From NCBI GenBank assembly GCA_964030475.1, contig CAXIPT010000079.1:21803-85802 (forward strand): DNA of 64,000 nucleotides. Reading direction: 5' to 3'. The position numbers and the translations under genes are program-made. This document shows, in pieces, positions 1 to 64,000 of this stretch (position 1 is the stretch's first letter; every line of letters starts with the position of its first letter). This DNA is from Tethya wilhelma. Its lineage: Eukaryota; Porifera; Demospongiae; Tethyida; Tethyidae. A model generated the notes under the pieces. That model was not told the DNA's origin. It searched no databases and worked only from the letters and a program-made list of their open reading frames with translations.

Positions 1-3000
1 CCTTAAAAAATAGTTTTGTTTATCATAACATTGAAAGTTTAACAATAATTACCTGTACCTATAAAAACAGCTTTGTAACTTTAACCTCAAATATCTCAAA
101 AGTACACTTATGTTAGTTATCCCATTTTTCCACTCAGCCCTTCATTATTACAAGTAGTAAAAATTTCAAAAAATAAGTAGTGTAGGAATGGGCAGTGCGG
201 TAAAAAGCATTGGAACAAGGCATGTCTCAATTTCGGCACATGANGAAATGTTTCTATCTTGAGATTTATTTCGGCAAATCCTAAGGAATGTCAAATTAAA
301 TCATTCATTAGATAGTGTGGCATTTACTTATCGGTATACTATGTTATTAATGTTTCACAGAGAAGTACATATTAATTATTACCATTTGGTTATTATGATT
401 CCAGACAGAACAGCGATGATGATAAGTAGAATAACGATCACTGATGCCATCCCAGCAGTTGTGGGTGTACACGATGACGTTAATGTTGAAGTTGACATAC
501 TAGCGCCTAAAATATTGTATATGTGTATATGTGTGTGTGTATGTGTATGTGTGCATGTGAGTGCTCGTCTGTGCATTTATATATGCATGAACTGAAAATA
601 ATTGTTTATCTTTATTGCCTAGCTGCTGCTCTTAAACTTTCTTTAATGGACAAAGATTAAACAGCAGCAAACCATTATGTTGATGACCTAGCATCTGACT
701 GGACAAACCATTCAATGTTTACTTATACAAGCAAACGGTAAACAACCTTTTGTAGCTCCCACAACAGCAAATGGTCCCACACCAATGTTGTTGACAGCTG
801 CCACCATCACACGATAGCTAGAGGAGGTATTGAGACCAGTTGCTGTGTAGACATTTCTTCCACCTGAGTTGATGTTATCAATGAGCACTGCCCGACTGTC
901 CTTGGGATCGGCTGTCGAAGTAAACACCAGAAAATAGTTTGTTATAAGTCCGTTTCTATGGATACACTCCACACTGTCCCAAGATATGGTGACACTGGTG
1001 GAGGTGGAGGTGATGATGGTGAGGTTTTGAGGGGCTCCAGATGGAACTATACAAATGATGTGTTTACATCAATGAACTATAATAATTACATCAGGTCATG
1101 CAGTGGTGACTTACTAGTGGAATTGGTCATAAATTGAATTGTCACACTATTCAGTGCTTCACTTCGGCTGGCTACAGTTACAGCATAGACACTGTAGGCT
1201 TCCAAATGAAGGGTTAAGATGTTCATCATTGGTACAGCTCTCACTGTCAGGATGTCTTGATCTTGAAATGAGCTGCACTGTCCATCTCTTCCATTCAAGC
1301 GACGATAAGACACAACATATTCATCAACTGCCAATCCTCCTTCTGGTTGGTTCCAGGTGACTTGGACTGATGTGATGTTAGCTAGTTCAACCACTGAAGA
1401 AATCTCAGGAGGTATGATCAAAGCTTGATCTATACATTTAAGTACTATAATTATTATTGCATGGAATAACACACATATAACATTGATACCTTCAAGTGTG
1501 ACTGTTTCCAGAGTACCGAACATTCCTATTCCAGCAATGTTAACAGCAGCAACTTTAATAGAATATCTGATTTCAGGTTGAAGATCAGTTACCATGTATG
1601 TGTAGCTACTGCGTTCATTATTTCTAGCCATTGTTGCTATGTTAAGATCAGTCATCTGATTAGTGTCACCAAGTAGTCCGTATCTTATGAGATAATGAGT
1701 GATGAGTCCGTTTCTACGGATACACTCCACACTGTCCCAAGATATGGTGACACTGGTGGAGGTGGAGGTGATGATGGTGAGGTTTTGAGGGGCTCCAGAT
1801 GGAACTGTATATAATGTTTGGATATAATTATTCTACATGAATGAATTAGTATATATATAATTAGCAGACTGACCATACAGTAACAGTATAGTCTGATTTA
1901 CATACCTGTTGAATTGGTTGAGATGTTAAAACTTGTAGTGTTAAGCAAAGTACCGCCTGTAGTGTTTTCAGCTGTTACATCAACTGAGTAGATACTGTAT
2001 TCTTGCAAGTGTAGAGTGGTGGTATAGCGGGGTCCTTCTCCCCCAGCTCTCACTGTCACACTGCCTTCATCTTGAAATGAGCTACACTGTCCATCTCTTC
2101 CATTCAAGCGACGATAAGACACAACATATTCATCAACTGCCAATCCTCCTTCTGGTTGGTTCCAGGTGACTTGGACTGATGTGATGTTAGCTAGTTCAAC
2201 CACTGAAGAAATCTCAGGAGGTAAAACACCTATTATATTGGTCGAATTGTGACACATTTTAAAGCAGATGCAATGCTATAATAATTATAGAGGTTACTAT
2301 TTCTTATACCTGCTGTTGAAATTTGAATTCCAGAAAGACTCAATCCTCTGACTGAAGCGAAATAGTAATGGTTTGACCTACTAATCAAGCTAACAGTTAT
2401 CTCGTACATTGCCCAAAGTGTCACATCTGTCAATTGATACTCAGTAGAGGCAACATTGGCAATAGTTACCACTTGTAATTGACTACAATTTGTTTGTCCC
2501 CCCAGAGGACATACTCTATACTGGATCTCATATCCATCAAAGAATCCAGAGACAATTGAACTGTTACTAACTCTCCAGGAAATGGTTATGTCTTCAGTAG
2601 TGTGAGATTGCATTGCAGAGCCACTATCTTGATCTATGATATCTTGATTGTGATCTACAAATTAATGTATGGCAATGCATGCATGATTAAACTGATAACT
2701 TATAATCAATTATATGCATTCAAAATTATCAATACCTAATACTGCGAAGCTTGCAGTAACAGGTGTTGTTGTCCTATTATTAGTCACACTGACTCGATAC
2801 ACTCCTGAGAGTCTTCCTCTCACTGTCAGGATGTTGTCATAATTCCCTTCTCTGTATAACCTATCATCTGAGCTGTCAGGTAGAATCCTCTGTGACTGTG
2901 TGTAGTTATCATGGTCTCCAAGAGATGAGATGTCAACTCCATCTCTTGTCCAAGTGACAACTGTAGCTGGTCCTCCAGTGGTTCTGAAGGTGAGGTTGAA

Positions 3001-3816
3001 CTCCACTGGGTCTTCTCTCTCTAGAGAGAACTGGATAGAACCATTAGCTGACAACGAACCTGTGGTGTGTGAAGTATTGTATCATATTCTGTCCTCCCAA
3101 AACAAATATCATTTTTAGTATCTCACCATTACTGCTCAATGGATTAGCATAGACTCCTATGTACTTGGTCTGGTTCACTCCATTAAAGTCAGGAATCTCA
3201 CATCTCCAAATTCCATTGATTAAATAAAGTCGATTGTTATCAGCTGCTCTATTACGAAAGACATAAACTGCCTGTCCATGTCTTGTGATTCCAGCTATGT
3301 GAAGAGGTTTATGAACTTGACAAGAAACATAGCTTTCACTGTGAGGATATCTCCAACTTCCAATACCACTTGGTCTGTACCCAGCCAATGTACCGAAATC
3401 TGGCTCTTCAGTGAAATCTGTACAGCAGCCACTATAGGTAGTACTACACTTCAGTCCCACCATTAGATTCATTCCATTAGGATCAATTCCAATATCCTCA
3501 GTAGTCACCAGTCCATGGTTAGGGATCACCCTGTCTCCTAGACTGATCCTAATACCATCATCTATAGTGTGTGGTGTAGAGACTATTATATAGTGACCAG
3601 TATGGTTTATCAATGCATTCAGATTATTAAACAAACCTTATTAAAGTCAACTAGACTACTAGGCTTTAGTTACAATCATGTACTCAGCCATGTGAGCTAG
3701 CTAGGCTCATGCAGATGATTGAGTAAAGATTATCTTCAATACTTACCTTGACTCTCACAACTGCTGATGAAGACAGCCACTACAATGATAGTGATGATGT
3801 GGGCTGAACTGATCAT
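1..3816 (-). CDS. M1: Ig/FN3 receptor, transmembrane type, 3' end outside window
   Basis: Predicted single-pass cell-surface receptor. Exons, 5' to 3' on the minus strand: 3747-3816 signal peptide (MISSAHIITIIVVAVFISS), 3127-3561 NHGL Ig domain, 2736-3059 cysteine-less Ig, 2310-2654 FN3-A, 1906-2229 FN3-D, 1490-1804 FN3-E, 1115-1423 FN3-D, 747-1046 FN3-E, 383-506 transmembrane helix (ASVIVILLIIIAVLSGIIIT), 245-280 juxtamembrane exon cut by the N at 244. All junctions are GT-AG and phase 1 up to the transmembrane exon. With five FN3 domains it is the longest extracellular region in the cluster. Bases 1-45 match the intron just before the M5 tail exon, so the tail should lie immediately left of the window. 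The FN3-D/E pair is duplicated (exons 5-6 and 7-8). Ligand and function are unknown; a recognition or adhesion receptor is inferred from the domains. Confidence 0.85.
151..243 (+). mobile_element. Left arm of palindromic element, cut by N
   Basis: Starts with CAAGTAGTAAAAATTTC after an A and runs to GGCACATGA, where the N at 244 breaks it. It lies in the last intron of M1. The right arm is missing, as expected if the assembler could not pass the palindrome. Confidence 0.8.
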
Positions 3817-4015
3817 AGCTCACTCTTTAGCATTCATCCAGGCATAAGAGTAAAACATGCAGTCAGTGAATCAATCTTGCTGCTTTAATACTTGCTTGTA
3901 TTTGTGGGTGTTGCAATGCATGGGAATTTCCCACTTTCTGTATTGAATTGCGCATGCGCAGTAGCTAGCCTCAGCTGATGAGATGGTGACCCTTACCATG
4001 CACTATTAATGCCAA
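3817..4015 (-). promoter_or_regulatory. Conserved upstream region of M1
   Basis: The 200 bp before the M1 ATG is shared with M3, M5, P1, P3, P4 and P6. Read toward the gene it holds CTACTGCGCATGCGCA (NRF1-like palindrome), an ETS-like site (here ACAGAAAGTG, degenerate relative to ACAGGAAGTG in most copies), a CCATGCATTGC stretch, and GCTAAAGAGTGAGCT just before ATG. Conservation could partly reflect recent duplication; the promoter role is inferred from position and motifs. Confidence 0.5.
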
Positions 4016-4084
4016 ACACAAGTGCTGATTAACTAATCTGTAGAGAAGTGTTACAAAAAAAGCAACCCTTTCTTCTTAGATTGT

Positions 4085-4370
4085 ACGTAGCATATCTTCT
4101 TTTTTGAGTGGAGACATAAATAATTATTGAGCTTAAACTTCACTATAGTGAGATGCAAAAAAATGTGGGTTAAGTACAAGGTAAAGCATGTATTTTTACA
4201 ACATGGATTTCCTGTTCAGAATAATATTTACTATGGCCTTTTTGCCATTGTCATGTGCACATGGTTTCTACAGTTACTGAGTCAAACCACGACTGTGCAC
4301 GTACAATATGTCTGATTACGTTTTTGTGTGTTGAATTGACCAGCCCACCCTGTTGAGATTGTTCAAACAG
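4085..4370 (-). repeat. Partial copy of the cluster's intergenic block
   Basis: Contains diverged versions of GGTGGGCTGGTCAATTCAAC, the GTCGTGGTTTGACTC piece and the TTAACCCACATTTTTTGCATC end of the block found at 10925, 20755, 34503, 43225, 47935 and 56515. Its open reading frame is lost here. It lies between the M2 stop and the M1 promoter. Confidence 0.7.
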
Positions 4371-4490
4371 TCACAACGACTTATACTCACACAAAATAGG
4401 CATTGACAAGAAAATTACCAAAGAGTAATTAAATCATAATCATTAGTCAACAATCTGTTACAGTGTACATCTTTGAACTGAAAGTTTCAA

Positions 4491-7400
4491 TTAATTTGTT
4501 TCTGTGGCCTCATAAGCTGGGCAGGTCTCCATTTGAATGGGGATGATGTTAGCTGGCTGAGAAGAAGAGAGGTGTATTTCATCATAGAGAGCTTCACTTG
4601 GTTTTCTTTGTGTTTCTACCACATCACACTGAGTTGGTGACTGTTTAACACCTATAATACAGTGTTGTGTATACAGTTTATGAAATAATTTGCAAGAACA
4701 AAATTAGTATAAAATAAATTATGATACCATTATTTTTGATGTTGTACCCATGCATGTTATGAGTGTGTGTTTCTCATAGTAACCAATAGTATAAGTGCTC
4801 ACCTTTACAATCTCGATTGGATTTATTTCGGCAAATCCTAATCATAGTCAAAATTTAATATTAATCACATTTTATGTATGACATTGTGGCATTTGTTTGA
4901 TAATGATTCAATTTGTTTAACTATAGACATTAAGTTTAGAATTTGATGTGTTGCAATATTAAGACTTAGTGCATGTATACCAAATAGTTGTGATGATTCC
5001 ATAAGTGACTGTTACAGCAATGATGATGAGTAGAAGAGCAATCACTGTTGCCATCCCAGCAGTCAGAGAAGTAACTGTGGATGACGTTGATGTACTAGTA
5101 CCTAAATTCAGGTCAATAAAAATAAATCAATAAAAAAAAAGGTGTGTGTGACTGCCACGTTAGAAACTCCCCATGGCAGCAAGAGTCAGAATTTGCATTT
5201 TTTTTTTTTTTGCATTTTTTAAACAAGGCATTCAATGTTTATACTTGAAACAGACAAAGAATTATCATAATATTTTACAAACAGTAAACAACCTTTTGTA
5301 GCTCCCACAACAGCAAATGGTCCCACACCAATGTTGTTGACAGCTGCCACCATCACACGATAGCTAGAAGAGGCATTGAGACCAGTTGCTGTGTAGACAT
5401 TTCTTCCACTAGAGTTGATGTTATCAATGATCACTGCCCAACTGTCCTTGGGATCATCTATTGAAGTAAACACCAGAAAATAATTTGTTATGAGTCCGTT
5501 TCTATGGATACACTCCACACTGTCCCAAGATATGGTAACACTGGTGGAGGAGGTAGATTTGACGATAATGAGGTTTTGAGGGGCTCCAGATGGAACTGCA
5601 AATGAGTTGTGCATTGTTTACATTCAATATAATTTAAGGAATGAAGTATTTGATATCCTCCATTCCATAGTAACCAACACTTCACTATTATATAAAAGCC
5701 ACTAAATAACTTGTTATAGGCTTGTGAAAAATTAGAAAGTTTTAAAGCTATTTTTTGGACAAATATCCCACTGAAATATGCAATTTCTTTGCACATAATA
5801 AGTTGTACTGTAGTTTTTAGTGTGTATATGGTTATACAATACATACACACGTGCACTAAAAACCTATATAGTACAAATGGCTTGTACCATAATAATTTTA
5901 TAATGAAGCAATACTTAAATTCATACACTATACCTAGTCAGCTAGTGTGTATGAACTCATACATTAACAATCTTTACATCCCGTTTCTATGTTGTTACTA
6001 AGTAAATTATTTTCCATATTGCACTAACCGCAAACTCATATTGCACTAACCACAAACTCATATTGCACTAACCACAATTGCTTCAGGCATGATTGCACAA
6101 GAGGCTAAAAATGAACAGTTCATAATAGATTTTCAGTGTTTTTTCGCACAAATGGTTTAGACAGGGCCTCCAACTCTTGATCATTCAGCCATTCAGGGTT
6201 TCAAAACGCCTGCTCTTCTTCTTCTTCTTCTTCAAGTTTCTTGATGGTTTAGCTTAACATGGGGCGGAGCTACTTTACTGCATGACGCGCGCGTCGACGA
6301 TGACTAGGGGTGGGTCACTAAAGAGGAGGAGCCAGGTTGAGTGCTTGAACCGAGGCTTGCTTCGTTGTCAGGGAGCAGGCCAGGTCAGAGAGCGGTGGTT
6401 TTAGAGATTTAAAGAAGCTACTAGTTATATTCTACCATTCCCAAGCTAAACCTAGCTGGCACAGAGAGTATTCGAAAGTTTTCTAGCAACGAAAGAGAAA
6501 TAGTTACGAGTTCAGAAGTCGAAGTTGCCATCATACTATACAACTGATTCAAGATGCACTGAATTCGTTTTGGCAAAGGTTTGTTACTAAGCATGAACCC
6601 TTGTTGATAAGTCTCTTAGAAAGCTCTATAGCAACGAGCATAAATGTAGCCATGGTAAAAATGCCTGGGGATGTAAATTACTTATATCACGGGCACGAGG
6701 GATGCATGGCATTTATTGACCTCAGCCCTCGGGCGCTGCGCGCCCTCGGGATTCGGTGCAATAAATGCCATACATCCCTCGTGCCCGTGATATAACTATT
6801 ACATAGGTAGCGTATCAGATATTGTATCCCGGGAAGCCATACTATTAACACATTTTTTCACAGTGTATACCGTATAGCTCCAAATTTTTGTGGTACAATA
6901 TTTTCGTGAATTTCGTGATTTGACCGTATATGACTGAAATTTTCTCCACGTAAATTTAGAAAACCGTATATCGGTAATATAATTTCAGAGATCGTGATTC
7001 ACGAAAATTAGCTCAAAACGGCAAAGACAGATTTTTCACGAACTTTTTGAACCACAAAAATTTGGAGAATTTTTGAAGAAACATGAGCAAGGGAAAAACT
7101 GAGGGCAATATGCATATTTCCCTCAGTTTTCCCCTTCATATCACCCTGGGAGCCGTTCAAGACTCTGAAAAGATACTCCAGCGCTTCAAAGAAACTTTTC
7201 TAACATATACGTGAATTTTAGATAGTGTACATTAGGCCAATGTAAACTAGACGGTGCCATTGAAGTGAGCACTAACTATGGTACAAATATTAGTTGTGGT
7301 ATATTGCTTCAGAATCAAAGCAGGTCATGTGAGACTTTCAGAGAGAATTAAACAACCTGTATAGGTACTTTTCAACCATTTATACAGTATATTTGATGAG

Positions 7401-9440
7401 TATTAGCTATATTAATTTTATAAAGTATGCAGCAATGCATGGTCTACATATAGTAAACATTGATTCAAAGCAATGATTCATTATCCCTAAAATAGTTTCC
7501 TCGATGTTAAGTGTAACCTTAAGTTATAAAAACCGTTTGATGGTGTTTAGGCTGCTTGTCACTGTTTACATATAGAATGTGTATACATCATGACTTACTA
7601 GTGGAATTGGTCGTAAATTGAATGGTTGCACTATTCAGTACCTCACTTCTGCTGGATACAGTTACAGCATAGACACTGTAGGCTTCCAAATGAAGGGTTA
7701 AGGTGTTCATCATTGGTACAGCTCTCACTGTCACGATATCTTGATCTTGAAATGAGCTACACTGTCCATCTCTTCCATTCAAGCGACGATAAGAGACATC
7801 GTATTCATCAACTGTCAAACCTCCTTCTGGTTGGTTCCAGGTGACTTGGACTGACGTGATGTTAGCTAGTTCAACCACTGAAGAAATCACAGGAGATAGA
7901 TCACCTATTACATGGGAAATTGGTCAAATTGTGACACAGTAAGACAATAAATTATAATAATAATAATTATAGCAGTTACTATTAAATTTTCTTATACCTG
8001 CTGTTGAGATTTGAATTCCAGAAAGACTCAATCCTCTGACTGAAGCAAAATAGTAATGGTTTGACCTATTAGTTAAGGCAACACTTATCTCGTACATCGC
8101 TCGTGGAGTCACATCTGTCAATTGATATTTAGTTGAGGAAACAGTGGTAATTGTTACCATGGCCACTTGTTGACCACACTGATTGGTTTCTTCCCCCAGG
8201 AGGCATACTCTATAATGGATCTCATAGCCATGAAAGAATCTCGAGACAATTGAACTGTTGCTTACTCTCCAGGAAATGGTTATGTCTCCAGTAATTGGAG
8301 ATTGCATTGCAGAACCACTGTTCTGAACAATGATGTCTTGGTTGTGATCTAGGAATGTATAGACATGCATCACTGTAAGAAAATGTGATTATTGTGGCAC
8401 TAGCTAGCTGTTGTCAACTTGCCTGGTGGATGTAGAGTTTTTAATCATGCATGTGTGCTTGTTTGGCTAAAGTTAAGTTTTAATGTATACGTTAGCCTCG
8501 TTCCCAAGCTCTCACCTTTGACCTTACACTCACGGTAAGGAAGGAGAACCATGCATGAGTGTAAGGTCAAAGGTGAGAGCCTGGGAACAGGCTAGTATAC
8601 CTAGTACAGTGATGTCAGCAGTAACAGGTGTTGTTGTCCTATCATTAGTCACACTGACTCCATACACTCCTGAGAGTCTTCCTCTCACTGTCAGAATGTT
8701 GTCATAGTTTCCATCTCTGTATAGCCTATCATTTGAGCTATCAGGCCTGACCCTTTGTGATTGTGTGTAGTTATCACGATCTCCAAGAGATGTGACATCA
8801 ACTCCATCTCTTGTCCAAGTGACAACTGTAGCTGGTCCTCCAGTGGTTCTGAAGGTGAGGGTGAACTCTACTGGGTCTTCACTCACTAGAGAGAACTGGA
8901 TAGACCCAACAGTTGACAATGAACCTGTGGTATGTGAAGTATTGTATCATATTCTGTCCTCCCAAAACAATTATCATTCTTATAATATTAGTGTCTCACC
9001 ATTACTGCTCATTGGATTAGCATACACTCCTATGTACTTGGTCTGGTTCACTCCATTAGAGTCAGGAATCTCACATCTCCAGATTCCATTTAGCAAAAAA
9101 AGTCGATTGTTATCAGCTGCTCTATTACGAAAGACATAAACTGCCTGTCCCTGTCTTGTGATTCCAGATATGAAATCCGGTCGATGAATTTGACGAGGAA
9201 CATAATAATTCATTGTAGTGTGAGGAAATCTCCAACTTCCAACACCACTCGGAATCACGCCATTTATAGTATCCAAATCAGGTGTTTCAGTGAAATCTGT
9301 ACAGCAGTCACTATAGGTAGTGCTACACTTCAGTCCCTCTGTTAGATTCATTCCATCAGGATCAATTCCAATATCCTCAGTAGTCACCAGTCCATGGTTA
9401 GGGATCACCCTGTCTCCTAGACTGATCCTAATACCATCAT
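4491..9440 (-). CDS. M2: Ig/FN3 receptor, transmembrane type, signal exon missing
   Basis: Exons: 9000-9440 NHGL Ig, 8601-8924 cysteine-less Ig, 7998-8348 FN3-A, 7599-7904 FN3-D, 5293-5595 FN3-E, 4981-5101 transmembrane (ATVIALLLIIIAVTVTYGII), 4803-4837 juxtamembrane (WICRNKSNRDCK), 4491-4651 tail with stop TAA at 4491-4493. The frame is open throughout. The signal exon should lie beyond the N at 9734. The tail reads GVKQSPTQCDVVE then ALYDEIHL and ends METCPAYEATETN; the first tyrosine of the sister tail (TEYDVV in M5) is Cys here, leaving YDEI and PAYEA. The 2-kb intron 5596-7598 is packed with foldback repeats. A small transposon sits exactly at the donor of the second Ig exon. Confidence 0.85.
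6015..6078. repeat. 22-bp tandem repeat, three units
   Basis: Three units of CATATTGCACTAACCRCAAACT in the long M2 intron. Units 2 and 3 are nearly identical. Confidence 0.85.
6682..6795. mobile_element. 114-bp foldback element
   Basis: Arms start TTATATCACGGGCACGAGGG and end CCCTCGTGCCCGTGATATAA, each about 37 bp, around a GC-rich centre (CTCGGGCGCTGCGCGCCCTC). No clear target duplication was seen. MITE-like, in the M2 intron. Confidence 0.75.
6878..7066. mobile_element. 189-bp foldback element
   Basis: Terminal arms CTCCAAATTTTTGTGGT and ACCACAAAAATTTGGAG are perfect inverses. Inner TTCACGAA-like stretches are also inverted. No clear target duplication. Confidence 0.75.
7091..7135. repeat. 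Short perfect hairpin
   Basis: GGGAAAAACTGAGGG is followed after 15 nt by CCCTCAGTTTTCCCC. Nearly perfect 14-15 bp stem directly after the 189-bp foldback; it may be part of a larger unrecognised element. Confidence 0.6.
8493..8594. mobile_element. TAGCC...GGCTA foldback MITE at a splice donor
   Basis: Arms TAGCCTCGTTCCCAAGCTCT and AGAGCCTGGGAACAGGCTA continue inward through a shared ACCTTTGACCTTACACTCA stretch. Flanked by GTATACGT (8485-8492) and GTATACCT (8595-8602), an 8-bp target duplication with one mismatch. The right copy contains the functional donor of the M2 second Ig exon. Confidence 0.85.
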
Positions 9441-9508
9441 CTATAGCGTGTGATGTAGAGTATGTTTTATAAACATGCATTCGAATTATTTAAAAGTAGA
9501 ATACTATA

Positions 9509-9733
9509 CAAGTAGTAAAAATTTCAAAAAAATAAGTGGTGTAGGAATGGGCAGTGCGGTAAAAAGTATTGGAACAAGGCATGTCTCAATTTCGGCACAT
9601 GACTACTTCATTTTTATTCTTGTCTGTTGATCCTCCTAAGGATCCCACTAAGTGTCAACGATCTGTACAATTATAATAATTATTACAATAGTGCAGTAGC
9701 TTATTATTGTATTGGTTCAAATTCCTACTAATT
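9509..9733 (+). mobile_element. Left arm of palindromic element, cut by N
   Basis: CAAGTAG start after an A, standard GTAGGAATGGGCAGTGCGG and GGCACATGACTACTTCATTT segments, then the AT-rich centre until the N at 9734. It would lie in intron 1 of M2, where M5 carries a complete copy. Confidence 0.8.
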
Positions 9734-9734
9734 N

Positions 9735-10680
9735 TTTTATAAGTCCCAATAATTTAATAGCTCCCCAGACAGTCCTTACGCGCGCACTCAAATTTATTTG
9801 CAGGCAGGAAGTTTGTGGTCAAGCCTAGAGTAAAGCATGAATAAAATTAAAATTTATATGTTATCTTCAATGGATGATATACTGGACTCTAAGCATGCAT
9901 AAGACTTGGACTAAAGTCTATAGAATTGCTCTCTTCTTCAACTATCCAATGGTGTTTGTCACCTTTCCACAGGTATCACAGAAAGAAAGTTACAGGGTTG
10001 TTTCTTCAGCTCATTTTTTAATGAGATGCAAACACCCCACATATTTTGCTCTAGATTAGCAGTCCTGACAAATATTTTGAGCTCAGTTTGCAAATAATGA
10101 TAGCTAAAGGATAGTTCTACATGAATCCTGAGATGATGCTTGAGTTGCTCTTTGAGCATTAGCATTGCACATGTGTAATTGATCATGAGTGAAAACAACA
10201 ATAACTAGAATCCAGAGGGTGCAGTGAGAGCCCATCCTGCTGCTAGTTCATGCAGTCTAACAGTGCATGGATGGCAGCCTCTTTTATAGCATGCTGGTCT
10301 GAACCTGATCATGCAGGTCATTGTGTGTAGATATTGAACACAGTACAATTTCCTCACGTGAATACCAGTGCATGTTAATTTTATGATACATATATTATAT
10401 GCTATTAGTCTTGTATGCCATCACTCATACATCATACAAGCAGTTATATAATGTTATGGCATGTCATTCTATCTTTGCAGCCTGCATGACGCTATGCACA
10501 ATGATAAACAGTTTGGCTGTTTGCCACATTGTAGTAATTCAATTATAAGAAGCAGCCCAAGATCTTAGACTACACTATGTTGTTTCGGATAAGCACTGAT
10601 AATCAATTTCTGGGCACATATCCAAAGCAGATGGTCAGGTAAATGTGCATGGTCATCATTATACTATGTAATAACTGGCC
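9735..10680. other. Unassigned intergenic sequence
   Basis: AT-rich sequence with no reading frame resembling the neighbouring domains, no tRNA or rRNA pattern, and no copy elsewhere in the window that I could see. Confidence 0.5.
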
Positions 10681-10711
10681 AGATGGTGGACCTGGGGAAG
10701 CAGGATTATAA

Positions 10712-10922
10712 AATACCTGTTGTTGAGACTTTAATTCCAGAAACACTCATTCCTTTCAAATTGACTGGACCAAAATATATAGTGATGGTTTGTCCCATTA
10801 ATCAATGTAACAGTATGTTATCTCATACATTGTCCAGGGAGTCACATCTGTCAATTAATATATTTAGTAGAGGAAACATTGGCTATAGTTACCAATTGTT
10901 GTTGGCCCCACCCAGTTTCCTG
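10712..10922 (-). pseudogene. Relic FN3-A exon
   Basis: Decayed match to the 3' part of FN3-A exons: the GIKVSTTG-like end with its donor (CAACAACAG then GTATTT), and remnants of the TEYQLTDVT..MYEI stretch. Frameshifts break it and no flanking exons remain. It shows a lost gene between M3 and M2. Confidence 0.65.
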
Positions 10923-10924
10923 TA

Positions 10925-11560
10925 GGATATCTACTTTTTTAAGTGGAGACATAATTTATTAAACTGAGCTACTTATGGGTGCCACTAGGCTACTGATCAT
11001 GACACTATAATGAGATGCAAAAAATGTGGGTTAAGTACAAGGTGAAGCTTGTCAAATTACAACATGGGTTTCCTGTTTCAGCATGGTCTTTCTTGCCATT
11101 GTGAATTGGTATGCACATGGTTTCTATAGTTACAGAGTCAAACCATGACTGTGCACAATGTGTATGATTATGTTTTTGAGTGTTGAATTGACCAGTCCAC
11201 CCTGTTGAGGTGTTTCCATGGGAGACACGCTAGTCATGTGACACTTGGTGTTCGGTCTTGTGTCAGTAGCTCTTTCGGCCATTGTGAGCACATGGTTTGT
11301 AGTTGAGGGATCAAATCTCCCCTGTGTGCTCACTGTGATGTGTGTGATCATGGTAGTGGGTGGAGTTGATGGGCTGACCCTGTGCTAGGTCTAATCCTTC
11401 CCAACACATACAAAACTCGTTAAGGTAATGATATTCAATATGCATGTTTGAATACAAGCTAAAGCTTGTAGAATTACAATATTGGTTTGTTCTTGTAATG
11501 CATATTGATTGAGTCACCTATATTATGCTCAGTAATGCTCTGACCCATGGAAAACAGTAT
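10925..11560 (-). repeat. Conserved intergenic block, copy 1
   Basis: One of seven copies. Contains a 73-codon frame (11130-11351, MITHITVSTQGRFDPSTTNH start) and an overlapping 68-codon frame (11311-11517). Similarity extends well outside both frames, so coding is unproven. It lies downstream of the M3 SEA-type stop in the same orientation, as in P2, P3 and P5. Confidence 0.7.
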
Positions 11561-12090
11561 ACATAATCCACATACCAGATAAACTCTGCTACTTGCTAGT
11601 ATATAAGCATATGTTTATTGTGTTCACCTTTACCTGGCATGCAGCTGTATTTCCATGTAGTAATAATTCATATCTTTTACTATAATTATAGGTAATATAG
11701 ACTACGTGACCTACTGGTTTAGAAGAATCCCCAACCCCTCTGCTGAATCAAGTAAACATGACTGTACTGGTTAACCAGCAATGTTATGAATCCAAGGTGG
11801 ACAGAAATTCTTGTCACACAATTACATTTGTCCATTAGTAGTGTGTATGTAGAGATTCTAAGTAAATCAAAATACTATGGCTGAATCTTATAAGTTAGGT
11901 TGCTTCAAGACATGTCAAGTCTACATTACATATATCTAAGCTGAGCTTCATACTAGAGCAATTTTCATGGAGTGTTAAACTAAAAGATTCTCTGATTATT
12001 AACTACAGTTACTGCAATGCAACAACACGCCATACATTAATGTTCCTTTAACATTAAACTGTCAATGAATGTCTCCGGTCAACTATTATG
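11561..12090 (-). repeat. Conserved 3' flank of SEA-type gene M3
   Basis: Shared with the flanks after P2, P3 and P5 (segments such as GGACAAATGTAATTGTGTGAC and TGTCCACCTTGGATTCAT). Probably 3' UTR plus spacer duplicated with the gene; no reading frame is supported. Confidence 0.6.
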
Positions 12091-14998
12091 CTATGGTCGA
12101 CTTCGTGCTATGCAAACCTCGATGCAATGAGCAACATCAGGGTTGTCCTCATCAAACAGGCATTGTTTCTCAGCAGCCACTGGTTTCCCACACTCTGAAT
12201 CATCAAATGAGGCTATACCAACTGGACAACTTGGGTTCACTTTCACTGAGTACCACTGGACAGTCATAGAAGGAGCTGATGCTACCCAATCTTGTATGAA
12301 CTGTACCAGCTCTGTGTCGTAGTGTGTGTGTGTACCAATGATGGAGCTTCTGTAAGTGGTCTGCTCTTTAGAGTGGACACAACTGAACACTCCACTGAGA
12401 AGATTTTCTTCAGGAATATTGCAGTGGCATCTTTTGTGAAGGACCTCAATGAGTTTTGAGTGGATGTTTGTCCTGATTTCTTCCGCCTTGTCAGCCTGCA
12501 TGTATTAATTGTAAGTTATATTCTAGAAGTAACATGTATCATCATACTTACGTTCCAAGTGATGCAATCATCAGTACGGCTTATCATGAGTTGGAAATCT
12601 TTTGGAAATGCTATGTTGTAAAAAAAAAGTATACATTCACAATCCATTAAAATATTTGAGATTTTAATTCTTTTTACTTCCAAGAGTTTTCCCATCAGTA
12701 ACAGCTTCTATTCCCACTCCATCATCATTCCCAGCAGCCACTTTAAATACATACAGTGAGGAAGGCTTGAGACCGTCAACTGTATAGCTCCCATCACTCT
12801 CTTGTTCATTGTTGCCGATGGTTACTCGAATGGTTGTCACGTTTGTCATCTCTGAATCACTGTTGGAAGTCTTAGGACCATAGCTGATGATGTAATGGGT
12901 AATGATGGGTCCGTTTCTATGGATACACTCCACACTGTCCCAAGATATGGTGACACTGGTGGAGGTGGAGGTGATGATGGTGAGGTTTTGAGGGGCTCCA
13001 GATGGAACTGGAAAATGAAATATTTGTGTCAGAATCAATATAATTCTAGAGTAATGCTAAAATTATGTACCATATATATACCTGTTGAATTGGTCATGAT
13101 GCTATAACTTGTGGTATTGTACAAATCTCCAAGAAGTTTCCTAGCAGTTATATTGCAAGTATATACACTGTAAGCCTCTAGGTGTAGAGTGGCAGTATAG
13201 GGTCCTTCTCCCTCAGCTCTCACTGTCACACTGCCTTCATCTTGAAATGAGCTACTGCACTGTCCATCTCTTCCATTCAAGTGGCGATAAGATACAACAT
13301 ATTCATCAACTGCCAATCCTCCTTCTGGTTGGTTTAAGATGACTTGGACTGATGTGATGTTAGCTAATTCAGCCACTGAAGAAACCTCAGGAGGTAGAAC
13401 ACCTTTAATTTATTATGCATCAGAAATGATATCATAGTCTGAGAAATCTGATAAGTATTAATGTTTTGTACCTGTTGTTGAGACTTCAATTCCATAAATT
13501 CTCAAGCCTCTGACTGAAGTAAGATAGAAATAAGGTGACCTATCAATCAAGGTTACAATTATCTTGTACATTGCCCAAAGTGTCACATCTGTCAGTTGAT
13601 ACTCAGTGGAATCAGTATCAGCAGTAGTTACCACTTGCGGTCGAATACGTGCACACCCAGGTTGTCCCCCCAGAGGACATACTCTATACTGGATCACATA
13701 TCCACCAAAGAGTCTGGAGACAATTGAACTGTTGCTTACTCTCCAGGAAATGGTTATGTCTCCAGTAGTGGGAGATTGCATTGCAGAACCACTATCTTGA
13801 TCTAAGGTATTATCTTGATTATGATCTACAAATGCATGGCATTTCATACATGAAACTGATAACTTATGCATTCAAAATCAATTTTAGTGAAGCATTATCA
13901 ATACCTAATAATGCGATGCTTGCAGTAACAGGTGTTGTTGTCCTATTATTAGCCACACTGATTTCATACAGTCCTGAAAGTCTTCCTCTCACTGTCAGGA
14001 TGTTGTCATAGTGTCCATCTCTATATAGCTTATTATCTGAGCTGTCAGGCCTGGCCCTCTGTGACTGTGTGTAGTTATCACTGTCTCCAAGAGATGAGAT
14101 GTCAACTCCATCTCTTGTCCAAGTGACAACTGTAGCTGGTCCTCCAGTGGTTCTGAAGGTGAGGGTGAATTCCACTGGGTCTACTCTACTCTCTAGAGAA
14201 ATCTGGATAGAGTCAACAGCTGACAATGAACCTGTGGTATGTGAAGTATTGTATCATATTTTATCCTTCAAAAACAATTATCATTCTTAGTGTCTCACCA
14301 TTACTGCTCATTGAATTAGCATAGACTCCTATGTACTTGGTCCTCTCCACTCCATTAGAGTCAGGAATCTCACATCTCCAGATTCCATTTAGTAAATAAA
14401 GTCGATTGTTATCCTCTGCTCTATTACGAAAGACATAAACTGCCTGTCCATGTCGTGTGATTCCAGATATGTGATAAGAAAGATCGACTTGACGAGAAAC
14501 ATAGCTATTACTGTGAGCATATCTCCAACTTCCGATACCACTTGGACTGTACCCAAACAATATATTATTATTGACATCTGGTGCTTCAGTGAAATCTGTA
14601 CAGCAGTCACTATAGGTAGTACTACACTTCAGTCCCTCCGTTAGATTCATTCCATCAGGATCAATTCCAATATCCTCAGTAGTCACCAGTCCATGGTTAG
14701 GGATCACTCTGTCTCCTAGACTGATCCTAATACCATCATCTATAGCGTGTGATGTAGAGACTATTATAATTATAGTGATAACTATGGTTTAACAATGCAT
14801 TCAGATTGTTAAACAAATTTCATTAATGTCCACGCTACTAGGTTTTTATTATAATCATGTGCTCAACCATGTGAGCCAGCTAGGCTCATGCAGATCGATG
14901 ATTGACTATATATAGCTTTAATACTTACCTTGGCTCTCACAACTGCTGGTGAAGACAGTCACTACAATGATAGTGATGATGTGGGCTGAACTGATCAT
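12091..14998 (-). CDS. M3: Ig/FN3 protein with SEA-like C-terminus, predicted secreted (768 aa)
   Basis: Complete gene. Exons: 14929-14998 signal peptide (MISSAHIITIIVVTVFTSS), 14299-14739 NHGL Ig, 13905-14231 cysteine-less Ig, 13472-13825 FN3-A, 13082-13402 FN3-D, 12678-13007 FN3-E, 12552-12610 and 12091-12495 SEA-like module ending CIEVCIARSRP and TAG. Exon lengths total 2,307 nt in one open frame. The last module has about ten cysteines and the core GVFSCVHSKEQTTYRSS then LVQFIQDWVASAP, which I compare to SEA domains by pattern only. No hydrophobic helix follows, so secretion is inferred. In FN3-D the core VTWNQ of its sisters is VILNQ, losing the usual Trp. Confidence 0.88.
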
Positions 14999-15190
14999 AG
15001 CTCACTCTTTAGCATTCATGCAGGCATAAGAGTAAAACATGCAGTCAGTATATCAGTCTTGCTGCTTTAATACTTGCTTCTATTTATGGGTATGGCAATG
15101 CATGGACATCCCCCCACTTCCTGTGTTGATTTGCACATTCTCAGTAGCTATAGCCTGAGCTGATGAGGTGGTGACCATTACCATGCAATA
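14999..15190 (-). promoter_or_regulatory. Conserved upstream region of M3
   Basis: Same layout as before M1, but the GCGCATGCGC palindrome is degenerate (ACTGAGAATGTGC) while ACAGGAAGTGGGGGG is intact. Promoter role inferred. Confidence 0.45.
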
Positions 15191-15204
15191 ATAATGCCAA
15201 ACAC

Positions 15205-15292
15205 AGAATCATTGTTGGAAGTCTGACAGCCATAGCTGATGATGTAATGGGTAATGAGTCCATTTCTATGGATACACTCAATACTGTCCCAG
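15205..15292 (-). pseudogene. Relic FN3-E fragment downstream of M4
   Basis: About 88 bp matching the middle of the FN3-E class that precedes SEA exons (ECIHRNGLITHYIISYG..). No splice sites. The same relic follows M6 (27145-27233), and a longer one follows P1 (38524-38790), always just after the tail exon of a transmembrane-type gene. Confidence 0.75.
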
Positions 15293-15344
15293 CCCATAAT
15301 AATTATCATAAAGTTATAATAATAATCATAGTCAGTATATTAAA

Positions 15345-18300
15345 TCAGTTTATCTTGGTGATCTCATAAGCTGGACATGTCTCCATTTCTAGCCCACCAG
15401 TTGAAATAGTTGGGACTATCTTGTCTGGTTCTTCATAAATGGCTCCTCCACTGCTTCCTTTAGTCTGTTTTGTTGCTCCTAAAATAGTACAATAATGGAA
15501 TATTTTATACAACTTCAGCTTGGTGGCAAACCATGATCATGCTTGCACCCAAATATATAAGACTTAGTATTATGTTATGGATTACCTTTGAATTGCTTCT
15601 TTATCTTGTATACCCTACAATAATTATTATTGCAATTTGATCTGGTTTAAGTTAAAATTAAGTCACTTGTCAATTTAAAACTTACGCCAAGACATTGAAG
15701 ACTACACTAGTCACCAAAGCTGCTGCCAATATGACTATGACTGCTATCAGTCCAGCAATTGTTGCAGACTGAGAGTTACAACTCTGGTCATTTTCATCTA
15801 ATAGTATAATAAGAGGCAAATTGGTGTAGAGCAGTATAATTCCTTGCACTATCAACTTCAAATATTTTGTTGATGGTGTATATAATTATGTCGGTTGAAT
15901 TGCAATAAGTGCTTTAATGCATGCTTGTCTTTATCCATAAAACTAACAATGCTTGCACTATAGTATAATTTGGGAAACTTGCTTGGCAATCAATAATAAA
16001 CTGAATACACATAAAACTGCTTGCTAAAACAACAAACGCTGTTGCATACCAACCATTATTTCCAACAGTAGACACACTAGCAAAAACTCTCACACTAGCA
16101 AACACCCCCACACCAGCTTCATTGACAGCTGCTACTTTAAAGAGATACTCTTCCATAGGATCAATTCCAGTGGCTGTGTAGCTCCCTCCTTCCTCTTGGT
16201 CTGAGATGTTCACTGTGACATTCATCTGGTTGGTCTCTCCTTCTCCTCCCTGACCATAACTGATGAGGTAATGAGTGAGGAGTCCATTTCTATGGATATG
16301 CTTAACACTACCCCAAGATATTGTGACACTGGTGGAGGTGGAGGTGACGATGGTGAGGTTTTGAGGGGCTCCAGATGGAACTTGAAAGTTAAGATTTGTG
16401 TCTAAATCAATAATAATATAACTATTATTATTATTACAAGTATAGTTTAAAATAAGAAGTGTAGGAATACTCGGTGCTGTAAAAAACAATAAAACAAGGC
16501 AAGCCTCCGAATTTCGGCATATATGATGATATTGTATCTGTGGTTATCTTTTTCTGGTTATTGAGGCAGTTGATTGATGTCTTGTTTACTCGTATCTCAC
16601 CTTCATTATCAATGATTGTGATACTTGCTTGGTTCAAAAACATGTCTTGAATGTTTTCTGTACTCTGAATGTTTCATTTGTTTCAGTCAGATTGTCACCA
16701 AAGACTCTAACATTCTCACACATTTCAAGCTATTGTATCCATAATATATAGTCTGGTGAATTTAAATTTCAATTAATTCAATTATGCATGATTGTATGTA
16801 ACTTACATTGCCTGGTGAAAATGTCAGCATTGCATTTAGGGGCTCAAAGTCAACTCCTGAATTAGCAGTTCCATCCTCAGTAGTGACAGTCACTATCACA
16901 TCTCTCTGCAAGGTCCCAGGAGGTGGACACACAGTGAGACACACCTCTACTTCTGAGGTTGCTCCAGCATCAAGTTCATCCAGAGAGATCAATGGGGAAT
17001 TAAATGTAATGCTAACACCTTCATGACAGTAATAAAGTGTGGATATATAGTAATTAATGTAGCTCATTGCAAATTACAATCTGGCAGGAGATGGTTATAT
17101 TATACTAACCATCATCATCTATGATGTTTATAATGGTTGTATCAAAGCCAAGGCTAGTAGCACCAGATGCAATGGAAAGTGTGTATGACTCCAGATTCTC
17201 CACATTGTTGTCATCATTGATATCAGGAGGAATACACTCTCCTTCAGGAGGTGTGTTTGATTCAAAGGTCAAATCCATAGAGGGCAGGGCAAAGTCATCA
17301 TTGGCTGTAAGAGAAACATGTAATATGGTGAGTTCATAATTATTATCAATGTGTTGGATTGCAAAAATTAAGTTAAAGTACCATCTGCTGTGCCTGCCAT
17401 AGCTGATAGAGTTACTACTCGGGTAGAAATAGGATCATCAATAGTTGTATTAGTGACCACACACACTGATGTGTTACTGTCCTCTGAAAGATCATAGGAT
17501 GGTTGGGCAAATCCAAATACTGCCACTGTATACATTAAATCAAAATTTGATTTTCTGATGATATTTATCAATAATTATAATAGTTAATGCCCATGCATAC
17601 ATGCATAAAATAATTATTAATGTATGTATAGTGGATATATACTATAGTTGCCACCTGCTTACCACTTGTGTCAGTTATAAGTGGTGAAAGTGGTAATGTT
17701 ACTCCTGTAAAAAATATCTCAGAAGAAGTGGTTGTCACATTGATGGTGAATCCCTCTATTTGTTCAATTCTATTATCTTCAAAAATACTAATGTCCACAC
17801 ATTCCTCTTCTGGTGGCTGTGAAGCAGGGAACACCAGTGCCTCATCAACTGCACTGAAATCTACCCCAGCTGGAGAAGCAAAGCTAACGTTAATTTCACT
17901 ATCATACGTACGGTAGTACGTATAGTAGGAATGGGTCGAATGTCCCATAGACACAATACAAAATGTTGGCCACCATAAAAATCTAGTCAAACATAGGGTG
18001 TGCAACATGAAAAATCAACATTCGACTTTTGAACAACTAATTCATGCAATATGTACAGTAGGTTGAAACTTAAACCAGCGCACCTTCAAACTCCGTTGTC
18101 TCCTATCAACAAATGACTTCTGAATTCTACTTTCAACCGAATCAGCCAGATGGTTACCAATAACAGAGGCTTGTTTCAACTCTATCAGAGAATTGGCAAG
18201 GCCCTCCTCTAACTAATGCAATGTATAGGGATTCCCTTCTCTCTTGAATGTAAGCAAAAATGGCAAATTGCGATTATAGCGGTAAAAAAATGCGTAAATT

Positions 18301-20215
18301 TTGCTGACAATGCAATATGAAACTTACGGTTTTCTTTAACTTCAGCAACAGAGATCAGGAATTGAAGGTGCGCTGGTTAAAGTACCAACCTACTCTACAT
18401 GTTGCATGAATTAATTGTTCAAAAGTCGATAGTGATTTTTCATATTGCAACCTACAACAAATGACTTCTAAATTTTTGGTACTAACTAGACTTTCAACAG
18501 AATCAGCCAGATGGTTACCAATAACAGAGGCTTGTTTCAACTCTATCAGAGAATTGGTAAGGCCCTCCTCTACTAACGCAATGTATCGGGGTTCCCTTCT
18601 CTCTTGCATGTAAGCAAAAATGGCAAATAATTGCTATTTTAGCGGTAAAAATTGCTGACAATGCAATTATGAAACTTACGGTTTTTTTTTAACTTCAGCG
18701 ACAGAGATCAGGAATTGAAGGTGCGCTGGTTTAAGTACCAACCTACTCTACATGTTGCATGAATTAATTGTTCAAAAGTCAAAAGTTGATTTTTCATATT
18801 GCACACCCTATCAAACAAAATTAAACCTTCAAAGTTGCTCAGAAGCTCTCACTAACAGATTACCAACTGCATGCAAGGCCTAAAACTCACAAAAACTTTC
18901 TGCAGCACTCGTAGAGAGCGCTAGTGGGAAGCCACAAGAGTGCCATTTTTGTTCATCTAACTTACGTACGTACGTACTTCCTAACTGACTTACTTGAAAA
19001 GGATTTCCAGAGACCCAGAATGTGTTGAGCCAACTTTGACAGCACAAAGTAAGTTCTTTTAATGGGTACTACATTCCTTGATACTCGTTTTCATCATAAA
19101 TAGGCCTAAACAAAAACTAGAAAGCTTTAAAACTTAGCGTATAAATTCATGTACTACAATGCAGCCATCTTTGTAAGTAGAGTTCAAAGGTTATTATCTA
19201 TCCACGTGGCATTTTATACGCATGCGCATTAGCTTGCTCCAGCATAATGTAGTGCATATAGCTGCTACTCAGGCTTTTTGTAGGGACTAACCAGTCTCTG
19301 ATAGTCTCCACACTATAGTGTTGAAAAAAGTGAATGAACAAGTAGTAAAAATTTTAAAAAATAAATAGTGTAGGAATGGGCAGTGCAGTAAAAAGGATTG
19401 GAACAAGGCATGGTCTCAATTTCGACACATGACTACTTCATTTTTATGCCCAACTCTTGGCTGGCAGTCTAGTTTAAGTTAGATACCTGTCCGTTATATT
19501 TTACTCCACTTCTTTAGTAGCCAAGTGATTAGCTACAGTACTGAGAAATTTGAACCTATGCAAAGAATGATAAGCTACGGTATTATTGTACAGATCATTG
19601 CAACACAACACTGATTAAGAAAATCCATATGAAGGATCAAGAAAAAAAATGAAGTAGTCATGTGTCGAAATTGAGACCATGCCTTGTTCCAATCCTTTTT
19701 ACCGCACTGCCCATTCCTACACTATTTATTTTTTTAAAATTTTTACTACTTGTTATCATAATAATGTCAATTATTTTACCCTCTGCTGCAATGTTAGTTG
19801 CTTCAACAGTTTGAATGTTCACCTCCACTCGATTGGTTGGTGCACTGGCCAGTGAAACACATACTTGAAAGCTATCCCCTTCATTAAATATTAATATTCC
19901 AGGTATAGGAGCAGTAGTTCTAACTAGAGCCTCAATAGTATCTAAATCAGTATAAATGTCACAAATTTAAGATAATTAGTAATATACATTACAAATAATT
20001 ATTGCTTGCATGCCTGTCCTATGCACTTTGACTATCAGAGTGTAAATAGACCATGCTAGGCACCATGGATAACTTCCGATCATGGTTCACTCCATTCATG
20101 ATCACACAATCATTATGATCATCACTATTTTAAGCATACCTTCAACTTGAGCATTTCCAGTAGGCAGTAGACTTATTATAAATGATAAGAAACAGACAAG
20201 TAGTTTGATTTCCAT
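15345..20215 (-). CDS. M4: Calx-beta x3/FN3 transmembrane protein with a frameshift
   Basis: Exons: 20140-20215 signal peptide (MEIKLLVCFLSFIISLLP), 19780-19941, 17663-17869, 17382-17525, 17110-17304, 16807-17018 and 16601-16729 forming three Calx-beta domains (EAGVDFSAVDEALVF; LSAMAGTADGANDDF; TEDGTANSGVDFEPLNAMLT), 16054-16380 FN3-E, 15686-15797 transmembrane (ATIAGLIAVIVILAAALVTS), 15586-15614 juxtamembrane (VYKIKKQFK), 15345-15478 tail with AIYEEP and METCPAYEITKIN then TGA. Calx-beta domains usually bind calcium and occur in sponge aggregation factors and integrins; an adhesion role is inferred. Compared with P5, exon 16601-16729 lacks 10 nt near 16660, shifting the frame to a stop, so the allele is broken or misassembled. 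Intron 2 holds a 1.85-kb composite transposon. Confidence 0.8.
16435..16530 (+). mobile_element. Decayed single arm of the palindromic element
   Basis: ACAAGTATAGTTTAAAATAAG ... GTGTAGGAATACTC ... AATTTCGGCATAT is a worn copy of one arm, without its partner. P5 carries a matching decayed arm at the same intron position (54935-55017), so the insertion predates the M4/P5 duplication. Confidence 0.7.
17902..19752 (-). mobile_element. Composite palindrome-hairpin element with nested insert
   Basis: Read on the minus strand: palindromic module (19339-19752), 600-bp tail, terminal hairpin ATACGTAC-TACC-GTACGTAT, end GTATGA at 17902. Flanks are A on the 5' side and T on the 3' side. P5 has the matching empty site near 53550 (GATAATAGTG), implying insertion between A and T without duplication. 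It carries another transposon at 17994-18810. It ends about 30 bp upstream of an M4 splice acceptor. Confidence 0.85.
17994..18810. mobile_element. 817-bp nested terminal-inverted-repeat element
   Basis: Ends TAGGGTGTGCAAC and TTGCACACCCTA, with long inverted ends reaching GAAAAATCAAC. Flanked by TCAAACA on both sides (17987-17993, 18811-18817), a 7-bp duplication. Inside, a roughly 300-bp unit (CAGCCAGATGGTTACCAATA etc.) is present twice in direct orientation. hAT-like by its ends, but hAT duplications are normally 8 bp. The 84-codon frame inside is not supported. Confidence 0.8.
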
Positions 20216-20561
20216 CGTAATGTAGCCTTATCTCACACTGTGATGTATATAGTTTGACTCTAGATCAGTTGCTGTTCTATTGCTGGTGATTTATATGTGA
20301 CTGTCTAAACTTATGTCCAAACTTCTGTGACATTGTAGTTAAAATTAAGAATAATTGCGATCATGCACTGTAAACGTTCTTGGTGATGATACTGTACGAC
20401 AACAATGTCTGCAATAAAACTGAATTTAATATGAGGGTGGGTGAATACAACAACAGTGGAATGTCTTTCCTATTTGCTTATATGTGTTCCATTCGACTAT
20501 AAATGGAAGTTTATGCTAATGAAATAATACCCTATAGGCTCAAAAAGTCCCTGTATGTATA

Positions 20562-20606
20562 GTCCAAGTGACAACTGTAGCTGGTCCTCCAGTGGTTCTG
20601 AAGGTG
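20562..20606 (-). pseudogene. 45-bp relic of the second Ig exon fused to a relic promoter
   Basis: Matches the FRTTGGPATVVTW-coding stretch with high identity, then switches abruptly at GGTGA to the conserved receptor upstream region (20607-20690, with TACGCAGTAGCTGGCC). A recombination junction between an exon and a promoter, upstream of M4. Confidence 0.7.
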
Positions 20607-20754
20607 ATTTGCTCATACGCAGTAGCTGGCCTGAGCTGATGAGTTGGTGACCATTACCATGCAATATGAATGCCAACCACAATATAGGTATCTTCTATGA
20701 TAATTATTGCTTCAGTCTATGTTATCTGTTATCTATGATATCTGTGACTGAGTT

Positions 20755-21240
20755 TCAGTTATAAGCTCTAATGAGATATAAAAAATGTGGGTTAAGTACA
20801 AGGTGAAGCTTGTAAATTTACAACATGAGTATCTTGTTTCAGCATGGCCTTTCTTTTCCATTGTGAATTATGTGCACATACGGTTTCTATAGTTACAGAG
20901 TCAACCCACGACTGTGCACAATGTGTATGATTATGTTTTTGAGTGTTGAATTGACCAGCCCACCCTGTTGAGGTGTTTCCATGTGAGACACACTAGTCAT
21001 GTGACACTTGGTGTTCGGTCTTGTGTCAGTAGCTCTTTCGGCCATTGTGAGCACATGGTTTGTAGTTGAGGGATCAAATCTCACCTGTGTGCTCACTGTG
21101 ATGTGTGTGATCATGGTAGTGGGTGGAGTTGATGGGCTGACCCTGTGCTAGGTCTAATCCTTCCCAACACATACAAAACTCGTTAAGGTAATGATATTCA
21201 ATATGCATGTTTGAATACAAGCTATAGCTGGTAGAATTAC
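20755..21240 (-). repeat. Conserved intergenic block, copy 2
   Basis: 73-codon frame 20893-21114 differs from copy 1 at a few residues (TQVRF, VSHME, HSRGL). It lies about 550 bp upstream of the M4 start. Confidence 0.7.
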
Positions 21241-21362
21241 AACCTTAATATGTTTATTGATTAGTCACCAATGCATATAGCTAAGCTAAGCTTCACACAG
21301 TACTATGTCAAATATTAATGATTACTTACAACAGTTAATTATTGGTGGCTAATGCAGCAATA

Positions 21363-22317
21363 TCATACGTACGGTAGTACGTATAGTAGGAATGGGTCGA
21401 CTGTCTCATTGACACAATACAAAATGTTGATGCTTATAAACTTTCGAGGAAAGAAAGCTAAGCCTTTAAATGCATTCAATAGCCTCCCACAGACAGTTTA
21501 CTTACTGTATTAACAAAGAAAACTGGCAGAAAGTTTCTAGAGCACTCTGGAGAGAGCGCTGGTGAGAAGCCACAAGAGTGCAATTTTGTTTTCTCCTTCC
21601 TTCCTTACTTCTTCCTAACTGACTTACTTGAACGCGATTTCCAGACAAACAAAAGGCATTGAGCCAACTTTGACTACATAGTGAGACTTCATTTCATCTG
21701 TAGTACGTCCTTTTCGACTTGTTTGCTGGCGAAAAGGCAGCAGACAAAATCTAGGCAGCTTTGAAACTCTTGATATAAAATACTGTACTTTTATTTAGCC
21801 ATTTTGATGTAGGTAAAGGTCGTCAATAGACCACGTGGTTTGCATGCCTATAATGCGCATGCGCATCAAATGTACACTTGTGCTTTTTGTAGAGACTGAC
21901 TAGTCTCATCTGTGTGGTTGTCTCCATGCAGTTGAGCACCTTGGTGTTTAAAAAAGTGAATGAACAAGTAGTAAAAATTTTATAAAGATGAGAAGTGTAG
22001 GAATGGGCAGTGCGGTAAAAAGCAAGGAAACAAGACCAGTCTCTGAATTTCGGCACATGACTACTTCATTTTTTTGTGCCCAACTCTCAAACATTACTGT
22101 GTACCTACATTCTACATGCTTGCTATTTCATCTAAATTAGCCAAGAGATTGCTTGCATTGACTCATGAGCTAAACGATCAACATTATTATATCAGTAACT
22201 TGATTCATGAAAATGAAGTAGTCATGTGCCGAAATTCAGAGACTGGTCTTGTTTCCTTGCTTTTTACCGCACTGCCCATTCCTACACTTCTCATTTTTAT
22301 AAAATTTTTACTACTTG
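21363..22317 (-). mobile_element. Composite palindrome-hairpin element
   Basis: Hairpin end at 21363 (TCATACGTACGGTAGTACG), palindromic module 21965-22317. Both arms carry the same private variants (CAAGGAAACAAGACCAGTCT and its inverse). Tail holds CCACGTGG and GCGCATGCGC. Inserted between A and T. Confidence 0.85.
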
Positions 22318-22384
22318 TAATATTATAAGTTAAGGTCAGATCATTGCATTTATGACACTGAGGATCCATATTGAAATGGGGATC

Positions 22385-22455
22385 AAGAATAAATTAAAAA
22401 TTTATGTGCCGAAATTGAGACATACCTTGTTCCAATACTTTTTACCGCACTAATT
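22385..22455. mobile_element. Fragment of one palindrome arm
   Basis: ATGTGCCGAAATTGAGACAT and CTTGTTCCAATACTTTTTAC without the rest of the element. Confidence 0.65.
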
Positions 22456-22460
22456 ACTTA

Positions 22461-22680
22461 TTGTCATTGTTTGTATCTAATGTAACATGGAACAATTTAC
22501 CTGACTCCATTGTGTCTTCTGATACTATTTCTGCCTTTAAATGTTCATTTACTTCTGTGTCACCTTTTAGAAGACATTTGAACCAGAATAATTCCCTTAG
22601 ACACATGTTTTACATTAACATTTTGTTGTGCTACTCATGCTGTCTCTTGTCATTCAATGGACATAAACTTTCATAGAGAA
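22461..22680 (+). mobile_element. LINE reverse-transcriptase 3' fragment
   Basis: Open frame VTWNNLPDSIVSSDTISAFK resembles the WN-LP---V----S--FK end of non-LTR reverse transcriptases (family knowledge). The same sequence lies inverted at 49315-49600. Antisense to M5, just after its stop. Confidence 0.6.
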
Positions 22681-22726
22681 AAAACTGTCACTGTCTGTTA
22701 CATTATACATTTTTGAACTGAGAGTT

Positions 22727-25700
22727 TCAATTTGTTTTGGTGACCTCATAAGCTGGACAGGTCTCCATCTCCATGGTAACTGTTTTTGTTGGCTGAGAAG
22801 AGAGGTTTATTTCATCGTAGACAGCTTCACTTGGTTTACTCTGTGTTTCTACCACGTCATACTCAGTAGGTGACTGTTTAACACCTTAAAAAAAAATAGT
22901 TTTGTTTATCATAACATTGAAAGTTTAATAATTATAACAATGAATAATAACTTTATGCAGGCTACCCATACTGGGACCATGCATGTATTGCTATGAGTAG
23001 CATTATTCCCAGGCCTAGGTCCACATAGCCAGAATTTAAATGCGTAAGGAAAGCCTGGATAGGAGGCTATGTTATGAGTGTGATAACACGCACCTTTAGA
23101 AATGTTTCTATCTTGAGATTTATTTCGGCAAATCCTAAGGAATGTCAAAGTAAATCATTCATTAGATAGTGTGGCATTTACTTATCGGTATACTATGTGA
23201 TTAATGTTTCATATATAGAAGTATATACATATTACCATTTGGTTATTGTGATTCCAGACAGAACAGCGATGATGATAAGTAGAATAACGATCACTGATGC
23301 CATCCCGGCAGTTGTGGGTGTACACGATGACGTTGAAGTTGACATACTAGTACCTAAAAGATCAACACACATTGTGTGTATATATGTGTGTGTATGCGTA
23401 TGTGTGCATATGAGTGCTCGTGTGTGCATTTATATATATAATTATGCATGAACTGAAAATAATTGTTTATCTTTATTGATAGAGTATAGCTGCTGCTCTT
23501 AAAATGTCTTTAACGGACAAACATCAAACAGCAGCAAACCATTATGTTGATGACCTAGCATCTGACTAAACAAACTATTCAATGTTCAATGGGCAAATAA
23601 AAGCAAACATTGATAAAATTTAATGGTAAACAACCTCTTGTAGCTCCCACAACAGCAAATGGCCCCACACCAATGTTGTTGACAGCTGCCACCATCACAC
23701 GATAGCTAGAGGAGGTATTGAGACCAGTTGCTGTGTAGACATTTCTTCCACCAGAGTTGATGTTATCAATGAGCACTGCCTGACTGTCCTTGGGATCATC
23801 TATTGAAGTAAACACCAGAAGATAATTTGTTATGAGTCCATTTCTATGGATACACTCCACACTGTCCCAAGATATGGTGACACTGGTGGAGGTGGAGGTG
23901 ATGATGGTGAGGTTTTGAGGGGCTCCAGATGGAACTAAATACAAATGATTTGTGCATGCATTGTTTACATCAATGAACTATAATATTACATCATGTCATG
24001 CAGTGGTGACTTACTAGTGGAATTGGTCATAAATTGAATGGTTGTACTATTCAGTACTTCACTTCTGCTGCCTACAGTTACAGCATAGACACTGTAGGCT
24101 TCCAAATGAAGGGTTAAAGTGTTCATCATTGGTACAGCTCTCACTGTCAGGATGTCTTGATCTTGAAAGGAGCTACACTGTCCATCTCTTCCATTCAAGC
24201 GACGATAAGACACAACATATTCATCAACTGCCAACCCTCCTTCTGTTTGGTTCCAGGTGACTTGGACTGATGTGATGTTAGCTAGTTCAGCCACTGAAGT
24301 CAATAGGGTACCTGTAAAATTCATTGCATACAATAATTATAATATTATATCTGCAATGTCATACACCCATAAAATTAAATTATTTTCATCATCACATTCT
24401 ACTATGCACATACTTACCTAGTACTTCGACAGTGTGGAGAGGTGATGCAATCAGTGAACCAGACAGTATGTGTGTAGAGGATGCCGTTGTTTGGAAAGAG
24501 TTAGTTGAAACAATGACTCTGTAGGTTGTCCAAATGCTCACATCAGTCAAATCGAAGCTAGTAGTAAATCTTGTCACTGTAACGGAAGTGTTACATTGAT
24601 CATTCCAAAAGTTGCATGGGGTGTATGTCACATTGTATGATCCAACTGTGAGTGATGATTGTGTGTTCAAGGTCCATGACAAACTGATACTTGTGAGGTC
24701 TTCAGAGAGTGTTGCAGTTAGAGAAATACTTGCTGAAGTTGAAGGATCTGTGTTTTAATTAACAATACTTTAAACTGCATGGTATACCAATGACACTCAC
24801 TAACAATTATTCAGAATTTTTTCTACAGTAACTGAACTTTAATATAATTTTGCTAAGTGTAATGGTGGTATATAATTTTATGTTGTGATAAAATTATTAC
24901 CTATCACAGTAAAAGGATCTGCAGTAACAGGTGTTGTTGTCCTATCATTAGTCACACTGACTCCATACACTCCTGAGAGTCTTCCTCTCACTGTCAGGAT
25001 GTTAGAGTAGTTTCCATCTCGGTATAGCCTATCATCTGAGCTGTCAGGTACAACAGTCTGTGATTCTGTGTAGTGATCATGGTCTACAAGAGATGAGATG
25101 TCAACTCCATCTCTTGTCCAAGTGACAACTGTAGCTGGTCCTCCAGTGGTTCTGAAGGTGAGGGTGAACTCCACTGGGTCTTCACTCACTAGAGAGAACT
25201 GGATAGAACCATTAGCTGACAATGAACCTGTGGTGCGTGAATTAGTACTGTACCATATTGTCCTCCCAAAACAATTATCATTCTTAGTGTCTCACCATTA
25301 CTGCTTATTGGATTAGCATAGACTCCTATGTACTTGGTCCTCTCCACTCCATTAGAGTCAGGGATCTCACATCTCCAGATTCCATTTAGTGCATGATTAT
25401 TATCAGCTGCTCTATTACGAAAGACATAAACTGCCTGTCCACTTCGTGTGATTCCAGATATATAATCAGGTTGATGGATTTGACGAGGAACATAATGAAA
25501 AATAGTGTGAGGATATTTCCAACTTCCAATACCACTTGGACTCGCACCAATCATTATTATATTGAAATCTGGTGCTTCATTAAAATCTGTACAGCAACCA
25601 CTATAGGTAGTGCTACATTTGAGTCCCACCATTAGATTTGTTCCATTAGGATCAATTCCAATATCCTCAGTAGTCACCAGTCCATGGTTAGGGATCACCC

Positions 25701-26925
25701 TGTCTCCTAGACTGATCCTAATACCATCATCTATAGATTCAGATTATTAAAAAAAACTTAAGGCTTTCATTACATGCTTGCCAGACTTACCTAATTGAGT
25801 ACATTATAAGCTACAAGTAGTAAAAATTTCAAAAAAAATAAGCAGTGTAGGAATGGGCAGTGCATTAAAAAGTATTGGAACAAGGAATGGTCCCAATTTC
25901 GGCACATGACTACTTCATTTTCATTATTATCCATCATGCATAGCTATTATTGTCGTAAATGGATCAAAGAATGATCTGTACTTGAATAGCTTATCACTCC
26001 GGTATCACATTAATTTTTATCACATGGTTCAAATTCCTGCCAATCTTATCACTTGGCTAAAAAGTGGAATAAAGTATAGCATGCATGATTAGATTAATAC
26101 CAGCCAAGACTTGGGCACAAAAATGAAGTAGTCATGTGCCGAAATTGGGACCATTCCTTGTTCCAATACTTTTAATGCACTGCCCATTCCTACACTGCTA
26201 ATTTTTTTTGAAATTTTTACTACTTGTTCATTCACTTTTTTCAACACTACAGTGAAGAGACTATCAGAGACTGGTTAGTCCCTATAAAAAGCTTGAGTTA
26301 TCTGAGAAGCAGCTACATTGGCTGCTAGAGCAGCTTATGCGCATGCGCGTTTAATGCCACGTGGATGACCTTTGAACTCTACCTACAAGAAGATGGCTAC
26401 ATTGAAGTACATGAATTTATACTCTAAGTTTCAAAGCTTTCTAGTTTTTGTTTAGGCTTATTTGTGATGAAAACGAGTATCAAGGAATGTATTACCTATG
26501 AAAAGGAGTTACTTTGTGCTGTCAAAGTTGGCTCAACACTTTCTGGTTCTCTGGAAATGCTTTTCAAGTAAGTCAGTTAGGAAGTACGTACGTAAGTTAG
26601 ATGAACAAAAATGGCACTATTGTGGCTTCCCACTAGCTCTCTCTACGAGTGCCGAGGAAAGGTTCTGTGAGTTTTAGGCCTTGCATACAATTGGTAATCT
26701 GTCAGTGAGAGACTGTGAGCAAGTTTGAAGACTCAATTTTGTTTTGTTAGATTTTTATGATCATAAACATTTTGTATAAATTTGTGCCTATGGGACATTC
26801 GGCCCATTCCTACTATACGTACTACCGTACGTATGATAACTTTGATACCACATACCTTGGCTCTCACAACTGCTGGTGAAGACAGCCACTACAATGATGG
26901 TGATGATGTGGACTGAACTGATCAT
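22727..26925 (-). CDS. M5: Ig/FN3 receptor, transmembrane type (691 aa)
   Basis: Complete open gene. Exons: 26856-26925 signal peptide (MISSVHIITIIVVAVFTSS), 25296-25730 NHGL Ig, 24901-25227 cysteine-less Ig, 24418-24747 FN3-B, 24015-24311 FN3-D, 23635-23934 FN3-E, 23236-23353 transmembrane (ASVIVILLIIIAVLSGITIT), 23094-23134 juxtamembrane (WICRNKSQDRNISK), 22727-22884 tail and TGA. Exons total 2,076 nt. The tail has three tyrosines: TEYDVV, which fits the TxYxxV/I switch-motif pattern of vertebrate immune receptors, AVYDEINL, a YEEI-like SH2 site, and CPAYEVTKTN. Intron 1 contains a complete composite transposon (25814-26836). The NHGL domain lacks the RLYL residues before NGIW found in sisters. 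Confidence 0.88.
25814..26836 (+). mobile_element. Composite palindrome-hairpin element, complete
   Basis: Palindrome 25814-26226, tail, hairpin end GTACGTATGA at 26836. Arms share the private pattern GTGCATTAAAAAGTATTGG with GAATGGTCCCAATTTC. The P1 intron 1 (GGTATCAAAGCTAAGCTTAT) is close to the empty site. A good reference copy. Confidence 0.88.
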
Positions 26926-27125
26926 AGCTCACTCTTTAGCATTCATGCAGGCATAAGAGTAAAACAGTCAGTCAGTGAATCAATGTTGCTGCTTTAATAC
27001 TTGCTTGAATTTGTGGGTGTGGCAATGCATGGAAATCCCCCCCACTTCCTGTATTGATTTGCACATGCGCAGTAGCTAGCCTGAGCTGATGAGGTGGTGA
27101 CCATTACCATGCAATAATAATGCCA
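26926..27125 (-). promoter_or_regulatory. Conserved upstream region of M5
   Basis: Read toward M5: CTACTGCGCATGTGCAAATC, ACAGGAAGTGGGGGGG, CCATGCATTGCCACACCC, then GCTAAAGAGTGAGCT and ATG. Same order as in the sister genes. Confidence 0.5.
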
Positions 27126-27144
27126 ACCACAGAATAATTAAAGT

Positions 27145-27233
27145 GAATCGTTGTTGGAAGTCTTAGGACCATAGATGATGATGAAATGGGTAATGAGTCC
27201 ATTTCTATGGATACACTCAATACTGTTCCAGCT
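27145..27233 (-). pseudogene. Relic FN3-E fragment downstream of M6
   Basis: Same fragment as at 15205-15292, with one extra change (GTCCCAG to GTTCCAG). No splice sites or frame of useful length. Confidence 0.7.
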
Positions 27234-27290
27234 CATAATGTTATCACAAAATTATTTAATAATAATAATTATTATAGTCAGTATATAAAA

Positions 27291-30204
27291 TCAGTTTATC
27301 TTGGTGATCTCATAAGCTGGACATGTCTCCATTTCTAGCTGACCAGTTGAAGTAGTTGGGACTACCTTGTCTGGTTCTTCATAAATGGCTCCTCCACTGC
27401 TTCCTTTAGTCTGCTTTGTTGCTCCTAAAATGGTACAATAATGGAATATTTTATACAACTTCAGCTTGGTAAACCATGATCATGCATGCACTCAAGGATA
27501 ATAATTATAAGTATTATGTTATAGATTATACCTTTGAATTGCCTCTTTATTTTGTATACCCTACAATAATAATTATTGCAATTTTACCTGGTTTAGGTTA
27601 AAATTAAGTCACTTGTCAATTTAAACTTACGCCAAGGCATTGAAGACTACACTAGTCACCAAAGCTGCTGCCAATATGACTATGACTGCTATCAGTCCAG
27701 CAATTGTTGCAGACTGAGAGTTACGATCACCTAATAGTATAATAAGAGGCAAAAATAGTGTAGAGCAGTACGTATACAAAGAAAGATAAATAATTCCTTG
27801 TACTATCAACTTCAAACGTTTTGTTGACATTGTTGATTGCAATAAGTGCTCTATAATACATACTTGTGTTTATCCATAAAACTAACAATGCTTGCATTAT
27901 AGCATATGGAAACTTGCTTGGCAATCAATAATAAACTGAATATAATATACACATAAGTGACATATAACACTGCTTGCTAAAATGACAAACACTGTTGCAT
28001 ACCAATTAACCATTATTTCTGACAGTAGACACACTAGCAAATACCCCCACACCAACTTCATTGACAGCTGCTACTTTGAAGAGATACTCTCTCCTAGGAT
28101 CAATTCCAGTGGCTGTGTAGCTCCCTCCTTCCTCTTGGTCTGTGATGTTCACTGTGACATTCATCTGGTTGGTCTCTCCATCTCCTCCCTGACCATAGCT
28201 GATGAGGTAATGAGTGATGAGTCCATTTCTATAGATACACTCAACACTGTCCCAAGATATGGTGATAGCATTGGCACACATGGAACCAATAATATATAGA
28301 GAGACATTTTTGGGGGGTCCAGATGGAACTGCAAAATAATTGTATAATTTTAAATACAGAAGCAGTCATTCAGAAATTCAAACAATGTCATGCATGCAGG
28401 TTGCTCATATATATGCTCACCTGTTGAATTTGTTATAAAATTGAAATTTGTTGTGTTCTCCAAATGAGAACCTCCATTTTTTCTGGCAATTACATTACAG
28501 GAGTAGTTACTGTGTGCTTCTAAGTGGAGAGTAGTAGTATAGGGTCCTTCTCCCTCAGCTCTCACTGTCACACTGCCTTCATCTTGAAATGAGCTACTCT
28601 GTCCATCTCTTCCATTCAAGCGACGATAAGACACAACATATTCATCAACTGTCAATCCTTCTTCTGGTTGGTTCCAGGTGACTTGGACTGATGTGATGTT
28701 AGCTAGTTCAACCACTGAAGAAATCTCAGGAGGTAAAATACCTGTCATTACCATGGTTAATAAACTTTGCATAATAATTATTGTACACTATAAGTATAAT
28801 ACAATGCTTACCCAAATTTGAAATATTCAGATATCCAGTAGATATTGGTGTTGATAGTACATATGTGAACTGATCAACCAGGGGCTGGGAATCAAGCCAT
28901 ACCATAACAGAGACGCTATAAGTTGCCCACAAGGTCAGATCTCTCAAAATGAATCGAGTAGTAGTGACTTTAGGTATTAGCTCTACTACAGGGTTGTCAC
29001 ACTCCCCTGACCATATGTCACACCTGATGTACCTCACTTCATAAGTAAAGTTGTAATTATTAAAGGGAGGGTTGACCAAAGTCCATGAAACAACGATAGT
29101 TGATAAATCTTGAGAGTGTTCCACATTCAGAGACACATTTGAGTGAGAAAAATCTATATAGTGTATAATAACGCATGGCACAGAGTTGCATACATACAAG
29201 ATATATATCTGCTTACCTAAGACTGTAATATTTTTTCTAACAGGGGTTGCTGTCCTATCATTAGTCACACTGACTCCATACACTCCTGAGAGTCTTCCTC
29301 TCACTGTCAAAATGTTGTCGTAGTTTCCATCTCTATATAGCCTAGTATCTGAGCTGTCAGGCCTCACAATCTGTGATTGTGTGTAGTCACTGTCTCCAAG
29401 AGATGAGATGTCAACTCCATCTCTTGTCCAAGTGACAACTGTAGCTGGTCCTCCAGTGGTTCTGAAGGTAAGGGTAAAACTCTGAGTTGCTGGGATTTCA
29501 TTGACCTCGATTCCATGTGAAGAGATGGTGGTCAGTGAACCTGCAGAGTATTGTTGTATGAATTCACTTTGTATAGTATTATTATGGTCACATGATCCAA
29601 TTCACATACAACAACTAACTCACCATAGCTGCTCATTGTATTAGAATAGATTCCTATGTACTTAGTTCTCTCCACTCCACTAGAGTCAGGGATCACACAT
29701 CTCCAGATCCCATTTAGCAGGTAGAGTCGATTGTTATCAGCTGCTCTATTTCGAAAGACGTATATTTCCTGTCCATGTCGTCTGATTCCAACTATATGCC
29801 TTTGGTTTTCGCTTATTTGATGAATTTGTTGAGTAATATAAATTGTAGTGTGGGCATATCTCCAACCTCCAGGACCACTTGGACTCACACCACCCCACTG
29901 ATATGGATCTTGGCTATTATTAGCAAAAACTTGACAGCAGCCACTATATGTTGTGTTACACTTCAGTCCCACCATTAGATTCATTCCATCAGGATCAATT
30001 CCAATATCCTCAGTAGTTACTAGTCCATGGTTAGGGATCACTCTGCCTCTTAGAGTGATTCTTATTCCATCATCTACATGAAAGAGAGAAACAATTTAAA
30101 CCTTTGGCCATGCATGTGTGACAAGTACTCTGATTCTTACCTTGACTGTGGCTGTAGTTGAACAGAAAGGCTAGAGCTAGGAAGACATACAATGAACTCA
30201 TCAT
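27291..30204 (-). CDS. M6: Ig/FN3 receptor, transmembrane type (693 aa)
   Basis: Complete open gene with a distinct leader. Exons: 30141-30204 signal peptide (MMSSLYVFLALAFLFNYSHS), 29624-30073 NHGL Ig, 29217-29540 cysteine-less Ig, 28812-29153 FN3-C (only copy in the window), 28421-28741 FN3-D, 28011-28328 FN3-E, 27631-27730 transmembrane (ATIAGLIAVIVILAAALVTS), 27532-27560 juxtamembrane, 27291-27424 tail. Total 2,082 nt. The tail is the second type: AIYEEP (a YxxP site) then METCPAYEITKIN. The NHGL domain is the most divergent in the minus group, and its FN3-E begins VPSGPPKNVSLYI rather than VPSGAPQNLTIIT. The promoter is not of the shared type. GQSSSF replaces GQCSSF in FN3-D. Confidence 0.88.
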
Positions 30205-30591
30205 TTATTTACAACTTAATTGTTGTCAGAAGTTATTACTGTCAGAACTATGTAAAGTGTTTACTATTTGTAGCTGCTGTAGGTGAACGTGAATTTGATG
30301 ATGTTTTTTCCTTATTAAGATTAAACAAATTTATTCATGATGATGAATCATATGCATTAAATATTTTGTGTACTACAACAAATGTAATTCATGTGAGTTG
30401 CATGTGATATGTCATGAGTCAGTGTATTGTGTGCGGGTGTACTCATCTTAGCAACACCCTATATTTGAATTGAAGATTGCAGGCTGTCAATATGATAGTG
30501 AACTATGCATACAATTTAGTATTTATGCAATTATTTTTTATGCATGTCATTGACAGTATGACTCTATGGCCATTGCTCATCTAAATGTTAG
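30205..30591. other. Intergenic between M7 and M6
   Basis: AT-rich, without the conserved promoter of the sister genes, in line with M6 having a different signal peptide. A 71-codon plus-strand frame (30192-30407) has no recognisable motif. Confidence 0.5.
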
Positions 30592-31794
30592 TTAGTTTAT
30601 CTTGGTGATCTCATAAGCTGGACATGTCTCCATTTCTAGCTGACCAACTGGAGTAGTTGGGACTATCTTGTCTGGTTCTTCATAAATGGCTCCTTCACTG
30701 CTTCCTTTGGCCTGCTTTGTTGGTCCACTAGTATCACTTTTCTCCTTATAAGGTGATTTCATGTATGTATAGTAGATTACATGTGGTGTATGAATATCTT
30801 GTTTAATTACAGTTGACAACTATGAATTTTTATTCCTTAAAAATCAAGTAAACTGATTCACCTTTGAATAATTGAGCATCTTCATCTTGTTCATCTTGTT
30901 CATCTTGTAAGCCCTGTCAGTAAGCCATGGCAATTGTGGTGAGTATATGCACGGACTCATGTTATGTAATGTTGAACGAAATACTAAGTCTTACCCAATG
31001 ACAATAATAACTCCACTAAGAACCAGAACTAAGAATTGGATGACAATCACTACTATCAGTCCAGCTATTGTTCCAGACTGTGACTTGCTTCCTACACCGT
31101 TACTAGTTTCTCTAACAGCTGTGTACAGGGAACACATCCAAATGTACTGAATGCAGGTTTACTATTATCATTTTGTCTTGTAGCAATAATTATTGTTGTT
31201 TAGTTGGACAGATCTTGGAATGCTAACAATCATACCGAATCTGTTTATCGATAAATTATCATTCATCACATGCATGCAGTAAACATGTGTACCATTGTTT
31301 TGGATGGTTACATTAGCAAACATCCCCACACCAGCTTCATTGACAGCTGCTACTTTAAAGAGGTACTCCTTTGTAGGATCAATTCCAGTGGCTGTGTAGC
31401 TCCCTCCTTCCTCTTGGTCTGTGATGTTCACTGTGACATTCATCTGGTTGGTCTCTCCATCTTCTCCCAGACCATAGCTTATGAGGTAATGAGTGATGAG
31501 TCCGTTTCTATGGATACACTCCACACTGTCCCAAGATATGATCACACTGGTGGAGGTGGAGGTGATGATGGTGAGGTTTTGTGGGGCTCCAGATGGAACT
31601 GGAAAATTGAGATTTGTGTCAGAATCAATATTATCTGGTCACATGCAGAACAATAATAATAGTAATGTATACCTGTTAAATTGGTCATGATATTATAACT
31701 TATAGTATTGTACAAATCTCCAAGAAGTTTCCTAGCAGTTATATTGCAAGTGTAGACACTGTAAGCCTCTAGGTGTAGAGTGGCAGTATAGGGT
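30592..31794 (-). CDS. M7: FN3 transmembrane receptor with extended tail, 5' cut by N
   Basis: Exons: 31673-31794 FN3-D (cut at the N), 31293-31598 FN3-E, 30995-31118 transmembrane (AGLIVVIVIQFLVLVLSGVI), 30862-30913 juxtamembrane, 30592-30819 tail ending METCPAYEITKIN and TAA. The juxtamembrane exon contains a near-repeat KMNKMNKMKM encoded by tandem AAGATGAAC units and, unlike the sisters, ends in phase 0. The tail exon is longer by about 30 residues, adding IYYTYMKSPYKEK with three or four extra tyrosines before AIYEEP. The Ig part is lost at the gap. Confidence 0.82.
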
Positions 31795-31795
31795 N
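31795..31795. other. Single-N join; strand of genes flips here
   Basis: An N inside a minus-strand FN3-D exon joined directly to the middle of a plus-strand Ig exon. Other single Ns are at 244, 9734, 34502, 41032, 49055, 53512 and 60029. Several interrupt palindromic elements or their tails (244, 9734, 34502, 41032, 49055), so they look like contig joins of unknown size. Confidence 0.9.
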
Positions 31796-32938
31796 TACTC
31801 GGCTATATGAAGATGGAAACTATGACAACATCCTGACAGTGAGAGGAAGACTCTCAGGAGTGTATGGAGTCAGTGTGACTAATGATAGGACAACAATACC
31901 TGTTGCTGCAGTCACTGAGATTGGTATAATTATGAATGTGAATAAAATTAATGTGATTGATTATGCATATACTAACCTGCATGCATACTGTTAAGGTAGT
32001 AGCGATAGTTCTTGTCAACATTATACATAACTCATGACAATACAGATGACGGTATTACTATCAGTCTTAAAAATATGACAATACTTAACCATGGACTGGT
32101 GACTATGGAGGATATCGGTCCAGGAATGAGTCCTTCTGGAACAAATTACATGATGGGACTCAAGTGTGAAACTACCTACACACAGTGTTGTACTGATACA
32201 GGTAGTGAGACCAGTACAGCCAGTTGGCATCATGCTCACACTACAGATCCTGTTCAACTTTCTAATCCTAGCACTCAAAACTTATTTGTATTTGGAATGA
32301 GAATGACTAGTCGAGCAGTTTACTTCTTTCGTAACAAAGCAGTAAACCCAAATACTAATGGAATTGTTAGATGTACCATACCAGACTCAAATGGCAATGA
32401 GCAAACAAAGTATATTGGAATTTATGCTTCAGGAACAAGTGGTTAGTTTTAATAAACAGTGTGCAAGTGTACTGAATATTATCAAGTGTACTGGTAGAAA
32501 GTGTAGTGCACACAATCTGTATATCCTTATATTAATTTATTCGACACACAGTGTGTAAAATTAGTAACGCGCAATTATTGTATGAATTTACTATGATTTT
32601 ATTTATAGGTTCCCTATCACCTGGTACTCCAAGTACTATCCAGTTTTCTCTAGTGAGAGAAGACCCAGTGGAGTTCACCCTCACCTTCAGAACCACTGGA
32701 GGACCAGCAACAGTTGTCACTTGGACAAGAGATAGAGATAGCATCCCAACAGCTGGAGACTTCTACAGCACACCATCACAGATTGTTGAGCAAGACAGCC
32801 CAACTGATGGGAGATACAGACTTGGACAATACTCTAACATCCTGACAGTGAGAGGAAGACTCTCAGGAGTGTATGAAGTCAGTGTGACTAATAACAGGAC
32901 AACAGAACCTGTTACTGGAGTTGCTATTACAGTGACCG
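31796..32938 (+). CDS. P0: partial receptor, Ig - NHGL - Ig
   Basis: Exons: 31796-31923 (end of a cysteine-less Ig, cut by the N), 32046-32441 NHGL Ig (DDGITISLKNMTILNHGLV, shorter and divergent), 32609-32938 cysteine-less Ig. All junctions are GT-AG and phase 1. An Ig exon spliced ahead of an NHGL exon with no signal exon between implies a doubled NHGL-Ig unit, the only case here. The following exons are not seen: a composite transposon begins 48 bp after the last donor, and a second truncated copy runs into the N at 34502. Confidence 0.75.
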
Positions 32939-32985
32939 GTATGATAAATTATTAATAATATAGTCATCAATTCTGTTTGTTTTTA

Positions 32986-34003
32986 TCATACGTACGGTAG
33001 TACGTATAGTAGGAATGGGCTGACTGTCCCATAGACACAATACAAAATGTTTATGCTCATAAACTTTCAGAGAATGACAGCTAAGCTTTTAGACATGGAT
33101 TAAAGCTTCCCTTGGATAGTTTTCTAAGTGCATACATCAACAAAACTCACAGAAACTCTCTAGAGCACTCTAGAGAGAGCGCTGGCGGGAAGCCAGAACA
33201 GTGCAATTTTGTTTTCTTCTTCCTTCCTTCCTAACTGACAAACTTGAACGCGATTTCCAGACAAACAAAAGGCATTCAGCCAGCTTTAACTGTACAGTGC
33301 AACTTGACTTCATCCGAACTACGTCCTTTTATACTCGTTTGGTGCCTAAAAGCTATATAACAAACAAAATCTAGGCATTTTAAAAACTCTGATATAAAAT
33401 ACTGTACTTGCATGTAGCCATCTTGATGTAGGTAAAGGTCGTCAACAGACCACGTGGTTTGCATGCATATAATGCGCATGCGCATCCAGTGTACTTGAAA
33501 GCAGTAGCTCATGCTTTTTGTAGAGACTGACCAGTCTCTGATAGCTTCTACTCCGATGCAGTTGAGCACCTTTGTGTTGGAAAAAGTGAACAAACAAGTA
33601 TAGTAAAAATTTCATAAAAATTAGCAGTGTAGGAATGGGCAGTGCTGCAAAAAGAAAGGAAACAAGGCTGGGACTTTAAATTTCGGCACATGACTACTTC
33701 ATTTTCAAAGTTTTCCAAGCTCATATAGGTTGCCTGTATACCTTCTAATTTATTTATAACTTAATTGGAATCAAATTTTTAATCATGATTCTATAATTAT
33801 TATAATAATATCAATGGGCATGTACATGTAGCATTGTTTGAACCATATCAATATTTATTTTATATGACTGGATACATGAGGAATCGAAAATGAAAATGAA
33901 GTAGTCATGTGCCGAAATTTAAAGTCCCAGCCTTGTTTCCTTTCTTTTTGCAGCACTGCCCATTCCTACACTGCTAATTTTTATGAAATTTTTACTATAC
34001 TTG
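32986..34003 (-). mobile_element. Composite palindrome-hairpin element
   Basis: Hairpin end 32986, palindrome 33595-34003. Arms share private variants: GTGCTGCAAAAAGAAAGG with GGCTGGGACTTTAAATTTC, and the exact inverses on the other side. The start is CAAGTATAGTAAAA with a TA insertion also mirrored in the right arm (ACTATACTTG). Confidence 0.87.
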
Positions 34004-34037
34004 TTGTTATTACATTTGCCATGCACTAGTACCATTA

Positions 34038-34501
34038 TCATACGTACGGTAGTACGTATAGTAGGAATGGGCCGACTGTCCCATAGACACAATACAAAAT
34101 GTTGGCCACTATAAAAATTTAGTCAAACAAAATTAAACCTTCAAAGTTGCTCAGAGGCTCTTACTGACAGATTATCAACTGCATGCAAGGCCTAAAACGC
34201 ACCAAAACTTTCCTCAACACTCGTAGTGAACGCTATTGGGAAGCCACCATAGTGCCATTTTTGTTCTCTAACGTACGTACGTACGTACGTACGTACTTCC
34301 TAACTGACTTACTTGAAAAGGATTTCCAGAGAATGTGTTGAGCCAACTTTGACAGCACAAAGTAGGTTCTTTTCATGGGTACTACATTCCTTGATACTCT
34401 TTTCAACCTCAAATAGGCCTAAACAAAAACTAGAAAGCTTTGAAACTTAGTGTATAAATTCATGTACTACAATGCAGCCATCTTTGTAGGTAGAGTTCGA
34501 A
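34038..34501 (-). mobile_element. Composite element, hairpin end and tail only, cut by N
   Basis: TCATACGTACGGTAGTACG start after AT, tail with a (CGTA)n run at 34272-34298, stopped by the N at 34502. Confidence 0.82.
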
Positions 34502-34502
34502 N

Positions 34503-34915
34503 AACGAGTTTTGTATGTGTTGGGAAGGATTAGACCTAGCACAGGGTCAGCCCATCAACTCCACCCACTACCATGATCACACACATCACAGTGAGCACAC
34601 AGGGGAGATTTGATCCCTCAACTACAAACCATGTGCTCACAATGGCCGAAAGAGCTACTGACACAAGACCGAACACCAAGTGTCACATGACTAGCGTGTC
34701 TCCCATGGAAACACCTCAACAGGGTGGGCTGGTCAATTCAGCACTCAAAATCATAATTGTGCACATTGTGGTTTGACTCTGTAACTATAGAAACCATGTG
34801 CACATTAATTTACAGAGGCCATGCTGAAACAGGAAACTTATGTTGTAACTTTACAAGATTCACCTTGTACTTAACCCACATTTTTGCATTTCATTATAGT
34901 GTCAGTAGCCTAGCC
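34503..34915 (+). repeat. Conserved intergenic block, copy 3 (5' cut)
   Basis: Begins inside the block right after the N. The 73-codon frame is diverted near its end (SALKIIIVHIVV) by small changes. It is upstream of P1. Confidence 0.7.
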
Positions 34916-35054
34916 ATGACATTGGGCATCCACAAATAGCTCAGTTTATGTCTACATTCACAAAAGAAGATAATTATGTTACAATTTAAAAAGAACTGAC
35001 AGACAGTTAATGTTGCTTTTAACTAGTATTATACTTCTATACAGATTATCAGTA

Positions 35055-35165
35055 GCTACTCTTCTACAAATCAAGTGAAGCTGCATGTCTACAATGAAAT
35101 AAACCTCTCTTCTGAGGCAATAAAGATTGGCTCCATGGACTTGGGACTTGCCAGCTTAGAAAAGT
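35055..35165 (+). pseudogene. Relic tail exon (type 1)
   Basis: AAATCAAGTGAAGCTGCATG, TACAATGAAATAAACCTCTC and TCCATGGACTTGGGACTTGC align with the KPSEAVYDEINLSS..METCPAY exon of M5, but stops and a missing acceptor make it non-coding. The same relic follows the block at 57058-57190. Confidence 0.75.
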
Positions 35166-35274
35166 CTAATGGAAACTCTCAGTCCAAAGATGCATAATAA
35201 TATTATAACAGATATATCCAGTCCCCTTAGACTGATGCAATTATTATTAATACCTGTATCACTTTATTCTGTGG

Positions 35275-35463
35275 TTGGCATTCATTTGTTGCATGGTAAT
35301 GGCACCACCTCATCAGCTCAGGCTAGCTACTGCGCATGTGCAAATCAATACAGGAAGTGGAGAAATTTCCATGCATTGCCACACCCACAAGTACAAGCAA
35401 GCAGCAAGATTGATTTTTTGACTGTTTTACTTTAATGCCTGTATGATTGCTAAAGAGTGAGCT
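35275..35463 (+). promoter_or_regulatory. Conserved upstream region of P1
   Basis: CTACTGCGCATGTGCAAATC, ATACAGGAAGTGG (ETS-like), CCATGCATTGCCACACCC, then GCTAAAGAGTGAGCT and ATG. Confidence 0.5.
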
Positions 35464-38400
35464 ATGATCAGTTCAGCCCACATCATCACTATCATTGTAG
35501 TGGCTGTCTTCACCAGCAGTTGTGAGAGTCAAGGTATGTGGTATCAAAGCTAAGCTTATAATGTACTCAATAAGCTAAGTCTATCAAGCATGCATGCATG
35601 TACATGATTGTAATAAAAACTTTTCTTTGATAATCTGAATACATAATATTATATAGATGATGGTATTAGGATCAGTCTAGGAGACAGGGTGATCCCTAAC
35701 CATGGACTGGTGACTACTGAGGATATTGGAATTGATCCTGATGGAGTGAATCTAATGGAGGGACTGAAGTGTAGCACTAACTATAGGAACTGCTGTACAG
35801 ATTTCACTGAAACACCAGATAGGGATACTATTGATGGCTTGATTCCAAGTGGTGTTGGAAGTTGGAGATTTCCTCACACTACAATTAATTATTATGTTCC
35901 TCGTCAAAATCATCGACCTGATTTCATATCTGGAATCACACGACATGGACAGGCAGTTTATGTCTTTCGCAATAGAGCAGCTGATAATAACCGACTTTAT
36001 ATAATCAATGGAATCTGGAGATGTGAGATTCCTGACTCTAATGGAGAGGAGAGGACCAAGTACATAGGAGTCTATTCTAACTTAACGAGCAGTAATGGTG
36101 AGATACAATCAATTTAATGATATATAATTGTTTTGGGAGGACAGAATATGATACAATACTTCACACACTATAGGTTCATTGTCAGCTAATGGTTCTATCC
36201 AGTTCTCTCTAGTGAGAGAAGACCCAGTGGATTTCACCCTCACTTTCAGAACCACTGGAGGACCAGCTACAGTTGTCACTTGGACAAGGGATGGAGTTGA
36301 CATCTCATCTCTTGGAGACCATGATAACTACACACAGTCACAGACTGTTGTACCTGACAGTTCAAATCCTCGGCTATATAGAGATGGTATCTACTCCAAC
36401 ATCCTGACAGTGAGAGAAAGACTCTCAGGAGTGTATGGAGTCAGTGTGACTAATGATAGGACAACGGTTATCAATCCTAACCCTCTGACTGTGACAGGTA
36501 TGCATGGCACTGTTTTACATATTAATTATAAGTTTATGCATAATAAATTACATTATATTTGAAGTATGTCAGACTATAATATACTACATGTACATATACA
36601 TGCAGATCCTTCTTCAGTGAGCATTACTCTTAGTAGAACTCTTACATCATCTGAAGATCTTACAAACATCAGCCTGTCATGGACCTTGGGTAGTCCTACA
36701 CTACAATCAGTGATTATTACGATTACAGCATACAATTTGACATACACTGTGTGTGACTATTGGAGCGGTCAATGTGGCAGCACTATACTGATACCTGGTA
36801 TCACCAACACTAACTACTATTTGACCAGCAGCATTTGGACAACATATGAATTCACAGTGACTTCAGCTAGCTACAGTTTCCAAACAAGTGATATCTCTTC
36901 AGTGATACACACACTACCTGGGTCGATTGTGTCACCAATCCTCACAGTTACAACACTAGGTCATTATAATAACTAATAGTGTAATATTATTATTATTATA
37001 ATAATTATGCAGACTATAAGTTTGGGTAAAAACTAATTCTGTAGGTATTTTGGCTCCTGAGATTTCTTCTGAATCAATTGTAGCTAATGGTCCATCAGTC
37101 CAAGTCACCTGGAACCAACCAGAAGGAGGATTGGCAGTTGATGAATATGTCGTGTCTTATCGTCGCTTGAATGGAAGAGATGGACAGTGTAGCTCATTTC
37201 AAGATGAAGGCAGTGTGACAGTGAGAGCTGAGGGAGAAGGACCCTATACTGCCACTCTACACTTGCAAGTGCGGACCACTTATCAATGCAATGTAACTGC
37301 TAGGATAAATGGAGAGACTTTGTACAATACAACAAGTTTCAACTTTACTACCAAAACAGCAGGTTAATAGCTAGATCTTAGATGTATCATCCATTTTTAC
37401 TTATATGCAATCATGGATCTATAATTATTTCAGTTCCATCTGGAGCCCCTCAAAACCTTGCCATCATCAACTCCACCTCCACCAGTGTCACCATATCTTG
37501 GGGTAGTGTTAAGTATATCCATAGAAATGGACTCATCACTCATTACCTCATCAGCTATGGTCAGGGAGGAGATGGAGAGACCAACCAGATGAATGTCACA
37601 GTGAACATCACAGACCAAGAGGAAGGAGGGAGCTACACAGCCACTGGAATTGATCCTATGGAAGAGTATCTCTTTAAAGTAGCAGCTGTCAATGAAGCTG
37701 GTGTGGGGGTGTTTGCTAGTGTGACTACTGTCGGAAATAACGGTTAGTATACAACAGCGTTTGTTATTAATTTTTAGCAAGCAGTGTTATGCGTATTTCA
37801 GTTTATTATTGATTGCCAAGCAAGTTTCTAAATGCTATAGTGCAATCAAGCATTGTTAGTTCTATGGATAAGCACAAGCATTAAATTTTGTCATAGAGCA
37901 CTAATATTGCAATCAACACCATCAGTAAAACACTTGAAGTTGATAGTGCAAGGGAAAATCTTTCTTTGTATACACACTGCTCTACACCAATTTTGCCTCT
38001 TATTATACTATTAGGTGAAAATGACCAGAGCCGTAACTTTCAGTCTGCAACAATTGCTGGACTGATAGCAATCATAGTCATATTGGCAGCAGCTTTGGTG
38101 ACTAGTGGAGTCTTCAATGTCTTGGCGTAAGTTTTAAATTGACGAGTGACTTAATTTTAACCTAAACCAGGAAAAACTGCAATTATTATTGTAGGGTATA
38201 CAAGAAAAGGAGGCAATTCAAAGGTAATAAATTTATAACAAAATACTTATAATTATCCTTGAGTGCAAGCATGATCATAGTTTATTACCAAGCTGAAGTT
38301 GTACAAAACATTCCATTATTGTACCATTTTAGTAGCAACAAAGCAGATCTCGACTAAAGGAAGTAGTGGAGGAGCCATTTATGAAGAACCAGACAAGATA

Positions 38401-38472
38401 GTCCCAACTACTTCAACTGGTCGGCTAGAAATGGAGACATGTCCAGCTTATGAGATCGCCAAAATAAACTGA
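35464..38472 (+). CDS. P1: Ig/FN3 receptor, transmembrane type (698 aa)
   Basis: Complete open gene. Exons: 35464-35533 signal peptide, 35657-36097 NHGL Ig, 36174-36497 cysteine-less Ig, 36606-36959 FN3-B, 37045-37362 FN3-D, 37434-37742 FN3-E, 38015-38126 transmembrane (ATIAGLIAIIVILAAALVTS), 38195-38223 juxtamembrane (VYKKRRQFK), 38333-38472 tail with AIYEEP and METCPAYEIAKIN then TGA. Total 2,097 nt. Intron 3 is nearly identical to the matching intron of P3, indicating recent duplication or conversion. FN3-D starts GILAPEISSESIVANGPSVQ, diverging from VVELANITSVQ in its sisters. Intact SEA-like exons with compatible phase lie 390 bp downstream, so a secreted splice form is possible. Confidence 0.9.
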
Positions 38473-38523
38473 TTTAATGTACTGACTATGATTATTATTA
38501 TAACTTTGTGATAATTAATTTAT

Positions 38524-38790
38524 GAGCTGGGACAGTATTGAATGTATCCATAGAAACAGATCCATTACCCATTACATCATCAGCTATGGTCCTAAGACTT
38601 CCAACAATGATTCAGATGTGATAAACACGACAACCATTCGAGTAACCATCGGCAATGATGAACAAGAGAGTGGTGGGAGCTACACAGTTGACGGTCTTAA
38701 GCCTTCCTCATTCTATGTGTTCAAAGTGGCTGCTGGGAATGATGATGGAGTGGGAATATAGGCTGTTACTTAAGGGAAAACACTCGAAAG
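38524..38790 (+). pseudogene. Relic FN3-E exon between P1 and SEA exons
   Basis: Keeps ECIHRN through NDDGVGI in frame but lacks the 5' third with its acceptor, and has in-frame stops (TAG at 38759, then TAA). It is the longest of three relics found directly after transmembrane-type genes. Confidence 0.8.
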
Positions 38791-38857
38791 TAAAAAAGAA
38801 ATAAAATCTTAAATAAATTAATTGAATTTGAGTGTATACTCTATTTTTATAACATAG

Positions 38858-39384
38858 CACTCCCAAAACATTTCCAACTGGTGATAAGCCGTACTGATAA
38901 CTGCATCACTTGGAATGTAAGTATAATGATGTATAATGATGTATCTAGCATAATAACTTACAATTAATACACTCAGGCTGACAAGGCAGAAGAAATCAGG
39001 ACAAACATCCACTCAAAACTCTTGGAAGTCATTCATGAAAGATGCCACTGCAACTTTCCTGAAGAGAATCTTCTCAGTGGAGTGTTCAGTTGTGTTCACT
39101 CTAAAGAGCAGACCACTTACAGAAGCTCCATCACTGGTACACACACACACTACGACACAGAGCTGGTACAGTTCATACAAGATTGGGTAGCATCAGCTCC
39201 TACTATGACTGTCCAGTGGTACTCAGTGAAAGTGAACCCCAGTTGTCCAGTTTGTATAACCTCATTTGATGATCCAGAGTGTGGAAAACCAATGGCTGCT
39301 GAGAAACAATGCCTGTTTGATGAGGACAACCCTGATGTTGCTCATTGCATCGAGGTTTGCATAGCACGTAGTCGCAGAGACTGA
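38858..39384 (+). CDS. SEA-like exon pair downstream of P1
   Basis: Exons 38858-38916 (LPKHFQLVISRTDNCITWN) and 38977-39384 (ADKAEEIRTNIHSK to CIARSRRD and TGA), both with intact splice sites and open frames. The upstream FN3-E is dead, so these exons are either stranded or used as an alternative 3' end of P1: splicing from the donor at 37742 keeps the frame and gives a secreted NHGL-Ig-FN3x3-SEA form. Small changes (PVCITSF for PVGIASF) do not break it. Confidence 0.65.
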
Positions 39385-39414
39385 CGTAGTCGACCATAGT
39401 AGCCACAATAATAA

Positions 39415-40427
39415 CAAGTAGTAAAAATTTCAAAAAAATAAGCAGTGTAGGAATGGGCAGTGCTGTAAAAAGTATTGGAACAAGGAATGGTCTCAATTTC
39501 GGCACATGACTACTTCATTTTCATTTTGATCCCTCTGGCTATTATTAATTTAGCTAATTGTTGTAAATGGTTCAAGTTGAACATCCTATCGCATGATATA
39601 ATGGTTCAAATTCTTGCCAATCTTATTACTTGGCTAAAAAGTGGAATAAAGTATAACAGTCAGGACTAGATTACTGGCCAAGACTTGGGCACAAAAAATG
39701 AAGTAGTCATGTGCCGAAATTGAGACCATTCCTTGTTCCAATACTTTTTACAGCACTGCCCATTCCTACACTGCTTATTTTTTTGAAATTTTTACTACTT
39801 GTTCATTCACTTTTTTCAACACTACAGTGAGGAGACCATCAGAGACTGGTTAGTCCCTACAAAAAGCTTGAGTTATCTGAGTAGCAGCTATTGTCTGCTA
39901 GAGCAGCTAATGCGCATGCGTATTAAATGCCACGTGGATAATCAATGACCTTTGAACTCTACCTACAAATGGCTACATTGAAGTACATGAATTTATACTC
40001 TCAGTTTCAAAGCTTTCTAGTTTTTATTTAGGCTTATTTGTGATATAAATGAGTATCAAGGAATGTACTACCTATGAAAAGGAGTTACTTTGTGCTGTCA
40101 AAGTTGGCTCAACACATTCTGGTTCTCTGGAAATGCTTTTCAAGTAAGTCAGTTAGAAAGTACGTACGTACGTACGTCCGTACGTACGTACGTTAGGAGA
40201 ACAAAAATGGCACTGTTGTGGCTTCCCACTAGCTCTTTCTACGAGTGCTGAGGAAAGTTTCTGTGAGTTTTAAGCCTTGCATGCCATTGGTAATCTGTTA
40301 GTTAGAGCCTCTGAGCAAGTTTGAAGGCTTAATTTTGTTTGACTAGATTTTTATGGTGACCAACATTTTGTATTGTGTCTATGGGACAGTCGACCCATTC
40401 CTACTATACGTACTACCGTACGTATGA
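39415..40427 (+). mobile_element. Composite palindrome-hairpin element
   Basis: Palindrome 39415-39801, tail with an ACGT repeat at 40161-40195, CACGTGG and TGCGCATGCG, hairpin end GTACGTATGA at 40427. A before and T after. Inserted 30 bp past the SEA stop. Confidence 0.87.
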
Positions 40428-40454
40428 TAATTATTATGAAGCAAATGATACCCC

Positions 40455-40540
40455 TAGCCTCGTAAACCAGTCCCTCCAGGAGTCCTTGCTAAGCGCGCTT
40501 AGCAATAAGCATAGCAGGGAGGGACTGGTTCACGAGGCTA
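40455..40540. mobile_element. 86-bp TAGCC...GGCTA foldback MITE
   Basis: TAGCCTCGTAAACCAGTCCC and its inverse (GGGACTGGTTCACGAGGCTA) around an AAGCGCGCTT centre. Flanked by TGATACCCC on both sides (40446-40454, 40541-40549), a 9-bp duplication. Confidence 0.9.
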
Positions 40541-40549
40541 TGATACCCC

Positions 40550-41031
40550 TGGAGTCTGTGTTGATCGTGGCGATGGTAGTTTTTAGTTGGTCTCAAGTGA
40601 AGGTCAGCAGGTCAAGTGTCAAGATTGGTACCGTCCACTCTAGTGACTGTGTGAGCACTAGTGACCTTGACAGTGATGATTGCATCAGTCTTGACTACCA
40701 GCAAAAAGATGGTGTATCAGGATTTGTGATTGAATCCCACGATGATGTGTTCTGGGCTCCAGTTGCTCACAGGACACGGCTACGTAGCAAATTTAAATCA
40801 AAGTCTGCAAATCTCTCTCTCTCTCCTCATTTTTTCTTTGCTTATTAATTTTTTGTGACAATTGTTGTTTGTGTGTGTGTGTTGTTCCCCCTTTCCCCCT
40901 TTGCGCCTATGGTGGTGTGGAAATAAATAATAATAATAATAATAATAATATTGGACAAAGACATACATTGACAGTTTAAAGGAATGGTAGTAACTAATAT
41001 TAAAGTAATAATAAATTAATATTTGACGTAG
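40550..41031. other. Unassigned sequence before N
   Basis: A plus frame continues to 40848 (SDLDSDDCISLDYQQKDGV and VFWAPVAHRTRLRSK stretches) with no family I recognise; it could be an exon of an unrelated gene or chance. Then (CT)n, (GT)n and (TAA)n runs up to the N at 41032. Confidence 0.4.
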
Positions 41032-41032
41032 N

Positions 41033-41112
41033 GAGACCATTCCTTGTTCCAATACTTTTTACAGCACTTCCCATTCCTACACTGCTTATTTTTTAAAAAT
41101 TTTTACTACTTG
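41033..41112 (-). mobile_element. Palindrome arm at a contig start, inside an FN3 exon
   Basis: Runs from GAGACCATTCCTTGTTCC to TTTTTACTACTTG, then directly into FN3-B coding sequence at 41113. The other side of this insertion appears to be at 53050. Confidence 0.82.
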
Positions 41113-42703
41113 TACAATGTGACCTATACCCCATGCAACTATTCAAGTCTGGTCCGTCGTAAATGCAACACTTCTGTTACAGTAACGAGGTCTACTACTA
41201 GCTACAATTTGACTGATGTGAGCATTTGGACAACCTACAGATTCACTGTTTCAACTAACTCTTTCCAAACAATGGCATCATCTTCAATGTCATACATACT
41301 GCCTGGTTCACTGATTACATCACCTCTCCACACTATTAAAGTACTAGGTATGTGCATAGTAGAATGTGATGATGAAAAATAATTTCATGCATATAATATT
41401 ATGCTCTATAAATTTTACAGGTACCCTATCTACTTTAATGGTTGAACTAGCTAACATCACATCAGTCCAAGTCACCTGGAACCAACCAGATGGAGGGTTG
41501 GAAATTGATGAATATGTTGTGTCTTATCATCGCTTGAATGGAAGAGATGGACAGTGTAGCTCATTTCAAGATGAAGGCAGTGTGACAGTGAGAGCTGAGG
41601 GAGAAGGACCCTATACTGCCACTCTCCACTTGAAAGGATACAGCATCTACTCTTGCAATATAACTGCTAGGAAACTTCTTGGAGCTTTGTACAATACTAC
41701 AAGTTATAACATCATAACCAATTCAACAGGTATTTCTACATGTGACTAGAAAATTATTGATTCTGACACAAATCTTAATTTTCAAGTTCCATCTGGAGCC
41801 CCTCAAAACCTCACCATCATCACCTCCACCTCCACCAGTGTGACCATATCTTGGGACAGTGTGGAGTGTATCCATAGAAACGGACTCATTACCCATTACA
41901 TCATCAGCTATGGTCCTAAGACTTCCAACAATGATTCAGATGTGATAAACACGACAACCATTCGAGTAAATATCGGCAACAATGAACAAGAGAGTGGTGG
42001 GAGCTACACAGTTGGTAATCTCGAGCCTTCCTCCCTTTACGCGTTCAAAGTGGCTGCTGGGAATGATGCTGGAGTGGGAGTAGAAGCTGTTACTGAAGGG
42101 AAAACTCTTGGAAGTAAAAAAGAAATAAAATCTCAAATATATTAATTGATTGTTAATATGTACACTCTTTTTTTATAACATAGCATTTCCAAAAGATTTC
42201 CAACTCATGATAAGTCGTACTGATGATTGCATCTCTTGGAATGTAAGTACAATGATGTATAACAATGTATTTAGCATAATAACTTACAATTAGTACAGGC
42301 TGACAAGGCTGAAGAAATCAGAAAAAACATCCACTCAAAACTCTTTGAGGTCCTTCATGAAAGATGCCACTGCAATTTACCAGAAGATAATCTTCTGAGT
42401 GGAGTGTTCAGTTGTGTCCACTCTAAAGAACAGACCACATACAGAAGCTCCATCATTGGCACACACACACACTACGACACAGAACTAGTGCAGTTCATAC
42501 AAGATTGGGTAGCATCATCTCCTACTATGACTGTCCAGTGGTACTTGGTAAAAGTCGATCCAACTTGTCCAGTTGGTATAGCCTCATTCGAGGACCCAGA
42601 GTGTAGGAAACCAGTGGTTGCTGAGAAAGAATGTCTGTTGGATGAAGACAACCCTGAAGTTGCTCATTGCATTGAGGTTTGCATAGCACGAAGACAACCA
42701 TAG
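41113..42703 (+). CDS. P2: FN3 x3 plus SEA-like C-terminus, 5' cut
   Basis: Exons: 41113-41347 (3' two thirds of FN3-B, from YNVTYTPCNYSS), 41421-41729 FN3-D, 41787-42113 FN3-E, 42184-42242 and 42299-42703 SEA-like module ending CIEVCIARRQP and TAG. Frame open. The 5' boundary is a transposon end, not a splice site. The missing 5' part of the exon matches 52940-53049 of P4: the two pieces add to 345 nt, a multiple of three, and join at GGATCA/TACAATG exactly as in intact M5. P2 is therefore probably the 3' half of P4, placed apart by a scaffolding error. Confidence 0.8.
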
Positions 42704-43224
42704 CATAATGGCCGACCAGAGACACTCATTGAAAGTCTAAAGAAGCTTGCATTGCAGTAACTATTGTTAGTAATCTGTAATCTTTCAGCATAACACTCCA
42801 TAGTAATTATAACTGCTATATAGTATATGTAGCTTAGCTTAGCTATATGTAATGTAGGCTTGATTGAACATGTCTTGAAGCAACCTAACTTAACTTGTAA
42901 GGTGCAATGAAAACCAAATCTGCATAGTACTGATTCACTTAGAACCTCTACATATACTACTAATGGACAAATGTAATTGTGTGACAAGAATTTGTGTCCA
43001 CCTTGGATTCATAAGATTGCTGGTTAACCAGCATGCACAGCTATGTTTACTTTATTTGAACAGCAGAGGGTCAGGGATTCTTTTTAATTATAATAAAGAA
43101 TATGATCTCAAAAAAGTATTAATTTATGAAAATATATACAGCAACCAGGTAAAGGTGAACATAATAAAAGTATGCTGGCAAAAAACTTACTAGCAAATAG
43201 CAAAGGTATTACTGAGAGCAAGTG
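42704..43224 (+). repeat. Conserved 3' flank of P2
   Basis: Shared with the flanks of M3, P3 and P5 (GGACAAATGTAATTGTGTGA, TTCATAAGATTGCTGGTTAA). No coding frame supported. Confidence 0.6.
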
Positions 43225-43745
43225 ACTCAATCCATATGCATTACAAGAACAAACCAACGTTGTAACTCTACAAGCTAAAGCTTGTCAACAAACATGCATA
43301 TTGAATATCATTATCTTAACGAGTTTTGTATGTGTTGGGAAGGATTAGACCTAGCACAGGGTCAGCCCGTCAATTCCACCCACTACCATGATCACACACA
43401 TCACAGTGAGCACACAGGGGAGATTTGATCCCTCAACTACAAACCATGTGCTCACAATGGCCGAAAGAGCTACTGCCACTAGACCGAACAGCAAGTGTCA
43501 CATGACTAGCGTGTCTCCCATGGAAACACCTCAACAGGGTGGGCTGGTCAATTCAACACTCAAAAACATAATCATACACATTGTGCACAGTCGTGGTTTG
43601 ACTCTGTAACTATAGAAACCATATGTGCATATAATTCACAATGGGAAAAAAGGCCATGCTGAAACAGGAAACTCATGTTGTAATTTGACAAGCTTCACCT
43701 TGTACTTAACCCACATTTTTTGCATCTCATTATAGTGCTAGTGGC
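43225..43745 (+). repeat. Conserved intergenic block, copy 4
   Basis: 73-codon frame 43388-43609 with ATATRPNSKC in place of ATDTRPNTKC. Followed by the TTAACCCACATTTTTTGCATC end segment. Confidence 0.7.
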
Positions 43746-43925
43746 CACTTTAGATTACACTTTATACCATGCAGTAGTCCTTATACTTTCATATTGGATT
43801 TTGACTCACAACTGAGCATGCAGATTTTGAGACTCAGTGGGCTTGAGAGCTCCTTCACTTGCAGCACACGGGGTACGAGCTTTAAATTTTCAATGTTATA
43901 TTAAAAGTTTTAACATAAACAATAG

Positions 43926-44104
43926 GTGTTAAACAGTCGCCAACGGAGTATAATATGGTAGAAGCACAGAGTAAACCAAGTAAAGTTGTCTATGGTGAAA
44001 TAAACCTCTCTGAGCCAAAACAGACTTTCTCCATGGAGATGAAGACCTGCCCAGCTTATGAGGTTACAAAACAAATTGAATTGACTCTCAATTGTACAAT
44101 GTAA
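43926..44104 (+). CDS. Orphan type-1 tail exon, open frame
   Basis: Acceptor AACAATAG then GVKQSPTEYNMVEAQSKPS, VVYGEINL, METCPAY-like MKTCPAYEVTKQ, ending at TAA (59 codons). The frame is intact and ends 10 or so residues later than in M5. No transmembrane or juxtamembrane exon lies between P2 and this exon, so it has no visible donor partner. It lies 325 bp before P3. Possibly the remnant of a deleted receptor. Confidence 0.6.
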
Positions 44105-44234
44105 CAGATTATACTCTTATGTTATGTCTAGATCATTGTCAAGATATATAGACTGCATGATACAATTGTGTGTGAAATAGCATAGATACATGTAAATTGT
44201 GTGGAATTTGTTATAATGTCTTTCATTCCAAGTG

Positions 44235-44429
44235 GTTGCCATCATTTATTGCATGGTAATGGTCATCTCCTCAGCCTCAGGCTACTGCGCATGCGCTAAT
44301 ATGCACAGGAAGTGGGAAAATTTCCTTGCATTGCCACACCCACAAACATAGTCAACTATATACTCAAGTAAAGGCAGTTATTAGACCAATTGTCAGTAAC
44401 TTCCCTGACTGCTAAAGAGAGAGTAAGCT
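44235..44429 (+). promoter_or_regulatory. Conserved upstream region of P3
   Basis: GCTACTGCGCATGCGCTAAT (full palindrome), CACAGGAAGTGGG, CCTTGCATTGCCACACCC, then GCTAAAGAGAGAGTAAGCT before ATG. Confidence 0.5.
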
Positions 44430-47354
44430 ATGACTAGTGCAGCTCACATCATCACCATCATTGTAGTGGCTATCTTTATCAGCAGTTGTGAGAGTCAAGG
44501 TAAGTATCAAATTTAAAAAACAATCATGCTTGTACTACATAACAATGGTAAAACTACGCCATTACTCAATCAGCTGAACTCAGATATTACTGTATTATGT
44601 TTGATGTCAAATTTACTATGATAAAACCTGAGTAAATTAACTCTGAGCTTGTGGAAGTTGTAGATGTTGGTCACTATATCTTTTTTCTCTACATCACACT
44701 ATATATAGATGATGGTATCAGGATCAGTCTAGGAGGTAGGACACTCCCCAACCACGGACTGGTGACAATGGAGGATATTGGTCGTCATAGTACTGGATCA
44801 GATCTATCAATGGGACTAGAGTGTACCACTACCTATGCCCAGTGCTGTAGTGGTACTGGTGGGAGTCGTACAGCAAACTGGTATTTTTCTCACTATGCAG
44901 GAACTATTCCTGACTCTCAAAGTGCTACTAGTCTTAATTCATTTGTAACAAGAAAAGTTGGACAAGCAGTTTATTTGTTTCGCAACATGGAAGTTACTGC
45001 ACTGATTCGAACTATTGGAATCTTTAGATGTACAATACCTGACAAGGATGGAGTTGAACAAACCAAGTACATTGGAATTTATAGTGGAACAGCTGGTTAG
45101 TCATTAGCAGGGAATCAAGTAGCCCTGCAAGTATTCTAGATAATATTCAAATTATAATAAGAATAGCACAATAATTATGAACAACGTTCACATGTTGGTT
45201 TAGGTTCCGTGTCAGTTGGTTCTCCCAGTACTGTCCAGTTCTCACTAGTGAGTGAAGACCCAATAGAGTTCACCCTCACCTTCAGAACCACTGGAGGACC
45301 AGCTACAGTTGTCACTTGGACAAGAGATGGAGTTGACATCTCATCTCTTGGAGACAGTGATCATTACATACAATCACAGACTGTTGTGCCTGACAGCTCA
45401 AATGGTGGGACATACAGAGATGGAAACTATGACAACATCCTGACAGTGAGAGGAAGACTCTCAGGAGTGTATGGAGTCAGTGTGACTAATGATAGGACAA
45501 TGGTTATCAATCCTAACCCTCTGACTGTGACAGGTATGCATGGCACTGTTTTACATATTAATTATAAGTTTATGCATAATAAATTATATTATATGCATGC
45601 AGATCCTTCTTCAGTGAGCATTACTCTAAGTGGAACTCTTACATCATCTGAAGATCTTACAAGAATCAGCTTGTCATGGACCTTGGGTAGTCCTACACTA
45701 CCATCACTGACTGTCACAGTTACAGCTTACAACTTGACATACACTGTGTGTGACTATTGGAGTGGTCAGTGTGGCAACCCAATGCTGAGATCTGGTATCA
45801 CCACCAATAGCTACAATTTGGCAAGCAGCATCTGGACAACATATGAATTCACAGTGACTTCAGCTAGCTACAATTTCCAAACAAGTGATATCTCTTCAGT
45901 GATACACACACTACCTGGTTTGATTGTGTCACCAATCTTCACAGTTACAACACTAGGTCATTATAATAATTAATAGTGTAATATTATCATATAATAATAA
46001 TGCAGACTATAAGTTTAGGCAAAAACTAATTCTATAGGTGTTCTACCTCCTGAGATTTCTTCAGTGGCTGAACTAGCTAACATCACATCAGTCCAAGTCA
46101 CCTGGAACCAACCAGAAGGAGGATTGGCAGTTGATGAATATGTTGTGTCTTATTGTCGCTTGAATGGAAGAGATGGACAGTGTAGCTCATTTCAAGATGA
46201 AGGCAGTGTGACAGTGAGAGCTGGGGGAGAAGGACCCTATACTGCCACTCTACACCTAGAGGCTTACAGTGTCTACACTTGCAATATAACTGCTAGGAAA
46301 CTTCTTGGAGCTTTGTACAATACCACGATAATTCGTTACAACATCATAACCAATTCAACAGGTATACATAATTCTATTATTGTGCTACATGATTATCATT
46401 GATTCCGACACAAATCTTAATTTTCCAGTTCCATCTGGAGCCCCTCAAAACCTCACCATCATCACCTCCACCTTCACCAGTGTCACCATATCTTGGGACA
46501 GTGTGGAGTGTATCCATAGAAACGGACCCATTACCCATTACATCATCAGCTATGGTCCAAAGACTTCCAACAATGATTCAGAGATGACAAACGTGACAAC
46601 CATTCGAGTAACCATTGGCAACAATGAACAAGAGAGTGGTGGGAGCTACACAGTTGACGATCTTAAACCTTCCTCGCTGTATGTATTCAAAGTGGCTGCT
46701 GGGAATGATGATGGAGTGGGAATAGATGGCGTTACTGAAGGGAAAACTCTTGGAAGTAAAAAAGAAATAAAATCTCAAAAATATTAATTGATTGTTAATA
46801 TTTACACTCTTTTTTTATAACATAGCACTCCCAAAACATTTTCAACTCATAATAAGCCGCACTGATGACTGCATCATTTGGAATGTAAGTATACTATAAT
46901 GATGTATAATGATGTATCTAGCAAAATAACTTACAATTAATACACTCAGGCTGACAAGGTGGAAAAAATCAGGACAAACATCCACTCAAAACTCTTTGAG
47001 GTCCTTCAAGAAAGATGCCACTGCAATATTCCTGAAGAGAATCTTCTCAGTGGAGTGTTCAGTTGTGTTCACTCTAAAGAGCAGACCACATACAGAAGCT
47101 CCATCATTGGTACACACACACACTACGACACAGAGCTGGTACAGTTCATACAAGATTGGGTAGCATCAGCTCCTACTATGACTGTCCAGTGGTACTCAGT
47201 GGAAGTGAACCCAAGTTGTCCAGTTGGTATAGCCTCATTTGATGACCCAGAGTGTGGGAAACCAATGGCTGCTGAGAAACAATGCCTGTTTGATGAGAAC
47301 AACCCTGATGTTGCTCGTTGCATTGAGGTTTGCATAGCACGAAGTCAACCATAG
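44430..47354 (+). CDS. P3: Ig/FN3 protein with SEA-like C-terminus, predicted secreted (751 aa)
   Basis: Complete open gene. Exons: 44430-44499 signal peptide (MTSAAHIITIIVVAIFISS), 44709-45095 NHGL Ig, 45204-45533 cysteine-less Ig, 45603-45956 FN3-B, 46038-46361 FN3-D, 46429-46755 FN3-E, 46826-46884 and 46950-47354 SEA-like module ending CIARSQP and TAG. Total 2,256 nt. The NHGL domain is the short, divergent version (LPNHGLVTMEDIGRHSTGS, IFRCTIPDKDGVEQ) close to P0, whereas the rest matches the main family. P3 is therefore a mosaic. FN3-D has IIRYNII where others have SYNII, a 3-codon difference near its end. Confidence 0.9.
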
Positions 47355-47934
47355 CATAATGGTCGACCAGAGACATTCATTGACAGTTTAATATAAGGAA
47401 CAATGTATGGGATATTGTTGCATTGCAGTAACTAATCAGGAATCTTTTGGCATAACACTCCGTGGAAATTAAGATTGCTAGTATGAAGATTAGCTTAGCT
47501 ATATGTAATGTATAGGCTTGACCATGTCTTGAAGCAACCTAACTTGTATGTAGGATGCAGCCCATAGTATTTTGATTTACTTAGAATCTCTACATATACA
47601 CCACTAATGGACAAATGTAATTGTGTGACAAGAATTTGTGTCCACCCTGGATTCATAAGATTGCTGGTTAACCAGTACAATTATGTTTACTTAGTTCAGC
47701 AGGGGGTTGGGATTAATCTAAAATCAGTATAATTATAATAAAAAATATGTACTCCAATCCACGGAAATAAGCTGGTAAATTATAAATTAAGGTGAATACG
47801 ATTAACATATGTTGGCAAAACACTAGACTTACTATAGCAAGTTGCAGAGCTTATCTGGTATGTGGATTATGTGTACTAGCTGTTTTCCATGGCCCAGAGC
47901 ATTACTTTCCCTGGACTTACAGAACATACATAGG
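47355..47934 (+). repeat. Conserved 3' flank of P3
   Basis: Same segments as after P2 and P5, including GGACAAATGTAATTGTGTGA and GTGTCCACCCTGGATTCATA. Confidence 0.6.
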
Positions 47935-48385
47935 TGACTCAATCAATTGCATTACAAGAACAAACCAATGTTGTAATTCTACAAGCTATAGCTTGTATTC
48001 AAACATGCATATTGAATATCATTACCTTAACGAGTTTTGTATGTGTTGGGAAGGATTAGACCTAGCACAGGGTCAGCCCATCAACTCCACCCACTACCAT
48101 GATCACACACATCACAGTGAGCACACAGGGGAGATTTGATCCCTCAACTACAAACCATGTGCTCATAATGGCCGAAAGAGCTACTGACACAAGACTGAAC
48201 ACCAAGTGTCACATGACTAGCGTGTCTCCCATGGAAACACCTCAACAGGGTGGGCTGGTCAATTCAACACTCAAAAACATAATCACACACATTGTGCACA
48301 GGCGTGGTTTGACTCAGTAACTATAGAAACTATGTGTGCATATAATTCACAATGGGAAAAAAGGCCATGCTGAAACAGGAAACTC
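47935..48385 (+). repeat. Conserved intergenic block, copy 5
   Basis: 73-codon frame 48099-48320 with several changes (LIMAERATDTRLN, KNIITHIVHRRGLTQ). Cut near its end by a composite transposon at 48396. Confidence 0.7.
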
Positions 48386-48395
48386 ATAATTGTAA

Positions 48396-49054
48396 CAAGT
48401 AGTAAAAATTTCAAAAAAATAAGCAGTGTAGGAATGGGCAGTGCATTAAAAAGCATTGGAACAAGGCAGGGTCTCAATTTCGGCACATGACTACTTCATT
48501 TTTATTCTTGATCCTTCATATGGATTTTCAGTGTTGTGTTGCGATGATCTGTACAATAGTACCGTAGCTTATTCATTGTATTGGTTCAAATTTCTCAGTA
48601 CTGTAGCTAATCACTTGGCTACTAAAGCAATAGAGTAAACTATAACAGACAGGTATATAACTTAAACTAGACTGCTGGCCAAGAGTTGGGCATAAAAATG
48701 AAGTAGTCATGTGCCGAAATTGAGACCCTGCCTTGTTCCAATGCTTTTTAATGCACTGCCCATTCCTACACTGCTTATTTTTTTGAAATTTTTACTACTT
48801 GTTCATTCACTTTTTTCAACACTACAGTGTGGAGACTATTAGAGACTGGTTAGTCCGTACAAAAAGCTTGAGTAGCAGCTATACATGCACTACATTATGC
48901 TGGAAGAGGCTAATGCGCATGCGCATAGTAATGCCACGTGGATAGATGACCTTTGAACTCTACCTACAAAGATGGCTCCAATTGTAGTACATGAATTTAT
49001 ACACTAAGTTTCAAAGCTTTCTAGTTTTTGTTTAGGCAAGTTTATGATGAAAGC
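48396..49054 (+). mobile_element. Composite element, tail cut by N
   Basis: Palindrome 48396-48801. Arms share GTGCATTAAAAAGCATTGG with GGCAGGGTCTCAATTTC. Tail contains TGCGCATGCGCA and CCACGTGG. The hairpin end is lost at the N (49055). Confidence 0.85.
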
Positions 49055-49055
49055 N

Positions 49056-49310
49056 TGGTTGCCATGGCAACAGCCTATATATGGCGCATAATTAATTATT
49101 CATAAGATGAGGGGTTGACTTAATACTTCGTTAAAACAATGAATATTCATTTTTGTGGCTATACAATTTTTTTAATGTGTTAAATTAGGACCAAACTATT
49201 GTATAATTGTGAAATTATGTCTTTATGATAAAGTAAAATTATGTTATTAAATTTTGAAATCAGCACTTTTTGCTCTTAATCTAAGCCGACCCAGTCCTTA
49301 ATGCCCCTGA
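49056..49310. other. Unassigned contig start with perfect X-box-like palindrome
   Basis: GTTGCCATGGCAAC near 49059 matches the RFX X-box consensus as a perfect palindrome. Otherwise AT-rich with no frame or repeat I recognise. Confidence 0.4.
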
Positions 49311-49314
49311 GCAG

Positions 49315-49600
49315 TTCAAAAATGTACAATGTAACAGACAGTGACAGTTTTTTTCTCTATGAAAGTTTATGTCCATTGAATGACAAGAGACAACATGAGT
49401 AGCACAACAAAAATTGATGTTAATGTAAAACATGTGTCTAAGGAAATAAAAACACTATTCTAGTTCAAATGTCTTCTGAAAGATGACACAAAAGTAAATG
49501 AACGTTTAAAGGCAGAAATAGTACACATAATGATAATCAGAAGACACAATGGAGTCAGGTACGTAAATTGTTCCATGTTACATTAGGTACAAATGATGAC
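49315..49600 (-). mobile_element. LINE 3' fragment plus relic receptor 3' flank
   Basis: Inverse copy of 22461-22720. It includes the WNNLPDSI-type segment on the minus strand and, at its left end, the sequence that follows the M5 tail exon (CAGTTCAAAAATGTACAATG). The tail exon itself is absent, marking a breakpoint near 49315. Confidence 0.6.
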
Positions 49601-49672
49601 AATAAATAATTACTATGGGCAAAGGGTCTATTAAATCTATGAGTATTATGTACATAATTACGTAAGTGACTA

Positions 49673-50676
49673 TCATACGTACGGTAGTACGTATAGTAGG
49701 AATGGGCCAACTGTCCCATAGACACAATACAAAATGTTTATGATCATAAAAATCTAGCAAAACAAAATTAAACCTTCAAACTTGCTCAGAGGCTCTCACT
49801 GACATATTATCAATTGCCTGCAAGGCCTAAAACTCACAAAAACTTTCCTCGGCACTCGTAGAGAGCGCTAGTGGGAAGCCACTATAGTGCCATTTTTGTT
49901 CTGCTAACGTACTTACTTACTTCCTAACTGACTTACTTGAAAAGGATTTCCAGAGAACCAGAATGTGTTGAGCCAACTTTGACAGCACAAAGTAAGTTCT
50001 TTTCATAGGTACTACATTCCTTGATACTCGTTTGCATCACAAATAAGCCTAAACAAAAACTAGAAAGGTTTGAAACTTAGTGTATAAATTCACGTACTAC
50101 AATTCAGCCATCTATGCAGGTAGAGTTCAGAGGTCATTATCCACGTGGCATTATTATGCGCATGCGCATTACTCATTAGCCTCTTCAAGTGCATGAGGGT
50201 CTACTACTCAAGCTTTTTGTATAGACTAATCAGTCTCTGGTAGTCTCCCCACTGTAGTGTTAAAAAAAGTAAATGAACAAGTAGTAAAAATTTCAAAAAA
50301 ATTAGTAGTGTAGGAATGGGCAGTGCAGTAAAAAGTATTGGAACAAGGCGTGTCTCAATTTCGGCACATGACTACTTCATTTTTTAATACTCAACTCTTG
50401 GCTGGCAGCCCAGTTTAAGTTACCTGTTTGCTATAGTTTGCTCCACTGCTTAGCCTACTAATTATAGTAGAAATTTGAACCAATGCAATAAGCTATGGCA
50501 CTATTGTACTGATCATTGCATTTATGACACTTATATAGGATCCTTATATACAAGGGATCAAGAATTCATAAAAATGAAGTAGTCATGTGCCGAAATTGAG
50601 ACACGCCTTGTTCCAATACTTTTTACTGCACTGCCCATTCCTACACTACTAATTTTTTTGAAATTTTTACTACTTG
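49673..50676 (-). mobile_element. Composite palindrome-hairpin element
   Basis: Hairpin end 49673, palindrome 50278-50676 with arms sharing GTGCAGTAAAAAGTATTGG and GGCGTGTCTCAATTTC. Flanks T and A as in all other copies. Confidence 0.87.
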
Positions 50677-50684
50677 TTATATTC

Positions 50685-50990
50685 AGAGTGGTCAGGTACA
50701 AAAACACCAGAAGGGAAGTACATTGCATTGTGTACGATATTGTACATGGTTGTGAGTTTAAGGTATTGCCTGTGGGTGGAGATCGAGAGAAGGAATGTTG
50801 AGAAGCCTAAGCATGACCTCGTAACTGATATAATTATATTCTGTCATTTTAGACAGACTTAGCATGCAAACTTTTGCACTGATTCAATCTTGTGTATCAG
50901 GACTGAGGTTGTTGGTATACGGATACCAAAGTTGACATGCATACTTGATGTGAGGTCTGATACAGGTAACATACAGGTAGTAGAAAATTT
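50685..50990 (-). mobile_element. Decayed LINE reverse-transcriptase fragment
   Basis: On the minus strand, RPHIKYACQLWYPYT then YEVMLRLLNIPSL match the C-terminal RT pattern RPHLEYA--VW-PY...RL--L-L-SL of CR1/jockey-like LINEs (family knowledge). Stops and frameshifts are present. Confidence 0.6.
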
Positions 50991-50994
50991 CAAA

Positions 50995-51090
50995 GTAGTC
51001 ATGTGCCGAAATTGAGACATACCTTGTTCCAATACTTTTTACCGCACTGCCCATTCCTACACTCCCTATTTTTATAATTTATTTTTAATT
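50995..51090. mobile_element. Solo palindrome arm
   Basis: AGTAGTCATGTGCCGAAATT to CCCATTCCTACACTCCC, close to the 22385 fragment. It has no partner arm. Confidence 0.65.
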
Positions 51091-51189
51091 TATTCTTGAT
51101 CCCCAATTCAATATGGATGCTCAGTATCATAAATACAATAATGGCTGTCAGACTTCCAACAATTATATACAATGATTCACTTTATTCTG

Positions 51190-51388
51190 TGGTTGGCATA
51201 TTGCGTGGTAATGGTCACCATCTCATCAGCTCAGGTTAGCTACTGCGCATGTGCAAATCAATACAGGAAGCGGGAGGATTTACATGCATTGCCACGCCCA
51301 CAAATACAAGCAAGTATTAAAGCAGCAAGATTGATACTCTGACTGCATGTTTTACTCTTATGCCTGCATGAATGCTAAAGAGTGAGCT
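51190..51388 (+). promoter_or_regulatory. Conserved upstream region of P4
   Basis: CTACTGCGCATGTGCAAATC, ATACAGGAAGCGGG, CATGCATTGCCACGCCC, GCTAAAGAGTGAGCT before ATG. A short FN3-E scrap (CAGACTTCCAACAAT) lies just upstream at about 51145. Confidence 0.5.
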
Positions 51389-53049
51389 ATGACTAGTTCA
51401 GCCCACATCATCACTATCATTGTAGCGACTGTCTTCACCAGCAGTTGTGAGAGTCAAGGTATGTGGTATCAAAGCTAATCTCATGTACTCAATCATCTGC
51501 ATGAGCCTACCTAGCTCACATGGTTGAGCACATGATTGTAACTAAGGCATAGTAGTCTAGTTGACTTGAATAAGGTTTGTTTAACAATCTGAATTTATTG
51601 TTAAACCATAATATTATAGTTGTCACTATATAATAGTCTCTACATCACACGCTATAGATGATGGTATTAGGATCAGTCTAGGAGACAGGGTGATCCCTAA
51701 CCATGGACTGGTGACTACTGAGGATATAGGAATTGATCCTAATGGAATGAATCTAATGGTGGGACTGAAATGTAGCACTACCTATAGTGGCTGCTGTCCA
51801 GATTCAACGGAAACACCAAATTCCATTATATGGGATGGATGGGGTTCAAGTGGTATTGGAAGTTGGAGATTTCCTCACATTACAAATTATTATGTTCCTC
51901 GTCAAATTCATCGACCTGATTTCATATCTGGAATCACAAGACAGGGACAGGCAGTTTATGTCTTTCGTAATAGAGCAGCTGATAATAACCGACTTTATTT
52001 AATCAATGGGATCTGGAGATGTGATATTCCTGACTCTAATGGAGTGGAGAGGACCAAGTACATAGGAGTCTATGCTAATCCAATTAGCACTAACGGTGAG
52101 GCACTAAGAATTTAATAATAATTTTTTGGGAGGACAGACTATGAAGCAATACTTCACTGACACACCACAGGTTCCTTGTCAGCTGTTGGGTCTATCCAGT
52201 TCTCTCTAGTGAGTGAAGACCCAGTGGAGTTCACCCTCACCTTCAGAACAACTGGAGGACCAGCTACAGTTGTCACTTGGACAAGAGATGGAGTTGACAT
52301 CTCATCTCTTAGAAACCATGATAACTACACACAGTCACAGAGGGTCAGGCCTGATAGCTCAAATGATAGGCTATACAGAGATGGAAACTATGACAACATC
52401 CTGACAGTGAGAGGAAGACTCTCAGGAGTGTATGGAGTCAGTGTGACTAATGATAGGACAACAACACCTGTTACCACAGATCCTGTTACTGTGATAGGTA
52501 ATACTTTTATCACAACATACTACAATCATATAGCCTCATTCCCATGGAGGCTCTCACCTTTGACCTTACACTCATTGTAAGGAAAGAGAGCTTAGGATTA
52601 GGATCAGTCTAGGAGACAGGGTGATCCCCAACCATGGACTGGTGACTACTGAGGTATCTCTCCTTCCTAACTGTACACGTGAGTGTATGTAAGGTCAAAT
52701 GTGAGAGTGTGGGAACAAGGCAATGTTGTTTTAGTTAACCCTCAAAACCCTTAGTTAGTTATTGATTATAGTTTCTCACCAAATTATATTAAGGTTCAGT
52801 AGAAAATTTTCTGTTATAGAATCCATATTATTTAATATTATGATAAAAATTCTATGTTTAATGATTAACTTAATTATATTGCATGGCTGTCATTGGTATG
52901 CCATGCATGAAGTTTAAAGTATTGTTAATTAAAACACAGATCCTTCAACTTCATCAAGTATTTCTCTAACTACAACACTCTCTGAAGACCTCACAAGTAT
53001 CAGTTTGTCATGGACCTTGAACACACAATCATCACTCACAGTTGGATCA
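51389..53049 (+). pseudogene. P4: Ig/FN3 receptor 5' half, FN3 exon broken by transposon
   Basis: Exons: 51389-51458 signal peptide (MTSSAHIITIIVATVFTSS), 51658-52095 NHGL Ig, 52171-52497 cysteine-less Ig, 52940-53049 first third of FN3-B, which stops at GGATCA where the composite element begins. There is no GT donor at the break, so the element would not be removed as an intron. The likely continuation is P2 (41113-42703). The NHGL loop (NSIIWDGWGSSGIGSW) is almost that of P6, marking these as the closest pair. A MITE carrying a piece of NHGL exon lies in the intron after the second Ig exon. Confidence 0.8.
52531..52722 (+). mobile_element. TAGCC-type MITE carrying a captured NHGL exon fragment
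   Basis: Left arm TAGCCTCATTCCCATGGAGG then ACCTTTGACCTTACACTCA; right arm the inverse ending GGGAACAAGGCA. Where the 8493 copy has a short loop, this one holds 58 bp (52597-52654) matching the start of the NHGL exon (RISLGDRVIPNHGLVTTE) with one mismatch to P4's own exon. Confidence 0.85.
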
Positions 53050-53300
53050 TCATACGTACGGTAGTACGTATAGTAGGAATGGGCTGACTGTCCCATAGAC
53101 ACAATACAAAATGTTGGTCACTATAAAAATCTAGCAAAATAAAATTAAGTCTTTAAACTTGCTCAGAGGCTCTCACTGACAGATTACTAATTGCATGCAA
53201 GGCCTAACACTCACAAAAACTTTCCTCAGCGCTCGTAGAGAGCGCTAGTGGGAAGCCACAAGAGTGCCATTTTTGTTCATCTACTTACTTCCTAACTGAC
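53050..53300 (-). mobile_element. Composite element, hairpin end and part of tail
   Basis: TCATACGTACGGTAGTACG directly after coding GGATCA. The tail follows the family to CCTAACTGACTTA, then switches to unrelated sequence. Confidence 0.82.
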
Positions 53301-53511
53301 TTAGAGTAAGTGACCAATTAACGGACGCATCAATAATCGGACGCTATTTACTGACTTGCCAGTAGGTGATGCTGCCTTATTGGTACTATCACAAGATAGC
53401 CCATAAAAAATTACCCTGGTTGTGCAAACTTCAAGCCCCGCCCACTCACTAGTAAGGCTTCTTGGCGTCATAAAGGGGTGTGTCCGAAGACTGCAGTTTT
53501 CGGGCAAAATC
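53301..53511. other. Unassigned sequence within or after a broken element
   Basis: Has two GGACGC/CGGACGC motifs, GCCCCGCCCACTC, and no match elsewhere in the window. Ends at the N (53512). Possibly another insertion into the composite tail. Confidence 0.4.
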
Positions 53512-53512
53512 N

Positions 53513-55959
53513 GAGGGTAAAATAATTGACATTATCATGATAATAGTGAAATATTAATGTTAGCTTTGCTTCTCCAGCTGGGGTAGATTTCAGTGCAGTT
53601 GATGAGGCACTGGTGTTCCCAGCTTCACAGGCACCAGTAGAGGAATGTGTGGACATTAGTATTTTTGAAGATAATAGAATTGAACAAGTGGAGGGATTTA
53701 CCATCGATGTGACGACCACTTCTTCAGAGATATTTCTTACAGGAGTAACGTTACCACTTTCACCACTTATAACTGACACAAGTGGTAAGCAGGTGGCAAC
53801 TATAGTATAACCACTATACACACATTAATAATTATTTTATGCATGTATGCATGGGCATTAACTATTATAATTATTGATAAATATCATCAGGAAATCAAAT
53901 TTTGATTTAATGTATACAGTGGCAGTATTTGGATTTGCCCAACCATCCTACGATCTTTCAGAGGACAGTAACACATTAGTGTGTGTGGTCACTAATACAA
54001 ATATTGATGATCCTATTTCTACCCGAGTAGTAACTCTATCAGCTATGGCAGGCACAGCAGATGGTACTTTAACTTAATTTTTGCGATCCAACACATTGAT
54101 AATAATTATGAACAAGCCATAATACACGTTTCTCTTACAGCCAATGATGACTTTGCCCCGCCCTCTATTGATTTGACCTTTGAATCAAACACACCTCCTG
54201 AAGGAGAGTGTATTTCCCCTGGTATCAACGATGACAACAATGTGGAGAATCTGGAGTCATACACAATTTCCATTGCATCGATCTGGTGCTACTAGCCCTG
54301 GCTTTGATACAACCATTATAAACATCATAGATGATGATGGTTAGTATAATATACAACCATCTGCTGCCAGATTGTAATTTGCAATGAGCTACATTGCTGT
54401 CCACACTTTATTACTGTCATGCAGGTGTTAACATTAGATTTAATTCTCCATTGATCACTCTGGATGAACTTGATGCTGGAGCAACCTCAGAAATAGAGCT
54501 GTGTCTCACTGTATCTCCACCCCCTGGGGCTTTGGGACTTCAGAGAGATGTGATAGTGACTCTCACAACTGAGGATGGAACTGCTAATTCAGGAGTTGAC
54601 TTTGAGCCCCTAAATGCAATGCTGACATTTTCACCAGGCAATGTAAGTTGTATACAATCATGCATGATTGAACCACTAAAATTTAAATTCACCAGACAAA
54701 TATGGTACTACAATAGCTTGAAATGTGCGAGATAGTTACAGTCTTTGGTGACAATCTGACTGAAGCAAATGAAACGTTCACAGTAAGTGGAATGGCAGAA
54801 AATGTCCTGGACATATTTTTGAATGAAGCAAGTATCACAATCATTGACAATGGAGGTGAGATACAGTGAATAAGCAAGACATCAATCAACTGCCTCAATA
54901 ACCAGAAAAGAAAACCACAGATGTCAATTGCTGAAATTCAGAGATTTGCTTGTTTCAATACTTAAAGCACTGCCCATTCCTACACTTCTCATTTTACTAA
55001 AATTTTTACTACTTGTAATAATAATAGTATTAATTCTGGCACATATATCTATTCAGTTCCATCTGGAGCCCCTCAAAACCTCACCATCATCACCTCCACC
55101 TCCACCAGTGTCACCATATCTTGGGACAGTGTGGAGTGTATCCATAGAAACGGACTCATTACCCATTACATCATCAGCTATGGTCCTAAGACTTCCAACA
55201 ATGATTCAGAGATGATAAATATGACAACCATTCGAGTAACCATCGGTAACAATGAACAGGAGACTGGTGGGAGCTACACAGTTGACGGTCTTAAGCCTTC
55301 CTCACTGTATGTGTTCAAAGTGGCTGCTGGGAATGATGCTGGAGTGGGAATAAATGCTGTTACTGAAGGGAAAACACTTGGAAGTAAAAAAGGAAAAAAA
55401 AAACTAACAAAATTAATTAATTGATTGTGTATGTATACCCTTTTTTATAACATAGCACTCCCAAAAGATTTCCAACTCATGATAAGCCGCACTGATGACT
55501 GCATCGCTTGGAATGTAAGTACAATGATGTATAATGATGTATCTAGCAAAAAATAGCTTACAATTAACACAGGCTGACAAGGCTGAAGAAATCAGGACAA
55601 ACATCCGCTCAAAACTCTTTGAAGTCCTTCAGGAAAGATGCCACTGCAACTTTCCTGAAGAGAATCTTCTCAGTGGAGTGTTCAGTTGTGTCCACTCTAA
55701 AGAGCAGACCACTTACAGAAGCTCCATCATTGGTACACACACACACTACGACACAGAGCTGGTACAGTTCATACAAGATTGGGTAGCATCAGCTCCTACT
55801 ATGACTGTCCAGTGGTACTCAGTGAAAGTGAACCCAAGTTGTCCAGTTGGTATAGCCTCATTTGATGATCCAGAGTGTGGGAATGAGAAACAATGCCTGT
55901 TTGATGAGGACAACCCTGACATTGCTCATTGCATCGAGGTTTGCATAGCACGAAGTTGA
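53513..55959 (+). CDS. P5: Calx-beta/FN3 protein with SEA-like C-terminus, 5' cut, frameshift
   Basis: Exons: 53513-53516 (last 4 nt of the exon before), 53578-53784, 53920-54063, 54141-54339, 54425-54642, 54717-54855 (Calx-beta region), 55057-55383 FN3-E, 55456-55514 and 55573-55959 SEA-like module ending CIARS and TGA. Same Calx-beta modules as M4 but a SEA end instead of transmembrane and tail. Exon 54141-54339 has 4 extra nt (GCATCGATCTGG against GCATCTGG in M4), which shifts the frame into TAG. The exon damaged in M4 is intact here (FTVSGMAENVLDIFLNEAS). The SEA module lacks the KPMAA residues. It is either a pseudogene or carries a sequence error. Confidence 0.75.
54935..55017 (-). mobile_element. 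Decayed single palindrome arm in P5
   Basis: GAAATTCAGAGATTTGCTTG to TTTTTACTACTTG, at the intron position matching 16435-16530 of M4. Shared ancestral insertion. Confidence 0.7.
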
Positions 55960-56514
55960 CCATAATGGCCAACCAAGAGACAAGTAACTGTTATAGTAAA
56001 CAGTAATCTAACACTCCCTGGATATTAAGATTGCTAGTATGAAACTTAGCTCAGCTTTATGTAATGTATAGGCTTGAACAAATCTTGTAGCAACCTAACT
56101 TGTGTCAGAGATTGTTGAGAATAGAGATGATGTGGTCTACAGTACGTGTCATTCAGAGAGGACTGGACAGAGCCATGGAGCAGCCATAGTATTTTGATTT
56201 ACTTAGAATCTCTATATATACACCACTAATGGACAAATGTAATTGTGTGACAAGAATTTGTGTCCACCCTGGATTCATAAGAACTTGATTCAGCAGGGAG
56301 TTGGGCACTTGGGGATTCTTCTAAAATCAGTATAATTATAATAAAAAATAATAATGTACTCTAAGAATTATTAACCCATGAAATCCAGCTGCCAACGTGA
56401 AAACAATAAGCATATGCTGGCGAATCACTTACTAGCAAGTAGCAAAGTTTATTTGGTATTCGTGTACTGTTTTCCATGCCCCAGAGCATTACTCTTTCTG
56501 GACTTACTGAGCAA
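55960..56514 (+). repeat. Conserved 3' flank of P5
   Basis: Same segments as after P2 and P3, with a private insert around 56105-56180. Confidence 0.6.
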
Positions 56515-57040
56515 AGGTGACTCAATCAATATGCATTACAAGAACAAACCAATGTTGTAATTCTACAAGCTATAGCTTGTATTCAAACATGCATATTGAA
56601 TATCATTACCTTAACGAGTTTTGTATGTGTTGGGAAGGATTAGACCTAGCACAGGGTCAGCCCATCAACTCCACCCACTACCATGATCACACACATCACA
56701 GTAAGCACACAGGGGAGATTTGATCCCTCAACTACAAACCATGTGCTCACAATGGCCGAAAGAGCTACTGACACAAGACCGAACACCAAGTGTCACATGA
56801 CTAGCGTATCTCCCATGGAAACACCTCAACAGGGTGGGCTGGTCAATTCAACACTCAAAAACATAATCATACACATTGTGCACAGTCGTGGTTTGACTCT
56901 GTAACTATAGAAACCCTGTGCACATAATTCACAATAGAAAAAGGCCATGCTGAAACAGGATGCTGAGTATGTTGTAAATTTACATGCTTCACCTTGTACT
57001 TAACCCACATTTTTGCATCTCATTAGCTCGAGCGAGTTAT
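56515..57040 (+). repeat. Conserved intergenic block, copy 6
   Basis: Both frames intact (56517-56723 and 56683-56904); closest to the consensus of all copies. Confidence 0.7.
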
Positions 57041-57057
57041 TGTAGCCTAGCTATTAT

Positions 57058-57190
57058 AATATGACATTGAGCACCAAGTGAAGCTATCTATATACCATGA
57101 AATAAATGTCTCTTCTAAGTCAATGTATGTAAATAAACTTATGAGTCAATAAAGATAGTCTCCATGGACTTGGGACTTGCTAGAGCCTAG
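57058..57190 (+). pseudogene. Relic tail exon (type 1)
   Basis: GCACCAAGTGAAGCTATCTA through ATGAAATAAATGTCTCTTCT and TCCATGGACTTGGGACTTGC, interrupted by stops and a small insertion. Counterpart of 35055-35165. Confidence 0.7.
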
Positions 57191-57299
57191 ATAATGACAT
57201 TTGTTACATTATATATCTTTGGACTGAGAGATTCAGTTTATATGCTGGCAAGTCTCTAGACTGATGCAAAACTTATTGATACCTATCACTTGATTATGA

Positions 57300-57497
57300 G
57301 GTTGGCATTAATATTGCATGGTAATGGTCACCACCTCATCAGCTAAGGCTAGCTACTGCGCATGCGCAAATCAATACAGGAAGTGGGGAAATTTCCATGC
57401 ATTGCCACACCCATAAATACAAGCAAGCATTAAAGCAGCCAGATTGATTCACAGACTGTTTTACTCTTATGCCTGCATGAATGCTAAAGAGTGAACT
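57300..57497 (+). promoter_or_regulatory. Conserved upstream region of P6
   Basis: CTACTGCGCATGCGCAAATC (full palindrome), ATACAGGAAGTGGGG, CCATGCATTGCCACACCC, GCTAAAGAGTGAACT before ATG. Confidence 0.5.
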
Positions 57498-60005
57498 ATG
57501 ACTAGTTCAGCCCACATCATCACCATCATTGTAGTGGCTGTCTTCACCAGCAGTTGTGAGAGTCAAGGTATGTGGTATCAAAGCTACAGCTTTAAAGCTG
57601 CATGGGCCTAGCTAGCATGGTTGAGTCTGGCAAGCATGTAATAAAGCCTTAAGTTTTTTTTTAATAATCTGAATCTATAGATGATGGTATTAGGATCAGT
57701 CTAGGAGACAGGGTGATCCCTAACCATGGACTAGTGACTACTGAGGATATTGGAATTGATCCTACTGGAATGAATCTAATGGTGGGACTGAAGTGTAATA
57801 CTACCTATAGTGGCTGCTGTCCAGATTCCACGAAAACACCAAATTCCATTATATGGGATGGATGGGGTTCAAGTGGTATTGGAAGTTGGAGATTTCCTCA
57901 CATTACAAATAATTATGTTCCTCGTCAAATTCATCGATCTGGTTTCATATCTGGAATCACACGACATGGACAGGCAGTTTATGTCTTTCGTAATAGAGCA
58001 GAGGATAATAACCGACTATATTTAATCAATGGGATCTGGAGATGTGATATTCCTGACTCTAATGGAGTGGAGAGGACCAAGTACATAGGAGTCTATGCTA
58101 ATTCAATGAGCAGTAATGGTGAGACACTAAGAATTTAATAATATTTGTTTTGGGAGGACAGACTATGAAGCAATACTTCACACACTACAGGTTCCTTGTC
58201 AGCTGTTGGCTCTATCCAGTTCTCTCTAGTGAGAGAAGACCCAGTGGAGTTCACCCTCACCTTCAGAACCACAGGAGGACCAGCTACAGTTGTCACTTGG
58301 ACAAGAGATGGAGTTGACATCTCATCTCTTGGAGACCATGATCACTACACACCATCACAGAGGGTCAGGCCTGATAACTCAAATCCTGGGCTATACAGAG
58401 ATGGTATCTATGCCAACATCCTGACAGTGAGAGGAAGACTCTCAGGAGTGTATCGAGTCAGTGTTACTAATGATAGGACAACAAGACCTGTTACTGCAAG
58501 CTTCGCAGTATTAGGTATTGATAAAGCTTCACTAAAAGATTAATTTTGAACGCATGTTATCAAGAGTATTATACAATAGCAGGGGGAGAGTATTGAACTA
58601 CCCTATGGTAGCCATCGGCAATAAATATGCACGAGGAAAAAGGCGGGCTTAACTTTTCAACTCGCAAAATATAAAGTATGCACTGGGGAAGGCCTGGGAA
58701 CGAGGCTAACCCTATAGTACTGTGTTACAACTGTTTGAAGGGTTCATGACCTTTATAATGTAATTCATAGGCATAAGAACGGCCTACCACTGAAAGTACA
58801 AGTAATCATGCAACATTTCCATACATTAATTTGTAGATCACAATCAAGACATCATCGATCAAGATAGTGGTTCTGCAATGCAATCTCCCATTACTGGAGA
58901 CATAACAATTTCCTGGAGAGTTAGTAGCAGTTCAATTGTCTCGAGATTCTTTGATGGATATGTGATCCAGTATAGAGTATGTCCCTTTGGGGGAGAAACA
59001 AGTTGTGGCCAATTACAAGTGGTAACTATTGCCAATGTTGCCTCTACTGAGTATCAATTGACAGATGTGACACTGTGGGCAATGTACGAGATAACTGTTA
59101 GCTTGATTAGTAGGTCAAACCATTACTATTTTGCTTCAGTCAGAGGATTGAGTATTTCTGGAATTGAAGTCTCAACAACAGGTAGAGAACATTAATACTT
59201 ATCAGCTTTCTCAAACTATGATATCATTGACAAATTTCCCAACACAGGTGTTCTACCTCCTGAGATTACTTCAGTGGTTGAACTAGCTAACATCACATCA
59301 GTCCAAGTCACCTGGAACCAACCAGAAGGAGGATTGGCAGTTGATGAGTATGTTGTGTCTTATCGTCGCTTAAATGGAAGAGATGGACAATGTAGCTCAT
59401 TTGATGAAGGCAGTGTGACAGTGAGAGCTGAGGGAGAAGGACCCTATACCACCACTCTACACCACTTAGAGGCTTACAGTGTCTACTCTTGCAATATAAC
59501 TGCTAGGAAACGCCTTGGAGATTTGTACAATACCACAAGTTATAACATCATGACCAATTCAACAGGTATACATAAGTCTATTATTGTGCTACATGTGACT
59601 AGAATAATTATTATTGATCTCTGACATACAAATCTTAATTTTCCAACAATGCATTCATGAATCATTTTCAAGTTCCATCTGGAGCCCCTCAAAACCTCAC
59701 CATCATCACCTCCACCTCCACCAGTGTCAACATATCTTGGGACAGTGTGGAGTGTATTCGTAGAAATGTACTCATTACCCATTACATCATCAGCTATGGT
59801 CCTAAGACTTCCAACAATGATTCAGATCTAGAGGTGATAAAAATGACAACCATTCGAGTAACCATCAGCAACAATGAACAACAGAGTGGTGGAAGTTACA
59901 CAGTTGACGGTCTTAAGCCTTCCTCACTGTATGTGTTCAAAGTGGCTGCTGGGAATGATGATGGAGTGGGATTAGAAGCTGCTACTGAAGGGAAAACTCT
60001 TGAAA
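57498..60005 (+). CDS. P6: Ig/FN3 protein, 3' end cut by N
   Basis: Exons: 57498-57567 signal peptide (MTSSAHIITIIVVAVFTSS), 57681-58118 NHGL Ig, 58191-58514 cysteine-less Ig, 58837-59181 FN3-A, 59248-59565 FN3-D, 59673-60005 FN3-E. Frame open. The FN3-E is of the class that precedes SEA exons (GPKTSNNDSD..VAAGNDDGVG), so a SEA-like, probably secreted end is expected beyond the N at 60029. The last donor (AAA/GTACAA) is followed by a run of A up to the gap. FN3-D lacks two residues (SSFDEGS for SSFQDEGS) and has an extra H (LHHLEAYS). Confidence 0.85.
58609..58708. mobile_element. 100-bp TAGCC...GGCTA element
   Basis: Begins TAGCCATCGGC, ends GGCCTGGGAACGAGGCTA. Flanked by ACCCTATGG (58600-58608) and ACCCTATAG (58709-58717), a 9-bp duplication with one mismatch. 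Arms are worn, but the end matches the 8493 element. Confidence 0.75.
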
Positions 60006-60029
60006 GTACAAAAAAAAAAAAAAAAAAAN

Positions 60030-61400
60030 TTTTCACTGCTTGTGGTTAAATGAGATAGCGAGTTGTGGGTGACCTTTATGGGCAGAATTACTGGTACTAC
60101 CTATGCACCTATTCACTTCCTACTATTAAAACAAGGGGTATGTATCTCTATCCCTATGCTTTCTTCCACAGTTCAAGCTGGCAATCCCAAATTTGTAGCC
60201 TACATTCTACACATGTTTTCACTGTTTGTGGTTAAAATTAATAATACCTTTGTCTTCTTCCACATACATAGTTCAAGCAGGCAATATCCAAACTTCTAAC
60301 TAGGCTAAGCCTATTTGCATTGAACTGTTACAACCATTACAACTAACTGAGGCATTTATCACACTATGTTGCAGTTACATTTATAGATGTTGCAGTTATA
60401 ATATTTTATAAAACTGGCACCCATTACTAAGGTCACCTGGCTCTCTAACTTCAAGCTATATGGCCCAGAACAGTACACAAGCTGCCTAACTGCCTAATCA
60501 GGATATTCTAAGATAATCTAGCTGCAGGTACTCTTAACTCTGAAGTGTTGCTTACAAGCCTACAACTTCACAGACTAATGTAATTATTTACCCCAGCTAC
60601 CTACACCTGCTACCATAGGTCACCTCAACAGGGGTGCCTAGCTGCTAATACCAAAGGTCACATGTGCTACACTTACCATGAAGGTCACATAAGACATGTA
60701 TTAGTATATTATTATTGTATACATGTGTCTGAGTTGCTTACAACTTCTCTATAAACATGGCATTAACCTATACTATTGCCAACATAATTATGCACTAAAT
60801 AATCAATGTCACACATATCACACACTGACAACAGAGCCATGTGTAATACCTCGGAATATAATGTGTTTTGTTTTCCCTGCACAAACATTCATAAACATGC
60901 CTAATAGTAAAAGAGTCTTGTTCATAACACTTTCCATAAACCACAACATTCCAAAATTTCTAATCATTGAAAATAATGTATATTCTTAACTGTCACATTT
61001 TTGGTGTGTTCAAAGGCGACCAAAGCCACTATAAATTATCCACAAACTACACTGACCAGGCCCCATCACAAACTATACTCCATAATACAGCAAGCTTCCA
61101 AACCATACTTTCCCTCATTGCTCTAGATGAACATAATTATCAACAGTGACACAACTGCTCCCATCATACTACATATACATGTTCCATAGCACATGTGCAC
61201 TACCTATATATAGTCTGCTTACTTTTTCCAATCTCCTGGCACAAGGATACACCAACTGTAAATTTCAATCCACCATCAACTACTGCTACAAATAGACACA
61301 CTGTAGAACAATACAATACAATAATTAATTACACATTGCTATTCCAACAGTTGTTAATCATTTTAATTATAATGAAAGGAACTTTGAACCTCACAAAATA
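60030..61400. other. Unassigned sequence after the cluster
   Basis: AT-rich, with a local direct repeat (TTTTCACTGCTTGTGGTTAA near 60029 and TTTTCACTGTTTGTGGTTAA near 60215). None of the cluster's domains, promoters or transposons occur. No coding exon is supported. Confidence 0.5.
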
Positions 61401-61417
61401 AGCACAAAAACAGACAA

Positions 61418-61825
61418 TCAGTAAGAGACCACATGCAGAGACTCAGGTCTACAAGACCACACCCAATTAATAATTAGCTCCCCTACAAAACGAAGCCCTA
61501 CAAACCAATTGATACAAAACGCGCTAACTTTTGCAGCCATTTTCATTTTTGAACGTGACCCTTCTGAAGCACTGCTCGTGTTGGACTCGTACTCACTGTC
61601 ACACTCTGAAAACAAACAACCCTAGGCCTGTACGAGACTTATTCAGCTTCCAAAAGTAAGGAGATTCGATCTGTGTTAGTATACATATTTACGAATTAGT
61701 CCTGACCATTCAAACTTGCATATAATGCTTCAATCTATTTGCTTCTACATCCATTCAGTGAATCCAGACTCACCTCTATCCGTCCTCAGCGACTCGATCG
61801 AAGTCGACATTGACATGTTGTCCAT
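61418..61825 (-). CDS. Possible small two-exon gene of unknown function
   Basis: Candidate: exon 61774-61825 starting MDNMSMSTSIESLRTDR with a strong GTGAGT donor, then exon 61418-61605 after TTTTCAG, starting ECDSEYESNTSSASEGSRSK, with matching phase and a stop at 61418. About 79 aa, Ser-rich and acidic at first. The second exon could equally end at an internal GTTAGC. A plus-strand exon with good splice sites (VNPDSPLSVLSDSIE, about 61760-61856) overlaps the first exon and is the competing reading. Confidence 0.25.
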
Positions 61826-62438
61826 TGCCAGTGCCGCAAGCAGCGAGCTCCCAGGTATGATGATGATTGTATTCAAGTCTCAGCTGTTTGTATACTCAGT
61901 CTAGCTGCTCAAGCAATATCTTTGCCTTATTTAACTTATAGTCATATTGCTTGAGCATAATTTTTACGCTGTGCCTCTAGGCCCGGGTCCGTATACTAAG
62001 CTAAATATACTGTAGTCAATGGAACCGTGACTCTACGCCTGCACGCTAGAGTGCCGGTAAATCCGGATACTATAAACAGGCAATACAAAATCAATAGGAA
62101 AGTATACGGACTACCGTGTCTCGAGACACTTTGTAATTTTTATGCTTTTCTAATTTGGCTTATATTGACGCCGCTACGGCAATTTCTAGTCAGTGTCGAC
62201 GTGCAGTATTCATACAGCTTGGTTTAACTTTTTGCCAGGTCAATAATTGCACTGATTGTTTTCCTGCTTTGAGTTCCTTTGCAACTTTTGCTAATAGCTA
62301 TAAACGTTAAGCCAAAGCGCCACATGTTGTGTAAACACAATCCGCGCCCACCGTGAATGTTCGTTATCTCAAGGGAGGCTTCCAACATTTTCACTACTCA
62401 GGAACTTTCAGTACATATTGATAATTTATTTTTAAGGT

Positions 62439-62526
62439 GGTTTATCCAGTATTTGACTAGAGCAACTCTTTCTCTTCCTGAAACTGGTTTATCCAGTATT
62501 TGAGTAGGGCAACTCTTTCTCTTCCT
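62439..62526. repeat. 47-bp direct duplication
   Basis: GGTTTATCCAGTATTTGA and GCAACTCTTTCTCTTCCT occur twice in tandem with two or three differences. Confidence 0.85.
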
Positions 62527-62875
62527 CAAAAAGGAAATCAGACTATAAGCTTCCGGCACACACTCCTACGATGAACATGGCCATAATTTGCAGATTGTAT
62601 CACTCAGATCATAGATAATAGAGACTACGTAAACGGGATTGGAAACCGCTCACGTGAGCGTATAGTCCTGTACTTTAGGTCGTCAGGCATTCCGGTGCGC
62701 CTCGTTTTGTTTTTTTGGACGCCAAAAGCGGCAGCTGCCTGCCAGTACAACCCACACTAAACACCTGAAAAGAACCAAGTAGGAAGCTTCTAGAAGTAAG
62801 TCCATGTATAAAACATGTACAAACTTGAAGAACACTAGTATACAAAAAAAAATTTTTTTGTAGAAAACTTTCTTA

Positions 62876-63514
62876 AACCCCGTTTACACGCAGCGCTCAA
62901 GCCAGCTTCAATCCGGATCAAAGCCGGCTTGGTATTACGTGTAAACACGCACAAGTGGCTTGGATCCAGATTGAAGCCACTTGATCTAATCCACATCCGG
63001 TACGTGGATTGAAGCTGGATTCAATCCGGATTCGAGCTAAACTGGTTCACGTGTAAACAGTCCAAACTGGATTGGAAGTGGATTACAGCTAGCTAGTCAT
63101 ACTTCACTAGTAAAACAATACTAGTTAGTTAGCTGTGAGTTGTAGAATTGTGTGTAAACCCTAGCGCTATATTTTTTTTACCAGAATTTAGCCTGCTATC
63201 AAAAACATCAACGTACAAAGAAAAATGATGGATTTCTGTCACAAAAAACACTTGGGAAAAAACAGGAAAGTTACTTTGGCACAAAATAGACCTGTGTAGA
63301 CTCTTACCTCTGCCTGCTGAGCTTCCAAAGAAAGAATATTCCACTCGCTTAGATTTTCATTCTAATTAATGCACACCTGGTTACATCATTGATCCGGTTT
63401 CAAGCCAGGTTTGCGTTTACACAACAGCTGGATTGTACTAATAGGTGTAAACGCTCCCAATCCGGATTCTAACCAGTTTGATTATAATCCAGATTGGAGT
63501 GTGTAAACGGGGTT
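62876..63514. mobile_element. 639-bp Harbinger-type MITE
   Basis: Terminal inverted repeats AACCCCGTTTACAC and GTGTAAACGGGGTT, with TTA on both sides (62873-62875, 63515-63517), the 3-bp TWA target duplication typical of PIF/Harbinger. Subterminal regions are filled with inverted copies of CCGGATT-like and TGTAAAC words. The 71-codon minus frame inside is not supported as a gene. Confidence 0.88.
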
Positions 63515-63896
63515 TTAGATTTAGTACAGAAGTAAGTTGAAAAGCAACATCCAACAAACTAGCTGAATTTGCAGAGTTTTCGGGACTGTAAACTTGACCA
63601 CAGCAAATAGACTCTGGTTTCATGGCCTGGTAATACTTCTTCATACCCTGACACATGAGGATAGGCCCTGTATGATGGAAGACAACATTCCAAAAAAATG
63701 GATACAGAGTACAAAAAACAATGTATTGGGTGTCTTGGTATTCGGGACTGGAATTCAGACAATAGTGGATTCGACCCAACTTTAGCACCACAAACAGATA
63801 GTTTATAAGTGATAATAACAGAGTAAGGTAATTAAAACTAGAGCACACAAACCTATCTTGAAAAAACAGAGTGCAAAAATCAACAGATTGTCTTAC

Positions 63897-64000
63897 CAGC
63901 TGAGTGTCTTGACTGTAAGTGATCTCTCTCTGACTACTTCTCAAGTAACTAGGTCTTGCCTGCTTCTTCTTGGGCAGCTGACCTACACCCAGATCTTTCA
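63897..64000 (-). CDS. Possible exon of a gene entering from the right edge
   Basis: Open on the minus strand from the window edge (KDLGVGQLPKKKQARPSYL then SSQREITYSQDTQ), ending at CAGCTG with a GTAAGA donor. Basic, no recognised family. A possible terminal exon lies at about 63550-63667 after CATCATACAG, but its frame is uncertain. Confidence 0.3.

Follow-up and report, generated by a model that had tools for sequence, protein, structure and literature searches.

Arthropod Dscam couples diversified Ig exons to FN3 modules, and the sponge aggregation factors feature Calx-beta domains in a recognition context along with the Wreath domain; to our knowledge, the genes behind self/non-self recognition in sponges are unsettled. 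Sponge grafts display a self/non-self specificity suggestive of polymorphic genetic control (PMC5450542). The Hydractinia Alr genes are described as single-pass IgSF genes in a cluster, with pseudogenes among them (PMC11067881), and the sea urchin Sp185/333 (SpTransformer) immune genes are clustered and built of mosaic elements, with recombination and gene conversion being proposed (PMC5103432). In lamprey VLR and chicken Ig genes, sequence identity makes it possible to copy cassettes or pseudo-V segments into the receptor gene (PMC8129030); in exon 2 of HLA-DRB1, fully conserved stretches lie within a hypervariable exon and were proposed to aid recombination (PMC2408603). Dscam is reported to use alternatively spliced exon arrays, with gene conversion between exon copies not found (PMC3236188).

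Here we describe a receptor family from the demosponge Tethya wilhelma, starting from a window of 64,000 nucleotides (the whole stretch of DNA analysed) on contig CAXIPT010000079.1. A first-pass annotation had likened its layout to that of Hydractinia and, indeed, clustered IgSF genes with a single TM and a tail are found. The likeness to Alr, which is one of layout, comprises clustered single-pass IgSF genes and mosaic copies; unlike Alr, the sponge family features NHGL and FN3 modules, dispersed loci, TM-less SEA-like ends and DNA-frozen blocks. It shares with Sp185/333 clustered genes built of mosaic elements, but those elements lie within one exon, whereas in the sponge each segment is a portion of an Ig or FN3 exon; moreover, short tandem repeats are the proposed drivers in Sp185/333, whereas the window holds only eight arrays. 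Conversion in lamprey VLR and chicken Ig is somatic, whereas the sponge family is known from one assembly. The conserved stretches of HLA-DRB1 measure 3-13 bases and are shared by alleles of a single locus, as against 44-60 bases in about 60 paralogues here. Dscam-type arrays of alternative Ig exons are absent from the linked gene models, each of which has one near-complete Ig exon. In contrast to the aggregation factors, the Calx-beta domains of the window are heads that match a Calx, Sushi-like, TM gene and occur in broken chimeras.

Anatomy of the cluster

The window was claimed to hold at least 13 related genes or gene parts; we count 14 (Table 1), with the minus-strand genes at 383-31,794 and the plus-strand genes at 31,796-60,005. 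Seven of the eight gene models tried in the window are without an internal stop, and in the eighth (g3) the stop arises only from the chosen SEA acceptor, an acceptor at 12495 avoiding it; some of the FN_C donors chosen for these models are probably too early. The tail exon of g1 likely lies beyond the N at 244. A signal-peptide exon was sought for g2 up to the N at 9734 and for g6, and was found in neither. From its domain content, g3, which lacks a TM, is read as encoding a secreted product, and the piece behind g9 is possibly an alternative secreted end or a relic. Remnants or N-cut "genes" comprise g7, g8, g10 and g12, along with FN_C relics behind TM_B tails. An Rfam search returned 0 matches at gathering scores.

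Table 1. Positions and composition of the features in the 64,000-nucleotide window
Feature	Position	Strand	Composition and remarks
g1	383..3816	-	signal peptide, NHGL, Ig, FN_A, FN_B, FN_C, FN_B, FN_C, TM_A; open, 817 aa up to TM exon
g2	4491..9440	-	NHGL, Ig, FN_A, FN_B, FN_C, TM_A, juxtamembrane exon, tyrosine tail; open, 659 aa
g3	12091..14998	-	signal peptide, NHGL, Ig, FN_A, FN_B, FN_C, 59-base exon, SEA-like end
g4	15345..19927	-	Calx4-3-2-1-1b, FN_C, TM_B, tail
g5	22727..26925	-	signal peptide, NHGL, Ig, FN_A2, FN_B, FN_C, TM_A, tyrosine tail; open, 669 aa
g6	27291..30073	-	NHGL, Ig, FN_A2-like, FN_B, FN_C, TM_B, tyrosine tail; open, 655 aa
g7	30595..31794	-	3' part only: FN_B (cut at N 31795), FN_C, TM_B, tail
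g8	31796..32938	+	partial: second half of Ig, then NHGL (short type), Ig
g9	35464..38472	+	signal peptide, NHGL, Ig, FN_A2, FN_B, FN_C, TM_B, tyrosine tail; open, 695 aa
Piece behind g9	38522..39384	+	FN_C remnant (two stops), then open 59-base exon and SEA-like exon
g10	41098..42703	+	FN_A2 (cut near N at 41032), FN_B, FN_C, SEA-like; 5' part missing
g11	44430..47354	+	signal peptide, NHGL (short type), Ig, FN_A2, FN_B, FN_C, 59-base exon, SEA-like; open, 724 aa
g12	51389..53058	+	signal peptide, NHGL, Ig, first third of FN_A2; stops short of N at 53512
Plus-strand Calx chimera	53550..55962	+	Calx3-2-1-1b, FN_C, SEA-like
Conserved element of ~300 bases	56630..56950	+	upstream of g13; further copies near 11080, 20840, 34520, 43335, 48045
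g13	57498..60005	+	signal peptide, NHGL, Ig, FN_A, FN_B, FN_C; cut by N at 60029; open, 596 aa up to N
Frozen block 1	14108..14151	-	Ig exon of g3; other copies start at 2939, 8804, 25107, 29417, 32692, 36251, 45287, 52248, 58268
Frozen block 2	8647..8691	-	Ig exon of g2; other copies start at 2782, 24950, 29263, 31836, 32845, 36407, 45443, 52404, 58424; the g3 copy is >3 mismatches away
Frozen FN_B block	2139..2182	-	FN_B exon of g1; other copies start at 1330, 7814, 13312, 24230, 28651, 37092, 41459, 46085, 59295
Single Ns	244, 9734, 31795, 34502, 41032, 49055, 53512, 60029		

The contig is 85,802 bases long and has ten single Ns, eight of them inside the window, which look like scaffold joins: among the paralogue matches listed, none spans an N by more than a few bases. 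At two of the ten (244 and 34502) the order is supported by a paralogue closely colinear with both flanks; at the other eight there is no flanking paralogue pair or there are repeat-driven pairs only. At 31795, mid-FN_B on one strand gives way to mid-Ig on the opposite strand, and an N also bounds the right edge of the cluster (60,005). Thus, of the annotated tandem cluster, the grouping of related genes stands, but their order crosses Ns and is not contiguous sequence. The N-free pieces of the window, 2.7-22 kb in length, run through several paralogues.

Domains, exons and module combinations

The Ig module scores below the cut-off in Pfam (Ig_3, E=0.0099, one exon), and a profile of 27 copies recovers titin Ig domains from the PDB (best E=4.7e-7). 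It had been called cysteine-less, and the cysteines are missing at both canonical positions in the 27 aligned copies, as also in the 14 copies of a second species, one of which is truncated near the second position; the distant relative L043 retains the pair. Some true Ig domains have lost this pair, so its absence does not exclude an Ig fold. The NHGL module is hypervariable in its middle part, which also differs in length, and its C39, W72, G119 and C123 are invariant in six divergent forms (a C...W...GxxxC pattern). It had no match in Pfam, and against the PDB the best E-values were 0.13 for a single sequence and 0.97 for an alignment; a profile reaches the NCAM2 Ig domain at E=0.0013, with adiponectin ranking above it at 1.7e-4. 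We accordingly speak of it as a putative divergent Ig-like module. With one exon searched per FN3 type, FN_C scores 56.2 bits against the Pfam fn3 cut-off of 25, FN_A falls below it (15.6 bits) and FN_B gives a weak FN3-like match. The Calx1 exon reaches 45 bits against the Calx-beta (PF03160) cut-off of 27, with Calx2 and Calx3 below the cut-off and no PF03160 match for Calx4. For the SEA-like exon, Pfam gave no SEA domain (PF01390) match in the window exon or its relatives, and neither a protein search with the exon nor a family profile against the PDB found a match; its strand/helix order, judged by eye, suggests SEA.

The claim of one domain per exon is borne out, and that of near-universal phase 1 holds for most junctions, with the TM and Calx1 donors and the SEA-like acceptor departing from it. 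Judged by best-scoring sites on near-complete exons of the contig and 12 related loci, donors are in phase 1 for NHGL (27/27), Ig (29/29), FN_A (17/17), FN_B (22/22), FN_C (20/23) and the signal peptide (15/15), and acceptors for NHGL (27/27), Ig (25/29), FN_A (16/17), FN_B (16/22), FN_C (21/23) and the tails (7/10). The exceptions are the TM donors (phase 2 in 14/14), the Calx1 donor (phase 0 in 2/2) and the SEA-like acceptor (phase 0 in 5/6); the first-pass annotation had overlooked the 59-base exon preceding the latter. Shuffled module combinations, as annotated, are seen inside N-free pieces: NHGL is combined with TM_A (g1, g2, g5), TM_B (g6, g9) or SEA-like ends (g3, g11), and Calx with TM_B (g4) or SEA-like (53,550-55,962). 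Both head types thus occur with either type of end, but both Calx chimeras are frameshifted. The tails carry conserved tyrosines, EA-[LV]-YDEI in g2 and g5 and AIYEEP in g6 and g9, and all four end in METCPAYE-x-(T/A)-x-x-N.

Frozen blocks and loss of linkage

Three blocks of about 45-60 bases in the Ig and FN_B exons are near-identical, even at synonymous sites, in about 60 copies. Within three mismatches, block 1 has 64 matches (29 exact), block 2 has 60 (34 exact) and the FN_B block 58 (22 exact); reversed controls for the three have 0. The synonymous-site and linkage tests used near-complete, stop-free, N-free exons, 29 Ig exons as against 68 genome family places. Ig 44-mers inside the blocks (starting codons 21-31 and 76-81) recur within three mismatches in 27-29 of 29 copies, and those between them (starting codons 46-66) in 1-4 of 29. 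Synonymous difference drops to 0.020 in Ig codons 28-42, where the exon as a whole averages 0.159 (a value this low arose in 4 of 5000 shuffles), and to 0.018 in FN_B codons 18-32, where the exon averages 0.197 (0 of 5000). Such clustering is weaker in NHGL (246/5000) and FN_C (161/5000), and FN_A shows none (2667/5000). Among distinct changes, the N/S ratio is 0.49 and 0.61 inside the blocks versus 0.42 in the remaining Ig exon; since it is no lower inside, the blocks are either of recent origin or under constraint as DNA, and not as protein, and protein-level constraint was rejected as their cause, the changes being no more protein-filtered than elsewhere. At one site of block 1, T. wilhelma has V in 58 of 64 copies (F in 5, N in 1), and the second species, which shares the conserved Ig core, has Y in 13 of 14 and H in one. 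Two NHGL lineages predate the split of the two species (support 100/99), and T. wilhelma genes of both carry its own block 1, which argues for concerted evolution.

In this assembly, paralogue distances are uncorrelated across the blocks (Ig_N x Ig_mid r=0.14, Ig_mid x Ig_C r=-0.06, FN_A x FB_3 r=0.06), and linkage is high across introns (Ig_C x FN_A 0.71, FB_3 x FC_2 0.72); the split-half reliability of the six segments is 0.81-0.99, and domains were linked into one gene only where no N lay between neighbours. Within the main FN_A subtype (n=12; three near-duplicates of the 29 dropped), the correlation drops to 0.04 for Ig_C x FN_A and stands at 0.30 (p=0.038) for Ig_mid x FN_A, a pair with block 2 between its members. 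Thus only deep subtypes account for the linkage across introns, and linkage across the block is not entirely lost. Nearest-neighbour agreement across blocks exceeds permutation (Ig_N/Ig_mid 8/29, Ig_mid/Ig_C 5/29, FN_A/FB_3 6/18), so recent duplicates are still linked; one long-range link is unexplained (Ig_N x FB_2, r=0.51). The FN_C exon was rejected as the chief swap point of NHGL genes, given the linkage of FB_3 and FC_2. The longest exact match between Ig copies has a median of 61 bases and reaches at least 64 in 166 of 406 pairs.

A genome-wide family

The genome contains at least 80 NHGL, 22 TAIL_A and 16 TAIL_B places, and at least 68 Ig places at >=58% identity, among 115. The copies lie on at least six contigs; of the 80 NHGL places, 44 are on C6:1.99-2.39 Mb and 13 on this contig. 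The window is therefore one part of a genome-wide receptor family located mainly on C6, and it was rejected as the genome's main complex, C6:1.99-2.39 Mb holding more copies. The outcome named beforehand as refuting, namely that the genes are mainly pseudogenes, did not hold: 42 of the 45 best-scoring NHGL places are stop-free inside the match, frameshifts not being counted. Clear positive selection is not seen, with median dN/dS of 0.26-0.64 by domain and values above 1 in 12 of 351 NHGL and 18 of 406 Ig pairs. Windowed pN peaks at 0.52 in NHGL, 0.54 in FN_C, 0.44 in FN_A and 0.37 in Ig. The genome also holds many related Ig and SEA-like places.

Proposed mechanism and alternatives

We read the pattern as segmental gene conversion shuffling receptor parts. 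Our preferred explanation, which we consider somewhat probable, is an IgSF family that diversified by tandem duplication and segmental recombination at the frozen blocks, with varied recognition and tyrosine signalling. Its members would be produced both as secreted forms and as single-pass membrane proteins, the latter bearing a short tyrosine tail; most would present an NHGL tip that is variable in its middle, together with a cysteine-less Ig and, as a rule, three FN3 modules. Tandem duplication would generate new receptors, as would gene conversion or ectopic crossing-over between copies, and this recombination would both exploit and homogenise the short blocks in the Ig and FN_B exons, such that the variable segments between them assort among genes; the phase-1 introns would permit exchange of whole heads and 3' ends. 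The NHGL tip probably binds varied ligands, putatively microbial or conspecific, and the tail, once phosphorylated, is predicted to signal via SH2 proteins. The annotated recognition-receptor locus retains its clustered mosaic IgSF genes, tyrosine tails, probably secreted members and recombination between copies, and loses its Calx mosaics, which are broken, and a gene order that crosses joins. Recombination between copies, as used by recognition families, is supported, and an immune or allorecognition role fits as a candidate. Counted against this explanation are Amphimedon grafts, for which PMC5450542 reports cell-adhesion/aggregation-factor genes as not significantly enriched. What is new is the testable proposal that diversity arises by recombination at exon-internal, DNA-frozen blocks; if real, an animal without adaptive immunity reshuffles Ig parts in its germline, with predicted breakpoint positions. 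The family supplies definite candidates, complete with tips, tails and SEA-like ends.

The main rival is that identical repeats of about 60 bases were joined or homogenised by a short-read or polished assembly, creating false mosaics and false identity. The contig's single Ns do behave as joins, the median longest exact match between Ig copies is short enough to let a short-read assembler produce chimeras, and one of 14 single Ns (this contig plus L033-L036) falls inside an FN_B block, at L035:8272. The other 13, however, lie outside the blocks, N-free pieces cover several paralogues, and the second species, with long ENA contigs (up to 4 Mb), has the same core with its own commonest residue and displays, read by eye, all four Ig_N x Ig_mid combinations in P0029, P0030, P0032 and P0033; we regard such an artefact as unlikely. 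Constraint on the blocks as DNA or RNA (splicing control, a small-RNA target, or a regulatory or recombinase site), with recombination incidental, would suit the equal reduction of synonymous and non-synonymous changes and the family-wide presence of the blocks, but it alone would leave linkage across a block intact, and the second species has a different codon within block 1 in 14/14 copies (Y or H for V), making it quite improbable.

That these are ordinary adhesion or matrix receptors, expanded in tandem under neutral concerted evolution and without a recognition role, is doubtful, if the least so of the rivals: dN/dS is mostly below 1, variation is not limited to the tip, related Ig and SEA-like places abound, and sponge Ig/FN3 expansions, partly in SRCR combinations, are reported (PMC4772301, PMC6208332), yet the tip's middle is hypervariable with length changes and heads and 3' ends are swapped. 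A strict allorecognition complex, whose cluster alleles decide fusion or rejection by analogy with the Hydractinia ARC, appears unlikely too: the clustering of single-pass IgSF genes that bear tyrosine tails, and the presence of mosaic and broken copies, recall that system (PMC11067881), but the copies are dispersed rather than in one complex; to qualify, the locus would have to be polymorphic between individuals and linked to the outcome of grafts. A highly improbable extension is that the frozen blocks are homology handles of programmed, perhaps somatic, gene conversion reassembling Ig tips from about 60 germline donors, which, if true, would amount to VLR-like receptor diversification in an early-branching animal.

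Calx chimeras

Relative to a C1 gene coding for a Calx, Sushi-like, TM receptor, which the Calx heads of both chimeras match, g4 has a 10-base frame-shifting deletion in exon Calx1b and the plus-strand chimera a 4-base frame-shifting insertion in Calx2. Given these frameshifts, the Calx mosaics were rejected as working receptors. The sequence match between the two chimeras ends inside FN_C.

Anatomy and genomic spread of the receptor family

The source contig (C79; 85,802 bases, with the window, positions 21,803-85,802, as its right three quarters) belongs to an assembly of 124.6 Mb in 204 contigs. Using profiles made from the window's own exons, we located fourteen genes or gene parts with signal-peptide, NHGL (the Ig-like tip), Ig, FN_A/FN_A2, FN_B, FN_C, Calx, TM_A, TM_B, tail and SEA-like exons, which agrees with the first-pass annotation's count of at least 13 related units. 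All splice sites are predictions from sequence alone; when models were spliced by the best-scoring of these, seven of eight (g1, g2, g5, g6, g9, g11 and g13) were free of internal stops, and the one stop in the g3 model is due to the script's choice of acceptor. Genes g1 and g13 are interrupted by an N short of their ends, and the profile search of the window found no signal-peptide exon for g2 or g6. In the SEA-like genes a 59-base exon sits between the FN_C and SEA-like exons, and in the membrane genes a small juxtamembrane exon precedes a tail with two conserved tyrosines. A C-terminal METCPAYE-x-(T/A)-x-x-N is common to both tail types; since no kinase would fit into tail exons of this length, signalling by them is something that we only infer. 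A SEA-like exon with an intact frame lies behind the TM_B tail of g9, and alternative splicing of this gene could yield both a membrane and a secreted form. FN_C relics occupy the equivalent place behind g4 and g6. Several NHGL exons also contain antisense open frames of about 80 amino acids, probably a by-product of codon use.

The family extends well beyond the window, and all the genome-wide counts that follow are lower bounds that include fragments. NHGL occurs at no fewer than 80 places: 44 on C6:1.99-2.39 Mb, three elsewhere on C6, 13 on C79, six each on C9 and C2, and four each on C3 and C1. The match is free of stops in 42 of the best 45 NHGL rows, all of them complete or almost complete in length and with at least 63% identity. 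At least 115 Ig places comprise 68 at 58% identity or more (the window family) and 47 at 32-51%, 29 of the latter on C1:14.8-15.5 Mb; further, there are at least 98 SEA-like, 22 TAIL_A, 16 TAIL_B and five Calx1 places. More clusters of distantly related Ig and SEA-like genes are seen at C1:14.8-15.5 Mb and C1:25.1-25.8 Mb, and some such relatives elsewhere in the genome bear tyrosine-rich tails. One distant relative (L043) encodes, in one frame, an NHGL-like domain, an Ig domain in which both cysteines are present, a SEA-like domain and a TM; hence, the window's Ig module has probably lost its cysteine pair.

The contig contains ten single Ns, eight of them inside the window, which we take to be scaffold joins, and statements on module combinations are restricted to N-free pieces. 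Searches across each N returned no paralogue match crossing it beyond a few bases among the matches listed (up to nine per search). With 1,500 bases per side, two of the ten Ns (window 244 and 34502) had a paralogue in close colinearity with both flanks, supporting the order there; the remaining eight had no colinear paralogue (two Ns) or pairs from short or repeated matches only. The sequence to the right of the last N (60030-64000) lacks family exons, is strongly skewed in GC (-0.25 at 60-62 kb) and may not be a true neighbour of the cluster. At another locus (L035), the two strands encode identical Ig proteins, separated by a few kb that include an N; this is a likely case of assembly redundancy or of a young inverted repeat.

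Positions of minor features (window coordinates unless a locus is named)
Feature	Positions	Remarks
SEA-like exon behind g9	38522-39384	
Antisense open frame in an NHGL exon (example)	14396-14644	
Identical Ig pair	L035:3296-3634; L035:9348-9686	
Dispersed element, about 640 bases	21362-22000	
Repeat, about 1 kb	18808-19759; 25813-26839; 39407-40429; 49671-50683	82-86% identity within contig
Element upstream of genes, about 300 bases	56630-56950 and five more window places	core windows 96-99% alike within contig

Frozen blocks in the Ig and FN_B exons

In a comparison of 29 Ig exons taken from several contigs, codons of about 25-47 and 76-96 are nearly invariant, with pS of 0.02-0.06 and 0.05-0.08 in windows inside these two blocks and of about 0.27-0.52 in those around and between them. 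A third block occupies FN_B codons of about 13-36 (pS down to 0.02; 0.16-0.27 just before and up to 0.69 later), and the same comparison of synonymous differences among FN_A copies revealed no comparable stretch. A genome-wide pattern search allowing three mismatches placed block 1 at 64 sites (29 exact), block 2 at 60 (34 exact) and the FN_B block at 58 (22 exact), and the reversed patterns had no match. Compared by eye, all 64 block-1 sites fall inside the 68 family Ig places.

Stronger constraint on the protein would be one cause of such blocks, and we rejected it: the N/S ratio of distinct changes in the 29 copies is 0.49 and 0.61 in the Ig blocks against 0.42 in the rest of the exon, and 0.58 and 0.41 when genome-wide variants within three mismatches are counted, which leaves out the most diverged copies. 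As these ratios are about the same as in the rest of the exon, they speak for blocks that were recently homogenised or are constrained as nucleic acid. Correlating paralogue-to-paralogue distances segment by segment, we found little linkage across the blocks: r=0.14 (p=0.10) for Ig_N with Ig_mid, the Ig segments on either side of block 1, -0.06 for Ig_mid with Ig_C across block 2, and 0.06 for FN_A with FB_3 across the FN_B block. Across introns, r is 0.71 for Ig_C with FN_A and 0.72 for FB_3 with FC_2 (a part of FN_C), and the two halves of FN_A give 0.92; removing near-duplicates changed these values little. However, when only the largest FN_A subtype is considered (n=12), r is 0.04 for Ig_C with FN_A and 0.30 (p=0.038) for Ig_mid with FN_A, the odd pair Ig_N with FB_2 reaches 0.51, and nearest neighbours match across blocks more often than under permutation. 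The picture suggested is one of long-term recombination between copies, with recent duplicates still intact.

We also compared the family with 28 NHGL and 14 Ig homologues, all of them from ENA contigs. Their identity to the Tethya wilhelma copies is at most 68%, and we therefore take them to be from another species. The NHGL tree has two strongly supported groups, a short type (three own and six other copies) and a long type (24 own and 22 other), albeit with long branches meeting, a caveat flagged by the tool. Since each group mixes both sources, at least two NHGL lineages would predate the species split. The Ig core is kept in all 14 second-species proteins, with one site differing (Y in 13 and H in one, versus V in 58 of 64, F in five and N in one of our own). 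Own genes of both lineages carry the own block; its short-type bearers differ from it by two (w32614), zero (w45212) and zero (L028_3010) mismatches. A species-specific block spanning both lineages fits concerted evolution, although the pattern would be no different if Ig exons had passed from one lineage to the other once the species had separated.

Calx chimeras

The window's Calx exons match those of L051 (C1:1.13 Mb) at 82-87% identity through exons and introns. Beyond its Calx exons this gene has, by eye, a Sushi-like module and then a TM, and this Calx-beta/Sushi-like/TM receptor gene is the likely source of the window's Calx heads. In both window copies the match stops after Calx1b and FN_C begins within about 150 bases, in a junction that by eye holds part of a dispersed repeat; thus, a foreign head was joined to the 3' ends of the receptor family. 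The earlier observation that Calx-beta N-termini pair with these ends stands for the joining. It does not extend to a working product: the minus-strand copy has a frame-altering 10-base deletion in exon Calx1b and the plus-strand copy a 4-base insertion in exon Calx2, so that neither product looks intact, unless the assembly introduced the indels in error.

Variation, probable function and associated repeats

Between its CC and GQAVY motifs, NHGL is hypervariable, with pN up to 0.52, length changes, and pN/pS of 0.89-1.13 for windows whose first codon lies between 49 and 81. The variation is not limited to this tip: pN peaks at similar levels in FN_C (0.54), where it follows the kind of 3' end, and in FN_A (0.44). 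Our best guess is that the family represents diversified receptors for immune or conspecific recognition. In the titles and abstract openings of the open-licence papers that our searches listed, we found no description of this receptor family or of such blocks in an Ig exon.

The 640-base element has at least 39 other genomic places at 91-96% identity among the best candidates scored. Pieces of the 1-kb repeat lie at several Ns, and inspection by eye places others at the junctions of Calx with FN_C. The 300-base upstream element occurs at 20 places in the genome, on C79, C3, C5, C6, C9 and C1, and the genome-wide search placed none in the main C6 cluster; inside it is an open frame of 84 amino acids.
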